From Aureococcus anophagefferens (Eukaryota; Sar; Pelagophyceae; Pelagomonadales; Pelagomonadaceae): a stretch of DNA of 64,000 bases. The stretch's first letter is position 1; every line of letters begins with the position of its first letter. This document shows, in pieces, positions 1 to 64,000 of the stretch. The notes beneath the pieces are model-generated. The model saw nothing but the letters and a program-made list of their open reading frames with translations, was not told the origin of the DNA and ran no database searches. The stretch is from NCBI RefSeq assembly GCF_000186865.1, contig NW_008705563.1, forward strand, positions 200,816 to 264,815. The letters are read 5' to 3'. Both the position numbers and the translations under genes were made by a program.

Positions 1-1471
1 CCTGGGTCGTCGCCTTGACGTCGTGCTTGATGGCCCGGGCCGTGTGCGTGTAGGGGTGCGAGTCCGCGTCCGCGTACGACTTGATCTCGTGCGCGCTCCG
101 GAGCACCCAGTCCATGCGGCTCACGGCCCGGTGGTATTTCAGGGCGTGCTTGAGCCCCGCGGCGGCGATCTTCGCCGCCTCGTCCGGGCGCGCGAGGTAG
201 TAGGCGAGCTTCTCCGCGAACGCCTTTTCGTCCGAGTTGTCGTAGACGACGACGTGCTCGCCGTCGACGAAGGGCCGCGGGTGGGGCACGTACATCTCGT
301 CGACGAAGATCAGAGCGCCGGAGGCCAGCGCTTCAAACGTCCGGAAGTCGCCCTCCCAGTGGCTCGGGTTGCAGGTCACGACGATCTTCGACTTCCGCAT
401 GGCCCCAAAGTAGCCGTCGTTGATCTCGCGGCGGCCGCCGCTGTTGACGTCGCCCGCGATGCCCCGGACGTCCGGGTGCGCCTCGAGGTAGGTGTGGATC
501 CAGGACACGACGCGCGACCGCGTCGGCTGCTTGGACGTCGGCCGGTTCGAGCAGAGCACGTCGATCGTCCGCGCTACTTTCCCCATGAGCTCCGCGTGGA
601 AGTAGGAGTCGGCGACGGAGTAGGCCATGGGGTAGTAGTGGCGGTTGTAGCGCCGGCCCGTGCCCGTGTAGACGCCGTCGGACTTGGTCACGAACGACCG
701 CTTGAGGTAGATCAGGTAGTCGTGCTCGCCGACGCGCGGGTAGAAGCCCGCGCCGTCGCCCTCGTCGAGCACGACGAGCTTGTTCGGCCCGTTGGCCACG
801 GGCGGCGGCGTGGGCGTGCAGACGGGCAGGTAGAGCACGAAGTCGGCCTCCTCGTCGCTCGCGACGGGGACGACGGCCGGGTGCCGCGCGAAGCCGTTTT
901 CGATGAGGTGGTGGAAGCGCCAGCCGGGCTTCGACGCGATCGCGGGGATCCAGCGCACGTTCGTTTTCGTCGTGTACTGGAGCTCGGGCTCGACGCAGGT
1001 CTCGCCGCCGGGCTCGCCCTCGTGTTCGTAGCACACGCGGAGCGGCGACGCGTCCTTCGCGGGCATGTAGGGCGTCGCCGCCGCCGCCGCGGGCTTCGGC
1101 AGCTGCACGACCCTCGGCGGCGGCGCGGGCGCCGCGGGCGGCGGCTTGCCGCCGAGCCAGTCCTCGACGTTGCGCGACACGGCGGGCGCCGGCGGCGCGG
1201 CGTCGAGCGCCGCGAGGCTCTGGAGGGCCTCGTCGCGCTCGAGGCGCAGCGTCTTCGAGAACTCGATGGCCTCCTCGGCGAGCTTCTCCGCCTCGTCGGC
1301 GCGCTTCGACTGGGCCTCGAGCCGCGCGAGCACGTCGCCCTCGATGGCCGCCAGCCGCGCCCCGGGGCTCGCTCGGCCCGTCGCCGCGCGCAGGGACCGG
1401 TGCGTGAGCCAGAGGCCCAAAGCGAAGAGCGCCAGCAGCGACAGCGCCGTCGTGCGCGCGATGCCGGCCAT
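1..1471 (-). CDS. Membrane-anchored CgeB/exostosin-like glycosyltransferase, 3' end beyond window
   Basis: The minus-strand frame is open from the ATG at 1471 to the left edge, giving 490 codons without a stop. Residues 4-24 form a hydrophobic signal-anchor after a short basic start, as in type II Golgi proteins. A coiled-coil-like charged stretch and a Pro/Ala linker follow, then a globular domain. Around residues 355-400 the block WEGDFRTFEALASGALIFVD resembles the C-terminal nucleotide-sugar binding region of CgeB-like and exostosin-type glycosyltransferases. The likely role is adding sugars to glycans in the Golgi lumen. The donor sugar cannot be told. Overlapping long frames on both strands, some running into the N gap, are composition artefacts. 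Confidence 0.75.
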   Translation of the reverse strand, partial: MAGIARTTALSLLALFALGLWLTHRSLRAATGRASPGARLAAIEGDVLARLEAQSKRADEAEKLAEEAIEFSKTLRLERDEALQSLAALDAAPPAPAVSRNVEDWLGGKPPPAAPAPPPRVVQLPKPAAAAATPYMPAKDASPLRVCYEHEGEPGGETCVEPELQYTTKTNVRWIPAIASKPGWRFHHLIENGFARHPAVVPVASDEEADFVLYLPVCTPTPPPVANGPNKLVVLDEGDGAGFYPRVGEHDYLIYLKRSFVTKSDGVYTGTGRRYNRHYYPMAYSVADSYFHAELMGKVARTIDVLCSNRPTSKQPTRSRVVSWIHTYLEAHPDVRGIAGDVNSGGRREINDGYFGAMRKSKIVVTCNPSHWEGDFRTFEALASGALIFVDEMYVPHPRPFVDGEHVVVYDNSDEKAFAEKLAYYLARPDEAAKIAAAGLKHALKYHRAVSRMDWVLRSAHEIKSYADADSHPYTHTARAIKHDVKATTQ

Positions 1472-1891
1472 GAACGTGCTGCGACCACTGCCGCCGGCGA
1501 CGTCGACCCAGGCTGTGTCTCGACCCGCCGCCCGGGGTAAAATCGATCGAATGTCCTCCGTGCTTCATGATCGACATTGTGCAGCGTTTTGGCGGCGCGC
1601 TGCGATGGGATGGCCGTCTTTGAGGGCCCGCCGCTCCGCGAATATGCAGAATCGTGCAACGATCCCAGCAGCTGCGAGGGCCGCAAGGACGAGGGTGACG
1701 CACATGCGAAGACGCGACGCTCATACGACCGCGTGGCGACTGGAACGGGGAGGTAGAGTGGGTGGGAAGGGACGCGCTGCCCCCTCGCGACCCCTCTAGC
1801 ATAGTTTTCGAGCCATCGCAGCAGCGGAGATCGTTCGTCATCAACCCCGTCGCGTCCAGCGCGGCAGGTTCCTCGGGGGGGGGCGAAATCG

Positions 1892-2419
1892 NNNNNNNNN
1901 NNNNNNNNNNNNNNNNNNNNNNNNNNNNNNNNNNNNNNNNNNNNNNNNNNNNNNNNNNNNNNNNNNNNNNNNNNNNNNNNNNNNNNNNNNNNNNNNNNNN
2001 NNNNNNNNNNNNNNNNNNNNNNNNNNNNNNNNNNNNNNNNNNNNNNNNNNNNNNNNNNNNNNNNNNNNNNNNNNNNNNNNNNNNNNNNNNNNNNNNNNNN
2101 NNNNNNNNNNNNNNNNNNNNNNNNNNNNNNNNNNNNNNNNNNNNNNNNNNNNNNNNNNNNNNNNNNNNNNNNNNNNNNNNNNNNNNNNNNNNNNNNNNNN
2201 NNNNNNNNNNNNNNNNNNNNNNNNNNNNNNNNNNNNNNNNNNNNNNNNNNNNNNNNNNNNNNNNNNNNNNNNNNNNNNNNNNNNNNNNNNNNNNNNNNNN
2301 NNNNNNNNNNNNNNNNNNNNNNNNNNNNNNNNNNNNNNNNNNNNNNNNNNNNNNNNNNNNNNNNNNNNNNNNNNNNNNNNNNNNNNNNNNNNNNNNNNNN
2401 NNNNNNNNNNNNNNNNNNN
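1892..2419. other. Assembly gap (run of N)
   Basis: 528 consecutive N. No gene is recognised in the flanks 1472-1891 and 2420-2816. The left flank should hold the promoter of the glycosyltransferase that starts at 1471. The right flank, downstream of the sulfotransferase, is the less GC-rich of the two. Confidence 0.98.
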
Positions 2420-2816
2420 CGGAGTCACCCATGGGTACGAGGTGTCCACCGCCGCCACCCTGACTCCAGGCGTCGCGCTCCATGGCCACGCGCGACGAGC
2501 CGGGCTGCCCCTCGAGGCGCTCCGGGGCTGCTGGATGCCGGCGGATTCGAATCCGACCAATGAAATGCTTGCATTATATCGATTTTGTACATGTCGATTT
2601 TCGACGCCTCCGAGCGCTCCGACCGCGTCGCCAGACGTCCCCACAAGTCCATTTACGCGCTCAGGGCGCTCACATCAGCCTATGCAGTGATTTGGCGACG
2701 TTCCTGGGCCTGCTGGGCCGAGTTTGAGGCCGGTGTCACCCCCCTTCTAAGGACTGAGCTTTTTTTCGCTGTCACCTTAGCTTCAATAGGGCGGCACTAT
2801 GCGGTCCGCGCCGCCT

Positions 2817-4100
2817 TTAATCCCCGCCTAGCACGGCGTCGACGTCGGCTTCGAAGCGCTCCAGCGCCGCGGCCCAGACGAGCTCGTCGATGGCGTCGAC
2901 GTAGTCCCCGAGGGGCGCCTCGTCCCAGGACGGCTTCGCGCGGAGCGAGCTGAGGCCGTACTTCTCGCGCTGGAGGCCCGCCTGCTGCGCCTTGCTGAGG
3001 TGGTGCTGCTTGTCGCGCTGGGCGTAGCCGACGTTGAAGAGGCCGAACTCCGCCGGGTCGACGTCGCCGCCGTGGCGCTTGTGGAAGAGGCACACGGACG
3101 CGTTGTACGCCTCCTGCAAGCCGACGAACGCGAAGCGCCGGAGCCGCGCGGCCGCGGCGCGCGCGAGCGCCACGTCCAAGGTCTTCCACTGCCAGGGGCA
3201 GGCGACCTGGGACGCGTCGCCGGCGTAGGTCCGCCGCAAATCCGGCGGGACCTCCTTGGGCCGCGTCGCGCAGTAGCAGCCGTGGAGCATCTTCGTGAAG
3301 CAGCCCTGGAGGCCCGGCATGGCCGCGTAGTCCCGGGGCCCGGCCATGGCCGCGCTGATGAAGGACCGCCAGCGGATGAAGTGGCGGCTGCCGATGGTGC
3401 CCTCGCGGTTCTTCATCTCGCTGCCCCAGAAATGCCGGCCGAAGTGGTACGCGGACAGCGTCCGCTGGTTCGGGCTCCGGAGCACGACGGCCACGCGGGG
3501 GTCGTGCTTCGGGTTCTGGATGGGGTAGTGGGCCGCGAAGTGCGTCAGCGAGGCCACGACGCCGTCGTTGTGCAGCAGGCCGAAGCGGTGGTCGTCGCCG
3601 CACAGCGCGCCGGCCATGCGCGCGAGCGCCGTCGTGCCCATGGTCCGGCCGTCGGGCTTCGCGAGGTCCGGCGGCGGCGGCGCGCCGAGGTAGACGTCGG
3701 GCCGCTTCGCGAGGGCGTCGCAGCCGTACTTGACGAAGGTCGTCGCGAAGGTGCTGCCGCACTTTGGGACGTGCAGCCACTGCAGCTCCGTCGCCCGCTT
3801 CTCCGGGAAGGGGCCGGCGCAGAGCCGCGCCTCGTCGCCGCCCGCGAGGCGCGCGAGGATCGCGGCGAGCGCCGCCCGGTTGCGCGCCGCCAGCTCGCGC
3901 GCGGCGTCGACGGCGCTGCCGTTGAGCACGGGCGGCGGCAGCGGGTACTTGCCGCCGGCGACGGCGCCGACGGCGCCGGCGTCGTAGAGCGGGCCGTCGT
4001 GCTTGAGCGACGCGTCGTCCGGCGGCGGCGGCGCCGGCCGCTTCTTCGGCTTGGCACTGCCGGCGGCGACGGCCAGCGCGACGACGAGCATTCGCATCAT
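2817..4100 (-). CDS. Sulfotransferase family protein
   Basis: A single-exon frame of 427 residues. Residues 1-16 look like a signal peptide or short anchor, followed by a Pro-rich stem. The 5'-phosphosulfate loop is WLHVPKCGSTF (108-118) and the 3'-phosphate motif is VVLRSPNQRTLSAYHF (about 205-220). Both are hallmarks of PAPS-dependent sulfotransferases. It should transfer sulfate from PAPS to a glycan or other acceptor in the secretory pathway; the acceptor is unknown. A second sulfotransferase (44292-45380) and a PAPS-type transporter (7831-9291) lie in the same window. Two adjacent Met codons open the frame; the first is used here. Confidence 0.88.
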   Translation of the reverse strand: MMRMLVVALAVAAGSAKPKKRPAPPPPDDASLKHDGPLYDAGAVGAVAGGKYPLPPPVLNGSAVDAARELAARNRAALAAILARLAGGDEARLCAGPFPEKRATELQWLHVPKCGSTFATTFVKYGCDALAKRPDVYLGAPPPPDLAKPDGRTMGTTALARMAGALCGDDHRFGLLHNDGVVASLTHFAAHYPIQNPKHDPRVAVVLRSPNQRTLSAYHFGRHFWGSEMKNREGTIGSRHFIRWRSFISAAMAGPRDYAAMPGLQGCFTKMLHGCYCATRPKEVPPDLRRTYAGDASQVACPWQWKTLDVALARAAAARLRRFAFVGLQEAYNASVCLFHKRHGGDVDPAEFGLFNVGYAQRDKQHHLSKAQQAGLQREKYGLSSLRAKPSWDEAPLGDYVDAIDELVWAAALERFEADVDAVLGGD

Positions 4101-5396
4101 CTAGGAGAGGCGCCACCTCCGGACGAATGGCATCATGACGGTAACGTTGATGAAGGTCCGGAGCTTCAAGGCCTTGGCGTGACAGCGGAGGCGCGCCCCG
4201 CGTCCCGGGCCGAAGGCGTGCGCCGCGAGCGTCTCGCGCCGGCGTCCGCACCGCCGGAGGCCGCCGCCGCCGCGCCCCGGCGACGCCCGGCCGCGCGCGA
4301 CGCCGCGCGGGAGCCGCGGGGGCTCGCGGCCGTCGCTTCGCGGCGCCGGCGTCGCGACGAGCGGTAGCGGATGCCGTCGGCGGACGCCGCGCGCCGGGCG
4401 GACCGGTGGAAGCGCGCGGCGGGCGTCGCGAACCCGGGCCTCGGGCGTGGACGCTCGGCGGGGTCTTCGACGCGCCGGCGGCCGCCGGCGCCGGCGCGCG
4501 CGTCGCCGCGCGCGCGACGCGACGCCCGCGGACTACGTCGCGGCGGTGGACCGACCGCGCACGCGTCGTCGAGCGCTTCGGCACTCCTCGACGAACGCGT
4601 GCTCGTGGACCGGGCGCTCCGCGCGCGCGCGCGCGGGACGGCGACGCCGTCGCGCGCGGGCGACCGCGCCGCGGCGGCGGCTCGCGCGCGCGGCGGTGCT
4701 GAACGTGATGCGACGCTACGGGCGAAGGCGCGCGCAGCGCGCGAAAAATTGCATCCCGTCGGCCCTAGATGGCCAGATTCGACCTCCGCGAGCGCGCGCG
4801 ACGGCGGCGGCGCGAGCGATCGCGCCGCCGCCGCGGCGGCCGCGGCTCGCGCGCGCGGCGTGGGCGCGATGCGACGCTGCGGATGGGCGCGCGCAGCGCG
4901 AGAAAAATTGCATCCTCGGCCCTAGATGACCAAAAAATCGACCTCAGACCGCGCGCGACGGCGCGCCGCCGGCCGCCGCGGGGACCGCGCGCGCGCCGCG
5001 TTGGGCCGCGGCGTCGGACGAACGATCACCGGCGCTGCGCTCGCTTCGCTCGCTACCGTGGTCGCGGGAGCGAGCGAGCGTCGTGGTTTAGTCGTAGGAC
5101 TACGGCGAAGTATGGCGTGGCGGAGCACGACTACTCTATGTAGTCCTCCAGCAAATCATCGAAGATCGAGGCCGAGGGACGAGCCGAAGCCCCTTCGAAA
5201 CCCGGCGAAACGACCCCTCCGACCCCTCCTCCGACCCCTCCCGCCTTCTCGGGGCCTCCGGCCCCTCGAAGGCCCGGACCCTCCGGGTCCGGACCTTCGG
5301 TCCGTTCCGGAGTTTGAAAATTTTCATTGTGGGCTGCCTAAACATGGGCTTGAAGGGCTTCTTGAACCTATGTTACTCTGCCACAAAAGACTGAGC
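4101..5396. other. GC-rich intergenic region, no gene recognised
   Basis: About 1.3 kb between the divergently transcribed sulfotransferase and the Tic22-like gene. The frames here are Arg/Ala-rich composition artefacts. The stretch holds a diverged two-copy repeat (4670-4965) and, near 5205-5320, reiterated CCGACCCCTC units next to small palindromes such as GGACCTTCGGTCC. It should contain both promoters; no TATA box is evident. Confidence 0.6.
4670..4965. repeat. Two diverged copies of a ~160-bp unit
   Basis: The segment running through GATGCGACGCT, CGCGCAGCGCG, AAAAATTGCATCC, GGCCCTAGATG and TCGACCTC occurs at about 4670-4828 and again at about 4830-4965, offset by about 161 bp. The copies differ by substitutions and small indels. 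They look like a local tandem duplication in noncoding DNA. Confidence 0.7.
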
Positions 5397-6101
5397 ATGA
5401 GGCCTCTCATCACTTGCTGCTTGGTCGCGGTAGCGCTGGCGCTGAAACCCGTCCATCGCCGCGACGTCGTCGTCCATCGCCGCGACGTCTGCGCGACGCC
5501 GCTGGCCGCGGCGGCGGCGCTGCTACGCGCGCCGCGAGCCAGCGCCGCCGCCCCAGGATTTGCGGCCGAGGCCGCGAGAATCCCCGTCTTCGTGATCACG
5601 ACGCCCGACGGCACGACGCCGCTCTTCACGGACAGCTCGGCCAAGGGCGGGCCGCTGGACCTCGCGTTCTTCTTCGCGCAGCGCGCCGACGCCGAGAAGA
5701 AGCTCAAGAAGCTCAAACTCAAGGCCGACGAGGGCGCGGTCATGGCGCTGCCGCTCGCGGAAGCTCTAGCGCTCCGGAAGAAGCCCGCGGCGGACCTCGG
5801 CGGGACGTTCCAGCTCAGCTCGAACAAGGGCGAGGCCGACGACGCGTCGGCCATCGCGAACGTGGCCATCCAGGCCGACGACATCCCGCTCTTCTTCGAC
5901 CCGCGCCTCGCCCAGAGGGAGCCGGCGGCCCTCTTCCTCTTCTTCAAGAAGGCGGACCTCGACGCGGCCTGGCTCAGGGCCGCGGGCGGCAAGCTCCGGG
6001 ACGTCGGCTATCCCAACTACCGCGTCACCTCCGTCCGCGCGCTCGCGGACCGGGCCGACGGCCCGCCCTTCCTCCTCTCGACGTCGGAAACATTTAATTA
6101 G
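5397..6101 (+). CDS. Tic22-like plastid protein
   Basis: From the ATG at 5397 the protein has 234 residues. An N-terminal hydrophobic stretch (MRPLITCCLVAVALALKP) is followed by a basic transit-like region with a small HRRDV repeat, and then an Ala-rich second hydrophobic segment ending ASAAA. That layout is the bipartite signal-plus-transit leader of secondary plastids. The mature part contains paired segments, VFVITTPDGTTPLF...LAFFFAQRADAEK and IPLFFDP...ALFLFFKKADLD, which resemble the duplicated fold of Tic22 proteins that help move preproteins across plastid envelopes. The match is by eye and moderate. The frame runs open further upstream, but that part is low-complexity. The stop overlaps the end of the convergent gene 6094-7012. 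Confidence 0.55.
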   Translation: MRPLITCCLVAVALALKPVHRRDVVVHRRDVCATPLAAAAALLRAPRASAAAPGFAAEAARIPVFVITTPDGTTPLFTDSSAKGGPLDLAFFFAQRADAEKKLKKLKLKADEGAVMALPLAEALALRKKPAADLGGTFQLSSNKGEADDASAIANVAIQADDIPLFFDPRLAQREPAALFLFFKKADLDAAWLRAAGGKLRDVGYPNYRVTSVRALADRADGPPFLLSTSETFN

Positions 6102-7012
6102 CGTCCAGCTTCGCGCGCGCCCGGTCGAGGATGGACCGGAGGCCGTCGGCGGACGCGTCGAGGCGCGCCTCGACGGCCGCGAGGAAGTCGACCTCGCCGC
6201 AGGCTTTGCGCGTCGGCGCCGCGCGGCGCGCGTCCGCGGGCGCGTCGCAGTCGATGGTCGCGCCGTGGTCCGCGAGCGTCGCGCTCGCCAGGGACAGGAT
6301 CTCCGACTGGGCCGCGTGCAGCTTGAGGTCGCGCTGCCACCTGGGCAGGACAAGAGAGCGAAATTCCCAACTTCAAAGGCTCCTATCTCGGCCATTTTCC
6401 ACTCGTTTCGGCTGATTTTTGGACGAGCGATCATCTCTCGGAACGGCCGCGCGTGGATGCTTTTTCCAGAACGCGCGCGCGCGGAACACTCACATTGAAG
6501 CGACGTTGAATCACCCTTTTGCTGCCCTGGCTGCCACTGCTTCGACTTCGTCTTGGGCAGGTCCGCGAGCTCCTCGGGCTCCTCGTCGCGGGGGCGGTCG
6601 TGCCAATCGCGCGCCGCGCGCCGCTGCTTCCGCGCGTAGCGCACGCAGGCGTCGCGCACGCGCAGCGCGTCGGCCTTGCGCCGCGCGGCCGCGGCCTCGG
6701 CCTCGTCGTCGCCCGCGGCGCGGAGCGCGCGCATGTGGGCCGCGGCCCGGGCGCAGCGCTCCCGGGGCCCGGGGGGCAGGGGCCGGTGGCGCGCGGCGCG
6801 CTGCGTCTCGCGCGCCTCCTCGAGCATGGCGTTCCACTTGCCCGTGACGGAGCTCGCGAACTCGTGGACCTACCGGGGAGCGTGGTTCCATCGGTGTACA
6901 CACACGCCGCGACGCCGCCGCGCGCGGGCGTCGACCCGTCGACGACGGCCTCCCGCTCCCGCATGAGCCAGTCGCCCTCGGGCACGTCGACGCGGAGGGC
7001 GACGGCGGCCAT
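6094..7012 (-). CDS. Unrecognised basic helical protein; introner-containing gene
   Basis: Reconstructed exons: 7012-6902, 6869-6538 and 6340-6094, ending at a TAA. The long intron 6537-6341 is a family 1 introner flanked by GTGGCAGC; removing it restores an open frame through K-Q-W-Q-R-D. The first junction is uncertain. Frames only connect if the 32 nt at 6901-6870, which begin GT and end AG, are removed, so it may be a tiny intron or a sequence error. The protein (about 229 residues) is rich in Arg, Ala and Glu and looks helical. No family is recognised. The last 8 nt overlap the convergent Tic22-like gene. Confidence 0.6.
6341..6537 (+). mobile_element. Introner family 1, copy 1 (intron in gene 6094-7012)
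   Basis: A 197-nt intron on the minus-strand gene. The host reads GTGGCAGC at the donor and CTGCCCAG|GTGGCAGC at the acceptor, so an 8-bp target duplication supplies the GT. The element lies with its GCGAAATTCCC end first on the plus strand, that is, reversed relative to the gene. Ends CTGGGCAG/CTGCCC form terminal inverted repeats. Confidence 0.9.
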
Positions 7013-7094
7013 CTTCTGACCACCGTGGGGCCGGCGTGGGCAGCCTTAACTGAATCGGCACCATCGACAAAGTGACTTGTAGATGCCGCCTTGT

Positions 7095-7237
7095 CTAGCA
7101 GCCCCGCTCGCGAGCCATTCGAAGCGCCTCCTCGCCGCCGCCCTGACGCTCGCGTCCACAGCCTAGCCTAGCAGCCCAATCGCAAGCCATTCGAAAACAA
7201 TGCGCCTCCTCGCCGCCGCCCTGACGCTCGCGTCCAC
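7095..7237 (+). repeat. Tandem duplication covering the 5' end of the secreted-protein gene
   Basis: 7095-7159 and 7168-7237 are near-identical, both running from CTAGCAGCCC through GCCATTCGAA to CGCTCGCGTCCAC. The second copy carries a small insertion (AACAAT) that creates the start codon of the gene at 7200. The first copy lacks any ATG. Confidence 0.9.
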
Positions 7238-7805
7238 GCATGCCGTGCATGACATCGTGGACCTCTATGCCAAGCCGGACACGAGCATGCGAACGCAGCT
7301 CGGCGCGCATTTCCAGGACGGTCATCCCGTCAACGCGCTCGTCGTGTTCCACCTCGAGGGCTGCGTCTTCTGCGAGATCACCATGGGCACCATGCTCTAC
7401 GATACGACCCACGACGGCGCTCTGAACGCGACGGGCATCCAGCCCTTCAAGCTGCTCGTCGACGCCGAGGGCACGCCGAACGGCACCTTCACGTTCTGCA
7501 GCGGCTCCGCCGACTGCGTCGCGCAGTCGAAGAAAATCCTCGGCGTCGACCCCGCGGCGCTCGCGTCCTTCCCGACGACCTACTACTACGACGCGGGAGG
7601 CGCCGCGAGCGACGTGTCCGACGCGAAGTGCGGCATCGCCGTGCGCCGCGACGGCCCGGCGGGCTGCGCGCCGGCGACGGCCGCGGCGTGCGCGCCCGCG
7701 GCCAACGACCTGAGCAACTGGGTCTGCAACGCGGCGACGAAGCACGCGGCGACGGACTGCGCCGCGGCGTCGCCCGCCTGGGAGCGGTGCGCGACGAAAA
7801 ATTAG
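7200..7805 (+). CDS. Secreted Cys-containing protein, possibly thioredoxin-like
   Basis: 201 residues. Residues 1-15 (MRLLAAALTLASTHA) are a clear signal peptide. At about residues 48-60 the segment VVFHLEGCVFCEI has a hydrophobic strand followed by C-x-x-C, as in the active site of thioredoxin-fold oxidoreductases. Further Cys pairs occur in the C-terminal 70 residues. The role, a secreted or ER thiol oxidoreductase, is an inference from that motif alone; the rest of the fold is not recognised. Its 5' end is tandemly duplicated (7095-7237). It converges on the sulfate-nucleotide transporter gene, with a 25-bp gap. Confidence 0.7.
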   Translation: MRLLAAALTLASTHAVHDIVDLYAKPDTSMRTQLGAHFQDGHPVNALVVFHLEGCVFCEITMGTMLYDTTHDGALNATGIQPFKLLVDAEGTPNGTFTFCSGSADCVAQSKKILGVDPAALASFPTTYYYDAGGAASDVSDAKCGIAVRRDGPAGCAPATAAACAPAANDLSNWVCNAATKHAATDCAAASPAWERCATKN

Positions 7806-7830
7806 CGCGCCGCCCGCGCTAACGTCGCCC

Positions 7831-9291
7831 TCACATGTCGCAGTGCTCGTGCCACTCGTGGAACACGTCCATGGACTTGTCGTCGTTCATGCCGGCCCAC
7901 TTGATGAGGGGCTTGCCGTCGGCGTCGGTCTTGCGCTTGATGCGGTAGGCGATGGCGGAGAAGACGAGGAGGAGGCCCACCATGCCCGGGGGCGTGATGT
8001 CGTGGCCGTAGATCAGCGCGGAGAGCAGGATGGAGAGGATGATGCGCGTGTTCATGCAGATCGCGAAGATCACGGGCCCGAAGGCCTTGATGGTCTTGAA
8101 GATGAAGAGCTGGCCCACGGTCGACGCCAACGAGAAGACGATGAGGTGGATGTGCATGTCCGCGTGGTCGTAGACGAACTCGCAGAGCGCGTAGAGCTCG
8201 TGCGTGTGCACGAGCGTCACGAAGGAGAAGACCATGGAGAACGTGTTGACCATGAACATCATCTGGTAGGGGCTCAGGTCCGGGTGCTCGTTGAAGAGGC
8301 GCGCCTGGTACTGGCCCGTGAAGCTGTCGAAGAGGAGGAAGAAGAGGAGGAGGATGACGCCGCAGATCGTGCCGCCGACGGTCTCGATCTCGCCGATGGA
8401 GTCCTGGCCGATATCCAACTCCTCCGTCGACACGGAGAAGACGGCGATGCCCACGCCGATGACGAGGGCCACGACGTAGTCGTAGGTCGGGTAGACCTTG
8501 TTGCCCAGCACCTTGCCCATGACCATGATCGGAAAGAGCTTGAAGCACTTGAAGAGCATCTGCGTCGGGAACGACACGTACTTGAGCGCCTCGTACTGGC
8601 ACCAGCTGGAGAGCATGTTCGACACGGACGGGAAGGCGAAGCGGTAGGCGACGGCGTTCGACGACGCCGGCGCGAAGACGTAGAGCATCGCGCCCGAGAT
8701 GAGGAAGCCGCCGAGCCGGTTGAGGAAGACGAGGCCGTACGACGACGTGAAGTAGTCGCCGTTGTAGGGCTTCGTGAGCATGCGCTCCTGGAGCACGCCC
8801 CACACCAAGAACGATAATAGTAAACCCGCGACGCAGACGCCCAGCGACGTGAGCACCTCGCGCTTGGTCGAGCTCTCCTGATCCAACGGCGAGTCGTCGA
8901 AGACGTTCATGAGCTGGCCGATGGACCCGGAGCGCTTGACCCGCGCGGGCGACGGCGGGGCCTTCGTCTCCGCCACGCCCGCCGCGCCGGAGCCCTCGTC
9001 GTCGTCGAGCATGGGCTCCATCTCGACGTCGCCGTCCGCGGCGGCCTTGGCCGGCCGCGGCGCCGACGCGCCCGCGGTGATGCTGTCGGGGAAGTAGTAG
9101 TGCTGCAGGAGCGCCGTGATGATCACGAGCGTGATGTAGAGCAGGAAGTTCTGCGCGAGCACGTAGATCTCCGCGCCCGCGCCGACGTCGCGGAGCGCGC
9201 CGAGCGTGTGGGCCGCCGCCTCCTTCGTCGGGTTCGCGTCCAGGGCCGCGGCCGACGCGGCGAGCGCCGCCGCGAGCGCCCGGCGGGCCAT
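7831..9291 (-). CDS. PAPS/nucleotide-sugar transporter, SLC35B2/B3-like
   Basis: 486 residues from the ATG at 9291. An N-terminal leader and first membrane segment are followed by an acidic, Ser-rich cytosolic stretch and about nine more hydrophobic segments. The block YEALKYVSFPTQMLFKCFK is typical of the PAPS transporter branch of the SLC35B family. Such carriers import the sulfate donor PAPS into the Golgi or ER lumen, where sulfotransferases use it; two sulfotransferase genes lie in this window. Substrate preference within SLC35B cannot be settled by eye. The frame extends upstream of 9291 only through low-complexity codons. Confidence 0.82.
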   Translation of the reverse strand: MARRALAAALAASAAALDANPTKEAAAHTLGALRDVGAGAEIYVLAQNFLLYITLVIITALLQHYYFPDSITAGASAPRPAKAAADGDVEMEPMLDDDEGSGAAGVAETKAPPSPARVKRSGSIGQLMNVFDDSPLDQESSTKREVLTSLGVCVAGLLLSFLVWGVLQERMLTKPYNGDYFTSSYGLVFLNRLGGFLISGAMLYVFAPASSNAVAYRFAFPSVSNMLSSWCQYEALKYVSFPTQMLFKCFKLFPIMVMGKVLGNKVYPTYDYVVALVIGVGIAVFSVSTEELDIGQDSIGEIETVGGTICGVILLLFFLLFDSFTGQYQARLFNEHPDLSPYQMMFMVNTFSMVFSFVTLVHTHELYALCEFVYDHADMHIHLIVFSLASTVGQLFIFKTIKAFGPVIFAICMNTRIILSILLSALIYGHDITPPGMVGLLLVFSAIAYRIKRKTDADGKPLIKWAGMNDDKSMDVFHEWHEHCDM

Positions 9292-9471
9292 GGGCGACGA
9301 CGGCGCCGCCGCCGAGGCGCGACGCGTGGGGAGGACGGCCCCGCGACGCTCGACGACGAGGACGCGAGTGCGTGTCTCGAGCCGAGGCAAGGTTGCGGAG
9401 CTGAAGTTTGGGCTCCCGATGATGCAGGGGGGATGCAGTGGGTTATGATGGGGCTGCTCGAGCCTCCCTGA

Positions 9472-11103
9472 ATGGCCGACACCCTGACAATCGTGCTCCT
9501 GCCGCCGCGCGCGCAGCCGACGGCCGCGGCGCTGAAGATCAAGCTGCCGCCGTCCTGGCGCGCGAAGCGCATCGGGCGCCTCAAGGAGAAGCTCGTCGCC
9601 CAGCGCGACCGCACCCATGCCACCGCGCTCACCGGCGCCCGCTTGAAGCTCGGGCGGACGCTCCTCGACGACGACGCGGCCGTCGGCAGCCTCTTCGCGC
9701 GCGAGGCCGAGCCCTGCCTGTCCCTCGAGGGCGACGCGCTCCGCTATCCCGCGTCGCTCGCCGCGGGCGCCGTCGCGCGCGTCCCCGTCGCGGACGACGC
9801 GCGCGTGCTCGCGGCGCTGCGGTCGGGGACGCCGGTGGTGATCACGGGCGGCTGCGGCCTCGCGCGGCCCCTCGTCGACGCGGGCTGGTCGATCGACGAC
9901 ATGGCCGAAAGGGGAAGCGACTACGACAAGTTCTCCGCGCACTACGCGCCGAAGCGGCTGAACCGCTTCCCGCGCAAGTACGCGGCCTGGAGCCACGACG
10001 AGGCCTCGCGGGCCGGCGGCATCGCGACCTGCTCGCTGCGGTCCTTCGCGGAGCGGTCGCGCGACGACGCGGACTTGGACTTCTACTTCCAGTGCCCGCT
10101 GATCTGGTACGACGACGGCGACGGCGACGCCGGGCGCGACGCGGCGCCAGACGGCGGCGCGAAGAGCGCGCCGCTGGGCGACGCGCTGCTCCGCGACCTG
10201 CGAAAAGATCGGCTGGGCGTGGCTCCACCGCGTCCGCGAAGCCGCGGGCTGGGGCCGCTTCGACCTCGCGCAGCTCTGGGCCGGCCGCTGCGGCGGCGTG
10301 ACGCCGCTCCACTACGACGAGAAGGAGAACTTCCTCGCGCAGATCTGCGGACGGAAGCACGTCCTGCTCTTCCCGCGGTCCCAGAGCTTCGACCTCTACC
10401 CGTACCCGCCGTCGCACACGCTCGACAACTACGCCATGCCCGACCTCGAGGCGCCGGGCGTCTTCGACGCGTACCCGAGCCTCCGGAACGCGCGGGGCGC
10501 GACGGCGACGCTCGACGCGGGCGACGTGCTCCACATCCCCGCGGGCTACTGGCACTTCGTGCAGCAGCTCGACCCGGGCGGGGACCGGCGTCCCGCGAAC
10601 GTTCGAGAGCCGTCGAAGACGACGAACGTTCGTCACCGACGCGCGGCGTAGGCGAGGACAGCGTGAGCGTCAACTACTGGTGCGACTCGGCGCAGGCCGT
10701 GCTGAAGCGGAGCGCGGCGCCGCGCGTCGCGCTCGCGGGGCGGCCGCTGGCGGAGCGCCGCTTCTTCGCGCACCGCATTCTGGAGACCGCGCTCCCGAAG
10801 CTCCTGGGCGGCGACGACGACTGGGGCCGCTGCCTCACGGCCTGGGCGCGCGCGGGCCCAATCGAGGCGGCGCGCGGCAACCCGAGGACGCGCCGGACCC
10901 TCGAGAAGCTCGAGCTCGAGCTCGCGGACGTCCTCGGCGGCGCGGCCCACGTCGCGCCCCTCCTGGCGGACCTCACGAAGGACGGCCGGCTCTGGCCGGG
11001 GACCGTGCGCCTGGTCGACGGGCCGCTCGAGGCGAACGCGGAGGCCGGCGTCCACACGCCCCGGGCCAAGCTCCCGCCGTCCCTCCGCGACGGCGTACGT
11101 TGA
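9472..11103 (+). CDS. JmjC/cupin_8-type Fe(II)-2-oxoglutarate oxygenase
   Basis: The N-terminal ~75 residues resemble a ubiquitin-like fold. A JmjC/cupin_8 core follows: iron ligands H-Y-D in TPLHYDEKENF, then a distal His in DVLHIPAGYWHFV. An intron 10590-10651 (62 nt, GT-AG) joins D-R to R-E-D-S-V-S-V-N-Y-W. Before it, the frame slips by one base near 10201-10206, at a run of four A, with no splice signals nearby, so a homopolymer error or a real frameshift is likely. Family members hydroxylate proteins or RNA bases; the target is not predictable. The tail after the intron is helical and runs to the TGA at 11103. Confidence 0.78.
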   Translation: MADTLTIVLLPPRAQPTAAALKIKLPPSWRAKRIGRLKEKLVAQRDRTHATALTGARLKLGRTLLDDDAAVGSLFAREAEPCLSLEGDALRYPASLAAGAVARVPVADDARVLAALRSGTPVVITGGCGLARPLVDAGWSIDDMAERGSDYDKFSAHYAPKRLNRFPRKYAAWSHDEASRAGGIATCSLRSFAERSRDDADLDFYFQCPLIWYDDGDGDAGRDAAPDGGAKSAPLGDALLRDLRKDRLGVAPPRPRSRGLGPLRPRAALGRPLRRRDAAPLRREGELPRADLRTEARPALPAVPELRPLPVPAVAHARQLRHARPRGAGRLRRVPEPPERAGRDGDARRGRRAPHPRGLLALRAAARPGRGPASRERSRAVEDDERSSPTRGVGEDSVSVNYWCDSAQAVLKRSAAPRVALAGRPLAERRFFAHRILETALPKLLGGDDDWGRCLTAWARAGPIEAARGNPRTRRTLEKLELELADVLGGAAHVAPLLADLTKDGRLWPGTVRLVDGPLEANAEAGVHTPRAKLPPSLRDGVR

Positions 11104-11195
11104 AGCTCGTGCTTACTTTTTCAAGAAACCTCGCCGGCGGACGTCGAGTGGACAAGGGCTGCCCGGGCAGAAAGCACCACTCCTCGTGCGGGAGC

Positions 11196-13500
11196 ATGGC
11201 GGAGTCGCCGCACGCCGGCGGGCCGTACCAGGTCAAGGGCAAGAAGGGGACCATCGTGCGCGCGGGCATCGAGACGGACACGGCCGAGGTCTGCGTGCTC
11301 AAGAGCAAGCAGATCGTCCACGCCGTCGCCGAGGCGACGAACGCCAAGGGCGACACGCGCCTGCGCATCTGCCGGCCCGTCGGGGGCTGGCTCTCCCTCA
11401 AGACCGTCGTCCCCGCGAAGACGACGAGCCACGCCCTGCCGGCGCCGAAGCAGCGCAGCCCCGGCGGCGCGACGAAGCCCGCGGATCGCCCCGAGCTCTC
11501 GGTGCCCGTCGACCAGTGCGAGATCACGCAGCGCTTCGTGAACCTCTTCGGCAGCGGGCCGACGCGCAAGCTCCAGTACAGCGCCATGCCGCGCTACTTT
11601 GTGGCCGCCGAGGACGGCGGGAAGCGCGTCTACTTCGACTCGATAGGGGGCATCGTGCCCACGAAGCCCTCGGACGCGAAGCTCCCGACGGTGCCGCCGC
11701 GCTGCGGCGACCCGCTGCCGGACGTGGACCGCGAGCCGGTCAAGGACGTCTACCCGGAGCGCTTCGTCTTCGCCGGCGTCCCGTGGCCGCGACGATTTTC
11801 GAGAGCTTTCGACCGGGAACGCGAAGAACCGTCGTTACCGACGCGCCCGGTAGGTCTTCACGGACAAGTCGACGCCGGCGAACTACCGCGACGCGGCGCT
11901 AAAAGGGTCGTGCGGCGCGCCGGCCTTCGAGCATTCGTTGATCGACGACGACGACGCCGTCTACGCGAAGCTCTGGGCGCCGACGCCCGAGGGCAGGGGC
12001 CTGCCGCTGCTGACGAAGCACGCCTTCGACCCCTGGACGCGGTCGTTCCTCCCCGTGCGCGAGGCGTTCGTCAACGGCGGCGGCGACGCGCGGAAGCTCC
12101 GGGGCGTCGACATGCGCACGTTCTACGACGAGCGCGAGTCGACGCTCCACGGCTGCGTCAAGTTCGGCCCCGAGGCCCAGGGCGCGCGGAGCCTCACGTG
12201 GATCCTGGACCTCGTCCACGGCGGCTGCATCGAGACGGTGCTCCACGAGGCCATGGTCGAGGCGCTCAAGTGCACGGAGGACAGCGAGGCCGTGCTCGTG
12301 GACTTCCGGTGCGAGATCCGCGTGCCCCACCAGCAGGGCCAGACCTACCGCATGGAGGCCGTGTGCCGGCTGCCGGAGAAGACGGACGACGACGACGAGG
12401 AGGAGGACTTCGACACCATGGTCACCTTCTCCGACAGCGGCATCAGCCGGGACCCGGACGCGGAGGACGTCGAGATGTTCCTGTTCGCGTCCGTGAGCGT
12501 CTTCGACGCGGACGACCAGCTCGTGTCCAAGGCCAAGGCCAAGGCGCTCAAGGGCTCGCTGCTCCGGCTCTACTTCGCCAACGACTGCCGGGGCCCCGCG
12601 GGGAGGTTCGTCGTCGACGGGCCCTTCGCCGAGCCCGTCTTCGACTACCCGGAGCCCGAGGACCCGCTCCGCTACGCGAAGCGCGACGTGCCGGAGGGGA
12701 TCGAGGCCGTCGACGGCCTCGTGCACGCCAAGGCCCTGGCCCCCGAGCCCCAACCCGACCCGCAGATCCAGGCGGAGACGCCGTCGACCTGCGAGCGCTA
12801 CAAGGACTCGGCGCTGCTCAAGGGCGACCCGCGGACGAAGACGCTCTTCCCGCCCGACGACCCGGACCACGAGAAGCTGCGCCTCTCCGACGACCACGAC
12901 GTCTGGATCAAGCAGATCTGGATGGCCTGGACGGGCGACGTCGAGAAGTCGGAGTGCGTCTGGACGACGGGCCAGGAGGCGGCGCTGCAGCGCGGCATCG
13001 ACTTCCGCCACTTCTACGACAAAAAGTCGGGCGCGCTCGCGGGCGTCGTCCGCTTCTCCGAGAAGGCCTGCGAGGCCCAGGCCCTGGACCCCGCCCAGGG
13101 CGTCTACGGCGTCGACGTCGTCCACCCCGGCGCGCTCCACTCCGTGCTCGACGAGGGCACGGCGGAGCTCATGAAGCTGACGGACGAGCCGAACATGTCG
13201 ACGCGGAAGTTCGTGCACAAGCTCGCGCCGTTCCGGGCCGTCGCGGGCGAGACCTACGTCGTCAAGATCGAGCTCACGAAGGGCGGCGGCGGCACGGGGT
13301 CGTCCGCGCTGTCCACGGACGCCAAGGGCGTCATCGTGGACCGCAACGGCAAGGTCGTCGCCGAGGGCACGACGAACATGGCGCGGCTCACGGCCTTCAA
13401 CAAGATGCGCAAGGACAAGGTCGAGGAGGGCGCGCCCATGATGCCGTACCTCTGGTGCAAGGGGCCCGGCGGCGTCGACCCCGCGCGCGCCGACGACTGA
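11196..13500 (+). CDS. Protein with two hotdog thioesterase-like domains
   Basis: Exons 11196-11777 and 11854-13500 (742 residues); the 76-nt GT-AG intron 11778-11853 lies between F-A-G and V-F-T-D. The N-terminal ~60 residues look SH3-like. Two similar regions follow, each with an F-x-x-F-Y-D block, then GCVKFG or AGVVRFS, then a segment like LTWILDLVHGGCIETVLHEA or YGVDVVHPGALHSVLDEGTA. This resembles the hydrophobic helix of hotdog-fold acyl-CoA thioesterases and suggests an internal duplication. Catalytic residues were not identified, so enzymatic activity is uncertain. The intron resembles the one in the preceding gene. Confidence 0.65.
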
Positions 13501-13532
13501 CTTCGAACTCCCCCCAACGCCCCTATTAATCG

Positions 13533-13622
13533 TGACAGGTCAGGAATCGCCGGGCCCAAGGGGATCTTCAAGTGAAGATCCCCTTGCCGGGCCGGCCAGC
13601 GATTCTTGCACTGGCCTTGATC
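13533..13622. repeat. Long imperfect inverted repeat (hairpin)
   Basis: The centre at 13557-13586 is a near-perfect palindrome, with 14-nt arms CAAGGGGATCTTCA / TGAAGATCCCCTTG and a 2-nt loop. The stem continues outward through GGGCC and GAATCGC / GCGATTC and, less perfectly, GGTCAG / CTGGCC. It sits 40-120 nt after the hotdog gene and just before the PAS gene. Confidence 0.85.
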
Positions 13623-13701
13623 TTGAAGCCCATTGAAATTCGTACGCTTCATTCTCAAGCTCCGAGGATCATCGACGAGCGGCTGCCCCGTGCCACAGAC
13701 A

Positions 13702-14346
13702 ATGCCCGCGGCGTCCTGCGTGCGCCAGCTCGCGCCGTCGCCGGACCTCCCGACGCGGTCCCTCGCCCCGGCGGCGCCCCTGCGCATCCGCACGTCCTTC
13801 CAGCCCCGGCGCGCCCGCGACTTCGACGACGACCCGGAGCCCCTGACGCCCGAGACGCCCTTCTCGCCCGTGAGCTTCCCGTCGAGCTCGCCGCCCCGGG
13901 GCTCCTTCGTCTGGCCCGCGAAGCCGCCCAGACCGGCGCCCAAACCCGCCGCGAGGGCGGCGGGGCGGAGCTCCTTCGACGCCTTCGACGCGTCCTTCGA
14001 CGACATGCCCGAGGCGCTCGTCGTCACGTCCGCGCAAGCGCCCTACGAGGTGCTCGACGTGAACCCGGCCTGGACGGCTTTGTGCGGCTACTCCCGCGAG
14101 GAGGTCGTCGGCGAGACCCTGGCCGTGCTCCACGGCGACGCGGGCGCGCTCGCGGGCCTCATGGCGGCCGTCGCCGCCGGCCGCCGCGGCGAGGCCGCCG
14201 TGCTCAACGAGCGCAAGGACGGGTCCAAATTCCTCAACTGGCTCCGCGTGTCGCCCCTCTTCGACGACGGCGACCACGTCTGGCCGAGCCGCTACGTGGG
14301 CATCCTCGAGGACCACTGCGCGATCCGCGCGGTGCCGTCCTGCTGA
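13702..14346 (+). CDS. PAS-domain protein
   Basis: 214 residues from ATG 13702; an upstream in-frame ATG-like start at 13633 would add 23 residues without obvious features. The first ~95 residues are Pro/Ser-rich and probably disordered. Residues about 105-205 form a PAS domain: YEVLDVNPAWTALCGYSREE, then a helical stretch, then ERKDGSKFLNWLRVSPL. It resembles LOV-type PAS domains but lacks the NCRFLQ cysteine motif, so it is probably not a flavin photoreceptor of that kind. The ligand and output are unknown; no kinase or DNA-binding domain is attached. Confidence 0.75.
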   Translation: MPAASCVRQLAPSPDLPTRSLAPAAPLRIRTSFQPRRARDFDDDPEPLTPETPFSPVSFPSSSPPRGSFVWPAKPPRPAPKPAARAAGRSSFDAFDASFDDMPEALVVTSAQAPYEVLDVNPAWTALCGYSREEVVGETLAVLHGDAGALAGLMAAVAAGRRGEAAVLNERKDGSKFLNWLRVSPLFDDGDHVWPSRYVGILEDHCAIRAVPSC

Positions 14347-14476
14347 CTTCAACTTCGCCGGTGCTGGCGGCCCCCGTGCTTTTGTGATATAGACGGCCGG
14401 TCGACAAGACCCCCCCCCCCTTGCACGCATAAGCAATCCCGTCTGAAAGAAGGACGAAGCCCAAGGTGCCGTTCGA

Positions 14477-14498
14477 CATATCCCGCGGGCGGGATATG
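14477..14498. repeat. 22-bp palindrome
   Basis: CATATCCCGC-GG-GCGGGATATG, 10-bp perfect arms, four nt downstream of the TGA (14502-14504) of the WW gene. A short C homopolymer lies at about 14411-14421. It may act in 3'-end formation of the two convergent transcripts. Confidence 0.7.
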
Positions 14499-14501
14499 GT
14501 A

Positions 14502-15825
14502 TCACCCCGCGGCGCGGAGGAGCGCGAAGCCGCGGCGCGTCGCGCGGCCGCCGACGGCGAGCGGCCGGCGGCCGGGCCGAACCGGCGCCGGCGGCGCCGC
14601 GGGCACCGCCGGCGCCGCGGACCGCGCGAAGGCGTCGAGGACGGCGCCCGTCGCCGGGTCCCGGGCGCCGCGCTTCCAGCGCGCGCGCTGCCGCGCCTGC
14701 CGCTTCCGCCAGCGCGCGTCGTCGGCCGCCTCGACGTCGTCCTCGTCCCACTGGAAGACGAGGGAGCCGCGGTGGTCGAAGAGCGAGTCCGCGATGCTCA
14801 GGCCGTCGTCGTCGCGCTCGCCTGTGAGGAATTAGACCACTGGTTTGGGTGGTCCTGACCAAACTTTGAAATTCTCTAGCTCGATCAAATCGAAGTCGAT
14901 TTGGTTGATTTTTGGACGAATCGATTGCTTTTGTCGAGTTCTCGAAGCACAGCCGAAGAGCTCGCGTCGAAACTGTCGCATATGCGCACATTGAAGTCGG
15001 ATTGAATATTTGAATTCCACACAGGCGCTCGCTCGGCGACGCGAGCGACGCGCCGCGGCTCCGCGGCGGCTCGAAGCGGCCGTCGTCGCGGTCCGCGATG
15101 GGCGCGGGCGCGCGCCGGTCCGCGGCGAGGCGGTCCGCCGCGGCGCGCGACGCGCGCGCCTCGTCCTCGGCGCCCGCGAGCGCCGCGCGGAGCGCCGCGG
15201 CCTCCGCCGCCGGGTCCGGCGGGTCCGGCGGCGCCGCGCCGTCGTCGTCGTCGTCCGGCGCCGCCGCCGCGTCGTCGTCCGCCGCGTCGCCGTCGTGGCC
15301 GTTGAAGGCCGCGCGCATGCCCGGGGAGAAGTTGCCCTCCGTCGGCGGCTCCCACTGGACGACGAGCGACTCGCGGTGCGCGTAGTAGTGCTCCTGCGTC
15401 TCGGGGTCCAAAACGCGGTGCCAGCCGTCGCCGACGTCCGCGCCCCGGGGCGGCGCCGGCGCGTCGGCGGGCGGCGCGTCGGCGGCCGCGTCGATGGCGC
15501 CGTCCTCGGCCGGCGACTCGTAGCCCGGTGGCCGCTCCCACGTCGTCTCCTCCGTCCCTCGGTGAGCGTAGTAGACGTCGTCGCCCGACGTCACCTTGGC
15601 CCAGCCGCTCCGCGGCTTCGCCCAGGACGTCTCGTGGGTCTCGGCGTGGGCGTAGTAGGTCTCGCCCGTCGCCTCGTCGACGACGGCGTGCCAGCCGGGC
15701 GCGAGGCCGTCGTCCGCGGGCGGCTGCCACTGGGTCTCGCCGCTGGCCTCGTGGACGTAGAAGTCGACGCCGGACTCGCGGTGGTGGTGGCGCGTCCAGC
15801 CGGCTGGGAGCGTCGCGTCGGCCAT
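14502..15825 (-). CDS. WW-domain repeat protein
   Basis: Exons 15825-15033 and 14821-14502 give 370 residues. At least four WW domains stand in tandem in the first ~190 residues, with signatures such as LPAGWTRHHHRESGVDFYVH...TQWQPP, YYAHAETHETSWAKP, YYAHRGTEETTWERP and HYYAHRESLVVQWEPP. A helical Ala/Asp-rich region follows, and exon 2 carries a fifth WW-like stretch (LFDHRGSLVFQWDED). WW domains bind Pro-rich peptides, so this is a scaffold or adaptor. The introner 14822-15032 separates the acidic linker from the last part. If the internal GTGG donor were used instead of the GC at 15032, four residues would be added in frame. Confidence 0.85.
14822..15032 (-). mobile_element. Introner family 2, copy 1 (intron in WW gene)
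   Basis: A 211-nt interval. On the gene strand the target duplication GCGAGCGC is followed by CTGTGTGGAATTC; the other end is CCTCACAG|GCGAGCGC. The terminal inverted repeat is CTGTGTGGAATT/AATTCCTCACAG. Exact excision needs a GC donor in the duplication; an internal GTGG donor at 15020 also keeps frame. Confidence 0.88.
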
Positions 15826-16357
15826 TTGTGGCCTAGTGGGCTGCGTGCTTACGGAGCGGCCGCCATCGTAAATCTGTTGTGGCCGCACTCTGCACGCCCG
15901 CGGGGCGCAGCGAGCCGGGGATCTTGTGTCCGTGCATCGCTTCATTTCGCGAGTCGACAAGGTGAGCCGCAAAAAGCTGATCGCCGCCCCGCGCGCGCCG
16001 TGGTTTCGGGCCGTACGCGCGTGTGACGGCTGACAGACGCTGTGGGACGTGTGGGCTTTGCGTGGAAGCGCTGCGCCGGCGATTCAAGTCGCCTCGCGTT
16101 TGCCAGCGCGGCGTCGACGCCATTCGAGCGGAGAGACGGCCGCCGCTCAAAGCGACGGCGCCCTCCGCCGGTGTCGATGCCCGCACTGCGAAGCCTAGAC
16201 GTTCCCGAGCTGCCGCCGTCTGGCGCGTCAAAAGGGCCTCGCCCCGCCCGGCGGCGCCGGGACCGACCGCTTCCCCCGATCCGAACCCGCTCCGAACCCC
16301 ACTCCCCCAAAAACGCCCCCGCACAGACTCTTACCGCGCCGCCCCTCCGTAGGAACC
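15826..16357. promoter_or_regulatory. Divergent promoter region of WW gene and eL38
   Basis: About 530 bp between two divergently transcribed genes. No coding frame is supported. The stretch just upstream of eL38 is pyrimidine-rich and C-rich, as is common in ribosomal-protein leaders. No TATA box is evident. Confidence 0.5.
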
Positions 16358-16567
16358 ATGCCGAAGGAGATCTCCGACATCCGCGACTTCCTCCAGAAGG
16401 CGCGGAGGCGCGACGCGAAGTCGGTCAAGATCAAGAAGACCAAGGGCGTCGTCAAGTTCAAGATCCGCTGCTCCCGCTACCTCTACACGCTCCGCGTCTC
16501 CGACACGGAGAAGGCCGACAAGCTGACCCAGTCCCTGCCCCCGGGGCTCCAGCGCAAGGACATCTAA
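16358..16567 (+). CDS. RPL38: Cytosolic 60S ribosomal protein eL38
   Basis: 69 residues, the usual length of eL38. The sequence begins [17 protein letters not shown] and contains [22 protein letters not shown], the conserved body of the family, ending [10 protein letters not shown]. It is a small component of the large ribosomal subunit. Single exon, with a Kozak-like AACCATG start. This gene is the clearest evidence that the window is nuclear eukaryotic DNA. Confidence 0.97.
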
Positions 16568-16775
16568 GCGGCCCGCGCGGTTCGCCTCGCTTCGCACGCC
16601 CCCCTTAACAAAAACACCACCATCCCTCGCGTCGTGTGCGCGCCGCGGGCGGGCCACGAGCGATTCCCCGGGCCGCACGCGAACGAGCGACTCCCCGGGC
16701 CGCGCGCGGGCCAAGAGCGCCTCCCCCCGCACGCCGCCTCGGCGCGCGGGGCCTAGGAAGATCGCCGCATGGTTA

Positions 16776-18263
16776 CTACCGGGGCATGTCGGGGGGCCGC
16801 TGCGCGTCGAAGATGGCCGCGAGCTTGGCGCGCTCCGGCGCCGCCCGGAGCTTCGCCGCGTCGACGCTGGACCAGTAGGCGTTGAGCGCCGTGTGGCAGA
16901 CGACGGGCGCCAGCAGCCGGTGGCCCGTCGCCGCGAAGAGCGCGCCGAAGAGCAGCCCGAAGGGCGCCGTCTCCTTGAGCCAGTCGCCGCGCATGTCGTC
17001 CTCGGACATGGACGCCGACGCCTCGGCGCCCGTCTCGTCGACCCAACTCGCGTGGGCGACCGCGAAGAGCGCCGTCGTCGCCGCCAGCGCGACGGTTTCG
17101 CCGAGGGCCGGCGAGCTTGAAAGCTTCGTGAGCGCCTGGGCCGCGCCGTTCTGGAGGAGCGCGCGGTAGTAGAGCTCCTCGGAGAGCGCCGCGGAGAGCT
17201 GCCAGGCGACGACCGCGGCGAGCGCGACGGGCGCCGGCGCCTGCGCGGCGCCCGTGACGCGCCAGAGCGCGGCCTTCTGGCCCGCGAGCGACGGGTTCGC
17301 CTCGAGCGCCGCGAGGACGTCTTCCTCGTCGCGCGAGCCCGCGCCGGACGCGGCCTCGGCCGCGACGGCCGCGCCGGCGCCGAGCGCCGCGTCGCCGAGC
17401 GCCTGGAACGGCGTGCCGACGAGCGCGCCGGCCATGGCGACGGGCGGCGGCGCGTCGAGGCCATTGTAGAAGAAGGGCGCGACGAGCGCGGACGCGCCCA
17501 ACGCGGCGACGAGCGCGAAGACGAGCGACGGGCCCGCCTCGCGCGCCGCGGCGCCGAGCACGTCCAGCGGGCCCGCGGCGTTGCCCGACAGCACGTCGAA
17601 GGACGCCGCGGGCCCCCGGGGGCCGCCGGCGGCCGCCGCGGGCACGGCCTTGGCGAGAATGACGTGCGACCGCCGCGACTCGCCGTCTCCTGTAAAACCC
17701 ATGGACTCGTAGAGCGTCCGCGCGGGCACGTTGTCGTCGCGCACGGCGAGCCAGATCTCGCAGGCCGCGGCGCCGGAGCTCTCCGCCGCCGCCGCCGCCT
17801 CGGCCTCGCACCACGCCATCAGCTCGCGCGCCGCGCCCGTCCGCCGCTTCCCCGGCGCGACGCACAGGCACTGCACCCAGAGCACGGGCGCGCCGGACCG
17901 CGCCGCCGACGCCTCGCGGCGCACGGCGCAGGGCACGAGCTGCACGCAGGCGAGCGGCGGCTCGTCGCTTTCTTCGCGGACGAGCGCGACGGACGCGGAC
18001 GCCCTCGCGTCGAAGAAGACGTTCGCGAGGGAGCCGGGGTCGACGAGGACGCCGTAGTGCGTCGCCTCCGTGGACCCGGGGAAGGACTCGCCGCAGAGCT
18101 TCGCGGCCTCCTTGAGCTCCGCCGGCGTGCGCGCCACCGTGAGCGAGCGTAGCGTTTGTTCCAGCGCGACGGACGCGGCGCGCGGCGGCGGCGCCGGGGG
18201 CCGGCGTTGCGGCGTCTGGAAGGCCGACGCCGCGGCCAAGCAGAGGAGGAGGAATGGGCGCAT
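16776..18263 (-). CDS. Plastid-targeted GNAT acetyltransferase-CPBP protease fusion
   Basis: 495 residues. The leader MRPFLLLCLAAASAFQTP is a signal peptide ending in the ASAF plastid motif (12-15). Residues about 38-205 form a GNAT domain, with an acetyl-CoA loop near LCVAPGKRRTGAARELM (about 133-149). Residues about 240-470 are hydrophobic and hold the three CPBP/CAAX-protease motifs: EELYYR (362-367), FAVAH (400-404) and HTALN (457-461). It would both acetylate a substrate and act as an intramembrane protease-like protein in plastid membranes. Both halves lie in one uninterrupted frame, so the fusion is not an assembly join visible here. No other gene combining them is known to me. Confidence 0.85.
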   Translation of the reverse strand: MRPFLLLCLAAASAFQTPQRRPPAPPPRAASVALEQTLRSLTVARTPAELKEAAKLCGESFPGSTEATHYGVLVDPGSLANVFFDARASASVALVREESDEPPLACVQLVPCAVRREASAARSGAPVLWVQCLCVAPGKRRTGAARELMAWCEAEAAAAAESSGAAACEIWLAVRDDNVPARTLYESMGFTGDGESRRSHVILAKAVPAAAAGGPRGPAASFDVLSGNAAGPLDVLGAAAREAGPSLVFALVAALGASALVAPFFYNGLDAPPPVAMAGALVGTPFQALGDAALGAGAAVAAEAASGAGSRDEEDVLAALEANPSLAGQKAALWRVTGAAQAPAPVALAAVVAWQLSAALSEELYYRALLQNGAAQALTKLSSSPALGETVALAATTALFAVAHASWVDETGAEASASMSEDDMRGDWLKETAPFGLLFGALFAATGHRLLAPVVCHTALNAYWSSVDAAKLRAAPERAKLAAIFDAQRPPDMPR

Positions 18264-18600
18264 CTTTGCGTCGGTGGACCGCCGCGGCGCGGCGCGTGCG
18301 ACCTGGATCCGTCGGCAAGCAGCTCCACCTCGATGCGCCTCAGTTTTGTGGAGATCAGCTTCGCTGTCGCGGCGCTCGAGCTCGGAGGACGCCGGCCGAG
18401 GCGGAGTCGTCGATGGGCCGAGCCGTCGCAGGTGTTTGGGGGTTGGAGCAGGCAGTCACTCCCCGTGAGCTCCGCAGTCCTCCAGCCGGGAGGCCTTTTA
18501 CCGCCGCCCAAGCGCGATTGGCCCGCACGCCGAGCGCAGCACGATGGTTCAAAACTAGCTCTGTTAGCAGCCAGCAACTCGCAGTGTGAGCAGCAGCGAT
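18264..18600. promoter_or_regulatory. Divergent promoter region, GNAT-CPBP and GBP genes
   Basis: 337 bp between divergent genes. No gene is supported. GC content is a little lower than in the coding flanks. Both promoters must lie here; no recognisable element stands out. Confidence 0.45.
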
Positions 18601-21231
18601 ATGGATCCCGACGCGCTCGACGTCGTGCCGCTCATCACCCAGTGCGACGAGCTCGGCGCCGACGGCGAGTCGCTCCTCCGGGTCGACGACGCCGGCGTCG
18701 CGCTGCTCGAGGCCCTCGGGGGCGAGAAAGTGAGCGTCGTCGCCGTCGCCGGCATGTACCGCACGGGCAAGTCGTTCTTCCTGAACCGCCTCGCCGGCGC
18801 CGCCGGCGCGAGGTCCGGCGGCTTCGGCGTCGGCGAGACGACGGAGCCCTGCACGCGCGGCGTCTGGTTGTGGCGGTCGCCGGGGCTCCGCGCGGCCGAC
18901 GGGTCGACGCTGCTGCTCATGGACACGGAGGGTCTCGCGTCGGCGGACCAGGACGACTCCTACGACGCCAAGATCTTCGCGTTAGCGCTGCTCCTGAGCA
19001 GCTACTTCGTGCTCAACGTCGTCGGCGTCATCGACGACGCGACGATCGAGCGGCTGCACCTCGTCAGCGAGGTCACGAAGCGCGTCGTCGTCGAGGGCGA
19101 GCACAAGGTGGAGGATGAAGATGAAGCAGCAGCCCTCGACCGGTCCGCGGCGGCCCTCGCGGCCCACTTCCCGCCGCTATTAGTGCTCGTCCGCGACTTC
19201 GCCCTGAAGCCGACGCGCGACGGCCAGCCGATCACGGACGCGGAGTACCTCGAGGACGCGCTGCGGGACCGCGGCGGCGACGCGGGCGACAACAAGAAGG
19301 CCCTGCGCCACGCGCGGCGCGACGCGATCCGCCGGAGTTTGCGCACGTTGTTCCCCGCGGGGCGGCGCGCGTGCGCCACCTTGGTGCGCCCCGCGAGCGA
19401 CGAGGCCGCGCTCCGCCGAGCGACGTTCCTCGACGACGACGAGCTGCGGCCCGAGTTCGTCGCCAAGTTAGGGGCTTTACGGGCGGCGCTCGTCCTCGGC
19501 GACGCCGCGGCCGCGCCGCTCGAGCCCGCGAAACGGAAAATCGTCTGCGGCGCCGCGGCGACGGGCGCGTCCCTGGCGGCGCTCGCGCGGCTCCACGTCG
19601 CGTCCATCAACGCCGGCGCCGCGCCGTCGATCAGGGGCGCCTGGGACGCGGCCGCGCGCGAGGTCAACGCCAAAGCCGCCGACGACGCGGAAAAGTGCTA
19701 CGACGACCACGTCGCGTCCAAGAACCCACCGGACGACGACGACGCCCCGGCGAGGGGCCTCCCGGAAATCGACGACCCGGCCCACGGCGCCGTCGAGGAC
19801 CGCTTCGCGGTCTACGAGGTCCACAAAGACGGAGCGAAAAAGGCGATGGCGGTCTTCGACGGCGCGGCGTGCGACGGGCCCGACCGGCCCGCGCGGCGGA
19901 AGAAGCTCCGCGTGGCCCTGGACCGCGCGGGGAAGCGGTTTCGGGAGAGTTTGAACGCGCGGTCCGACGCGTGCTGCGCCGCGCTCTGCGCCTCCGCCGC
20001 GGCGTCGCACGACGCGGTCGTCGCGTCCGCGGACGACGCCGCGGCCCTGGCGCGGGCCTGGGGCGACCACGCGCAGGCCCTCGACCGGGCCTGCCGCGGG
20101 CCGCGGCGCCTGCGGCACCTCGCGGACGCGCTCGCGGCGCGGGCTAATCCAGGGCTCGCGGAGCCCGCGGTCGCGCTCGCCGAGGCGCGCGGCGCGGCGG
20201 AACTCGCCGACGCCACGGCGCGCGTCGAGGCGGACCGCGACGCCAAGGTCGCCGCCGCCGAGGGCCGCGCGGCCGCGGCCGACGCGCGCGAGGCCGACGC
20301 GCGCGCGCGCGCCGAGGCCGACGCGGCCGCGCTCCGGGGCCGCAACGAGGCGCTGGCCGCGGACCTCGACGCCTGCCGCGACGCGAAGCGCGCCGCGGAG
20401 GACGCGGGCGACGGCGAGCGGCGCCGCGCCGACGACGCCGAGGCGCTCGCCGCGCGGACGCGGGCGTCGCTCGACGACGCCGCGGGCGAGATCGCGACGC
20501 TGGAAACCGCCGTCGCCGCGCTCGAGGCCGACGTCGCGGCGAAGGACGACGCCCTCGGCGTACTGCGGCGCGAGCTCCGGGACGCCGCCGCGGCCGCGGA
20601 GTCCCGGGCGGCATCGCTCGCCGCGGCGCTCGACCGGGCGGCGCGCGTCGACGCGGAGCTCGCGCGCGCCGAGGACGACGCGTCCGCGGCGGCCCTGCGC
20701 CACGGCGACGCCCTGGAGCGGCGCGACGAGGCGCTCGCGGCGGCCGCCGCCGGGGCCACCGCGGAGGCCGCGCGCGCGGACGCCGCGGAACGCGAAACCG
20801 CCGCCGTCAGAGCGGAGCTCGCGGCGTCGGCGACGGCGCTCGCCGACGCGACGACGGGCCGCGCGGCCGACGCGGCGGCGCTGGAGCGGCGCGGCGCGGC
20901 GGCGGCGGCGGCCGCGGGCGTCCTCGGGGATCTGGTCGCCACCGTCTGCGCGACCGCGGCGCGCGAGAAAAGGGAGGCGTACCTCGGCGCCAAGGTCGCC
21001 GCCGCGGAGCGCCGGGCGGACCGGGCCCAGTCCGCCGCCGACGACGCGCGCGCGGCGTCGCCCGCGCCCGTCAAGGCCGTCCGCCGCCTCTTCAGCGTCG
21101 GCTCCGAGGTCATGGACAAGCTCGGCGGCGCGTGGCTCGCGCACGTCGACGAGGAGCTCGAGAGCTTCGACCCGGACGCGGGCACGCCGCCGAAGCCGAA
21201 CGCCGACCTCCCGGGGTTCCCGACGGCGTAA
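18601..21231 (+). CDS. Guanylate-binding protein (GBP)-like large GTPase
   Basis: 876 residues from ATG 18601. The G domain carries the P-loop GMYRTGKSF (51-59), the switch motif MDTEG (107-111) and an R-D guanine motif in VLVRDFAL (about 196-203), as in the GBP/atlastin-type families. A helical middle region follows, then about 400 residues of Ala/Asp/Arg-rich coiled coil. There is no C-terminal CAAX box (it ends GFPTA), so membrane binding by prenylation is not expected. Members self-assemble on GTP hydrolysis and act on membranes or in defence; the role in an alga is unknown. GTG codons upstream keep the frame open but are not needed. Confidence 0.88.
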   Translation: MDPDALDVVPLITQCDELGADGESLLRVDDAGVALLEALGGEKVSVVAVAGMYRTGKSFFLNRLAGAAGARSGGFGVGETTEPCTRGVWLWRSPGLRAADGSTLLLMDTEGLASADQDDSYDAKIFALALLLSSYFVLNVVGVIDDATIERLHLVSEVTKRVVVEGEHKVEDEDEAAALDRSAAALAAHFPPLLVLVRDFALKPTRDGQPITDAEYLEDALRDRGGDAGDNKKALRHARRDAIRRSLRTLFPAGRRACATLVRPASDEAALRRATFLDDDELRPEFVAKLGALRAALVLGDAAAAPLEPAKRKIVCGAAATGASLAALARLHVASINAGAAPSIRGAWDAAAREVNAKAADDAEKCYDDHVASKNPPDDDDAPARGLPEIDDPAHGAVEDRFAVYEVHKDGAKKAMAVFDGAACDGPDRPARRKKLRVALDRAGKRFRESLNARSDACCAALCASAAASHDAVVASADDAAALARAWGDHAQALDRACRGPRRLRHLADALAARANPGLAEPAVALAEARGAAELADATARVEADRDAKVAAAEGRAAAADAREADARARAEADAAALRGRNEALAADLDACRDAKRAAEDAGDGERRRADDAEALAARTRASLDDAAGEIATLETAVAALEADVAAKDDALGVLRRELRDAAAAAESRAASLAAALDRAARVDAELARAEDDASAAALRHGDALERRDEALAAAAAGATAEAARADAAERETAAVRAELAASATALADATTGRAADAAALERRGAAAAAAAGVLGDLVATVCATAAREKREAYLGAKVAAAERRADRAQSAADDARAASPAPVKAVRRLFSVGSEVMDKLGGAWLAHVDEELESFDPDAGTPPKPNADLPGFPTA

Positions 21232-21355
21232 GGCGCGCGTCACGGTGGGGGGACCTTCAAGAGGCCGACCTTGGCCCAGGAAATCATGTTTGTGTCGGGG
21301 CTCCAACCGATCGACCGCTGAGCGCGCTCTCGCCGCGGCGGCGCGGGCTGCCCCA

Positions 21356-24300
21356 ATGGAGGAGGAGGACGAGGACGACGGCGAGGACCGCGGCCGGACG
21401 GCGCCGCGAAACGCGTCCCAGCCGCGGTCGCGGAGCGTCGGTCCCATGGCGGCGCCCGACGAGCCGGAGGCCGAGAGCACCGACGACCGCGAGGCCTACA
21501 AGAGCTCCGGCGTGTCGACGGCGCGGCGGGACCTGGACCAGATCCCGCGGTCGCAGCGGCTCCAGAAGCGCCAGAAGTCGCCCATCGGGCTGAGCCTCGT
21601 GCAGCTCGAGGAGATCGGTCTATTGGACTACGACGAGGACGAGAGGCCCCGGTCGGACGACGCGCCCGACGCCGCGCCCGAGTCCGCCGCGCCGGCGGCG
21701 CCGGAGCCGCCACAGGCCGACGACGCGCCGCCGACGTCCGTGTCGGCGCCGGCGTCGCCGAAGCGCCACGCCTCCGGCTCGTCCGACGACGCGGCCGACG
21801 AGTCCGCCGCCTCTCGCCGCCGCGACATGGACCGGCGGTCGCGGACCGTGCGCCTCGAGACCCGCAGCCGCGAGCCCGCCGACGCGCCGGGCAAGCAGCG
21901 AACCAACGGCCACCGCTCTTCCAAAGCTTCGTCGAGCTTCGTCGCGCAGGACAAGCGGCGCGCGCGGCCCCGGTCCGCGGTGCCGCGCGAGCGGGGCAAG
22001 GCGGGTCCGCGGCCCCAGTCCGCGTACCCGCGCGTGCTGCGCCCCGAGGGCTGGGCCGCGCCCGCCAAGGCGCTGGGCGCCGCGGGCCCGTCGAGCGACC
22101 TCGACGACATCGTCGAGCACGACGACGACGACGGCGAGCTCGACGCGTTCGAGGGGCCGCACGAGACGCTGGAGCCGAGCGACCGCGACTCGTCGCGCGA
22201 GCGGCCCCGGGCGTCGGAGCTGCTGAGCTCGGACCACGCGGCGCGCTTCTACCGGGACCGCGGCGACGGCCCGGACCTGGCGGCGCCCGTCTTCGAGCCC
22301 GACGGCCGCGCGGCGTCGACGCGCGGCGGCGCGGCGAGCCCCGGCCGCCGCGGCCGCCGCGCGCCGGAGATCTCCTTCGCCGCGGCGCCGCCGGGCCGTT
22401 TCGCGGACGGCGGCGACGGGATCATCCTCGACGGCGACAACCGGCCGCGCCACCCCGCGGCGCCGCGGCCGGGGCGGCCGCGCATCGCGCGGCTCGAGGG
22501 CCACCTCCGCGAGCTCGTGCTCCGGCGCCGCGCGTCGACGGGCCGCACGCTGACGCAGATCTTCGCCCACTTCGACCGGCGCGTGCGCAAGTGCTTCGAC
22601 GCGCGGGATCTGCTCGAGGGTTTGGTGGATTTGGGCGTCGGCGCGACGCTGGGCGACGCAAGGGCCTTGGTGCGCCGGTTCTGCCGCGACGCGCCCGACG
22701 ACGCGTCCCAGCTCGCGGTGCACCTCGGCGATTTTGCCGTGTTCGTCGACGACCCGGACCACGACGCCTTCGAGCGCGACGTCTGCGAGGCCGTGGCGAA
22801 GCGGTTGCTCCTGTTGCCGCCGTCGGCGCCCGCGCCGCCGGCGTCGCCCGACGGCGGCGCCGGCGGCGACCCGGACGGCCCGCGGCCCGAGTCGTCGCAG
22901 AAGGCCGCCGCGCGTGCCCTGCGGGCGGCCTTTGGGGACGAGCCCCGCGTGAGCCGCCGCGCCTTCGCGCGGGGTTTGAGGGCCGTCGGGCTCGAGGCGC
23001 TCTCCGACGGCGACGTGCGGCGGCTCGTCGCGCGCTTCGACACGGAGCACGACGGCCGCTGCTCCGCGGCGCGCTTCGCCAAGATGGTGCGCCGGTCGCC
23101 GGAGTGGCGCGAGAACGCGTGGCTGCGGCGCGTGCGGTTGGCGGCCGCGCGCGAGGCGGACGTCGCGTGCGACGCGGCGCGAAGGTGCGGCGGCCGCTGG
23201 GCCAACGGTTTGGACGAGGCGCTCGTCGAGGCCTGCCGCACGCTGGGGCTCCGCGTCTTCACGGACGCGGACCTCGCGTGGATCGCGCTCGACGCGCTCG
23301 AGGCGCCGCTGCCGACGGGCTGAGTCCCGTGTGGAACTCAACCGCTGGTTCGGGGGGTCCCCGCCCAACTTCAGAACTCTCTAGCTCAATCACATCGAAG
23401 TCGATTCGGCTGATTTTTGGACGAATCGATCGCTCTCGTCGAGTTCTCGAAGCACGGCCGAAGAGTCCGGCGCAATCCGTTCAATTACGCGCACATTGAA
23501 GTCGGGTCGAAGATGTGAGTTCCACGCAGGCTGGGTCGAGGCGCGCGGCGCGCGCGGCCGCGACTTCTACCACCACCTGCGGAGCGGCGTCTCCGTCTGG
23601 GAGCGGCCCCTCCTGGCCGAGTTCGCCCACGCGGCCATGGACCACCAGCGGCGCAAGGCGCGGCGCCGCCGCCGCCTCCCGGACGACGACGACGACGGCC
23701 CGCCGGCGGGCGACGACGACCGCGGGGGCCTCCCGGGCGAGCCCTACGACGACGTGGACGTCCGCGACGACGACGACGACGACGACGACGCGTCCGAGGC
23801 GCCCGCCGTCGAGGTGTCGCGCTTCGCGGCCGCCCACCGGCGGCCCGTGTCCGCGTCGCGCGTCCGCGGCCGCGCGGCACTCGAACCTTCGATCCGACTT
23901 CAACGTGCGCGTCATTGGACGGACCGGACGCTTCGGTCGTGCTTCGAGAACGCGACGAGAGCCATCGATTCGTCCAAAGATCAGCCGGATCGACGTCGAT
24001 TCGATCGAGATGGAGCATTGCAAAGTTCGGTCGGGACGTCCCAGCTCACCGGTCGTCGATGTCCGCGCAGGTCCACGACCGCCGCGGCGAGTACTCCGGC
24101 GGCCGCGCGGAGTACGTGTCCGCGCGGCACCAGCCGGCCGCGCGGCGGCCGAGCTCGGCGACGGCGACGCTGACGAACCGGGCGCGCCAGGGCGGCGACG
24201 GCGACGCCGCGGCGCGCGGCGGCGGCGGCCGCGGCCGCGGCGACGACGACGCCTACGGCTCGCCGGACGACGACGACGTCGCCGAGGACGACGACGACGG

Positions 24301-24796
24301 CGACGACGCGTCGCTGACCTACGACGACGCCCGCGAGCGCCGCATCTCCGCGTCGAGCGCGTCGGCCATGCTCGAGCGCTGGACCGCCGTCTACGGCGGC
24401 GGCGGCGACGCGGACGCGCGCGCGAAGCGGCCCGCGACGGCGGGCGCGCGGCCGGACCGGAGCGCGCGGCCGACGACCAAGGTCGCGCGCATCCTCCAGG
24501 ACCTGAAGCTCCGCGTGAAGATGCTCGAGGAGCAGAACGCGGAGGAGCCCGCCGCCGCCGCCGCCGCGGCGACGGCGCCGCGCGCGTCGCCGCGGCCCGC
24601 GCTCGACGACGAGTTCGCGCCCGCGCCGCGCCGGTCCAAGGCGGCGACGGGGCCGCCGGCGGGGCCGGGCAGGCACGCGGCGAAGCGGCCCCAGTCCGCC
24701 TCGGCGAAGCTCGACGGCAAGGCGCACCCGCGCGGCAAGGGCAAGGCGGCCGGCGGCGGGACGACCAAGGGCGGGGTCGTCGTGTTCCTCGGCTAG
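21356..24796 (+). CDS. EF-hand-like and WW-domain protein with two introners
   Basis: Exons 21356-23318, 23530-23861 and 24071-24796 give 1006 residues. The first ~370 residues are acidic and disordered. Helical, EF-hand-like repeats follow (RTLTQIFAHFDRRVRKCFDA, RRLVARFDTEHDGRCSAARF). A WW domain spans the first junction: LPTG|WVEARGARGRDFYHHL...SVWERP. The tail is Asp-rich, then Lys/Ala-rich. The unspliced frame stops at 23321-23323 (TGA), but that TGA lies in the donor-side target duplication and is removed if splicing starts at the GC at 23319. If the GTGG donor at 23331 is used, the protein is truncated there. Function unknown; probably a calcium-responsive or scaffold protein. Confidence 0.7.
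23319..23529 (-). mobile_element. Introner family 2, copy 2 (first intron of EF-hand/WW gene)
   Basis: 211 nt. The donor-side duplication is GCTGAGTC and the acceptor-side copy after CACGCAG is GCTGGGTC, one mismatch. The ends GTGTGGAACTC / GAGTTCCACGCAG are inverted repeats. The element is in the opposite orientation to copy 1 relative to its gene, and carries the shared core GGCTGATTTTTGGACGA. Confidence 0.88.
23862..24070 (+). mobile_element. Introner family 2, copy 3, diverged (second intron of EF-hand/WW gene)
   Basis: 209 nt. Donor-side GTCCGCGG and acceptor-side CGCAG|GTCCACGA resemble each other at 6 of 8 positions. The first ~27 nt align without gaps to copy 1, mostly through T-to-C and A-to-G differences (GTGTGGAATTC has become GCGCGGCACTC). 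Excision joins S-R to V-H-D in frame. Confidence 0.8.
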
Positions 24797-25152
24797 GGGG
24801 GCGCCTCATAACGTACCCCGCCGGCGGGCTGGCACGGAGACGGCCCCACGACGGTCCGGCCCCGGGACGGGGGCCGGGGACGGCGGGCACGGGGGTTCCG
24901 GCACGGTAAATGCGCTCCCGGCACGCGGCCCGGCACGTGCACGGGCCCGGCACGCGGCACGGGACGAACGTCACCGTCACCACGGGCCACAATCTTCAAA
25001 TCTCCAAGGGGGAGCGCCAACGACAAACGTCTCCGCAAAAAGTATCTAAAACTCGACTGCGCGGGCCAGCGGCCTCGGGCAGCCTCTGCATTGCCGTCGT
25101 CCCGCGGGTGGTGGCCCATGGTTCGCTAGGTCGGCAGCCCGCGTCGACGCCC
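24797..25152. promoter_or_regulatory. Intergenic region upstream of the channel gene
   Basis: 356 bp. The first half is built from reiterated CGGCACG and GGGCCGGG-type motifs; the second half is less GC-rich. The channel frame is open through part of it, but no conserved protein features lie before the ATG at 25153, so it is taken as promoter and leader. Confidence 0.45.
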
Positions 25153-27967
25153 ATGGCGAGTTCGTCGTCCGGGCCGCCGTGGCGGACGGCCCTCCGGTCG
25201 GCCGACCTGGCCCTCGAGACGGCGCTGAGCCTCGTCCGCGACGGCGACGTCGACGCGGGCGCGCTGCGGGCCGCCTGCGACGGCCTCGGGGAGAAGCTCG
25301 AGCGCATCGAGGCCGCGGCGCGGAACCGGGCGGCCCGCGGGGCTCCGTCCCCGGCCAGGCCGGCGCCGGCGGAACCCCAGCGCGACGACCTCGACTCGTC
25401 GATCCGCGACCTCGGCCTGGACCTGGACCGGCCGGAGTCGCCCGACGGCGCGACGGAGACGGCCATCGTGCCCTTCGACGCGCCGGGCGCGCCCGGCGGG
25501 TCCGGTGCCAAGGTCCACCCCGCGGGCCCCGCGGCCGCCAAGTACTCGCCGCGCGGCGACAAAACCACGAAGATGAGCGACAAGAACAAAAAGCTCTGGG
25601 GCAAGGTGAAACAGAAGGTCCACGACGAGTTCAGCACGGGGTCGTCCACCGAAAAGGCGCTCGCGGCCGTGCTCATCGTCGACAAGCCCGAGGGCGACCA
25701 CGGCACGCGGCACCGGCGGTCGACGCACCGGCGCGTCACGGAGCGGGAGCTGGCCGACGACCGGTCCAGCGTCGCGTTCCAGTCGAAGATCAAGGTCATG
25801 ATGCTGCTGCGCAAAATCAAGAAGGGCGCGTCCGAGGAGGCGAAGGACGACGAGCTTCACCCGCAGAAGCAGGGCGCGCTGACGTCGTTCCGGACCTACC
25901 GGGACTACGACGGCGACGGCGGCGGCGACGCCCGGAACCTGTCGTCGCGGAGCCGCGCGCACCGGAGCCGTTCCGCCGCGGCCTGGGACCTCCTGCGGGA
26001 CCCGGGGTCCTGGCCGCGGCGGTGCCGGCGCCACTTCCGGGATTTGTACTACGACCTGCCGGAGGTGCCGGACATCGCCGTGACGCCCGCGGGCACGCTG
26101 GACCACAACATGCTGACGAGCGCGGGCGGCCACACGCTCGACGAGACGTCGAACGCGTTGGCGATCATCCTGAACCTGCCGGGCGTCATGCGGCAGAACC
26201 GGTGGCCGCAGGTTTTGATGCTGTCGCACGCGGGCTTCTGCCAGGTCTGGAGCCTGTTCATCATCTTCCTCGTGCTCTGCCAGGCGATCTTCGTCCCCGT
26301 GGAGGCGACCTTCGACGATGTTTTGGTCTTCAAGGGCTGGGTCGAGTGGCTGTCGACGGCGATGTTCGCGTTCGACTTTTTTCTCCAGTTCTGCTTCGCG
26401 GGCGTCACGGAGCACGGCAAGGTCATCGTGTCCGGGCGCGTCATCGCCGAGCGCTACATCATGTCCAAGTGGTTCTACCTGGATTTGATCTCCTGCATCC
26501 CGCTGGACATGGTGCTGAACTCGATGCATTTGGAGGCGACGGACAAGATCAGCGACAACACGGGCCTCATCAAGGCGCTGAAGCTCCTGCGGCTGTTCCG
26601 GCTGTCGAAGATCATGAAGACCATGGAGCGGCGGACCCAGGGCGGCGTCCAGTTCACGAAGCTGCTCTTCGGCGTGCTCCTGTCCGTGCACTGGATCGCG
26701 TGCGGGTGGAAGGGCGTCGACGACTTCTGGCGCTGCGGCGAGGGCAACGCCTACGCCTGGGACGCGCCCCTCCAGGAGGAGGAGAAGCGCTACCTGGGGA
26801 AGCGCTACCTCAACGGCAAGTGCAAGAACGCGCGCTTCGTCGTCGCGTACCCGGACTGCGTGCACCAGGCGTGCCTCTCCGTCGCGGGCGACGGCCGCGC
26901 GGTGACGACGAACGAGCAGATCTACTTTTCGATTATTTTCATTTATGGGAGCATCATGCAGGCGACGATCTTCGGCAAGATGGCGGGGTTGCTGCACCGC
27001 CTCGCGGAGCAGACGCAGGCGTACGAGACGAAGATGATCACGATATCCGCGCGGCTCAAGCACCTGGGCCTCGACGAGGAGCTGAGCGAGCGCATCATGC
27101 GCTACTACGAGACGCTCTGGGAGACGCAGCACATGACGACGCCGTCGTCGCTCGACTTCTTCCGCGAGCTCACGCCGCGGCTCCAATTGGACGCGCGGCT
27201 CGCGCTCTACGCGAACATGATCCGCCAGATCCCCTTCATGCGCAAGATCTCGCGGTCCATGATGGAGCACCTCATCCAGTCCATGCGGCCCGAGATCTTC
27301 ATGGAGTCGGAGGCCGTCATGCGGCGCAAGGACATCGGCGACTGGATGCTGTTCATAGAGCAGGGCAGCACAAGAGAGCGAAATTCCCAACTTCAAAGGC
27401 TCATATCTCGGCCATTTTCCACTCGTTTCGGCTGATTTTTGGACGAGCGATCATCTCTCGCAACGGTCTCGAAGCGTGGATGTGTTCTTTGTAACGCGCG
27501 CGCGCGGAACACTCACGTTGAAGCGACGTTGAATCACTCTTGTGCTGCCCAGGTTCATAGAGCAGGGCACGCTCGCGGTGCTGGACCCCGCGAACCACGA
27601 CGCGTCGATCCTGAAGCTGCTCCACCCGGGCGACCACATCGGCGAGCGGGGGCTCGTCGACAACTCGCCGCGCAACGCGACGGTGCTCGCGCTCACGTGG
27701 ACGAACGTCAACGTGCTCACGCGCGGCGACTGGGAGATGACGTCGGCCGCGTTCCCCGAGGAGGCGCAGACCGTCCAGCGGTCCCTCTTCTCCCACGACA
27801 TCACGGCCTTCGGGGACCGGGACCAGGCGAACTGGGACCCGACGAAGCGCGGCTCCGTGCCGGACGTCATCGACGACGAGCAGCAACGGCACAAGTCCAC
27901 GCACACGACGCACATCGCCAAGCCGGGCGAGTCGTGGGCGCCCACGCGGCAATCCAGAGCCACCTGA
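25153..27967 (+). CDS. Cyclic-nucleotide-gated cation channel (CNG/HCN-like)
   Basis: Exons 25153-27350 and 27553-27967 give 870 residues. A long cytosolic N terminus precedes six membrane segments from about residue 360. The S4-like helix is KALKLLRLFRLSKIMKTMER. The pore region reads CLSVAGDGRAVTTNEQIYF (about 574-592), with GDG where potassium channels have GYG. An IFGKMAGLLHRL S6 end and a C-linker follow. The cyclic-nucleotide domain is split by the introner and joins as W-M-L-F-I-E-Q-G-T-L-A-V-L, then GERGLVDNSPRNATV, a phosphate-binding-cassette-like motif. It should conduct cations under cAMP or cGMP control. The ion preference is unclear because of the unusual filter. Confidence 0.85.
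27351..27552 (+). mobile_element. Introner family 1, copy 2 (intron in channel gene)
   Basis: 202 nt. Donor GTTCATAG after ATGCT; acceptor TGCTGCCCAG|GTTCATAG. The similarity of the flanks runs on past 8 bp, because the host happens to read AGCAGGGCA, like the element end. The element lies with the GCGAAATTCCC end first, in the same direction as the gene. Confidence 0.92.
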
Positions 27968-28208
27968 GGCCCCGGGCCTCCTTTTTTTTTGCGCGTAAGC
28001 GGCGAATGAAGCTCCGGCGGAAGGCCTCTGAAGGTCAAGTTGAGGGGAACGTTGACTTTGATGCAACAACACTGCTCTTTGGCCAACGCATCGCGCCGCG
28101 CCGCCCGCGGCATCGTCGCACATCGCAGCGTCGTCGCACCTCGCGTCGACTGCGCGTCGCACCAGTCGCGGCGCAGCGCTCGACGGCGCGCGTCCTCGGC
28201 ACAACGCG

Positions 28209-28934
28209 ATGCGCCGCCTGCCGCTGCTGCTGTGCCTCCCCGCGGCCCTCGCGCTGACGCTGCGGCCCGCGCGGCTCGCGGACGCCTGGGGCGTCGGCCG
28301 CGTCTGCGCCGACGCCTTCTACCCGCCCGGGTCGAAGATCAACGGCGTCGACGCGCGGTACGCCTGGGCGAGCACGGTGCTCCAGCGCCTCGTGGCGATG
28401 CGAAGGGGCGCGCTTCGTCCGCACGCGCTCCTCGTCGCCGTCGACGCGGACGCGGGCGTCGTCGGCTGCGTGGAGCTGGGCCTGCTGCCCGCGCCGCCGG
28501 GCGCGCCGCCCGCGTCGCGCCTATCGACGGAGGCCTCCGAGGCCGCGGCGCTCTGGCGCGGCGTCGCCGTCGACAACGCGGTCCCCTGGGCGCCGCCCGA
28601 GGGCGACTGCCCGACGCTCGCGAACGTCGCCGTCGCGCGGAGCCACCGGAAGCGGGCCGTCGGCCGGCGCCTCGTCGACGCGGCGGCGGACGCGCTCGAG
28701 GGCGATGTCGCGTGGGTCGACTGGCGCCGCGCGGCCGCGGTGTCCGACGACGTCCACGCGGTCTACGCGCGCGTGACGGACGACGCGGCCGTGGCCTTCT
28801 GGGAGCGCGTCGGCTTCGACGCCGTGCCGACGGACGGCGCCGACGTCCGCGGCAAGGGCGGCGTCTGGCTCCGGCGGCCGCTCGCGCGGCGGGCCGGCGC
28901 GCCACGAGGGTCCGCGGCACAGGACGGGTGTTAA
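28209..28934 (+). CDS. Plastid-type GNAT acetyltransferase
   Basis: 241 residues. The leader MRRLPLLLCLPAALALTLRP is a signal peptide with an ALAL-x-L-R-P cleavage region, as in secondary-plastid leaders. The GNAT domain covers most of the rest, with an acetyl-CoA binding segment NVAVARSHRKRAVGRRLVDAA (about 139-159) and the late motif VAFWERVGFD (about 196-205). It should transfer an acetyl group to an amine on a protein or small molecule; the acceptor is unknown. The stop (28932-28934) is one base from the stop of the convergent MgtC-like gene. Confidence 0.82.
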   Translation: MRRLPLLLCLPAALALTLRPARLADAWGVGRVCADAFYPPGSKINGVDARYAWASTVLQRLVAMRRGALRPHALLVAVDADAGVVGCVELGLLPAPPGAPPASRLSTEASEAAALWRGVAVDNAVPWAPPEGDCPTLANVAVARSHRKRAVGRRLVDAAADALEGDVAWVDWRRAAAVSDDVHAVYARVTDDAAVAFWERVGFDAVPTDGADVRGKGGVWLRRPLARRAGAPRGSAAQDGC

Positions 28935-28935
28935 T

Positions 28936-30086
28936 TCACGGGTGGTAGACGCCCGCGGCGTGGGACCGGCTCGACGACGGCGTCCGCGGCAGGGGCTCGC
29001 GGCCCGGCCGCGCGGGCGTCTCCACGTCGGCCGCCTCCTCGGCCTCCACTGTGTGGCGGTCGAGGTGCGAGTCGCTCGCGTGCGCGCTGAGCGCGGTCCG
29101 CGGGCCGAAGCGGAGCACGAAGAGGAGCGTGAGGACAGCGAAGACCGCGACAAAGTACATGGCGCCGCCCGCGGCGATGCCGACGGACGCCGCGACCCAC
29201 GTCGACGCGGCCGTCGTCAGGCCGTGGATCTGCTCGTGCTCCGGGCCGTCCGGGTCCAGCGGCGACCGCACCTTCATCTTCCAGATCAACCCCGCGCCGA
29301 GGAAGCCGACGCCCGAGGGGATCGCCGCGGCGACGCGCGAGCTGTCCCAGGACATGGGCCCGTCCTCGAAGGCGAAGATGGACGTGATCGTGAAGACGCA
29401 GGCGCCCAGCGCCACCAAAGCCATGGTCCGGATGCCCGCGGGCCGGTCCACGCGGCGCCGCTCGTAGCCGACGGTGCCGCCGCACGCGATCGCGAAGATG
29501 ATGCGCCGCCCCAGGTCGCACTCGCGCGGCGTCAGCATGAAGAGCGCGCCGTAGCGCACCTTCGTGCACCCGGGCACGTAGTGGCCGTTGCTGAACCTGG
29601 GCAGCAAAAGGGTGCGAAATTCCCAACTTCAAAGGCTCCTCTCTCGGCCGTTTTCCACTCGTTTCGGCTGATTCTTGGACGAGCGATCATCTCTCGGGAC
29701 GGTCTCGAAGCGTGGATGCTTTTTCCGGAACGCGCGCGCGCGGAACACTCACGTTGAAGCGACGTTGAATCACCCTTTTGCTGCCCTGTGCTGAACGGCG
29801 CGTCGTGCTTCGGGTAGATGGCGCGCGCCGCGTCCTCGTCGCACGGCGGCTCGAGCCAGGGACTAAAGACGACGACGACGCAGGCCACCGCGAAGAGCAA
29901 TACGGTAAACGTGTAGGCGAGGCGCTGCTGCCAGCCCGCCGACGACGAGAAGTACTCGCCGCCCTGGGCGAAGGGGATGGCCGGCATGAGCTTCGCGAAG
30001 GACTCCGTGCGGCTCGGGCGCCGCGCGTCGCGGCCCATGAGCGGCGGCTGCACGAGGCCGTAGCCCTCGGGGCCGCGGCGCGCCAT
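28936..30086 (-). CDS. MgtC/SapB family membrane protein
   Basis: Exons 30086-29797 and 29596-28936 give 316 residues. Exon 1 has a cytosolic N terminus and one membrane helix. Exon 2 carries the MgtC domain: RIIFAIACGGTVGYERRRVDRPAGIRTMALVALG, SRVAAAIPSGVGFLGAGLIWK and IHGLTTAASTWVAASVGIAAG, all typical of the family, followed by a Ser/Pro tail. MgtC proteins are best known in bacteria, linked to Mg2+ limitation and ATPase regulation; the algal role is unknown. A bacterial origin in the past is plausible, but base composition now matches the neighbours. Introner removal restores A-P-F-S-N-G-H-Y. Confidence 0.87.
29597..29796 (+). mobile_element. Introner family 1, copy 3 (intron in MgtC gene)
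   Basis: 200 nt. On the gene strand: GTTCAGCA donor duplication, CAGGGCAGCAAAAGGGTG end, ... CACCCTTTTGCTGCCCAG|GTTCAGCA. The 8-bp duplication is perfect (plus strand TGCTGAAC). The element is reversed relative to the gene. Confidence 0.95.
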
Positions 30087-30305
30087 TATTGATGAGTGAG
30101 GTTTCGTCGACTACCAGACGCTTGTCTGGCCGCCGCCGGTGGACAACGCGACGGTGCTCGCGACGGTGGAGGCGACGGTGCTCGAGCAGTCGAGCCCGGC
30201 CCGCTTTTTTGGAAGTTCAATACGAGCTTCGCTAATTTGTGGAGAACCGAGGCTGCGCTGGCCTCCCTCCTGCGCTGCCCGCCCTGCCCGCCGCGCGCGA
30301 CCATA

Positions 30306-30947
30306 ATGGAGCTCTCGGAGACGCTGCCGAAGGACTACGAAGAGCGCATGGTGTCCGCGTCCGTCGACTGCGCCGGCGGCAAGGGCGACGGCGACGCCTG
30401 CCACGCCGTCGGCGAGTTCTTTAGCGTCATCCGCAAGGACTACGCCGCGGCGCGCGAGACCTACGGCAAGAACTGCGAGGCGCGCAAGCACGGCGCGTCC
30501 TGCTTCGCGCTGGGGCGCCTGCTCCTCGGCGGCCGCGGCGGCGCCGCGGACGAGGCGCGCGGCGAGCGCGCGTTCGCGGCCGGCTGCGACCGCGGCCACG
30601 CGCCCGCGTGCCACCACCTCGGCGTCCTCGCCTTCAAGCGCAAGGACGACGCGGCGGCCCTGGCCCACCTCGAGAAGGCCTGCGACGGCGGCGACGCCGC
30701 GAGCTGCTACGTCCTCGGCGGCTACTTCCTCCGGCCGGGCGCGGCGAAGCAACCGGCCAAGGCCCGCGAGTTCCTCGAGATCGCCTGCGACGACGGCCAC
30801 GCGCCGGCCTGCCACAACCTCGCCGTGATGATGAAGAACGGCGACGTCGGCGTCCCGCGCGACGCGAAGCTCTTCGACAAGTACGCGGCGCGCACGCGGG
30901 AGCTCGTCGCCGCGGCCGGCGCCGCGCGCGGCGTCCGCGTGGCGTAA
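30306..30947 (+). CDS. COA7: Cytochrome c oxidase assembly factor 7 (COA7)-like Sel1-repeat protein
   Basis: 213 residues of Sel1-like repeats with the cysteine spacing of COA7. The N-terminal segment CAGGKGDGDACHAVGEFFSVIRKDYAAAR matches the family's first repeats. Later units read CDRGHAPACHHLG, CDGGDAASCYVLG and CDDGHAPACHNLA. COA7 works in the mitochondrial intermembrane space in respiratory complex assembly, with paired Cys forming disulfides and no classical presequence; none is seen here either. The start is the ATG at 30306 (MELSETLPKDYEERM). The frame upstream is open but not conserved-looking. Confidence 0.85.
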   Translation: MELSETLPKDYEERMVSASVDCAGGKGDGDACHAVGEFFSVIRKDYAAARETYGKNCEARKHGASCFALGRLLLGGRGGAADEARGERAFAAGCDRGHAPACHHLGVLAFKRKDDAAALAHLEKACDGGDAASCYVLGGYFLRPGAAKQPAKAREFLEIACDDGHAPACHNLAVMMKNGDVGVPRDAKLFDKYAARTRELVAAAGAARGVRVA

Positions 30948-31282
30948 GGCGCGCGCGTGCCCGTGGTCGTGGAGCGCCTGCGCCACGGGCACTTTCGAGA
31001 GCCGCGGCGAGTCGCACAAGAAGCGGCAAGACGGGCTCATCGCCGCTTCAATGAAGGCTTCAATGAGCTGATGTTCGATGCTGACTGTGTGTGTGGCGAA
31101 ATCCCGATTATCGGGTTGATAGGGCGGCTCTGGAACGGCGTTTCGTGCACGGGGGAGCCGACCACGGCCCGTGGCCGGCGGTCACACAACCACAGCCCCG
31201 ACGCCCGCTCGCCCGAGAACAACACACCGGCGAACGCCCGTTGGACGCGACCCGCGCGACGCCCTAAAACGCACCGACGAAC
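30948..31282. other. Intergenic region, nothing recognised
   Basis: 335 bp between two plus-strand genes. It is less GC-rich than the coding flanks around 31040-31130. It should hold the 3' end of COA7 and the promoter of the next gene. Confidence 0.5.
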
Positions 31283-32173
31283 ATGGCGCACCTCGACGTC
31301 CTGGGCCGGGGCCTCGTGCTCCTGGGCCACGCGCGCTTCGCCGTCGCCGTCGCCGTGCCGGCGATCTGCACGGCGCGCGTCGCCCTGAGCGACCGCGACG
31401 ACGGCGCGACGCGCGACGCGCGCGCCGCGTGGCTCCGGTACTGGTGCGTGTCGTCGCTGCTCGCCGTCGCCGAGGCGTCGTTCCCCGGGCGCGTCGCGTA
31501 CTGGTGCCTCGCTAGGAGCGGGGGCCGGGGCCGCGCGCTCTTCCTGGCCCTGCTGCGCCTGGGGCTCGCGGAGCGCCTCGCGAGCTCGAAGGCCTGCGAC
31601 CACCTCTACGCGTACCTCGAGCGCGCGCTCCTCGAGCGCGAGCGGCTCATCCGCTTCCACCTGGACCGCGCGTCGGCCCACGCGTCGGCGCGGTGCCAGA
31701 CCCTTGCCGTCGCGGGCGCGCGGGTCGCCGCGCTGGCCGTCAAGGAGTACGGCTACGAGGCCTGGCGCCTCGCGTTGGTCTACGCGACCGCGCAGTCGGC
31801 CGCCGAGGAGCTCTACGCGCGCGCCGCGGACGCGCTGGCGTCCCCGAAGGCGGCGCGGAAAACGGCCGAGGTCGAGCTCGTCGTCCTCCCCGAGGGCGCG
31901 AACCCGGAGTCCGCCGTCGTCGGGCGGCTCGCGGACGGCTTCGCGGGCGACGACGACGCCGCCGTGCCGCCCGTCGAGGCCGTGCCCCTCGTCGAGGCCA
32001 AGGGCAAGGCCGACGGCGCGCCGCCGCCGCCGCCGCGGCCCGACTCGCCGGGCTTCTCCGACGACGGCGCGGCGTCGACGCCCGCGTCGCCGGCCAAGGT
32101 CGCCACCGCGACGCCCCTCGCGGACGTGTGCACGGCGTGGCGCGCGCGCGGCGAGTCCCAGGACGGCGAGTAA
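31283..32173 (+). CDS. TB2/DP1/HVA22 (REEP)-like membrane protein
   Basis: 296 residues. Two hydrophobic regions lie in the first 110 residues. The segment DARAAWLRYWCVSSLLAVAEA (about 45-65) resembles the W-L-x-Y-W-x-x-x-x-x-x-x-x-E signature of the HVA22/REEP family, which shapes ER tubules. An amphipathic helical stretch follows, then a Pro/Ala-rich acidic tail of about 100 residues. Family assignment rests on that one signature. If correct, the protein sits in the ER membrane. Confidence 0.6.
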   Translation: MAHLDVLGRGLVLLGHARFAVAVAVPAICTARVALSDRDDGATRDARAAWLRYWCVSSLLAVAEASFPGRVAYWCLARSGGRGRALFLALLRLGLAERLASSKACDHLYAYLERALLERERLIRFHLDRASAHASARCQTLAVAGARVAALAVKEYGYEAWRLALVYATAQSAAEELYARAADALASPKAARKTAEVELVVLPEGANPESAVVGRLADGFAGDDDAAVPPVEAVPLVEAKGKADGAPPPPPRPDSPGFSDDGAASTPASPAKVATATPLADVCTAWRARGESQDGE

Positions 32174-32308
32174 CGTGCTTTTTTTGGTAGCTTCCATCTC
32201 TAGAAAGGGCCGCCGCTTCTGCTTGGCCGCGCACGCGTCGGTGCAGGACCTGCCACCGCATGCGCTGTTCGGCTTGACCAACAACAATTTTACACGGCGC
32301 GCGGAGAG

Positions 32309-33568
32309 TTAGGAGCGCGCCTTTTTCTTCTTCGCTTTGCCGGCGGCCGTCCGTTTGCTGGCACCGGGGCGCTGCTCCGCGTCTTTCTTCAACGAGCCAA
32401 TTTCTTCGTGTGCAGATTTCAGCAAGCTCGTGGACGCGAGTGCGAGGGCGCTCATCATGGACTGCAGCTCGGAAAGCTCTTTCTTGATCAGGGTCGAATT
32501 TGGAACTGCAGACAGCCGGTCTTGGACTTGACGGAGATGTAAATCAACGAGTTCCACAGCGGTCTTGCCTCTGACTCCCGTCTCCGTGATGTCACAACCG
32601 TGGCTAAGGAGCAGTCTGAGGGCCTCGACATTTGGGTTAACCTCACCTGCGTCCCGACGATCGCCGCACAAGAGAAGTAGCGGAGAAACACCAGCTGTGA
32701 CACGCGCACCGCGCTCTAGAAGCAGTCGCAGTTTCGTGTCTTGAAATTCTGCAGAGTCCGCGGCCATACTGCACGGCGAAAACCCATCTCCTTCGCGCAC
32801 TTGATTCACATTGGCTCCGCGTGAGACGAGCACCTCGAAGATGGGGGTCAGGGTGTCACACACGAAATCCATTTCTCCGGGAAATTGGCACCACGTCGAG
32901 AGAAGCGTGTGCCCACGACTATCCGAAGCGTCCATGTCGAGGTCGCTATTGTCAAGGATGCGGCGAAGCAGCTGCGCGTCTCCCAAGTCGCGAATTGCCC
33001 CCATCGCCCCGGCCAGGGGCGGCAGACACGTATAGATGTCTTGGAAGCCCGACAGGAGAGTCGGATTCGGTGCGATGTATTTCTCGAATATAAAGCCCAG
33101 ATCCATGGCGTAGTGGTCCAGATTTGGCAGAGCCCCTCGTTTCACGGCCTTGGCAAAGCCCTTCACATCACACTCCAGCTGCACTACCCGATTCTCGTTC
33201 TTTAATTCCGTAGAGAAGAACACACAAACGTCTATTGAGACCCACTTTTTGCCGCCGCGTACAGCGTTCGTGAAGAAAAGAGCGAGGTCGAAATCATGCA
33301 CATCAATAGTCACAAATTTGACGTTGGGCAAACGCGTCCAGATGAAGAGGCCTTGAGCCTGTTGAACTCTTTCTCCCATTGAATAGAAATGCGTCACGTG
33401 CGACAGGGCGGCGTCGAATTGCTTGCACGTCGCGGCCGAATCTAATATCACGTGGACTGAAAGGTAGTCGAAGATGCGCCCGAGGATCTCTTCGCGAAGG
33501 ACCTTCTCAGCGGTGGAGCTCGAAACGGCCTTCTTCTTCGACGCCCGCGGCTTCGATCGCGGCGCCAT
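32309..33568 (-). CDS. F-box-like and ankyrin-repeat protein, low-GC gene
   Basis: 419 residues. A basic N terminus precedes an F-box-like helix (EEILGRIFDYLSVHVILDSAATCKQFDAAL, about 27-56). Ankyrin repeats occupy about 210-345 (SRGHTLLSTWCQ, FEVLVSRGANVNQ, LRLLLERGARV, LRLLLSHGCDITETG). A helical segment and a Lys-rich tail KAKKKKARS, possibly a nuclear signal, follow. F-box proteins recruit targets to SCF ubiquitin ligases through such repeats. Base composition is clearly less GC-rich (about half) than neighbouring genes, like the F-box/LRR gene at 49288-50415. Confidence 0.8.
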   Translation of the reverse strand: MAPRSKPRASKKKAVSSSTAEKVLREEILGRIFDYLSVHVILDSAATCKQFDAALSHVTHFYSMGERVQQAQGLFIWTRLPNVKFVTIDVHDFDLALFFTNAVRGGKKWVSIDVCVFFSTELKNENRVVQLECDVKGFAKAVKRGALPNLDHYAMDLGFIFEKYIAPNPTLLSGFQDIYTCLPPLAGAMGAIRDLGDAQLLRRILDNSDLDMDASDSRGHTLLSTWCQFPGEMDFVCDTLTPIFEVLVSRGANVNQVREGDGFSPCSMAADSAEFQDTKLRLLLERGARVTAGVSPLLLLCGDRRDAGEVNPNVEALRLLLSHGCDITETGVRGKTAVELVDLHLRQVQDRLSAVPNSTLIKKELSELQSMMSALALASTSLLKSAHEEIGSLKKDAEQRPGASKRTAAGKAKKKKARS

Positions 33569-33807
33569 CGCAGGCGCTGGCGCGACGCGGCGCGGCGCGG
33601 CGCAGCTCGCCCGGCGTGAAGCGGCGCGGCGCTGCGGTCTGACGGCGCTGCGATTCCGGCGTCCGAGACGACTGCGCGTGCGGCAGTGGGGCGACTGGCC
33701 GCGGCGCGCGCGCGCAGCAGCCGACTGAGCTCGAATGCCGAGCTCTCTGCCCCGGACCCGATATTGAACTCAAGTTGACGCTCAGGCACCCACCTGCCCC
33801 TCCTTCC

Positions 33808-35312
33808 CTACGTGATCCCCGCGTCGTAGTAGCCGCGCCACGGGTGCTTCGCGCTGAGGTCCTCGCGCATCCAGACGGTCGTGATCTCCTTGGTGCCGTT
33901 CGTCACGAGGCAGCCGCCGTGCTCCGTCGAGCCGTGGTCCATGAGGCCCGTGTCCGGGTCCTTGTAGGCGAAGAAGAGCGCGCCGCGCGCCTTCGGCGCG
34001 ACCTTGAGCCCCGCGTTGGGGAAGACCGTCGCGCCGCCGCCGCCCGGCGCGGTGCAGTAGTGGATCATCGTCGCGACGCGGCCGCCGCGCTTGTAGGGGT
34101 AGCGCCGGCAGACGCCGTCGCAGTGCGCGCGGTACTCGCCGGCCTCGGCGTAGCGGATGAAGTTGAGCGGCTCCGCGTGGGGCCCCGCGTCGACGTCGAG
34201 GCGCGCGGCCCGCCGCGCGAACGCGTGGGCCCGCGCCGCGAGGCGGTTCACGACGAAGCCCGGGTCCGCCGCGTCCCACTCGAGCATCGCGTTCCGCGAC
34301 CGCCGCACGGACCTGGGCAGCAAAAGAGTGATTCAACGTCGCTTCAACGTGAGTGTTCTGCGCGCGCGCGTTCCAGAACCAGCAACCACGCTTCGAGACC
34401 GTTCCGAGAGATGATCGCTCGTCCAAAAATCAGCCGAAACGAGTGGAAAACGGCCGAGATCGGAGCCTTTGAAGTTGGGAATTTCGCTCTCTTTTGCTGC
34501 CCTGGCACGGACAGGAGCGACGCCCGCCGCCCGGAGACGACGGCGTCGTGGAGCTCGGCCTCCTCCGCGGCCTCGCGCAGCGCGTCGCAGTCGTCGGCCG
34601 TCGTCCAGTCCGGCAGGAAGGCGACGTAGGGCGCCTCGCTCAGCACGTCGACGCGCCGCTTCGCGCCGTCCTCGAGGTACGACGTCCGCCGGAGGGGCCG
34701 CGACGCCGGCGTCGCGGACGCGCAGAGGTCGAAGAGCGCGCCCGCGCCCTCGAAGACGTGGCCGCCGTGGCCCGCGTAGTCCACGACGGTCCGGTGGCGC
34801 AGCTCGTCCGTGGCCCAGTCCACGAAGTCGCCGGACCGCACGCGGAAGACGGCCGTCGAGTTCGGTAGGAGGCGCGACGCGTTGCTCGCGTTCCCGGACC
34901 GGTGCGTCGCCGTGACGGTCAGCGGGCTCCCGTTCGTGAACGTCGCGTCGCCGCCAGTGGCGTCGCCGAGGACGTAGACGTCGCGCGCGTCGCCGCCGCG
35001 GAGCGCCACCGAGTCCTCGAGCGGCCGCGGCCGCTTCCTCGACCGCTCGCGCCAGCCGTAGACGTCGCCGTCGCGAAGCTCGACGACGTGCTCGCCGCCG
35101 GACGCGTTCAGCGTCGCGACGAGCGTGGCGTTGCCGCCGACGACGCGCAGGAGCTCGCGCCGCGTCGGGTAGGGGTTCACGAATGTGACGCCGCGGCGGA
35201 CCGTCGCCGGCGGCGCGGCGCTCAGCACGTAGGCGGCGAAGACGGGCACCGCGAGGACGAGCGGCAGGGCCAGCGCGCTCGACGGCTCCGCGCGTTCGCG
35301 GTCGCCGCTCAT
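33808..35312 (-). CDS. Prolyl 4-hydroxylase-type Fe(II)/2-oxoglutarate oxygenase
   Basis: Exons 35312-34513 and 34312-33808 give 434 residues. An N-terminal anchor (about 13-33) is followed by a lumenal region with several N-glycosylation sequons. The P4H domain has iron ligands H330-x-D332 (EYRAHCDGVC) and H398 (STEHGGCLV), and the 2-oxoglutarate lysine K408 (GTKEIT). It should hydroxylate proline in secretory proteins such as cell-wall glycoproteins. The introner lies before the catalytic core and its removal restores L-L-S-V-R-R. The start codon is 51 bp from that of the divergent GT11 gene, so they share a promoter. Confidence 0.88.
34313..34512 (-). mobile_element. Introner family 1, copy 4 (intron in P4H gene)
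   Basis: 200 nt with a perfect 8-bp duplication, GTCCGTGC on the gene strand. Acceptor CTGCCCAG|GTCCGTGC. The element is in the same orientation as the gene (GCGAAATTCCC end first on the minus strand). Confidence 0.95.
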
Positions 35313-35363
35313 GGTCCATGCAGGGGCAGCCCCATCGTCGCAACGGATCCAGCGCTTGGGACG

Positions 35364-36677
35364 ATGGTGTTCCTACTCCTGCTGGCGTGCGCCGCCGCCG
35401 CGGCGTCGACGAACGCGACGCGGCGCCTCGGTGCGCCCGACCTGCCGGGCTGCCGGGCCGGCTGGGCCTTCGCGCCAGCGCGGTACGCCTTCCCCAAGGG
35501 CGGCAGCCCGGGCAGGAGCGGCCACTGGAGCTCGTCCTGCGGCTACCGCCACTTCGTCCAGCACGACTGCGGCGCCCCGCGGCGCGTCGCCTACGACTGC
35601 CCGACGAGCGTCTGGACGGCGGCGCCCTGGGGCGGCGCGTCGCGGGACGCGGCCGGCGGCGCGCGGCCCGCGCGCGTGAGCGTCAAGTACGGCGGGCAGC
35701 TCGGCAACAACATGTTCCAGTACGCCTTCGCCTTCCGCCTCGCGAGCGAGCTCGCCTTCCGCAGCGGCCGCGCCGTGGAGCTGCGCGCGCCGAAGATGCC
35801 CCTGTCCTGGGCCGGCATGCGCGACCGCGTCGTGCCCCCTCCTCCGGGCCGGCGCCTCGCGGGCCGGCCGCGGCGGCCGCCGCCGAAAAAACCGGCGGCG
35901 GCGTCCAACTGCGCCGTCGTCACGGACCGCGACCGCCTGTCGAAGCTGCCCCTCTGCGCGCAGCTCGAGGCCGCGGCGCGGTCGACGACGTGCGTGCAGG
36001 TCAACGGCTTCTTCGAGGACTTCGGGCAGCTGCGGGGCTGGCGCGACGAGTTCCGACACCTCTTCGCGCCCGCGGGCCGCTGCGGCGACACGCCGCCGCC
36101 GGGGCGGGACGAGGTGCTCGTCCACGTCCGCGAGTGCGACCAGGGCTCCGTCGACGCGCCGCGTCCCTTCTTCAGCGCCCACGGCCAGGTGCCCTGGAAG
36201 TTCTACGACGCCGTGCTCCGGGGCATCGCCGAGCGGCGAAAAGCGGCGGGCCGGCCGCCGCCGACGTTCACCGTGCTGTCGCCGCCGTCGTGCGGCAGCT
36301 CGGACCTCGTGAAGCGGCTCGGTTCCGCGTTCGGCGCGAAGCGGCGCGCGTCGCCCGGCGCGACGGAGGACTACTGCTTCATGCTCGCGTCGTCGACCCT
36401 CGTCCTCGCGCCGTCGACCTTCTCCTGGTGGGCCGCCTGGTTCTCGGAGGCCGAGGTCCACGTGCCCATGCTCGGCGCGTTCGCGCACCAGCGCACGAAC
36501 AACTACCCCCTCGGCCCGAACAAGGGCGCCAAGGGGGGGCTCGCCTGCGAGAAGCTCTTCGACAAGGTCGGCAAGTCCCTCGCCGTCGACGAGCCGCGCT
36601 ACGTGTACCACGACGTCGACTCGGGCGCCTACTTCGGGTCCTACCACCGGGCGAACGAGTCCTTCACCTGGGGCTAA
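35364..36677 (+). CDS. GT11-type fucosyltransferase-like protein
   Basis: 437 residues. Residues 1-15 are a signal peptide or anchor. The motif GGQLGNNMFQYAFAFRLA (about 110-127) matches the N-terminal signature of alpha-1,2-fucosyltransferases. VLVHVRECD stands at the position of the family's H-x-R-R-G-D motif, and DYCFMLASSTLVLAPSTFSWWAAWFS matches the C-terminal N-S-T-F-S-W-W motif. It likely transfers fucose from GDP-fucose to a glycan in the Golgi. A basic Pro-rich insert lies after the first motif. Divergent from P4H, and its TAA overlaps the stop of the convergent phosphatase gene. Confidence 0.85.
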   Translation: MVFLLLLACAAAAASTNATRRLGAPDLPGCRAGWAFAPARYAFPKGGSPGRSGHWSSSCGYRHFVQHDCGAPRRVAYDCPTSVWTAAPWGGASRDAAGGARPARVSVKYGGQLGNNMFQYAFAFRLASELAFRSGRAVELRAPKMPLSWAGMRDRVVPPPPGRRLAGRPRRPPPKKPAAASNCAVVTDRDRLSKLPLCAQLEAAARSTTCVQVNGFFEDFGQLRGWRDEFRHLFAPAGRCGDTPPPGRDEVLVHVRECDQGSVDAPRPFFSAHGQVPWKFYDAVLRGIAERRKAAGRPPPTFTVLSPPSCGSSDLVKRLGSAFGAKRRASPGATEDYCFMLASSTLVLAPSTFSWWAAWFSEAEVHVPMLGAFAHQRTNNYPLGPNKGAKGGLACEKLFDKVGKSLAVDEPRYVYHDVDSGAYFGSYHRANESFTWG

Positions 36678-37471
36678 CCATGTGAGGGGCCGCCCCGGAC
36701 GGCGGCGAAGAAGGCGCGGACCTGGTCCCGCTGCGGGTCCGTCTCCGGGCTCGCGATGGTTTTCGTCCGCGTCTCCGCGTAGGCCTGGACGCGGTCGAGC
36801 GCCTCCTCGGCGCCGAGGGACTCGTAGAGAAGGCCCAGGAGGCAGGCGGCGACGAGGCCCGTGCGGCCCTTGCCGCCCCAGCAGTGGATGAAGAGGCACT
36901 CGCCATTTTCCAGCACGCGCGCCGCGAGGTCCGCGACGAGACTCCGCAAACTCGCGAGGTCGCCCGCGGGCTCCCGGTCGGGGATGCCGAAGTGGACGAA
37001 GGACGGCGCCGGCCCGTCGAAGTTCACGGCCGCCGCGTGGTAGCTCTCGAAGCCCGGCGGGTTCGTTTCGCCGGAGTCCTGCGGCGGCAGCTCGGATTGC
37101 AGGCACACGAAGGTCGTGACCCCCGCGGTCCGCAGGGCGCCGACGACGGCGTCGACCCGCTGGCCCCGGCCGCTGCCGGGGTAGCGCCCCAGCATGACCC
37201 GGCCGGGCACGAGCCAGTTCTGCTCCGCGCTGACGCCGTGCGAGTCCTGGAGGACCGCCGCGTCGAGCGCCGGGAGCGGCGGGAGCGCCGTCAGGGCCCG
37301 CGACCGCGCGGCGAGGCAGAAGGCGAGCGCGCGGCGCGCCCAGACCATGGCTGCGATGAAAGCTGCGCTCGCCCTCGCGAACGGCGCTTTCTTCGGGGTG
37401 GTGGACGGGGAGCTGGATGCGAACTGGGCTGCTTGGTCACACTTTTGAGCGCTCATCGTGAGCCTCAACAT
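36674..37471 (-). CDS. Dual-specificity/tyrosine phosphatase-like protein
   Basis: 265 residues. The catalytic loop is HCWGGKGRTG (196-205), fitting the H-C-x5-R-T/S signature, with Cys197 as nucleophile. An upstream FVCLQSELPP...YHAAAVNF..FGIPDREP region matches the cyclin-dependent-kinase-inhibitor-3/DSP type fold. The first ~50 residues may be a targeting leader; ATGs at 37456 and 37348 are alternatives. Substrate unknown. The stop TAG on the minus strand shares CTA with the TAA of the convergent GT11 gene. Confidence 0.82.
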   Translation of the reverse strand: MLRLTMSAQKCDQAAQFASSSPSTTPKKAPFARASAAFIAAMVWARRALAFCLAARSRALTALPPLPALDAAVLQDSHGVSAEQNWLVPGRVMLGRYPGSGRGQRVDAVVGALRTAGVTTFVCLQSELPPQDSGETNPPGFESYHAAAVNFDGPAPSFVHFGIPDREPAGDLASLRSLVADLAARVLENGECLFIHCWGGKGRTGLVAACLLGLLYESLGAEEALDRVQAYAETRTKTIASPETDPQRDQVRAFFAAVRGGPSHG

Positions 37472-37697
37472 GCTCTAAAAAGCTGGACTTGCCACTGTTG
37501 TGGAGCTTGCCCAGCGACGCGTCCCGCCGCCCGCGAACGAGAGCTCGCGCGGCGCCGCGCGTCCGCCGCGCGCACGCCCCGCGCTCGCGGTTGCCGGTCC
37601 CCGCGCCGCGCCGCCAGCCGTCGCCGACCAGAAAGCCGGCGACGCCCCGCCGGCCGCAGCCGACAGCCAGCACACACACGCCGCCCCCGCACTCACC

Positions 37698-39925
37698 ATG
37701 AACATGAACTTCAAGGAGATGCGCGCGCGGATGGCCGAGGCCGCGACCAAGGCCAAGGCCGAGGCCATGAAGCAGGCGGCCAAGGTCGAGACGCGCCTCA
37801 AGGACACGGAGCGGAACCGCGCGATGGTCGCGTCGTTCGTCGAGAAGGTCGGCGCGACGCTCGAGGAGCTCGTGGACGAGGGCGCGCCCCGCGAGGAGCG
37901 GAAGATCATCGACCTGACGTACGTGACGGACCGCTTCATCGCCATGGGCTTCCCCTGGGACGGGCGGTCGTCCGCGGGGTCGGCGGCGGCGCGGCAGACG
38001 GCGAACCCGATCAAGGCGGTCGCGGCGCACCTCCGGTCCTACCACGAGGGCCACTACATGGTGCTGAACGTGTCCGAGGAGCAGTACGACTACGGGACCT
38101 TCGACATGAACGTGCTGGAGTTCGAGTTCCCGGGGCACCCGGCGCCGCCCCTCGGCATGCTCTTCAAGATCTGCGCGTCGCTGGAGTCGTGGATCGCCGC
38201 GGACGCGGCCAACGTCGCCGCCGTGCACTGCCTCACGGGCCGGGGCCGCACGTCCGTGGTATTGGCGTGCGTGCTGGCCTGGCTGGGGGAGTTCGAGACG
38301 CCGCTCGCGGCGCTGAGGCACGTCGCGGACGCGCGGAAGGACGACGTCGAGCGGCTGACGATCCCGTCGCAGCGGCGCTACGTGCAGTACTTCTCCAACG
38401 TGCTCGACGGCGTCGCGCCGCGGTCCGAGCCCCTGCTTTTACGGCGGGCCATCATGCACGGCATCCCCAACTTCGCGGGCGACGCGCGGCGCGCGGGCTG
38501 CTGCCCGTACCTCCAGTTCTTCAAGGGCGGGCGGCTGGCCTACACGACGACGTGGGCCGGCGCGAAGGACGATTTGGCCGCCGACGGCGTGGGCGTGGGC
38601 GAGACCAAGGGGGGCGAGGAGCAAAGAAAGCCCGCGCGGCCCTGGGCGGGCCCCGCGGAGGGGAGCTTGGTGTTCCACGTCGACTGCGTCGTCCACGGCG
38701 ACCTGCTCGTGCGCTGCCGCCACCTCGACGAGCACGGCGGCCGCACGTCCATGTTCCGCGCGGCGCTCCACGTGGGCTTCGCGCCGACGGGCGTGCTGCG
38801 GCTGACGAAGGCGCAGCTCGGGGCAGGACAAGAGAGCGAAATTCCCAACTTCAAAGGCTCCTATCTCGGCCGTTTTCCACTCGTTTCGGCTGATTTTTGG
38901 ACGAGCGATCATCTCTTGGAACGGTCTCGACGCGTGGATGCTTTTTCCGGAACGCGCGCGCGCGGAACACTCACGTTGAAGCGACGTCGAATCTCTCTCG
39001 TCCCGCCCAGGCGCAGCTCGACGGCGCGTGCGGCGACGACCGCTTCGACGACGACTTCTTCGTCGACCTCATCTTCGCGCCGCTGGAGCGCGAGAACGAC
39101 GAGGACGGCGGAAACGACGCGCCGGGCGGCTCGGCCGCGGGCGCGGCGCAGGCGGGGCTGCGGGCCGAGGCCGCGCGCGAGACGTCCGACGCGGGCGGCT
39201 TCTCCCCGGCCTACGACGCGCTGCTCCACAAGGACTCGCTCTTCTGGCGCGACATCGAGGACCGGAAGACGCGCGCGCGGGGCCGGCGCGCGGCCGCGAA
39301 GAAGGCCGACGCGCCGAACGCGGCGTCGCAGGCCGCGGCGGCCGCCGTGCCCGCGCCGCCCGCCCGCGCGGCGCGCCGGGCGCGGCCCGAGGCGGCGGAC
39401 CCCATCTTCGCCATCGGTGGCGAGGACACGCCCGCCAAGGCGGCGCCGGTCGCGGACCTGCTGAGCGCGGACACGGACGACCTCGTGCGGCAGCTCGAGG
39501 ACGCGGACGCGCTTTTCGGCGGCGAAACGTCGCTCCTCGACCTGCACCACGCCGCGCCCGCGGGGGCGGACGACGTCTCCGCGCCGCCGCCGCCGGAACC
39601 GTCGCCGCCGCCGGAGCGCGCGGCGCCGGCGCCGGCGGACGACGTCCCGGCGCCGCCGCCCGCGGCCCCGGCGGCGGACGAGTTCCCGCCGGCCCCGGCG
39701 GACGAGTTGCCGCCGGCCCCGGCGGACGAGCTCCCGCCGGCGCCCCCGGCGGCGGCGCCCCCGGCCTCGCCGACGGACCTCCTGGCGGACCTCGAGAACG
39801 AGCTCGACTTCGTCGCGCCGGCGGCCGCCGGCGGCGACGCCGCGGCCGCGCCCGCCGGCGACGACGCCTTCGACCTCGACGACTTCGAGTCCTATCTCGA
39901 CACCCTGGGCACGGGGAGTAAATAG
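37698..39925 (+). CDS. PTEN-like phosphatase with C2 domain and Pro/Ala-rich tail
   Basis: Exons 37698-38810 and 39011-39925 give 675 residues. A Lys/Ala helix opens the protein. The phosphatase domain has LTYVTDRFIAMGFP (about 75-88), the active loop HCLTGRGRTS (177-186) and TIPSQRRYVQYFS, all close to PTEN/tensin-type enzymes. PTEN itself has two lysines in the loop; here they are Leu-Thr-Gly-Arg-like, so lipid specificity may differ. A C2-like domain follows and spans the introner (L-T-K-A-Q-L-D-G), ending near VDLIFAPLE. The last ~280 residues are Pro/Ala/Asp-rich, with repeated PPAPADE units. Probably a membrane-associated phosphoinositide or protein phosphatase. Confidence 0.87.
38811..39010 (+). 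mobile_element. Introner family 1, copy 5 (GC-AG intron in PTEN-like gene)
   Basis: 200 nt. The duplication is GCGCAGCT, so the donor is AAG|GC. There is no GT near the left junction that would keep frame. Acceptor CCGCCCAG|GCGCAGCT. Same direction as the gene. The acceptor end is somewhat diverged (GTCCCGCCCAG). Confidence 0.9.
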
Positions 39926-40173
39926 CCACGGCGTAGAGCGACGGCTACGACTACTGTCGGTGCCGACCGGCGACGGCGTCTCGCGGACCATCAGATCACC
40001 ATCCCCTCTCTTTGTCGACCTTTCAATTGAGGTGTGCACTGCCTCCGCTTCTTCACGCCCGCACGCCAAGGCGACCGCCCCAAACACCCCCCCGCGGCAC
40101 CCGCGCCGCACGCCGTCGACCGGGGCGCGCCCCCGAACATATCGAAGCCCTCGCGAGTCGAGAAAACGACGAG

Positions 40174-40731
40174 ATGTTGCGAAAACTCCTCATACTCGGG
40201 TCGGCGTGTCTCGTCGCCGCCCGCACGACTCACGACGTCACGCACGATACCGCGACTCGCCGGGGTCACGGGGCGCCGCCCGCCGCCGACGGAAACGTCG
40301 CCTTCGACGCCCGGGGCGGCGCCGCGCCCGCCGACGGCCGCGCCGCGCCCGCCGACGGTTTCGCGGCCGCCGCCGCGCGGGCCGGGGTCCGCCGCCTGGC
40401 CTGCGCCGACGACGTGCTCTGGATCAAGGACGCGAAGAGCGACAAAGAAGACATCAAGACGTGCGAGACGCTCGCAGAGATCAGGGCGGAGGGCAAGAAG
40501 TTCCGCAAGGGCAAACGCAAGGGCAAGAAGCACAACAAGAAGTGGAAGCACTTCTGCAAGAAGTGGAAGGGGAGCGTCGGCGGCGAGGTTATGTCGTCGA
40601 TGAAGGCGAAGGACGCCTGCGCGGCGACCTGCGGCACCTGCGACCCCATGGCCGACGCGCTCGTCACGGACCCGTTCGACCCCAAGGGCTTCATGGAGCA
40701 GGACGCGTCGAACCAGGAGACCCCGTGGTAG
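40174..40731 (+). CDS. Secreted Lys-rich protein with ShKT-like cysteine pattern
   Basis: 185 residues. Residues 1-16 are a signal peptide. An Ala/Asp/Gly-rich region follows, then a Lys-rich stretch (FRKGKRKGKKHNKKWKHF). Cys residues occur as C-x11-W...C...C...C-x3-C-x2-C, ending KDACAATCGTC. That last motif resembles the ShKT fold, a small disulfide domain often found in secreted enzymes and binding proteins of algae. The match is partial. The function is unknown; an extracellular or wall protein is likely. Confidence 0.7.
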   Translation: MLRKLLILGSACLVAARTTHDVTHDTATRRGHGAPPAADGNVAFDARGGAAPADGRAAPADGFAAAAARAGVRRLACADDVLWIKDAKSDKEDIKTCETLAEIRAEGKKFRKGKRKGKKHNKKWKHFCKKWKGSVGGEVMSSMKAKDACAATCGTCDPMADALVTDPFDPKGFMEQDASNQETPW

Positions 40732-40754
40732 GACCCCCGGGGCCCGTCTAAGCG

Positions 40755-41771
40755 TTACGTCGCGTCCTGGAAGATCGGCGGGAACTTGTTCGTGGGGCAC
40801 TTGTTCATGGACCGGGACAGGTTCTTCTGGTCGACGAGCGCCGGGTCCGCGCCCCACCGCTTCTCGTAGCGCTGGGGCACGACGAAGCTCCGCCCGACGG
40901 CGTCGAGGACGGCGAAGACGTGGGAGAGGTCACGCCCGCTCTCGAAGTGGAGCGTCTGGTCCGCCTCGTCGTAGAGGACGTAGTCCACGGGCTTCCGGCC
41001 GTCGATCCAGGAGCCCGTCGCCCCCCGGAGCGCCGCCTGGACGCGGCGGAGCAGCTGGAAGGGCAGGTGGCCCGGCGCGGCGCCGCAGTCGAGCAGCTCG
41101 ACGGCCGCGCGGTCGCGCGGCAGCCGCGCGAGCACGGCCTGGGCGACGTCGTCGTAGTCGCGCCGCGTGCAGACGCCGACGAGCGCGGACCGCGCCACGC
41201 GCAGCCCGCTGCAGAGCACGGCGTGGAGACTGCGCAGCTTGACGCCCCGGTCCGCGCGCGAGTGCGCCGTGCCCGTGTTCGCCATCGCCGCCCTGTCCGC
41301 CGCGGACGCGGACCGGTTGCCGTCGCGCGCGCGGCCGCCGTAGAAGGGCACGGCGACGAGCGTGGCGCCGCCCCGCGCCGACGCGTGGAAGGCGTCGCGC
41401 CGCGGGCCGCAGAGGCCCTTCTGGAGGTGCTTGAGCATGACGGTCACGCGCTCCTTGGCGACGGCGTCGCCGTAGCGCGGCCACAGGTTGTGCTCGTAGC
41501 CGCTCACGTGGTTCGTCCAGAACACGTCCTTGACCGTCTTCAACGAGACGCTCGCGTACTGGTGCAGGTGGAACGTCGCGTACTCGAGCGCCTCCTTGTC
41601 CACGAAATCGGGGATGGCCGCGAGCGTCGACGCTCGGGACAGCCACGCGGCGCCGTAGACGCCGGCGCGCGACTTGCAGCGCACGAACTCCGTCGCCGTC
41701 GGCGACCGGTCCGCGGCGGCGGCGACCGCCGCGACGAGCCACGCGCGCCGGGTGCGCCGCAGCATCGTCAC
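40755..41771 (-). CDS. Putative Golgi type II protein, glycosyltransferase-like
   Basis: 338 residues. A basic start (MTMLRRTRR) precedes a short hydrophobic anchor (about 10-20). The lumenal part has several Cys. Near residues 260-310 it reads DYVLYDEADQTLHF, then FVVPQRYEKRW, a pattern I associate with uncharacterised algal and fungal glycosyltransferase-like proteins. No family is firmly recognised. Only 50 bp separate its start from the stop of the next minus-strand gene. It converges on the ShKT-like gene with a 23-bp gap. Confidence 0.6.
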   Translation of the reverse strand: MTMLRRTRRAWLVAAVAAAADRSPTATEFVRCKSRAGVYGAAWLSRASTLAAIPDFVDKEALEYATFHLHQYASVSLKTVKDVFWTNHVSGYEHNLWPRYGDAVAKERVTVMLKHLQKGLCGPRRDAFHASARGGATLVAVPFYGGRARDGNRSASAADRAAMANTGTAHSRADRGVKLRSLHAVLCSGLRVARSALVGVCTRRDYDDVAQAVLARLPRDRAAVELLDCGAAPGHLPFQLLRRVQAALRGATGSWIDGRKPVDYVLYDEADQTLHFESGRDLSHVFAVLDAVGRSFVVPQRYEKRWGADPALVDQKNLSRSMNKCPTNKFPPIFQDAT

Positions 41772-41821
41772 GACGACTCGCGCGGGCAGCCCCTTATTAA
41801 TAAGAGGTGCAAGTTACACGT

Positions 41822-44200
41822 TCAACCTGTTTCGCGGCGGTTCGCGCACGCGGGGTCCGCGAGGGCCGCCGCGAGGCGCGCCGACGCCGCCGCGCCGTCG
41901 ACGGCGACGTGGCAGGCCGCCGCGTGGGCCGCGTCGAAGCGCACCGGCGACCGGCCCCGGAAGTCCGCCGGCCGGAGCGCGACGCCGCGCGAGAGCGCGA
42001 GCGCCGCGTAGGAGAACTGGCTCCGCGCGGCCACGAAGACGTCGGCGAAGGCGAAGTGGGCGAGGTCGTTGAAGGCGTCGTTGTCGATGACGACGGCGCT
42101 CGACGGGAAGCGGCTCGCCGCGTAGGCCGGCAGCGTCGACGCCGCGCCCGCCGCGTCCCGCAGGAAGTCGTGCCCCCGCTCGTCCGGCTGCGTCACGGAC
42201 GCGCCGAAGAGCACGACGTGGAGCGGCGTCGCCGACGCGTTGCGCAGGAGCTCCAGGGCGCGCGCGTAGTAGGCGTCGTCGAGGTTCAGCCGCGCGTGCT
42301 TCGCGTACGCGCGCCCGGGGAGGCCTGGGCAGCACAAGGGTGCGAAATTCCCAACTTCAAAGGCTCCTATCTCAGCCGTTTTCCACTCGTTTCGGCTCAT
42401 TTTTGGACGAGCGATCATCTCTCGGAGCGCTCTCGACGCGTGGATGCTTTTCCCGGACCGCGCTTGCGCGGAACACTCAAGTCGAAGCGAACTTGAATCG
42501 CTCTTTTCCTGCCCTGGGGCAAGCGGTCGCCGTTGCGCACGTGGACCGCGACGTTCGCGAAGCCGCCGCGGAAGCGGCCCAGCGCGTGCGCGGGCGCGGG
42601 CCGCACCGCCGCGGCGCGCAGGAGCGCCGCCCGGAAGAAGGCCGCCGTCGCCGAGAAGTCGTGGGACGCGAAGGGCGCGTCGCCCTCGCGCCGATTCGAG
42701 TTCGCGGCGCGGACCGAGACCACGGCCGCGGGCGAATCTCTCAAATCCCGCGCGATGGCCGCGCCGTGGGCCGCCCACCAGGCCTCGACGCCGCCGCGCC
42801 GCGCGGGGCCCGGCAGCGCCATTTCAAAACCGTCGGGCTCGAGGCAGCCCGCGGCCCGGAGGCGCTCGAGCGCCGTGCCGTTCGGCAGCGCGCCGTCGAG
42901 CCTGTGTGGATTCCAAATATTAAACCCGACTTCAATGTGCGCGTAGTCGAACGGTTTGGACCAAACTCTTTCGCTGTGCTTCGAGAACTCGACGAGAGCA
43001 ATCGATTCGTCCAAAAATCAGCCGAATCGACTTCGATTTGACCGAGATAGAGAGTTCTGAAGTTTGGTGGGGACCCCCCAAACCAGTGGGTGGAATCCAC
43101 ACAGCGTCGAGCCAGAGCAGGCCGTCGCTCGTGCGCTCGTCGATGCCGTAGCCCGCCCGCGTGCGGTAGAACGTGTGGCGGTCGAAGAGGAGCGTCGCGT
43201 TGAGCAGCGTGGCCGCGCGGAGGCACCCGTTGAGCACGGCGATTCGGAAGCCGAAGCCCGCGGGGTTCTTCAGCGAGCAGCGCAGGAGCCGGGCGACGCC
43301 GCAGCGCGGCGGCGCGGCCGGCGATAGAGCCGTGTCCTCGCCGGGCGCCGCGCAGCGCTCGTCGCGCCAGGCCGCCGGCGCCAGGAGCGCGAAGCCGGGC
43401 CGCGTGTAGACGTCGTCGAAGTGGCCCCGCGCGACGCGGAAGCGCTTCGCGAGCGCGTAGCCCCGCGCCCGGAGGTAGGCGCCGACGGCCTTGTCGTTGG
43501 CCTCGACGCTGACGACGTCGACCGTGACGTTGGGCAGCGTGCCCTTGAGGATCGCGAGCTCGTGGCCTTCCGCGTCGACGTTGAGCCAGTCGAGGCGGCG
43601 GCCGCCGAGCGCGGCCGCGCCCGTCGTGCAGCGCTTCGTCAGCCGGGCCACGCGCGACTTGTTCTTGAAGTTGCGCCAGCTCTTGTTGTCCGCGAGGACG
43701 CCGCTCCGCGTCGAGCCGCCGCGTTCGCCGCCGAATTCGGCCCACTCGACGGTCCGTTCCGCGTCGCTCAAGCACGCGGTCACGAGGGTGCAGTTGCGGC
43801 CGTAGGTCGCGTAGCCGCCGGCGTAGTGGGCGCTCGCCTCGACGCAGACGCCCGCGGACTCGACGCAGGCGTCGAGGAAGTAGGTGTTGGACGTGTGGAG
43901 CCAGTCGTTGCTCCCAAAGTCCGCGTACGCGATGGGCCGCCGGAGCCAGCGCAGGTGGTGGTCCCAGAGCCAGAGGTCCTGGCCGCCCTCCGACGGCGAG
44001 ATGGGCCGCCCGTCGGCCGCCGACGCGCCCCAGGCGAGCTTCTCGCCGAGCGTGCGCGCCTTGGAGACGCGCGACCGCCGCCGCAGCTCGCCGGCGCCCC
44101 AGCAGGGCTGGCGCACCGTCGACGACCGCAGCACGCGGCACCACGACGCCAGCGTCGTCGCCGACGCGAGCGGCAGCGCCGCCCACGACCAGCGCATCAT
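41822..44200 (-). CDS. FkbM methyltransferase fused to a fucosyltransferase-like domain
   Basis: Exons 44200-43113, 42901-42525 and 42324-41822 give 655 residues. After an N-terminal anchor, residues about 90-290 form an FkbM-type methyltransferase: an AdoMet region at YADFGSNDW (about 92-100), and WLNVDAEGHELAILKG (about 205-220). From about 320 a second domain resembles GT11/GT65-like fucosyltransferases: RIAVLNGCLRAATLLNATLLF, NVAVHVRNGD, then DLAHFAFADVFVAARSQFSYAA. Together they suggest one lumenal enzyme that O-methylates and glycosylates a glycan. The two introners fall inside the second domain. The first intron could instead use an internal GTGG donor, adding four residues. Confidence 0.82.
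42325..42524 (+). mobile_element. Introner family 1, copy 6 (GC-AG intron in FkbM fusion gene)
   Basis: 200 nt. On the gene strand the donor side reads C|GCTTGCCC and the acceptor side CTGCCCAG|GCCTCCCC. The two 8-mers match at 6 positions and both encode Arg-Leu-Pro in frame. No GT donor near the boundary keeps frame. Reversed relative to the gene. Confidence 0.88.
42902..43112 (+). mobile_element. Introner family 2, copy 4 (intron in FkbM fusion gene)
   Basis: 211 nt with a perfect duplication GCTCGACG on the gene strand, inverted-repeat ends CTGTGTGGATTCC / GGAATCCACACAG and the shared internal core. Exact excision needs a GC donor at 43112; an internal GTGG donor at 43100 is the alternative. 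Confidence 0.92.
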
Positions 44201-44291
44201 CGCGCTCCGGGGCTGCGCGTCGGCGGCACGTTCATAGCTCGGTGAAAGATCCAAACCGCGGTGTTTGCCTGCACCTTGAACGTTGCACAGG

Positions 44292-45380
44292 TTATTGCCA
44301 CACGCCCGGGTCGTGCACTTGGTCGTGCTGGCGCCAGGCCCGGTCGGCGACGTCGAAGTACTCGTAGCAGGAGCGGTCGTAGGCGTCTCGCAGGAGGTCG
44401 CCGGGGTAGGGCCGGAGCGCGCACGCCAGGTCGAGGGCCCGGGCCCAGAGCCCCCGGAGCGTCTCCGGGCAGACGAGCTGCACGCCCGTCGCATTGCGCG
44501 CCTCCTCGACGCGCCTCTCGAAGACGCTCAGGCCGTGGACGTAGAGGAGGACGTCCTGGGCCGCGACGAGCCCCGCGAGCGCCGCGCGCGACACCGGCGC
44601 GACCGCGAGGACCGACGAGTTGTACTTCATCCGGTGCGCGTGCTCGACCTTGGGGAAGGCGGCCGTCGCGCCGCAGCCGCAGTAGGCCGGCGGCGTCCGT
44701 CGATCGCCGAGCCAGCGGAAGAGGCAGAGGCTCTCGCGGTACGCCTCGACGACGCCGACCATGGAGAAGTCCGCGTCGAGGGCCCGGCGCGCCGCGGCCG
44801 CGCCGACGTTCGCGGGGACGCCCTCGGGCGCCCGCGCGTCGCCCGCGCCGACGACGAAGCGGAACTGGACGTCGCGCGGGTGGTAGCACTTGTACGCGTC
44901 GCGGCCGCCGGACACGTGGTCGGCCCACGCGTCCAGCCCGCCGGCCTCGCCCTCGTCGCCGCGGCCCCGCGGGAAGCCCGGCATCTTCCGCTTCAACACG
45001 TACTTGCAGTAGAGGAACTGGGAGTAGACGAGCTGCAGCGGGTGCCGCAGGAAGACGACGCGGGAAGACGGCTGTTTCGCCTTCAAGCGCGCAAAGGTCA
45101 CGGGGCTGCGCGCGGCCGTCTCCTGGCTGCCGCGGAGCGTGTCGCCGGCCATCATGAACTTCGGGCTGTCCTTCATGAAGGACGCGCCGGCGGCTTTCGG
45201 GATGTGCACGAAGACGTAGTGGCGGCTGCGATGGCCCGGCGGCGCCGCGACGGTACCCTCGTGGGTCTTGAAGTCCGACGCCGACAATGCGCGACGGCTC
45301 GGCCCGGCAGCGGCGCTCGCTGCGACGAGGGCTGCCCAGAGACGCAGCCACGGACGGCAGCCCACGACACTCATATGCAT
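44292..45380 (-). CDS. Sulfotransferase family protein (second copy)
   Basis: 362 residues. An N-terminal signal-anchor (about 10-26) is followed by the PAPS loop FVHIPKAAGASF (57-68) and the 3'-phosphate motif VVFLRHPLQLVYSQF (108-122). Cys-rich lumenal segments follow, for example AYCGCGATAAF. It should sulfate a glycan in the Golgi. It is not a recent duplicate of the sulfotransferase at 2817-4100: apart from the motifs the two differ throughout. A second ATG at 45374 is an equally good start. Confidence 0.87.
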   Translation of the reverse strand: MHMSVVGCRPWLRLWAALVAASAAAGPSRRALSASDFKTHEGTVAAPPGHRSRHYVFVHIPKAAGASFMKDSPKFMMAGDTLRGSQETAARSPVTFARLKAKQPSSRVVFLRHPLQLVYSQFLYCKYVLKRKMPGFPRGRGDEGEAGGLDAWADHVSGGRDAYKCYHPRDVQFRFVVGAGDARAPEGVPANVGAAAARRALDADFSMVGVVEAYRESLCLFRWLGDRRTPPAYCGCGATAAFPKVEHAHRMKYNSSVLAVAPVSRAALAGLVAAQDVLLYVHGLSVFERRVEEARNATGVQLVCPETLRGLWARALDLACALRPYPGDLLRDAYDRSCYEYFDVADRAWRQHDQVHDPGVWQ

Positions 45381-45563
45381 CGAGCCATCATCACGTGAAG
45401 ATGCAACACATGGACGGCCGGGGGCAGCCCGCGGCGCTCATCGTGCCATCGTGTAGCGCAAGCAAGGGTAAACATCTGGTAAACCAAAGCTTCATTCTTG
45501 AGCCGACGCATACGATCGACGATGGCGAGTCGCGGAGCTCCGCTATCTGGCAGTAACTTGGCG

Positions 45564-46328
45564 ATGCGAGCTGCTGTCCTGGCGCTCTGCGCGCTGTCGT
45601 CTACGGCGTTCCGAGCGCCGCGCCGGCTTTCGGCGTCGCCGCGGCGATGCGCCGCGCCCTGCGGCGCGCTGCCCGGCGGGGCGTCGTTCAGCGTCGAGGT
45701 CTGCAATTGCGACGCCGCGCTGGCCATCGACGGGAAAGCCTGCGACGACGCGCGGGACGGCGACGTCTGGGTCGCCGCCAAGAAGACGGCGGCGCCGGCC
45801 TTCAGCCTGAGCGCGGCGATGGAGGCCGCGACGACGGACGCGCCGACCGTCGTCGTCGGCGCGCCCGCTGCCGTCGGCCGGCTCCGGCCGCGGCGCGGCG
45901 GCGCGGCGCCCGTCGTCGACGTGCTCCGCACGTCCATTCCCAAGGAGCAGACGGAGCGCTGCGCCGAGGCCCAGGCCGCGGTGCTCACGAAGCTGTTAGA
46001 GCTCTGGCTCGAGTCGCTCGGCGACGGCGACCACTTCGAGGATCTACGCGCGTCGGCGACGATCCACACGGCGGCGGCGCTCGAGAGCTTCGGCTTCGCG
46101 GAGATCGAGTTCCCGGACCTGACGGCCCTCGGCCGCGACGCGGCCATCGAGACGCACGCCGCGCGTTTGCCGGCGGCGATCCTCGCGTTCGACGCGCTCG
46201 CGGCGGCGTCGCCAGCGGCGGCGGCCGTCGCGGAGACGCTCCGCGCGCAGCCGCCGCCGCCCGCGGGCGACCTCAACGCGCCCCAGCCCGAGCGCGACCC
46301 CTGGGCCGGCGTGAAGTTTAAGCTCTAG
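45564..46328 (+). CDS. Plastid-targeted protein of unknown function
   Basis: 254 residues from ATG 45564. The leader MRAAVLALCALSSTAFRAP is a signal peptide ending S-T-A-F, the plastid motif with its typical Phe, followed by a basic Ser/Arg transit region. The mature part (about 45-254) has an acidic helical domain with the block ATIHTAAALESFGFAEIEFPDL; no family is recognised. Upstream ATGs at 45498 and 45522 would spoil the leader. The stop codon lies in a CTAG palindrome inside a tandem duplication shared with the end of the next gene. Confidence 0.72.
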   Translation: MRAAVLALCALSSTAFRAPRRLSASPRRCAAPCGALPGGASFSVEVCNCDAALAIDGKACDDARDGDVWVAAKKTAAPAFSLSAAMEAATTDAPTVVVGAPAAVGRLRPRRGGAAPVVDVLRTSIPKEQTERCAEAQAAVLTKLLELWLESLGDGDHFEDLRASATIHTAAALESFGFAEIEFPDLTALGRDAAIETHAARLPAAILAFDALAAASPAAAAVAETLRAQPPPPAGDLNAPQPERDPWAGVKFKL

Positions 46329-46419
46329 ACTCGTCGCCGTCGTCGTCGCTGCTGCTCGACCCCTGGGCCGTCGACGTTTAAGCTCTAGGGGTCGCCGTCG
46401 TCGTCGTCGCTGCTGCTCG
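46294..46419. repeat. Tandem duplication at convergent gene ends
   Basis: 46294-46357 and 46358-46419 are two copies of a ~63-bp unit containing GACCCCTGGGCC, TTTAAGCTCTAG and TCGCCGTCGTCG. The first copy holds the TAG of the plastid gene, the second the stop of the minus-strand GT2 gene, both inside CTAG. Confidence 0.88.
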
Positions 46420-47746
46420 ACGAGGCGCCGCGGCGGCGCCGCGCGAGGCGCCGCTCCCGGTCGCGGTCGCGCGCGGCGCGCCGCTCGCGGATCGCCGCGC
46501 CGACGGCGCCCGGGTCCTCGCCCGTCAGCGCGACGATCTCCGGGCCGTAGCGCGCCGCGACCTCGTCGGCGCCCATGACGCGGCGCCCCGCGTAGGTCCG
46601 CGACGACGAGTGGCCGTGGAGCACGTGGAGGCAGACGGGGTCCGCCGTCGAGTCGACGAACGCCGCGCAGGCGGCCCCCGCGTCCGCGGCGTCGACGACG
46701 AGCGCGTAGTCCTCGCCGAAGCCCGTCGGCGGGAACTGGGCGCACTTGTCCAGGACCGCGCGCGTGTACGCGTAGGAGAAGCCGTAGCCCCACCAGCGGC
46801 TGTGCTTGTCGCCGACGTGGTCGCCGCGCGCGTCCTCTGTGACGACGTTCTCCTCGCAGACGACGCCGCGCGCGGCGTCGTAGCAGCAGTAGGCGCCGAG
46901 CGTCGCGAGGCGCGGCTCGGCCGCGGCCGCGGGCGACCCGTTGAGGAGCGCGCCGACCATGCGGTCGACGTAGTCCGCGAGGTAGACGTCGTCGTCGTCG
47001 AACTGGACGATGATCTGGCCCTTGGCGAGGGAGCCGAGGCGGTTCCGCTTCACGCCGATGGGGTGGTCCGCGTCCTCGTGGACGTAGGCGACGCGGCCGT
47101 CGCCGAGCGCTTTGAAGAACTCGGACTCGGGCCGCCGCGTCTTCGCCGCCGCCGCCTTTTTCGCCGCCGGCGCCCAGCCGTTCGAGCCCATGCGGGGCCA
47201 GCCGAGCGACGGGTCGCCCGGCCGGCCCGTCTCGAGGACGACGAGCTCCTTGTTGGGCCACGTCTGCCGGTCGAAGCACGCGTAGAGCGACGCGTGCGCC
47301 CAGCGCCGCGACGGCGTCGTCGGCGCGACGACGGACACGAGCGGGTGGGCGTCCCACGCGAAACTCCGCGGGAGCGGCCGAGGGTCGATGGGCAGCGCCG
47401 TCGGCTTCGCGGCGCCGTAGCCCCGGCGCCGCGGCCGCGCTTTCGGGTCCTGAGAGTGGAGCCGCGCCTCGACGTCGCGTTTGAGCAGCGCGGCGACGTC
47501 GTCGGCCTCCGCCGCCGGCGCCGCGCCGTCCGACGCGCGGCCGTCCGGGACGAAGAGCGCGAGCGTCGCCCAGCCCGCGCCGGCGGCCGCCTCGACGCGC
47601 ACGCGCGCCTTGCCCTCGACGGTCGCGAGCTCGAGGCCGCGCACGACCTCGCCGGGCAGGACGACGCCCGCGGGCGGCGAGCTCAGCGACGCGCCCGCGC
47701 GCATGGACGCGCCGCGCGTGCCGATGCAGCGGTAGTACGCGGCCAT
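46385..47746 (-). CDS. Family 2 glycosyltransferase-like protein
   Basis: 453 residues. An N-terminal β-rich domain (about 1-95) of unclear type precedes a GT-A domain. LVSVVAPTTPSRRWAHASLYACFDRQTWPNKELVVLETG (about 136-173) is the nucleotide-binding start of GT2 enzymes. KRNRLGSLAKGQIIVQFDDDDVY (about 233-255) holds the metal-binding D-x-D within D-D-D-D. Residues WWGYGFSYAYTRAVLDKC and the FGEDY motif match the acceptor side. No signal peptide is evident, so it may be cytosolic or lack its true start. The C-terminal tail is Arg-rich, then Ser/Asp-rich. Sugar and acceptor unknown. Confidence 0.85.
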   Translation of the reverse strand: MAAYYRCIGTRGASMRAGASLSSPPAGVVLPGEVVRGLELATVEGKARVRVEAAAGAGWATLALFVPDGRASDGAAPAAEADDVAALLKRDVEARLHSQDPKARPRRRGYGAAKPTALPIDPRPLPRSFAWDAHPLVSVVAPTTPSRRWAHASLYACFDRQTWPNKELVVLETGRPGDPSLGWPRMGSNGWAPAAKKAAAAKTRRPESEFFKALGDGRVAYVHEDADHPIGVKRNRLGSLAKGQIIVQFDDDDVYLADYVDRMVGALLNGSPAAAAEPRLATLGAYCCYDAARGVVCEENVVTEDARGDHVGDKHSRWWGYGFSYAYTRAVLDKCAQFPPTGFGEDYALVVDAADAGAACAAFVDSTADPVCLHVLHGHSSSRTYAGRRVMGADEVAARYGPEIVALTGEDPGAVGAAIRERRAARDRDRERRLARRRRGASSSSSDDDDGDP

Positions 47747-47807
47747 CTCTACGATGGCTGCCCCATGGCGCCTTGGAAGGGGAGGTGCACCTCCGACACG
47801 TTGACCG

Positions 47808-48003
47808 AACGTTTACCTTCCGGGGGGTCGGTGCGCGCAGTCGGCGCCCTCGGCGCCCTCGGCCATTTCGGACCCTCGGACGCTCGGCTCCCTCGGACGA
47901 GGGGAAAATCCCTCAGCCGAGGGCGTCGGACGAGGGGGCGGCGCCCTCGTCCCGAGGGCGCCGAGGGCGCCGAGGGCGCCACCGACCCCCCTCAACGTTT
48001 ACC
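47808..48003. mobile_element. MITE-like insertion with long inverted repeats
   Basis: AACGTTTACC occurs at 47808-47817 and again at 47994-48003 as a 10-bp direct repeat. Between them a ~176-bp segment has inverted ends, GGGGGGTCGGTG (47822-47833) against CACCGACCCCCC (47980-47991), and further inner complementarity (GGCGCCCTCGG / CCGAGGGCGCC). It has no coding capacity. The right repeat contains the stop codon of the acidic-protein gene. The layout is that of a nonautonomous DNA transposon. Confidence 0.8.
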
Positions 48004-49072
48004 ACTCCGGCGCGGATTCGTTGCTGTCGAAGTCGGACTCGTCGTCGTCGCCGCCGCCGCCGAGGTCGTCGTCGCCGCCGCCGAGGTCCGACCCGCGCGA
48101 GTTCGGCCGCGACGACCCCCGGGACGACCCCCGCTCGCGCTTCTGCCAGCTCGGCGTCCCGCCGCCGCGCTTGTGCCGCTCGAAGTACTCCTCGTCGGTC
48201 TCGTTGAACTTGAGGAAGTCCTCGCAGACCTCGAGGAACAGCTCGACGCCCTTGACGGCGATCATGTGCTTGAGGGCGACCTCCCGCAGCGATAACACGT
48301 CCATGTCCTCGCGGACGACGAACGGCAGGTCCTCGTCGTCGCAGACGTTGGACCAGTGCTCGCCGATCATCGCGACGTAGTCCGCGTGGAGCGCGTCGAC
48401 GGTCGCCGTCGTCTCGTCCTCGGCCCACGACCGCAGCGCCTCCGGCGCGTTCCGCGCCATCCACCGCTCGACGACGCCGTCGAACTCCTCGTCCTCGTCG
48501 TCGTCGTCGGCGGCCGCGCGGGGCGCGTCGCTCATCATGCCGAAGAGGCCGTGGGGCTTGTCGCCGCCCGCGCGCGCGTTGAGCTTCGCCTGCATCTCCT
48601 TCGCCTGGGCTTCGCGGCCCGCGGTGTCCTGGCTGCTCAGGTCGTCGAGCGACGAGTTGTCGGGTGCCGGCGCGTCCTCCGGCGTGAGCGCGGAGCCGTC
48701 GTCGCCGGCCGCCGCCGCGTCCCGGGCGATGTCGTCGTAGACGTTCGACGGCGGCGCGCCGAAGCGCTCCGGGTTGTCGATTTTTTGTTGGAGGAAGTAC
48801 GCGTCCCACATCGCCACGGTCGGGCCGCCGGCCGCGGCGATCTCCGCGAACTCCTCCTGGCTCACGGGCCGCGTGCCCCAGGTCGAGTGGCGCCGCGGGT
48901 CGTCGCTGCGGTACCGCGGCTCCTCCGTCGGCTTGGGCGGGGGCGGCGGCAGGCCCGCCGCGAAGTCGTTCCAGCGCTGCTGGAGCGGCAAGCATCGAGG
49001 CGGGTCGTCGCTATGGGTGCTCATGCGGTCGTCGCTGTGGTACTGCGGCTCCTCCGGCGCCTGCGCCGCCAT
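47999..49072 (-). CDS. Acidic protein of unknown function
   Basis: 357 residues. The first ~75 residues hold reiterated SDD/RYRSDDPRR-type motifs. A helical core (about 205-310: FDGVVERWMARNAPEALRSWAEDE... through VELFLEVCEDFLKFNETDEEYFE) faintly resembles the BART/ARL2-binding helical fold, which binds small Arf-like GTPases; this is a guess. The tail is Gly/Asp-rich. No signal peptide. The TAA falls in the flanking repeat of the insertion at 47808-48003. Confidence 0.65.
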   Translation of the reverse strand: MAAQAPEEPQYHSDDRMSTHSDDPPRCLPLQQRWNDFAAGLPPPPPKPTEEPRYRSDDPRRHSTWGTRPVSQEEFAEIAAAGGPTVAMWDAYFLQQKIDNPERFGAPPSNVYDDIARDAAAAGDDGSALTPEDAPAPDNSSLDDLSSQDTAGREAQAKEMQAKLNARAGGDKPHGLFGMMSDAPRAAADDDDEDEEFDGVVERWMARNAPEALRSWAEDETTATVDALHADYVAMIGEHWSNVCDDEDLPFVVREDMDVLSLREVALKHMIAVKGVELFLEVCEDFLKFNETDEEYFERHKRGGGTPSWQKRERGSSRGSSRPNSRGSDLGGGDDDLGGGGDDDESDFDSNESAPEW

Positions 49073-49287
49073 GGCCGGGGAGCAGCCCGGCCGGCGCGTT
49101 CCAGCGCGAGGCGTCGACGGCGTTCAACGAAATGTTCAAGAAGCATTGCCTTCGAGAGAGTCTGGCCTCCTCCCGGCCGACGCTCGAGCTGCTCGAGCCG
49201 CGCGCGCTACACCGTCGTCTGCGGGCCGCGTCGCGCCGTCTGCGCCCCGCGCCGCGCCGTCCGCGCGCCGCGCCGCGCCGCCCCAAG

Positions 49288-50415
49288 ATGGCGGGGCCGC
49301 GACGGTCGAGTTTCGCGCGCGTCTTCGATGCGGTGGGAGAAGAACTCGTCGCGGATCTCAAACTTGCGGACGTGATGGGGTTGGCCCAGACGAGCAGCAC
49401 GTTCCTTGGCAGCGTGTGCTGTCGTGTGCGCAGTCTGCAGCTCCACGAAATCATCGACGCGGACGCGAACCAGGCCACGGCGCTGCTCCGACGGTGCACC
49501 GGCGTTAAAACGGTGCGCATCCTGGACTCCTGGTCTTGCAAAGATATCAGCGATGACGCAATCATCAACGCGCTGATGGCGCACTGTACGAGCCTGCGGT
49601 CGCTTACTTTGCAGGGCAATTACGATTTCAACCGGGTATTTGCCTCGGACTCTGCCGTCGCAGCCATGGCGCGCATGTTCACGGACCTTGAGGAGCTCGT
49701 TCTCTCGCATCAAGAGGCGCTCACGGACGTCGCGCTCCGCGCGATGGCCGTGCATCTGCCAAAACTGCGGCGCCTGAAGTGTTATTTTTGTCCAGGAATC
49801 TCGGATGCGGGAGTGATAGAGCTGGTTCAGAAATGCACCTCGTTGCGGTCGCTCAATCTCAGCGAGACCCCCATCACAGATGCTGCTGGCATTGCGATAG
49901 GGCAGAATTGTCCCAATCTTGAAGTGCTACGCCTGGGCATGGCTGAAACTGGAAATATGAGCATCACGGACCGATCACTCGTCGCTATAGCGCGAGGCTG
50001 TGCGAGGCTGACATGTTTAGGTTTGGGCGGAGCTTCGCTTTCGATCGTCGGCATCGAGGCATTGGCCGCCAGTGACTGTCGTCTGCAAGAATTGAACCTT
50101 TGGAACTGTTCCGTAATCTCAGATGCTTGTGTCGCCGCGTTACTGCCGATGCTGAGTGCAGCACCGAAGTTGACGATCGATCTCGATGGGACTAGCGTCA
50201 CTGTGGCTTCGGTGTCCATGCTCGCGAACGCGGTTCCGAATCTGGTTTCTCTCTCTCTATACACCAACTCGTGCATCATCACTTACGAAGCCTGTGCGGC
50301 CCTGAAGGGCTGCCGTGCTTTGAAAGATCTCTGCGTGGATCACGAGCTTGACGGAGTTCCAGCCGATGTCTTCGACGATCTCAAAACCTCCAATCCAAGC
50401 CTAGTTATAGAGTAG
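49288..50415 (+). CDS. F-box/LRR (AMN1-like) protein, low-GC gene
   Basis: 375 residues from ATG 49288 (PKMAGPRRSS); the upstream frame is a low-complexity Arg/Ala/Pro stretch over a GCCGCGCC-rich promoter. An F-box-like helix (about 10-45: VFDAVGEELVADLKLADVMGLAQTSSTFLG) is followed by about ten cysteine-type LRRs, such as CTSLRSLNLSETPITDAAGIAIGQNCPNLEVLRLG, typical of SCF substrate adaptors and AMN1. It should recruit substrates for ubiquitination. GC content is near half, unlike its neighbours and like the F-box/ankyrin gene at 32309-33568. Confidence 0.85.
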   Translation: MAGPRRSSFARVFDAVGEELVADLKLADVMGLAQTSSTFLGSVCCRVRSLQLHEIIDADANQATALLRRCTGVKTVRILDSWSCKDISDDAIINALMAHCTSLRSLTLQGNYDFNRVFASDSAVAAMARMFTDLEELVLSHQEALTDVALRAMAVHLPKLRRLKCYFCPGISDAGVIELVQKCTSLRSLNLSETPITDAAGIAIGQNCPNLEVLRLGMAETGNMSITDRSLVAIARGCARLTCLGLGGASLSIVGIEALAASDCRLQELNLWNCSVISDACVAALLPMLSAAPKLTIDLDGTSVTVASVSMLANAVPNLVSLSLYTNSCIITYEACAALKGCRALKDLCVDHELDGVPADVFDDLKTSNPSLVIE

Positions 50416-50535
50416 AGCCTAGTTAGCCTAGTTATTCTCTCAGGCTGAATTCAACTTGTGGCCTCATAGTTCTCGAAATCGTCGGAACGGAACTTAGTCG
50501 AACGCCGGGCGGGCCCGGGAAGGGGCCGCGGAGCC

Positions 50536-51708
50536 TCACTTGGCCTTGGGCGCGTAGCCCGGGAGGATCTCCGCGAGGTCGACCTTGCGGCCCTCGGCGA
50601 GGCTCAGGTGCGCCGCGGCGCCCATGGCGACGGCCATGGTGCCGTCGCGCACGGACACGGGGACGTCGAGGCCGTGGGCCGCCGCCGTCGCGAAGGCGCC
50701 GAGCTCGAAGTAGGTCGCGCCCTCGTGGAAGCCCGCGGCCTTGATCTTGTCGTCGACGCCGACGTGCTCGACCTCGGCGGCGGAGCGCTCGCCGTCGCGC
50801 GGCGGCACGCGCGAGGGCGCGAGGGACGTCGCGGAGCGCATGGTGACGCGGAAGGTGCACTCGGGGCACTTGGCCTCGGCCTTGCCCAGCGTGCCGACGA
50901 CGGACACGGCCTCGGTCTGCATGTCCTCCGCGAACATGCAGAGGTCGAGCGCGGACGTCGCGCCCGACGCGTAGGTGACGATGACCAGCGCGAAGTCGAG
51001 GATGTCGGGCTTCTCGCCGTCGTAGGACTCGTCCTGGTGGTTGACGCCGCCGCCGCCGGACGCGTAGACGGAGACGACGTCGTCCTGGACCAAACGCCGC
51101 ATCAAATCGAAGAAGTGGCACGCCTTCTCGACGAGCGTGCCGCCGGTCCACTTGTTGAAGCGGTTCCAGTGGCCCACCTTGTGCAGAAAGGGGAAGCGGT
51201 GCTCGCGGATGGACACCATCTTCGTCGCGCCCAATTTCTTCGAGTCGACGGTCTCGACGAGCTTCGCGATCGGCGGCATCCACCGGTACTCCATGCCGAC
51301 CATGAAGCACGGCTTGCCGCCGTGGCAGTGCTTCGCGACGAGGCCCTCGACCTCGACGCAGTGCGGGACCGTCGTGCACATGGGCTTCTCGCAGAGCACG
51401 TGGAACTCCTCGCGCGGGAGCGCTTCGCGCAGCAGGTCGACGTGCTGGTAGTTGGGCGTGCAGATGATCAGCGCGTCGGCGCCGCAGCCGAAGAGCGCGT
51501 GCCAGTCGTCGAAGACTTTGCAGTCCTCGAAGCCGCAGGTGTCCAGCGTCTCCCGCGCCTCGCGCATGCCGCGGGCGTCGCTGTCGGCGACGGCGACGAT
51601 GGTGCAGCCGCGGTCCTTGAGGAGGCAGATGTTCCGGATGTGCTCCAGGCCCATGGCGCCCGTGCCCGCGATGCAGAACTTGAGCGGGGCCTTCTCGTAG
51701 GCCGCCAT
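50536..51708 (-). CDS. Gfo/Idh/MocA family oxidoreductase
   Basis: From the Met at 51708 the protein has 390 residues, the normal family length; the frame opens at 51858 with 50 extra residues that look unstructured. The Rossmann fold is KFCIAGTGAMGLEHI, then IVAVADSD. The family signature is HVLCEKPMCT, with Glu-Lys-Pro, and MVGMEYRWMP follows. These NAD(P)-dependent enzymes act on sugars, inositols or similar polyols. If translation does start at 51858, its ATG overlaps the ATG of the divergent gene (51857) in CATG. Confidence 0.85.
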   Translation of the reverse strand: MAAYEKAPLKFCIAGTGAMGLEHIRNICLLKDRGCTIVAVADSDARGMREARETLDTCGFEDCKVFDDWHALFGCGADALIICTPNYQHVDLLREALPREEFHVLCEKPMCTTVPHCVEVEGLVAKHCHGGKPCFMVGMEYRWMPPIAKLVETVDSKKLGATKMVSIREHRFPFLHKVGHWNRFNKWTGGTLVEKACHFFDLMRRLVQDDVVSVYASGGGGVNHQDESYDGEKPDILDFALVIVTYASGATSALDLCMFAEDMQTEAVSVVGTLGKAEAKCPECTFRVTMRSATSLAPSRVPPRDGERSAAEVEHVGVDDKIKAAGFHEGATYFELGAFATAAAHGLDVPVSVRDGTMAVAMGAAAHLSLAEGRKVDLAEILPGYAPKAK

Positions 51709-51856
51709 GGTGGCGGGGCGGCGGGCGAGGTTGCACAGCGTCGGAATGCCCCAGTTCTCGAGCGCTTGCGGCACCATCGGCACCATCTCGGCACCGCTCG
51801 ACAACATGGGCCTTGGCGCCGGACGATGGTGATGCAGCCCATTTGAGTAGCCCATC

Positions 51857-54800
51857 ATGTATCGCGACTACCTGCCGGGCCTCATCATCGGCGCCTTCCT
51901 CGCCTTCTTCGGGCGGCTCCGGGCCCTGCACGACCACGCGCTCGCGAACGTGGAGGACCACCACGACTCGTCGTCGCGGAGCGCCGTCGCCGAGTCGCTG
52001 CGGCTCCACGCGGCGCAGCGGGTCGTCGCGACGCTGGACCCGGACCTGCCCTTCTTCGAGGCCTGCGCGCCGTCGCAGACGTGCGCGCGGAACCTGCACG
52101 AGCCCGCGCGCGACCGGCTTTTGGCGGACCCGCGCGACGGCGTCGCGGACCCGCTGCCGGAGTCGTGGCCCCGGGCCGCCTACGACCGCGCCGCCGCGCT
52201 GGACGCCGTGCGGTCGGGCGCCTGCGCGCCGAGCGCCGCCGTGCCGCGGGGCCTCGCGCGGCCGGGGACGCGGGACGACGCGCCGTGCGCGTACGTCTGG
52301 ACGGCCGAGGGCCGCCGCCGGCCGGCGGCGCCGGCGCCGGCGCCGCCGGCCGCGGGCCCCTTCGCCGAGCGCCTGCGCGACACCGTCGGCGCGGCGCTCG
52401 GCGCCGGCGCGTCGGCGCGCGTCTACTGGACCGTCGCCGACGCGAGCCGCGCGGCGGCCGTCGCCGAGTTCTTCCAGGCCTACGCGCGATTGGTCGCGCC
52501 GAACGAGGCGCCGGGCGTCGCCGCGGCGGCCGTCGCCGTGACCGTCGGCGTGGACGCGGCGAGCGCGCCGGGCCGCGTCGTCGTCGCCTGGCGGCCCGAG
52601 GGCGCCGCGGCCGCGGAGCTCTGCGAGCGGCGCGGCCGCTTCGGCGCGGCGTTCGCCGCGGACCGCGCGTTCGCGCGCGACGTCGCGCTGGCGACGGGCG
52701 GCGTCGACACGCAGCCGCCGGGCGACCGGGGCGTCCCGCCGGCGGGCCGCCGCGCCGAGCGGACGCAGCTCGGCGTCCAGGGCACGGGCGGCATCGACTA
52801 CCAGGGCTTCGTGCCGCCCAGGGCAGGACAAGGGTGATTCAACGTCGCTTCAACGTGAGTGTTCCGCGCGCGCGCGTTCCGGAAACAGCACCCACGCTTC
52901 GAGGGCGCTCCGAGAGATGATCGCTCGTCCAAAAATCAGCCGAAACGAGTGGAAACCGGCCGAGAGAGGAGCCTTTGAAGTTGGGAATTTCGCACTCTTG
53001 TCCTGCCCAGGTGCCGCCGCGCCTCGCGAAGCTCCAGACGGAGGCCGTCCAGGCCGAGCGCCGGGGGTCGGGCGACGCGCGCGTCAAGTTCGCCGCGCGG
53101 TCCGCGGGCGCCGGCGCCTGCCGCCACGCGGCGGCCTGGGCGACGGTCGCGGCGTTCCTATCCGCGCCCGCGGCGGACCCGTGGCGCGCCGCGGCGTTCC
53201 TCAAGGTCGACGCCGCCGCCTTCTTCGCCGCGCCGCCCCAGGGCCTCTTCGACGCGGCGCGCGGCGTCGACGGCCTCGTCGTCGCCGCGCGGTCGGGCGT
53301 CGACCCGCGGGGCGAGGCGCAGCGGAAGATCCGGCCCGAGCGCATCGGCGGCGCGGCGACGGCCTGCGTCGTCGCCTGCGAGCGCGGCGCGGCGGCGGCG
53401 GCGCGGGCCGCCGACGCGCTCGCGGCCGCGGCGGCGCGGCTCCTGCGCGACGTCGCCGTCGTCGCGGCCGCGGGCGACGACTGGCGGCCGGAGCTCAACC
53501 ACTCCGCGCGCGTCGCCGCGCTCGCCGCGGCCGCGGACGAGGACTCGTTATTGCGGTGCCTCGTCGCCGAAGGCGCGCGCGACGCCGACGCGCGGCGGCG
53601 CCGGGGCTGCGGCGACGGCGACCTCGCCGCGGCCGCGGCGCGCGCGGCGCTCGGCGCTTCGCCGCCGCGCGACGCCGTCCGCCTCCTCGACGCGGAGACG
53701 GTCGTGAGCCACGAGCACCCGGCCATCCTGAGCGGCTCCACGGTCGTCCACGTCCGCGGCGGCGACGACGACCTCGACGCGGCGGACGACGTCAAGGCCG
53801 GCGGCCGCGGCGGCGGCTCCGCGACGACGCCCTACGCGTCCATCGCGCGCGTCGCCAAGGAGCTCCAGCTCTGGGAGGGCGCCGACGACGGCTTCGGCGA
53901 CGCCTACTACGCCGTCGGGCGCCACCGGCGCTACGTCGCCGTCGAGGACAGCCTCTTCGCGACGCGGCCGCCGGCGCGGGAAACGGGGCGCCCGACTTCG
54001 AAGGCTCGGCCGGTTTCCGCTCGTTTCGGCCGATGGTTGGACGAGCGATCGTCCCTCGGAGCGGTCTCGGATGTTTCTTTCCTGGAACGCGCGCCCTTTG
54101 CACGTTGAAGCGACGTTGCGTCGCAGGCTGCCGCCGGACTTCCACGCGGGCGAGAAGCTCGCGCTCGTCGCGTTCAACCTGGCGCTCGCGGCGTACTTCA
54201 CGGGCCGCGTCGCCGTGCTGCCCGCGGGGCTCCACTTCGAGAAGTTCTACTATTTGTGGGAATTCGTCGACGTCGAGGCGTTCTTCGGGCCCCTGGGCGT
54301 CCAGTTCCGCGAGTCGAATTTCTTGAACCACCCGCGGCTCCAGGTCCGCGGCGCGGCGTCCATGGGCCGCGTGACCGTGCTCGGCGACGGGCGCGTCGCC
54401 GCGGCGGCCGTCGAGGACGTGGGCCGCGACTACGACGCGCGCGCGGCGCTGGGCGCCAGGTACTACGCCGCTACTGACCTCGGGCGGCGGCTCCCGTATC
54501 TGGTCGCGAACGAGGACCCGCGCGTCCGGGACGCGGACGTGCTCTACCTGGACATGGACGCGACGATGACGAACGCGCTAGTCTTCCCCGAGCGCCTCTG
54601 CTTCGTCAAGGGGCCCCAGAGCCGGAGCGGCCACGGCTGCCTCCGCGACGGCAAGGTCGAGGACTGGCTCGGCCTCTTCTACGACCTCGGCGCGTGGTGC
54701 TCCTTCGAGACGAAGACGCTCCGGGGCCTGAATCTGATCACGGCGTCCGACGACTGCGCCGCGAAGCGCGCCGAGGACGCGCGGCGGGGCCGGCTCGACC

Positions 54801-54952
54801 GCATCGCGCCCGTCGCGAACCGGACGAGGCCGGGCAAGTTCATCGCGCGCGGCGGCGAGGCCGCCATCGCCCGGAAGATGCAGGACCAGAAGTACGCGGC
54901 GCTGCGCGCGGAGCGGGGCGGGCTGCGGGCGGAGCCCAACGAGTTCGGGTGA
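51857..54952 (+). CDS. Secretory type II protein of unknown function, two introners
   Basis: Exons 51857-52810, 53011-53966 and 54127-54952 give 912 residues. An N-terminal anchor (MYRDYLPGLIIGAFLAFFGRL) places the protein in the secretory pathway. The first two exons encode Ala-rich domains with scattered Cys and a C-x3-C-x3-W pattern; exon 2 holds a segment AILSGSTVVHVRGGDDDLDA. Exon 3 has DADVLYLDMDATMTNALVFPERLCFVKGP, with a D-x-D that could bind a metal and nucleotide sugar. It is probably a glycan-active enzyme, but no family is recognised. The junctions restore F-V-P-P-R and T-R-L-P-P-D. Confidence 0.68.
52811..53010 (-). mobile_element. Introner family 1, copy 7
   Basis: 200 nt with a perfect 8-bp duplication GTGCCGCC. 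Donor TTC|GTGCCGCC; acceptor CTGCCCAG|GTGCCGCC. The element reads GGGTGATTCAACG first, that is, reversed relative to its gene. Confidence 0.95.
53967..54126 (+). mobile_element. Introner family 1, copy 8, degenerate (GC-AG)
   Basis: 160 nt. It keeps recognisable blocks of family 1 (GACTTC-GAAGGCTC, CGCTCGTTTCGGC, TTGGACGAGCGATC, GTTGAAGCGACGTTG) but has lost about 40 nt and the terminal GGGCAG repeats. The flanks GCCGCCGG and GCTGCCGC are similar. The acceptor is GTCGCAG and the donor GC. It appears older than the other copies. Confidence 0.78.
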
Positions 54953-55996
54953 GGGGGACGTCGTAACGCGTCGAGGCTGCCCAGTCGCCGCCGGCGAGTT
55001 TGAACGAGGCCGTCGACCAACTTCGGACTCAACAATACTTATATATCCCTAAAATCGCTTCACATATACCGCATCGCAAACCATATCCTCCCAGCCAAAT
55101 TTTTGGGGAACGGAAAAATTCACCGCGAAGCGTGTCGCGGCGGGAGGGGGTTCTGTGTCGGACGGGGGGGGCGCGCGTCCGACACAGAACCCCCATGACA
55201 ACCCCGCCGCGCCCGCACCGCGCATCCCGCGCGACTGCCATTCACACGCCCGGTCCCCGCTGTCCGCGGCGCCGGGCGCCGGCGCGTGAAGGGCAGCCGC
55301 TGCGGCACCCCATCTGAGCGAGCGGCCACCCCCCAATCCCGCCGCCCCGCCGCTCCCCCACCGGCGACCCGACGCGCCGCCCACCGTCCCCTTCCCCTTC
55401 CTCGAGCCCGGGTCGCTTGCGACCAGCTCCCCCAAACAAAAATTTTTTTTCTTCCGGAACGATCAAGTTCGACTCGCGCGTCCGCGCGCGATCGACTTTT
55501 CAAAACAACAAAAATCCAATGTGAGCTGCACGGAACTAGATCCGACAATAGCCGGTCGGGTCGACCTATGTGTTCTACCGACCGAAGAGAACCAGCTGGC
55601 GAACGGTCCCTTGCCAAGGGCGTGCAGTGCGGATCCAGCGTCCCCAGCGAAACCGAAACAACACTCGCCGCACCCCTGCAGGTCGAAGCGTATACACCTG
55701 CCGCAGGGATCAACAGACCTTACCCCAACGCGCGCAGGATGGCAGCCTCTCTGGTGGCACCAGGACCCGTCTAGGGGGGGCACGAAATAGTAATCACCGA
55801 CACGAAGCCATCGACCCCAATTGATCGACCCTCCATCGACCCTCCAGCGGCTGTGGTAAAAAACGCGCGTCGCGCCGCAGACCACCTGGGTTCTTCGCGG
55901 CCGCCCAGCGCCGACGCGACGCACGCCGACCGGTCCTGCGCGCCGCCTCGCCGCCGTGACCCGGCACCCGCGCGCGTGTGCCCCCGGCCCCCGCCC
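54953..55996. promoter_or_regulatory. Long intergenic region with a perfect hairpin
   Basis: About 1.04 kb between two plus-strand genes. GC content is lower than in coding DNA. No gene is supported: the overlapping frames have no start context or recognisable domain. The region contains the hairpin at 55146-55194 and an AT-rich stretch near 55435-55450. It should hold the promoter of the USP gene. Confidence 0.5.
55146..55194. repeat. Perfect 18-bp inverted repeat (hairpin)
   Basis: GGGGGTTCTGTGTCGGAC at 55146-55163 and its exact complement GTCCGACACAGAACCCCC at 55177-55194, with a 13-nt G/C loop. It lies about 190 bp after the stop of the preceding gene. Confidence 0.92.
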
Positions 55997-58432
55997 ATGG
56001 AGCCCATGGAGGTCGACGACCCCGGCGGCGCCGGAGCGACGACGAACGCCCTCAAGGCGCTCCTCGCGGTGCTCGCGGCGCAGCGGGACCCGCGCGTCCT
56101 GCGCGGCGCCGTGGCGCGCCTCGGCCCGGCCGACGCACTCGTCGCGCTCGAGGCCGCGCTCGAGGCGCTCGACCGGGGACAGCGCGACGCGGGCCTCCGG
56201 CTCCTCGCGTGCGCGCGGGGGCGCCTGGAAAAGTCGTCGCCGGCCGTCGCCGCGACCTTCGCGCGCTTCCTGGCGCGGCCCGGCGACGCCGTCGTCGGCG
56301 CGGCCGTCGCGCGCGCGTTCTTTCCCAACGTCGCCGCGCCGGGCGCACCGCCCGTCCTCGACTGCGCCGACGGCGCCGAGCGGGCCCTCGAGTGGCTGGC
56401 GCGCGCCCACGACGAGCGGGCGGGCCTGGCGCGCCTCGTCGCCGACTTTGGCGCCGCGTGCTGCGGGGAGGACGTATGCCGCGTCGGCGCGGCGCTCGAC
56501 TGGGTGTTGTGTCGCCTGTCGTCGCCTCGATCCGTCGCGGACCCGCCGTCGCCGCGCGTCGGCCTGCTGGTCGGGGCGCTGCCCCTCCTGAGCGACGCCG
56601 ACGGCGAGGCCGTGGGTTTGCGTTTGATGCGGCGCCTCGTCGGCCCGGCGCGCGTCGACGACGAGGGCCTGTTCCGCGCCGCGCGGGCGATGGCGCGCTG
56701 GCCCGCGGGGCCGGCGAACCCGACGGCGCCCTGGGTCGCGGCGCTCGCGACGGTCGTCGCGACGTCGGGCCGGACGCGCGCCCTCGACGGGTTCGTGCTC
56801 GCGTGCTGCTTGGGCGCGTCGTGCCGCGCGCGGAACCTCGCGCGGCGGCCGGACGAGGGCGCGGAGCGGGACCTGCTCGGCGGCCTCGACCTCGTGGAGA
56901 CGCTGCTCGCGGCGCGGGGCACGCCCGCGACGGCCGTCGCCGTGCTGCCGCACCTGCGGTGCGTGCTCAAGGCCGCGCGGACGCCGCGGCGGGCGCTCGC
57001 GCGGACCGAGAAATTGTTGCGGGCCATCCTCGCGTCCTTCCCGGGCATCCGCAAGGACCACCACGACTTCTTCCGGTTCCTGCGGCCCGACGCGGCGAAG
57101 GACGGCGCCGCGGCGGCGGCCGCGGCGGCCGCGCGCGGCGCCGCGCCGCCGCCGAAGCGGCCGCCGGGCCGGCCGCCGGGGCTGCGGAACCTCGGCAACT
57201 CGTGCTACGTCAACGCGTGCCTCCGGGCGCTCCACGCGACGGCGGCCCTGCGGCGGTTGCTGCTCTGCGGCCCGCCGGCGCGCGACGAGGCGGTCGCGGC
57301 GCCCGCGCTGACGCCGTCGAAGCGGCCGCTCGACGCGCTTCCGAGGGTCACGCCGCGGCTCCGGGAGGCGCTGGCGCTCCTCGAGGGCAGCGACCGGCCC
57401 GGCCTAGCGCTACGGAGCCTCCGGGGCTCGTTCCGGGCGCCCTACGACGGCGCGGACCAGCAGGACGCCGCGGAGTTCCTGCACTACGTCCTCGACGCGC
57501 TCGAAGACGAGGCGGATCTCGGCGGGCCCGCGGTCGTCGGCGACGCGGCGAAGCGCGCGGCGGCGGCGCGCGAGCTCGACGCGGTCTTCGGGGGCGTGCT
57601 GGAGACGTCCATCGAGTGCGAGCGGTGCGGCGCGGTGTCGACGACGCGGCACGGCGTCTGCGGGAAACTCGACGTCTGCGTGCCCGACGACGGCGCGCCG
57701 CGGAAGAACGAGGTCGGCTGCGCGCCCCGGGAGCCGGCGGCGAAGCCCGCGTCGCTCCAGGACCTCGTGCGCGACCAGTACCTCGCGGAGGAGGTGTTGG
57801 AGGGCGACGCCGCGTACGCGTGCGACGCGTGCGCCGCCAAGGTCCGCGCGACGCGGACGCGCCGCTTCGACGCGATGCCCGCGCACCTCGTCGTCTCCCT
57901 GGGGCGCTTCCGCTACGACGCGGCGACGAACCGGCGGCGTAAAGTGGCGACGCCCGTCGACGCGCCGCGCGTGCTCCGGCTGCCCGCGGACGGGCGCGAC
58001 GTCGCCTACGCGCTCTACGCGGTCGTCGTCCACGCGGGCGCGTCGCCGCACCACGGCCACTACTACGCCTACGCGACGGATTCCGACGTGGCCGCGTCGG
58101 AGCGGCCGCCGGCCTGGTCCCTGTTCGACGACATGGACGTGCGGCCCGTGGACGCGGCCGCGCCGTCGACGCCGCGGTCCGCGGCCGCGTCGCCCTACGT
58201 GCTCTTCTACGCGCGGATCGGCGGCGGCTGCCCGCGGGCGGGGGGCGCGCCGGCGTGGCGCGCGGGGCTCCGGGCCTTCGTCGACGCGGACAACGCGGCC
58301 TACGGCCGCGGCGACGGCGACGAGCCGGGGCCCGCGCCCCGGGGGCCGCCGCCGCCGCCGCGCGGCGGCGCGGGCGGCGCCGAGCCCTTCGCGGGGGGCG
58401 GCGCGCTCGGGGGGCACTGGGGCGTGAGCTAA
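55997..58432 (+). CDS. Ubiquitin-specific protease, USP35/38-like
   Basis: 811 residues. The N-terminal ~370 residues are helical (HEAT-like), as in USP35 and USP38. The C19 catalytic domain begins with GLRNLGNSCYVNACLRAL (Cys403 as nucleophile). The QQDAAEFLHYVLD motif follows, then zinc-binding C-x2-C pairs (CERC, CDAC). The His box HAGASPHHGHYYAY has His688 as the likely catalytic base. It should remove ubiquitin from proteins in the cytosol. A Gly/Pro-rich tail ends the protein. The chosen ATG (55997) has another Met at residue 4; upstream frame is low-complexity. Confidence 0.92.
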   Translation: MEPMEVDDPGGAGATTNALKALLAVLAAQRDPRVLRGAVARLGPADALVALEAALEALDRGQRDAGLRLLACARGRLEKSSPAVAATFARFLARPGDAVVGAAVARAFFPNVAAPGAPPVLDCADGAERALEWLARAHDERAGLARLVADFGAACCGEDVCRVGAALDWVLCRLSSPRSVADPPSPRVGLLVGALPLLSDADGEAVGLRLMRRLVGPARVDDEGLFRAARAMARWPAGPANPTAPWVAALATVVATSGRTRALDGFVLACCLGASCRARNLARRPDEGAERDLLGGLDLVETLLAARGTPATAVAVLPHLRCVLKAARTPRRALARTEKLLRAILASFPGIRKDHHDFFRFLRPDAAKDGAAAAAAAAARGAAPPPKRPPGRPPGLRNLGNSCYVNACLRALHATAALRRLLLCGPPARDEAVAAPALTPSKRPLDALPRVTPRLREALALLEGSDRPGLALRSLRGSFRAPYDGADQQDAAEFLHYVLDALEDEADLGGPAVVGDAAKRAAAARELDAVFGGVLETSIECERCGAVSTTRHGVCGKLDVCVPDDGAPRKNEVGCAPREPAAKPASLQDLVRDQYLAEEVLEGDAAYACDACAAKVRATRTRRFDAMPAHLVVSLGRFRYDAATNRRRKVATPVDAPRVLRLPADGRDVAYALYAVVVHAGASPHHGHYYAYATDSDVAASERPPAWSLFDDMDVRPVDAAAPSTPRSAAASPYVLFYARIGGGCPRAGGAPAWRAGLRAFVDADNAAYGRGDGDEPGPAPRGPPPPPRGGAGGAEPFAGGGALGGHWGVS

Positions 58433-58620
58433 CTTTTTGACCGGTGAGGAGCCGACCGGTGGCGCCGCGTGGGCACGCCGGCACTTGCGCCGGCGCGCCA
58501 ATCGGCGGCTTCTGTGTCGCCCATTCCGCTGGCTGCGGCGCGCGCGGTTCTGCTGCAATCATGATGCCCCGACATCTTTTGAGGCGCTACTTACGACAAG
58601 AGGCGTCCAAAGGAAGCCTC

Positions 58621-59421
58621 TCAGATCTGCTCGAGGTTGGCGATCGCTTCGGAGATTTCCTTCACGAGGCCGACGAGCGGCGCGGTCTCCTCGACCTTCG
58701 TCGAGCTCAGGAGGTCGAGGCGCGCCTGCTCGAGCTTCTGGTAGAGCGCCTGCAGCATGTCGTCGACCGCCGGGTTGCGTCGCCGCGCGGGCGCGGGCGC
58801 GGCGGCCGCGGGCGCGGGCGCGGCGGCCGCGGGCGCGCCGCCGGCTTGCGGGGGCGGGTAGTACTGGGGCGGGGGCGCGGCGGGCGCGCCCGCGGGCGCG
58901 CCGCCGTAGTACTCGTTCGCCGCGGACGGCGGCTGCGGCGCGTAGTCTCCCCGGTTGGCCATGTCCAGCTGGAACTCGTGGTACTCGCGCTCGCGCCCCG
59001 GCATCGGCGTCTCCTGGCTGACCGAATACATCTTCCGCGAGCCGTCCGGCCCCACGGCCACGGGACCGGGCGCGCCGCCCGGCGGAGGCGCGTAGGGGAC
59101 CCCGTTCGGTCCGGGCGCGCCGCCCGCGCCGGGCGGCGGCTGCTGCGGCGCCCCCGGCCCGGGCATGCCCGGCGACGGGCCCCTCGAGCCGTGCGGCCGC
59201 TTGAAGTCGGCGGTCGACTGGTCGAAAAAGTTGTTCTGGATGCCAGGGCTCTTTTGGCGGCGCTCGTCGTCGATCGGCGGCTTATCCCTCATCGTCACCG
59301 CGCGCCGGGTGACGGACGGCGCGCGGCCGCGACCGAGCCGCGCGGTGGAGGGCACGTACGCGCCGGCGAGCGTCGGGAGCAGGAGCGCCATGGCGGCCTG
59401 GAGCCAATTCAAAGTCTTCAT
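58621..59421 (-). CDS. Pro/Gly/Ala-rich exported or plastid protein
   Basis: 266 residues. The leader MKTLNWLQAAMALLLPTLAGAYVPS is a signal peptide with an A-G-A-Y-V-P site, close to plastid ASAF-like motifs. The middle is a disordered Pro/Gly-rich region, with MYSVSQETPMPGREREYHEF embedded. The C-terminal ~55 residues (DDMLQALYQKLEQARLDLLSSTKVEETAPLVGLVKEISEAIANL) form a coiled-coil helix. No family is recognised. It might be a thylakoid- or envelope-associated structural protein, but that is a guess. Confidence 0.7.
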   Translation of the reverse strand: MKTLNWLQAAMALLLPTLAGAYVPSTARLGRGRAPSVTRRAVTMRDKPPIDDERRQKSPGIQNNFFDQSTADFKRPHGSRGPSPGMPGPGAPQQPPPGAGGAPGPNGVPYAPPPGGAPGPVAVGPDGSRKMYSVSQETPMPGREREYHEFQLDMANRGDYAPQPPSAANEYYGGAPAGAPAAPPPQYYPPPQAGGAPAAAAPAPAAAAPAPARRRNPAVDDMLQALYQKLEQARLDLLSSTKVEETAPLVGLVKEISEAIANLEQI

Positions 59422-60032
59422 CGTTCGTCACTGGGGCCGACCACTTCGCAAAACTGCAAGGTTGCGTGCGCGAGTGCCGCGAGTGCACGCTCGCAGCAAC
59501 GTCGACCTTTAGCCCGTGATTTTTTGCAAAGACCTGCTCGAAACTTGCGCGCGCTTGGTGGAGCCGCGAAGCGGGCTTGCGCGGTGGTCACGAACCGACC
59601 GGTCCCCTTCGGGAAGACGCCGCGGCCGACCCCGGCCGGTCGTGGCCGCGGCACCGCAGGACCGTGACAGCCTCCGAGTCAGCTGCGCCGGACAATTCCC
59701 CGGCGACGCCACCACCGCAGCAGCATGATGGCGACACGGACCGCCGGATTTTTTACGGTGGAGATGCGACGGTCGACCCCCAGAAACCCCCAGCCTACCC
59801 CCGGCTGGACGAGCGAGCTCTCCGGTCATCGACGCCGAAGGCGAATTCCCGGCGCCAGCGGCTAACGGACGCAGCGGCGCGCGCGGCTCCGCTGCAGCAA
59901 TTCTCACAGGGCGTTTCTCACTCCCGCGCGCGTGGAAGCACCCGAAAAAAACGTGCACACCAAGCGCGAGCACTCGGGGTCGACGAGCGGCTCGTACAAC
60001 CAATTGGCGGCGTCTGCTCTCCCGTGGTCGGC
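59422..60032. promoter_or_regulatory. Divergent promoter region, nothing recognised
   Basis: 611 bp between divergent genes. The plus-strand frame is open here but has neither a convincing start nor a domain. No repeat or structured element was noticed. Confidence 0.45.
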
Positions 60033-60659
60033 ATGGCCCAACCGAGCATCATTTCTCGCGCCGCGGCCTTCGATGACCTTCCCGCCGACGCGCTCGAACC
60101 GGCCCGCTGGTGCGACCCGAAGAGCGATCTGCCGGCCGCGGCACACGGCGCCGCCGCGACGGAATCCTTTTTGAGAACGTTCGCGAAGCGGCGCCGCCAG
60201 TCCTACCATCCGGGCGGACGCGCGGCGCCGGAGCTCCTCCCGACGGCGGCGCCGGCGCCGCCGCTCCTCCCGACGACGACGCCGCCCCCGCTTCCGCGGC
60301 GCGCGATCTCGCCGCCGGCGATCGTCCGCCGGCCCGCGACGGCGCGCGTCGCCGGCGAGCATCCGGCGCCGTTGCTCCCGGAAATGAAGAACCCCGTGCT
60401 CGCCGAATCCGTCTCCGCGCCCCGGGCCTGGGCGCCGAGCCGCCCGCCCCCGGTGCGCACGTCGTCGTCCGCCTCGGGGAACGACCTGCGGCGCATCGCG
60501 GCCGCGGCCGCCTTCCTCGCGCGCGGCTCCGTGGACGAGCTCCTCGGCGACATCCGCATCGACGACGACGACGACCTGGACCGCGTCTCCTTCTCCAGCT
60601 GGGCCGCGGACTGCGACCCGACGTCGCCGCGGACGCCGACGTCGTCCTTCGTCTGCTGA
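60033..60659 (+). CDS. Disordered Pro/Ala-rich protein of unknown function
   Basis: 208 residues from ATG 60033 (MAQPSIISRAAAFDDLP). Mostly Pro/Ala/Arg-rich and probably unstructured, with a short helical stretch NDLRRIAAAAAFLARGSVDELL and an acidic run DDDDDLD. It ends in TPTSSFVC. No family or signal peptide. The gene is supported only by an open frame, a plausible start and its place between two gene ends, so it is tentative. Confidence 0.45.
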   Translation: MAQPSIISRAAAFDDLPADALEPARWCDPKSDLPAAAHGAAATESFLRTFAKRRRQSYHPGGRAAPELLPTAAPAPPLLPTTTPPPLPRRAISPPAIVRRPATARVAGEHPAPLLPEMKNPVLAESVSAPRAWAPSRPPPVRTSSSASGNDLRRIAAAAAFLARGSVDELLGDIRIDDDDDLDRVSFSSWAADCDPTSPRTPTSSFVC

Positions 60660-60715
60660 CGACCCCGCCCCTGTGTCTCCCCCCCCTCCAAAGTGTAAGC
60701 GTCGTGGCCGCCGCC

Positions 60716-61231
60716 CTACGGCTTCAGGAAGTCCGCGAGCGATTTGGGCTCGCTCGCCGCGGGCGGCGCGACGGGGTCGAGGTCGTCCGCGATCGGCGGC
60801 GCGCCGCGCAGCGACGTCGTCGAGCTCGCCCGCGGCTCCGGCCGCGTCTTCGGCGCGGCGACGGAGTCGTCGAGGAGCTTCGACCTGGCCGACGGCTTGA
60901 GCACGAAGGCGCCCATGGGCTTGTCGAGGTCCGCGGCGTTTTTCAGCTTCGGCCTTTCGCCGAGGCCCCAGCAGCCGAGCTGGACGCCGCACTCGGCGAG
61001 GACGCGGTGCGCCCGCAGCGACGACGCGTCGTCGCCCTTCTCCACGAGGAGCCCCGCGAGCTCCACGGCCGTCGCGTCGAGCTCGCCGGCGCCGACCATG
61101 GAGCCGGTCAAGAGGTCCAACTGGTCGTCCAAGATGTCCCTCTCGCCGTCCAGGGCCGACGGCGTCGTCGGCGCCGGCGGCGCGGGCGGCATCGTCGCCG
61201 CCGGCGGCGCGTTCTCGTCGAGGCTGGCCAT
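60716..61231 (-). CDS. Small protein of unknown function
   Basis: 171 residues from ATG 61231. A Pro-rich start is followed by a helical segment (about 30-85: LDDQLDLLTGSMVGAGELDATAVELAGLLVEKGDD) and a block LDKPMGAFVLKPSARSKLLDDS. The C terminus is SLADFLKP. No family recognised. The gene is divergent from the HTTM gene (138 bp between the starts) and its end is 56 bp from the stop of the convergent gene 60033-60659. Confidence 0.6.
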   Translation of the reverse strand: MASLDENAPPAATMPPAPPAPTTPSALDGERDILDDQLDLLTGSMVGAGELDATAVELAGLLVEKGDDASSLRAHRVLAECGVQLGCWGLGERPKLKNAADLDKPMGAFVLKPSARSKLLDDSVAAPKTRPEPRASSTTSLRGAPPIADDLDPVAPPAASEPKSLADFLKP

Positions 61232-61369
61232 CGTCCGGTGTTCGAATCGGGAGAGCTGCCCGTCGTCGAAGGGCTGCCGAGGCGCTTGAAGCCGTCCTTG
61301 ATCTCGCATTGCAGTGCTCCCCGATGGCTGTGTGAGCAAGCCTTGAACAACACCGCAGCTTGAGCAACG

Positions 61370-62674
61370 ATGTACCTGCGGCCGCGCGCCCTCGCGCTCG
61401 CGCGGCGCTGCTTCGGCATCTGCGTCGCGCTCAGCGTCGTCGAGCGCTGGGGCGTGCTGCGCGCCTGTTACAGCGACGCGGGCGTGCTGCCCGTCGCCGC
61501 CTGGCGCGACGACGTCGGCGACGACCCGCTGCACCGCGCCGTCTGCCTCCACGCCTGGAGCGGGTCCCTGCGCTGGCAGCAGCTGCTGTCCGTGTCCCAG
61601 CTCGCGCTGGGGCTGCTCCTCGCCGTCGACGCGGCGCCGCGGACGTGCGCCGTTCTCTCGCTCTGGCTCTACGCGTCGGCGACGGCGCGCCACGCGCGCC
61701 TCGCCTTCATCCTCGACCGCTACGCCCACCTGCTGCTGCTCTGGGTCGCGCTGGCGCCGGCGAAGCCGCGGTCGGCCGCGGGGCTCGCGGCCGCGGCGCT
61801 GTACCGCGCGCAGCTCGCGTGGATCTACTGGGACGCGGGCTACGCCAAGCGGGCCGACCCGGACCGCGGCTGGGCGTCCGACGCGCGCGTCCCGGCGCTC
61901 GACGCCTACCTGCGCCACACGGCCGTCGGCGAGGCGCTGCGCGCGCTCCTCGGGCCCGGCGGCCTCCGCGCGTTGACGCCGACGGTGCCGGTCGTCGAGC
62001 TCGCCGCGCCGCTCCTCTGCGCCGTCGGCGCCCTCGCCGGGTCGACGACGGTCCAGTGGGTTGCCATCGGCGCCGTTTTCGCCATGCACGCGGGCATCGG
62101 CGCCGCCATGAACGGCGCGGGCTTGCTCTCCGTCTTCGCCGCGGCCGCGTGGGTTCCGGCGCTGCCCGTCGGACCGCCCGCGGCGCCCGCGCGGTCGACG
62201 CGCCGCGACGGGCTCCGCGTCCTGGTCTTGCTGGCCTTCGCGGGCGCCTGCGTCTGGCACGACCGCTTCGCGAGGCAGTGCCAGGACGCGACGCGGAGTC
62301 CGCTGACGGCGGTGTTCCACAACCGCTGGAACGTCTTCGCGGGCAGCGAGGACCACGTGACCTGGGAGATCATGCCCGCGCGGCGCGTCGACGGCGCCGT
62401 CGTCGACCTCTGGAACTACGGCGCGCCCGTGTCCTGGGCCATGCCGAAACGCGCCGCGCGCCGCGGCCGCTGGCGGTCGTTCCCGATGCTCGGCGACGGC
62501 GACGCGCCGCCCGGCGAGCTCGACCGCGTCTACGGCTACTTCTGCGGCGAGTACAACGCCGGGCGACCGGGCGACGAGCGCGTGACCCACTTCCACGCCT
62601 ACATGCTCCAGGCGGACCTCGCGAATTCGTCCCGCGTGTCCAAGCGGCTCCTCCACGCGACGGCCTGCGCGTAG
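61370..62674 (+). CDS. HTTM-domain membrane protein
   Basis: 434 residues. About six hydrophobic segments fill the first 290 residues, beginning ARRCFGICVALSVVERWGVLRACYSDAGVLP, the usual opening of the HTTM family (related to vitamin K-dependent gamma-carboxylase). Further membrane segments include LLLLWVALA and WVAIGAVFAMHAGIG. A hydrophilic C-terminal domain (about 300-434) has VFHNRWNVFAGSEDHVTWEI and several Trp. HTTM proteins are membrane enzymes or transporters of largely unknown function, common in bacteria. The start at 61370 is clear. Confidence 0.8.
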   Translation: MYLRPRALALARRCFGICVALSVVERWGVLRACYSDAGVLPVAAWRDDVGDDPLHRAVCLHAWSGSLRWQQLLSVSQLALGLLLAVDAAPRTCAVLSLWLYASATARHARLAFILDRYAHLLLLWVALAPAKPRSAAGLAAAALYRAQLAWIYWDAGYAKRADPDRGWASDARVPALDAYLRHTAVGEALRALLGPGGLRALTPTVPVVELAAPLLCAVGALAGSTTVQWVAIGAVFAMHAGIGAAMNGAGLLSVFAAAAWVPALPVGPPAAPARSTRRDGLRVLVLLAFAGACVWHDRFARQCQDATRSPLTAVFHNRWNVFAGSEDHVTWEIMPARRVDGAVVDLWNYGAPVSWAMPKRAARRGRWRSFPMLGDGDAPPGELDRVYGYFCGEYNAGRPGDERVTHFHAYMLQADLANSSRVSKRLLHATACA

Positions 62675-62718
62675 CGTTAGGGCTGTCGAAGAATCGATAA
62701 CTTTCTTTAGAGGGGCGC

Positions 62719-64000
62719 CTAGAGCGCTCGGAACTGGTCGAGCGCAGTCTGGTTCGGATGCTCGTTGTCCATCATGATCCGCAGGATCGACGCCTTGCGG
62801 AAATCCGCGGCCCCGGCTTCCTCGTAGCAGCGGAAGAGCGCGGTCGCGAGGCGAGAGCATTCAGATGATAACTGCGCTCGGAACGCCTTTTTCGTCCTCG
62901 GTTTGAAATCGTCGTAATCCAGATACTCCGGAACATCGAATATGCTGAGCTTCCGGAAGCCGTAATGCTCCAAAGCGTCACTCATGGCCTGTAACCATCC
63001 CTGGTCGCTCTGGTAGAGCGACAATTGATAGCGGATCCGAGAATCAGCGTGTAAATAAATTCCGCCGCCGCCGTCCCCCTCGAAGAACCACGACAGATTT
63101 TTGAAGAAGGAGTCGCGGCCGGAGGCGACCGCGAGGTTGTAGTAGAAGGTCACCGCCGCGGGCGTCGAGGTCCAGGTCTGGCCGTCCCGGCCTTTGCCCT
63201 GCTTGAGCGCGTAGAACATGACGTTGCGCACGGCGGTGATCGCCGCCTTGCGCGTCTCGTCGCCCATCACGGCGTACTCCGGCAGGCCTCGGAGGTCGAG
63301 GTACGGCTTCAGCCGGTTGCCCAACTGTGCCTCGCGCAGGCCCAGCAAAGCAAGCTCGAACTGTTTGGCCTTCGTGCCGCCCAGAGACCAGTGCTCTGCG
63401 AGGAAGAGCAGCGCGTTGCGGTCCCGACAGCGGAACGTGACGGTCATGTAGTACAGCAGGTGCGAGGTCGCGAGGAGGAAGAGCTGGCCGCTGCCGACGC
63501 AGTTGAGGACAGCCGCGAGCATGCGCACCGAGTCGTACGTGAGCTTGGATTCTATCTCGTAATCGTAGGTGAGAGTGTAGTCGTTCGAATTTTGCACCCA
63601 CGCGCAGAAGGTCGAGTCCGCGTTGCTGATGCCGCTCACGCCGTGCGTGTCCAAGACGACGCCGTCGGCGAAGGAGCCGTTGAGGAACAGCTGCCCGCTG
63701 CCAATTGGCAGCTGCGCGTAGGACGCGGCCTCGGCGCAGACGCCGTAGGCGTCGCGCAGGTCGCCGCCCTCCTCCCGCCGCTCGCGCTCCTCACCCTCGA
63801 AGATGTGGTCCGGCTTCCACCGGTAGCCGTTGTTCCGGTTGCGCTCGGGCTCGACGTAGGCGTCGCGCACGAGCGCGATGGCCTCCTCCTTGAGGTTCGG
63901 CGACACCTCGCTGAAGCTCGGGATCTCCGTCACCGTCCACCGCCGGTGCGGATCCCCCGCCGGCTTCCCGATGCCCGGCACGAGCATGTAGCCGCCGGCC
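62719..64000 (-). CDS. Unrecognised protein, 5' end beyond window
   Basis: The frame is open from 62719 to the right edge. A Met at 63987 gives 422 residues, but the four codons upstream are also open, so the true start may lie beyond the window. The sequence holds a repeated G-S-G-Q-L-F-L motif (about residues 96-102 and 165-171), a hydrophobic segment FLLATSHLLYYMTVTF and a hydrophilic helical C-terminal half. No family is recognised. Base composition is less GC-rich than in most neighbours. Confidence 0.65.
   Translation of the reverse strand, partial: AGGYMLVPGIGKPAGDPHRRWTVTEIPSFSEVSPNLKEEAIALVRDAYVEPERNRNNGYRWKPDHIFEGEERERREEGGDLRDAYGVCAEAASYAQLPIGSGQLFLNGSFADGVVLDTHGVSGISNADSTFCAWVQNSNDYTLTYDYEIESKLTYDSVRMLAAVLNCVGSGQLFLLATSHLLYYMTVTFRCRDRNALLFLAEHWSLGGTKAKQFELALLGLREAQLGNRLKPYLDLRGLPEYAVMGDETRKAAITAVRNVMFYALKQGKGRDGQTWTSTPAAVTFYYNLAVASGRDSFFKNLSWFFEGDGGGGIYLHADSRIRYQLSLYQSDQGWLQAMSDALEHYGFRKLSIFDVPEYLDYDDFKPRTKKAFRAQLSSECSRLATALFRCYEEAGAADFRKASILRIMMDNEHPNQTALDQFRAL

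Follow-up and report, generated by a model that had tools for sequence, protein, structure and literature searches.

The window, that is, the whole 64,000-nt stretch of Aureococcus anophagefferens DNA analysed here, harbours 12 copies of two related elements with terminal inverted repeats (TIRs) and 8-bp target duplications, distributed over nine genes. The predicted introns formed by these copies are 163-211 nt long. In host sense the acceptor end reads CAG in 12/12 copies, and the relocated donor-side 8-mers begin with GT in six and with GC in six, which bears out the claim of the first-pass annotation that all 12 duplications start with GT or GC (GY). The two duplication copies match exactly in eight cases, at 7/8 positions in two (23319 and 53964) and at 6/8 in two (23862 and 42325).

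6341..6537, minus strand: family A introner with its interior antisense to the host; donor GTGGCAGC, acceptor CTGCCCAG; duplication 8/8.
14822..15032, minus strand: family B introner; donor GCGAGCGC, acceptor CCTCACAG; 8/8; WW-like repeats in the host (by eye).
23319..23529, plus strand: family B introner; donor GCTGAGTC, copy at acceptor side GCTGGGTC, 7/8.
23862..24070, plus strand: family B introner, GC-enriched copy; donor GTCCGCGG, copy at acceptor side GTCCACGA, 6/8; open frame shared with 23319.
27351..27552, plus strand: family A introner; donor GTTCATAG, with GTTCATAGAGCAGGGCA as a direct repeat of 17 nt; ion-channel host with a cNMP-binding domain.
29597..29796, minus strand: family A introner with its interior antisense to the host; donor GTTCAGCA; 8/8; host MgtC-like by eye.
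34313..34512, minus strand: family A introner; donor GTCCGTGC; 8/8; host is a 2OG-Fe(II) oxygenase.
38811..39010, plus strand: family A introner; donor GCGCAGCT; 8/8; PTEN_C2 domain in host.
42325..42524, minus strand: family A introner with its interior antisense to the host; donor GCTTGCCC, copy at acceptor side GCCTCCCC, 6/8.
42902..43112, minus strand: family B introner; donor GCTCGACG; 8/8; open frame shared with 42325.
52811..53010, plus strand: family A introner with its interior antisense to the host; donor GTGCCGCC; 8/8.
53964..54126, plus strand: family A introner, degenerate; donor GCGGCCGC, copy at acceptor side GCTGCCGC, 7/8; acceptor CGTCGCAG; frame shared with 52811.

The donor-side 8-mers listed earlier were correct for 11 of the 12 copies; the one at 53964-54126, given as GCCGCCGG, was off by 3 nt, the element ends placing the donor at GCGGCCGC, which agrees with the acceptor-side GCTGCCGC at seven of eight positions. 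Rfam searches at gathering scores returned no match within the window.

The TIRs are about 14-16 nt long. Two features of hAT-type MITEs are present, the 8-bp duplication and CAGGG-type ends, which resemble the ends of hAT elements; the hAT transposase profile PF05699 found no match in the genome and none in the control genomes either. An exact 23-mer of the core is absent from IMG/VR in an exact-match search, which may miss near records. Family A has polarised ends, between which the interior is found either way round. In a tree of 68 family A interiors the end types cluster, yet parsimony requires 8 switches between them, compared with a mean of 18.6 and a minimum of 12 when the labels are shuffled. 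Copies with two acceptor-competent ends are absent from the 73 family A copies placed by script and, on two contigs, from the consensus copies (44 CTG-left, 90 CAG-right). An apparent lack of identity at TIR position 2 (0/54) was discarded, the copies having been picked by their end letters, so that the result arises by construction.

Coding placement and the reading frame

The 23-mer core has 3,442 matches at up to two mismatches, and many introns of similar sequence thus lie at unrelated sites. The fetched sample comprises 101 copies, of which 83 were placed by script (8-bp duplication with at most one mismatch) and 13 by hand (by eye, from the element ends), while 5 were left unresolved. 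Coding sequence (CDS), called by a self-trained codon model, contains 74 of the 83 script-placed copies, in one phase and all with GY in gene sense; one of them, L074, is counted after a 1-nt boundary correction. The 13 hand-placed copies all show GY, and 12 of them lie in CDS and in phase. No clearly intergenic copy was seen among the 83, and 28-41% of the sampled DNA is without coding signal. In sequence chosen by position (the window plus 20 tiles) 19 of 20 copies could be placed, all in CDS.

Read unspliced, 73 of the 74 coding copies introduce an in-frame stop or a frameshift; read spliced, all 74 are open across 120+120 nt. Splicing from GY to the terminal CAG likewise restores an open frame in 12/12 window hosts, as had been claimed. 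It is important to point out that this follows by construction: removing the element plus one duplication restores the frame automatically, so the frame does not locate the donor, and frame restoration was dropped as proof of it.

Proteins P0113 (host of the copy at 27351) and P0119 (host of the copy at 34313) are 100% identical to the predicted spliced proteins across the junction. Both are GT cases, and any cut inside the duplication yields an identical protein; the two could also stem from alleles without the element. Read-through of the copy at 27351 matches P0116 and P0117, which run into the same element, P0116 being an A. anophagefferens NCBI protein that enters it at the same site.

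The GY rule and the gene strand

In coding sequence 20.4% of positions begin a GY, a background against which 12/12 would arise by chance with a probability of about 5e-9. Genome-wide, the family A consensus end ...CTGCCCAG is followed by GY in 653/663 copies (GT 295, GC 358, other 10), and copies starting CTGGGCAG... are preceded by RC, which is GY on the opposite strand, in 398/409. Taken together, 1,072 family A copies have a consensus end; GY adjoins the acceptor end in 1,051 of them (98%), and 21 break the rule. In the sample GY stands there in 95 of 96 placed copies; the exception, L037, lies in an unspliceable orientation within a coding frame, and its exact removal breaks the host frame. 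Where the two duplication copies have diverged (25 pairs, 44 differences), position 1 is never affected, and the five differences at position 2 are all C/T.

Very probably, judging from sequence, these elements are introners, i.e. short non-autonomous TIR DNA transposons that duplicate 8 bp of target on insertion and would act as spliceosomal introns. The sequence shows that each copy brings its own 3' splice site, the terminal CAG; the donor that would take out exactly the element and one duplication is then the dinucleotide opening the upstream copy of the duplication. Insertions whose gene-sense duplication starts with GY would be spliced exactly and survive, and most other genic insertions would be lost. 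The frequency of GC donors would reflect the supply in GC-rich coding DNA, set against an approximately 2.7-fold favour for GT, and an additional preference for genes, arising from targeting or from the loss of copies elsewhere, would be needed. The proposal that the duplication supplies the donor appears well supported.

An origin by reverse splicing, with existing introns entering other transcripts, would suit the location of nearly all copies in coding sequence and in the acceptor-giving orientation. Such an origin is expected to carry over the old first 8 nt; instead, the first 8 nt of the intron equal the new downstream exon, exactly so in 62 of 74 coding copies, with 12 differing. Contradicted by the target duplications, this origin was rejected as extremely improbable.

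The first-pass annotation had offered two reasons for the GY rule: either insertion prefers GY or only GY insertions survive. The first would have the transposase itself recognise a palindromic GYNNNNRC, splicing merely exploiting the site. The 8-bp duplications and CAGGG-type ends are consistent with it, hAT elements being known to prefer the target GTNNNNAC, and RC occupies duplication positions 7-8 in 24/74 coding copies compared with 16.9 expected (sd 3.5; 32/1000 null draws as high). However, a symmetric enzyme should give GY and RC equally, whereas among these surviving copies GY is found in 74/74, a pattern unlike a palindromic GTNNNNAC-like preference: the bias tracks the gene strand, and the excess of RC at the far end is weak. 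Family B is informative here, its ends being nearly alike (one of the nine coding copies, L027, is chimeric between A and B, and its ends differ); GY stands at the gene-sense side in 9/9, whereas the opposite end has the corresponding RC in 2/9. The preference would also leave the excess of GT and the depletion of rival GYs upstream, described below, without a reason. A symmetric insertion preference was therefore rejected as the main cause for want of a strong RC excess, and a GY-preferring transposase seems unlikely overall. Survival after splicing, supported by the strand rule, the GT excess and the rival-GY depletion, explains GY better, as far as sequence can tell. Given the weak RC excess, insertion may have a minor preference of its own, and a weak palindromic one is possible, the counts being from surviving copies.

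Alternatively, insertion could be polarised and tied to transcription or splicing, the acceptor-side end being laid against GY in genes, so that sites are targeted and not selected. After correction of the 21/1,072 non-GY copies for the 20% expected by chance, about 2.5% of copies look unconstrained, which is few considering how much of the sampled DNA is without coding signal; the lack of clearly intergenic copies and of family A copies with two acceptor-competent ends points the same way. However, targeting of genic chromatin combined with survival accounts for these observations by established components; GC donors are still under-used relative to their availability, and in L037 the element sits within a coding frame in an orientation that cannot be spliced. 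Polarised insertion seems about as doubtful as a GY-preferring transposase; were it true, a transposon that selects its targets through a link to transcription or splicing would be something new. Survival alone does not explain the near-absence of copies outside genes, and a further gene bias is required.

Donor supply and donor context

Coding sequence offers GC 3.6 times more often than GT (78% and 22% of GY, respectively). The 74 coding copies of the sample use GT in 32 and GC in 42 (57%), and GC makes up 55% of GY donors in CAG-ended family A copies genome-wide (358/653). GT is thus favoured about 2.7-fold per available site and GC under-used; GC donors are common because GC accounts for so much of coding GY. 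The six predicted GC-AG introns of the window, earlier described as far above the usual rate, are so in comparison with most eukaryotes, but lie below what the composition offers.

Rival GYs in the 10 nt upstream of the donor number 118 compared with 141.5 expected (sd 8.2; 6/2000 draws as low). Several donor contexts were compared over one set of 74 sites, and their draw counts are uncorrected for multiple testing. Flanking-context matches in the sample average 2.64 of 7 for GC donors versus 2.09 expected (3/2000 draws as high) and 1.81 for GT donors versus 1.57 expected (252/2000 draws as high). R at +3 occurs in 33/42 GC donors of the sample and, genome-wide, in 233/358 (65%; 57-60% expected), compared with 81/295 GT donors (27%; 30-31% expected). 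Compensation of GC donors by a better flanking context is unproven, the sample value for R at +3 having shrunk genome-wide. Donor context beyond GY is weak, which counts against splicing survival as the explanation. A search for U1 (RF00003) gave no match in control genomes.

Relation to known introners

The mechanism of one carried and one borrowed splice site is already known. Huff, Zilberman and Roy (2016; Nature 538:533) reportedly described A. anophagefferens introners as short, non-autonomous DNA transposons that have TIRs and target duplications and are said to carry one splice site, co-opt the other from the duplication and be removed perfectly. The window elements do not differ fundamentally from these; measured here are GT and GC use per available site, rival-donor depletion and the end polarity of family A.

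The portion of PMC9860276 on introners cites Huff et al. 2016 and describes Symbiodinium microadriaticum introners with TIRs, a carried 3' splice site and a 5' splice site from the duplication (Fig. 2B); their duplication is 4 bp, compared with 8 bp in the window. Its Aureococcus sp. family 4 shares the genus name and the 8-bp duplication, but carries both splice sites and adds 12 nt to the mRNA (Fig. 2F), whereas the window copies add 0 nt. Amoebophrya introners, according to the relevant part of PMC7789003, also possess direct and inverted repeats, and the inverted repeats could fold and draw the splice sites close to each other; their splice dinucleotides are highly variable, whereas the Aureococcus copies are GY-AG in 98%. 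The same part assigns canonical splicing motifs to A. anophagefferens introners, which counts against the account favoured here.

This genome provides clean numbers for a known mechanism, and the strand rule allows selection for splicing to be told apart from a target preference. The ratio of GT to GC donors would be the product of dinucleotide supply and a roughly 2.7-fold GT advantage. PMC3033335 reports 39.6% GC-AG introns in A. anophagefferens at 69.5% genomic G+C, and its authors term their origin an enigma; its passage on these introns does not mention introners, and donor sampling from GC-rich coding DNA offers an answer. Finally, with little U1 consensus beyond GY, the question becomes by what means the spliceosome finds the correct GY, for which TIR pairing, present in 66/74 predicted folds, is a candidate.

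The window copies and the structure of the elements

The genome that holds the window comprises 49.05 Mb in 86 contigs, the window itself has a G+C content of about 71%, and its 12 introners occupy nine open reading frames, with two copies in each of three frames and one in each of the others. The first-pass annotation had claimed that the target duplications of all 12 copies begin with GT or GC (together GY) and seem to provide the splice donor, with the terminal CAG of the element as acceptor. The observation itself is right: GT and GC start six duplications each, and the acceptor end in host sense is CAG in 12 of 12 copies.

First dinucleotide of the intron, from its first 8-mer in host sense (window copies named by start coordinate)
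GT: 6341, 23862, 27351, 29597, 34313, 52811
GC: 14822, 23319, 38811, 42325, 42902, 53964

Family A elements end in C[A/T]GGGCAG...CTGCCC[A/T]G and family B elements in CTGTGTGG...CCACACAG, with a core common to both. RNA fold prediction pairs the terminal inverted repeats (TIRs) in 66 of 74 copies (58/65 in family A, 8/9 in family B). In standard-ended family A copies, TIR positions 9 and 11 match between the two ends in 46/54 and 42/54 cases, compared with 26.1 and 26.6 for independent ends; shared ancestry may contribute to this matching. The ends of family A are polarised, with CAG at the acceptor side and mostly CAG or CGG at the other in sense copies, and both ends switched (CTG...CTG or near forms) in copies whose interior is antisense to the gene. 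Two acceptor-competent ends occurred in none of 73 script-placed family A copies, nor in any of the consensus copies listed for two contigs, C1 and C2 (44 CTG-left, 90 CAG-right). Family B ends, unlike those of family A, are nearly symmetric. Sense and antisense interiors do not form separate clades.

Several individual copies depart from the common pattern. At 27351-27552 the duplication reaches 17 nt (GTTCATAGAGCAGGGCA), because the exon past the site reads AGCAGGGCA, nearly the first bases of the element itself; this reflects either chance or an insertion helped by homology. The element there starts 2 nt after the 8-bp duplication. One chimera (L027:4719-4885) joins a family A left end (ctgggcagg) to a family B right end (ccacacag) within coding sequence and has a GT donor. 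Two loci, L048 (504-689, 749-940) and L065 (257-460, 509-697), hold introner pairs some 50-60 nt apart with a very short exon between them. Finally, four copies (window 23862-24070 and 53964-54126, L041:176-322 and L086:858-1058) have ends that drifted towards the high G+C of the host with GY and terminal AG kept, three of them also having diverged duplications.

The GY rule in the sample and genome-wide

A profile search covered the window, 20 tiles of ten kb selected by their position, eight pattern-search loci and 60 short loci (the surroundings of exact core matches on C1 and C2), and yielded 101 copies. For 83 of these a script located a duplication whose two sides differ at no more than one base, and the element ends guided manual placement of another 13. 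The remaining five, of which two run off the edge of their locus and three are degenerate, were left unplaced. A codon model was built from open frames in the tiles and window, in which G or C fills 94% of third positions. By this model 74 of the 83 sit in coding sequence, their two flanks sharing a phase after excision of the element and a single duplication copy (L074 being counted after a 1-nt boundary correction). Their gene-sense donors are GT in 32 and GC in 42.

Script-placed copies outside the 74
L076:15, L086:46: flank too short to score
L048 (two copies), L065, L067: neighbouring copy within the flank
L039: unlike coding strands on the two sides
L071: coding signal on one side only
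L037: the sole non-GY copy placed

In the window and tiles, which were not picked by pattern, 19 of 20 copies were placed, all 19 in coding sequence; the twentieth (L022) is degenerate. Among exact matches to the consensus ends of family A across the whole genome, 663 3′ ends are followed by GT (295), GC (358) or another dinucleotide (10), and 398 of 409 CTG-type 5′ ends are preceded by AC or GC (RC, which is GY on the other strand), so that the rule holds for 1,051 of 1,072 (98.0%).

Among the 96 placed copies, only L037:504-695 has a non-GY dinucleotide beside its acceptor end. On both sides the coding strand is the opposite one, so the element sits antisense to the host frame and could not be spliced in this orientation. 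Excising it exactly leaves that frame broken (-5 bits), and the highest-scoring GY-AG intron that repairs the frame (51 bits) takes its AG from within the element, 30 nt in. L037 may be spliced inexactly or its gene may be damaged; it is consistent with GY being needed for exact removal.

Insertion preference and survival through splicing

GY begins at 20.4% of positions in coding sequence (phase 0, 25.1%; phase 1, 15.3%; phase 2, 20.7%). A transposase with equivalent ends that preferred GY at one side of its 8-bp stagger predicts equally frequent RC at the other, but RC stands at the opposite duplication end in only 24 of 74 copies (16.9 expected, sd 3.5), which makes such a preference improbable as the main cause. 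Positions 3-8 of the duplication look close to background. In family B, whose two ends are much alike, gene-sense GY is present in 9/9 coding copies (one of them the A/B chimera) and opposite-side RC in 2/9. GY thus tracks the gene strand, which is what splicing would require.

Other observations point the same way. Relative to supply, GT is used 2.7-fold over GC in the sample and 2.9-fold in the CAG-ended genome counts, and the 10 nt upstream hold fewer rival GY dinucleotides than expected (118 versus 141.5). Diverged duplication pairs never differ at position 1, and at position 2 only by C versus T. Intron phases are 39/17/18, compared with 30.5/18.5/25.0 expected from GY supply. The proposal that the duplication supplies the donor is well supported at the sequence level.

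Database proteins bear on removal in two GT cases. With the element and one duplication taken out, the cNMP-binding ion channel gene (27351) and the 2OG-Fe(II) oxygenase gene (34313) match entries P0113 (37 member sequences, contig of 2,067 nt) and P0119 (30 members, longest contig 1,677 nt), respectively, with 100% identity across the junction. These matches show net removal rather than the donor, because any cut within the duplication yields the same protein. Two public entries, P0116 (A. anophagefferens) and P0117 (91%), end inside the introner in FIEQGSTRERNSQLQRLISRPFSTRFG, an exact unspliced read-through of the window; their stored sequences read an unspliced intron, and the P0116 match therefore places the same element at the same site in public A. 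anophagefferens sequence. The closest named proteins are all from this species, which marks the host of the window as an Aureococcus-like pelagophyte: P0003 (83% over 65% of the query), P0116 (99% over 58% of the searched stretch) and P0120 (84% over 48%).

Genic location and relation to known introners

Non-coding DNA makes up 28-41% of the sample by two rough measures. Under uniform insertion, non-coding copies would escape the GY rule and outnumber genic copies, because only about one in ten genic insertions would be spliceable (20% GY and, in family A, a single usable orientation out of two). Unconstrained copies amount to only about 2.5% (2% non-GY, corrected for the 20% chance of GY) and no clearly intergenic copy was present in the sample; therefore genes are targeted or other copies lost. 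Survival through splicing leaves the near-exclusive genic location unexplained, and gene targeting or loss elsewhere must be added.

The phenomenon is already known. Huff et al. in 2016 reportedly described Aureococcus introners as carrying one splice site and taking the other from the duplication.

PMC9860276 reports introner enrichment in genes in 161 of 175 genomes, GC donors of 0-50% among introner families and the same carried-plus-co-opted arrangement in Symbiodinium, whereas one Aureococcus family there differs from this scheme. The roughly one-half GC donors found here are at odds with the canonical splicing motifs ascribed to A. anophagefferens introners in PMC7789003. PMC3033335 gives 39.6% GC-AG introns for A. 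anophagefferens, calls the excess an enigma and reports a putative U1 whose 5′ end matches the consensus exactly; among the open-licence papers covered, none tying this excess to introners was found. What the present analysis adds is quantitative: strand-specific GY, the use of GT versus GC per available site, the depletion of rival donors, polarised element ends and a near-exclusive presence in genes.
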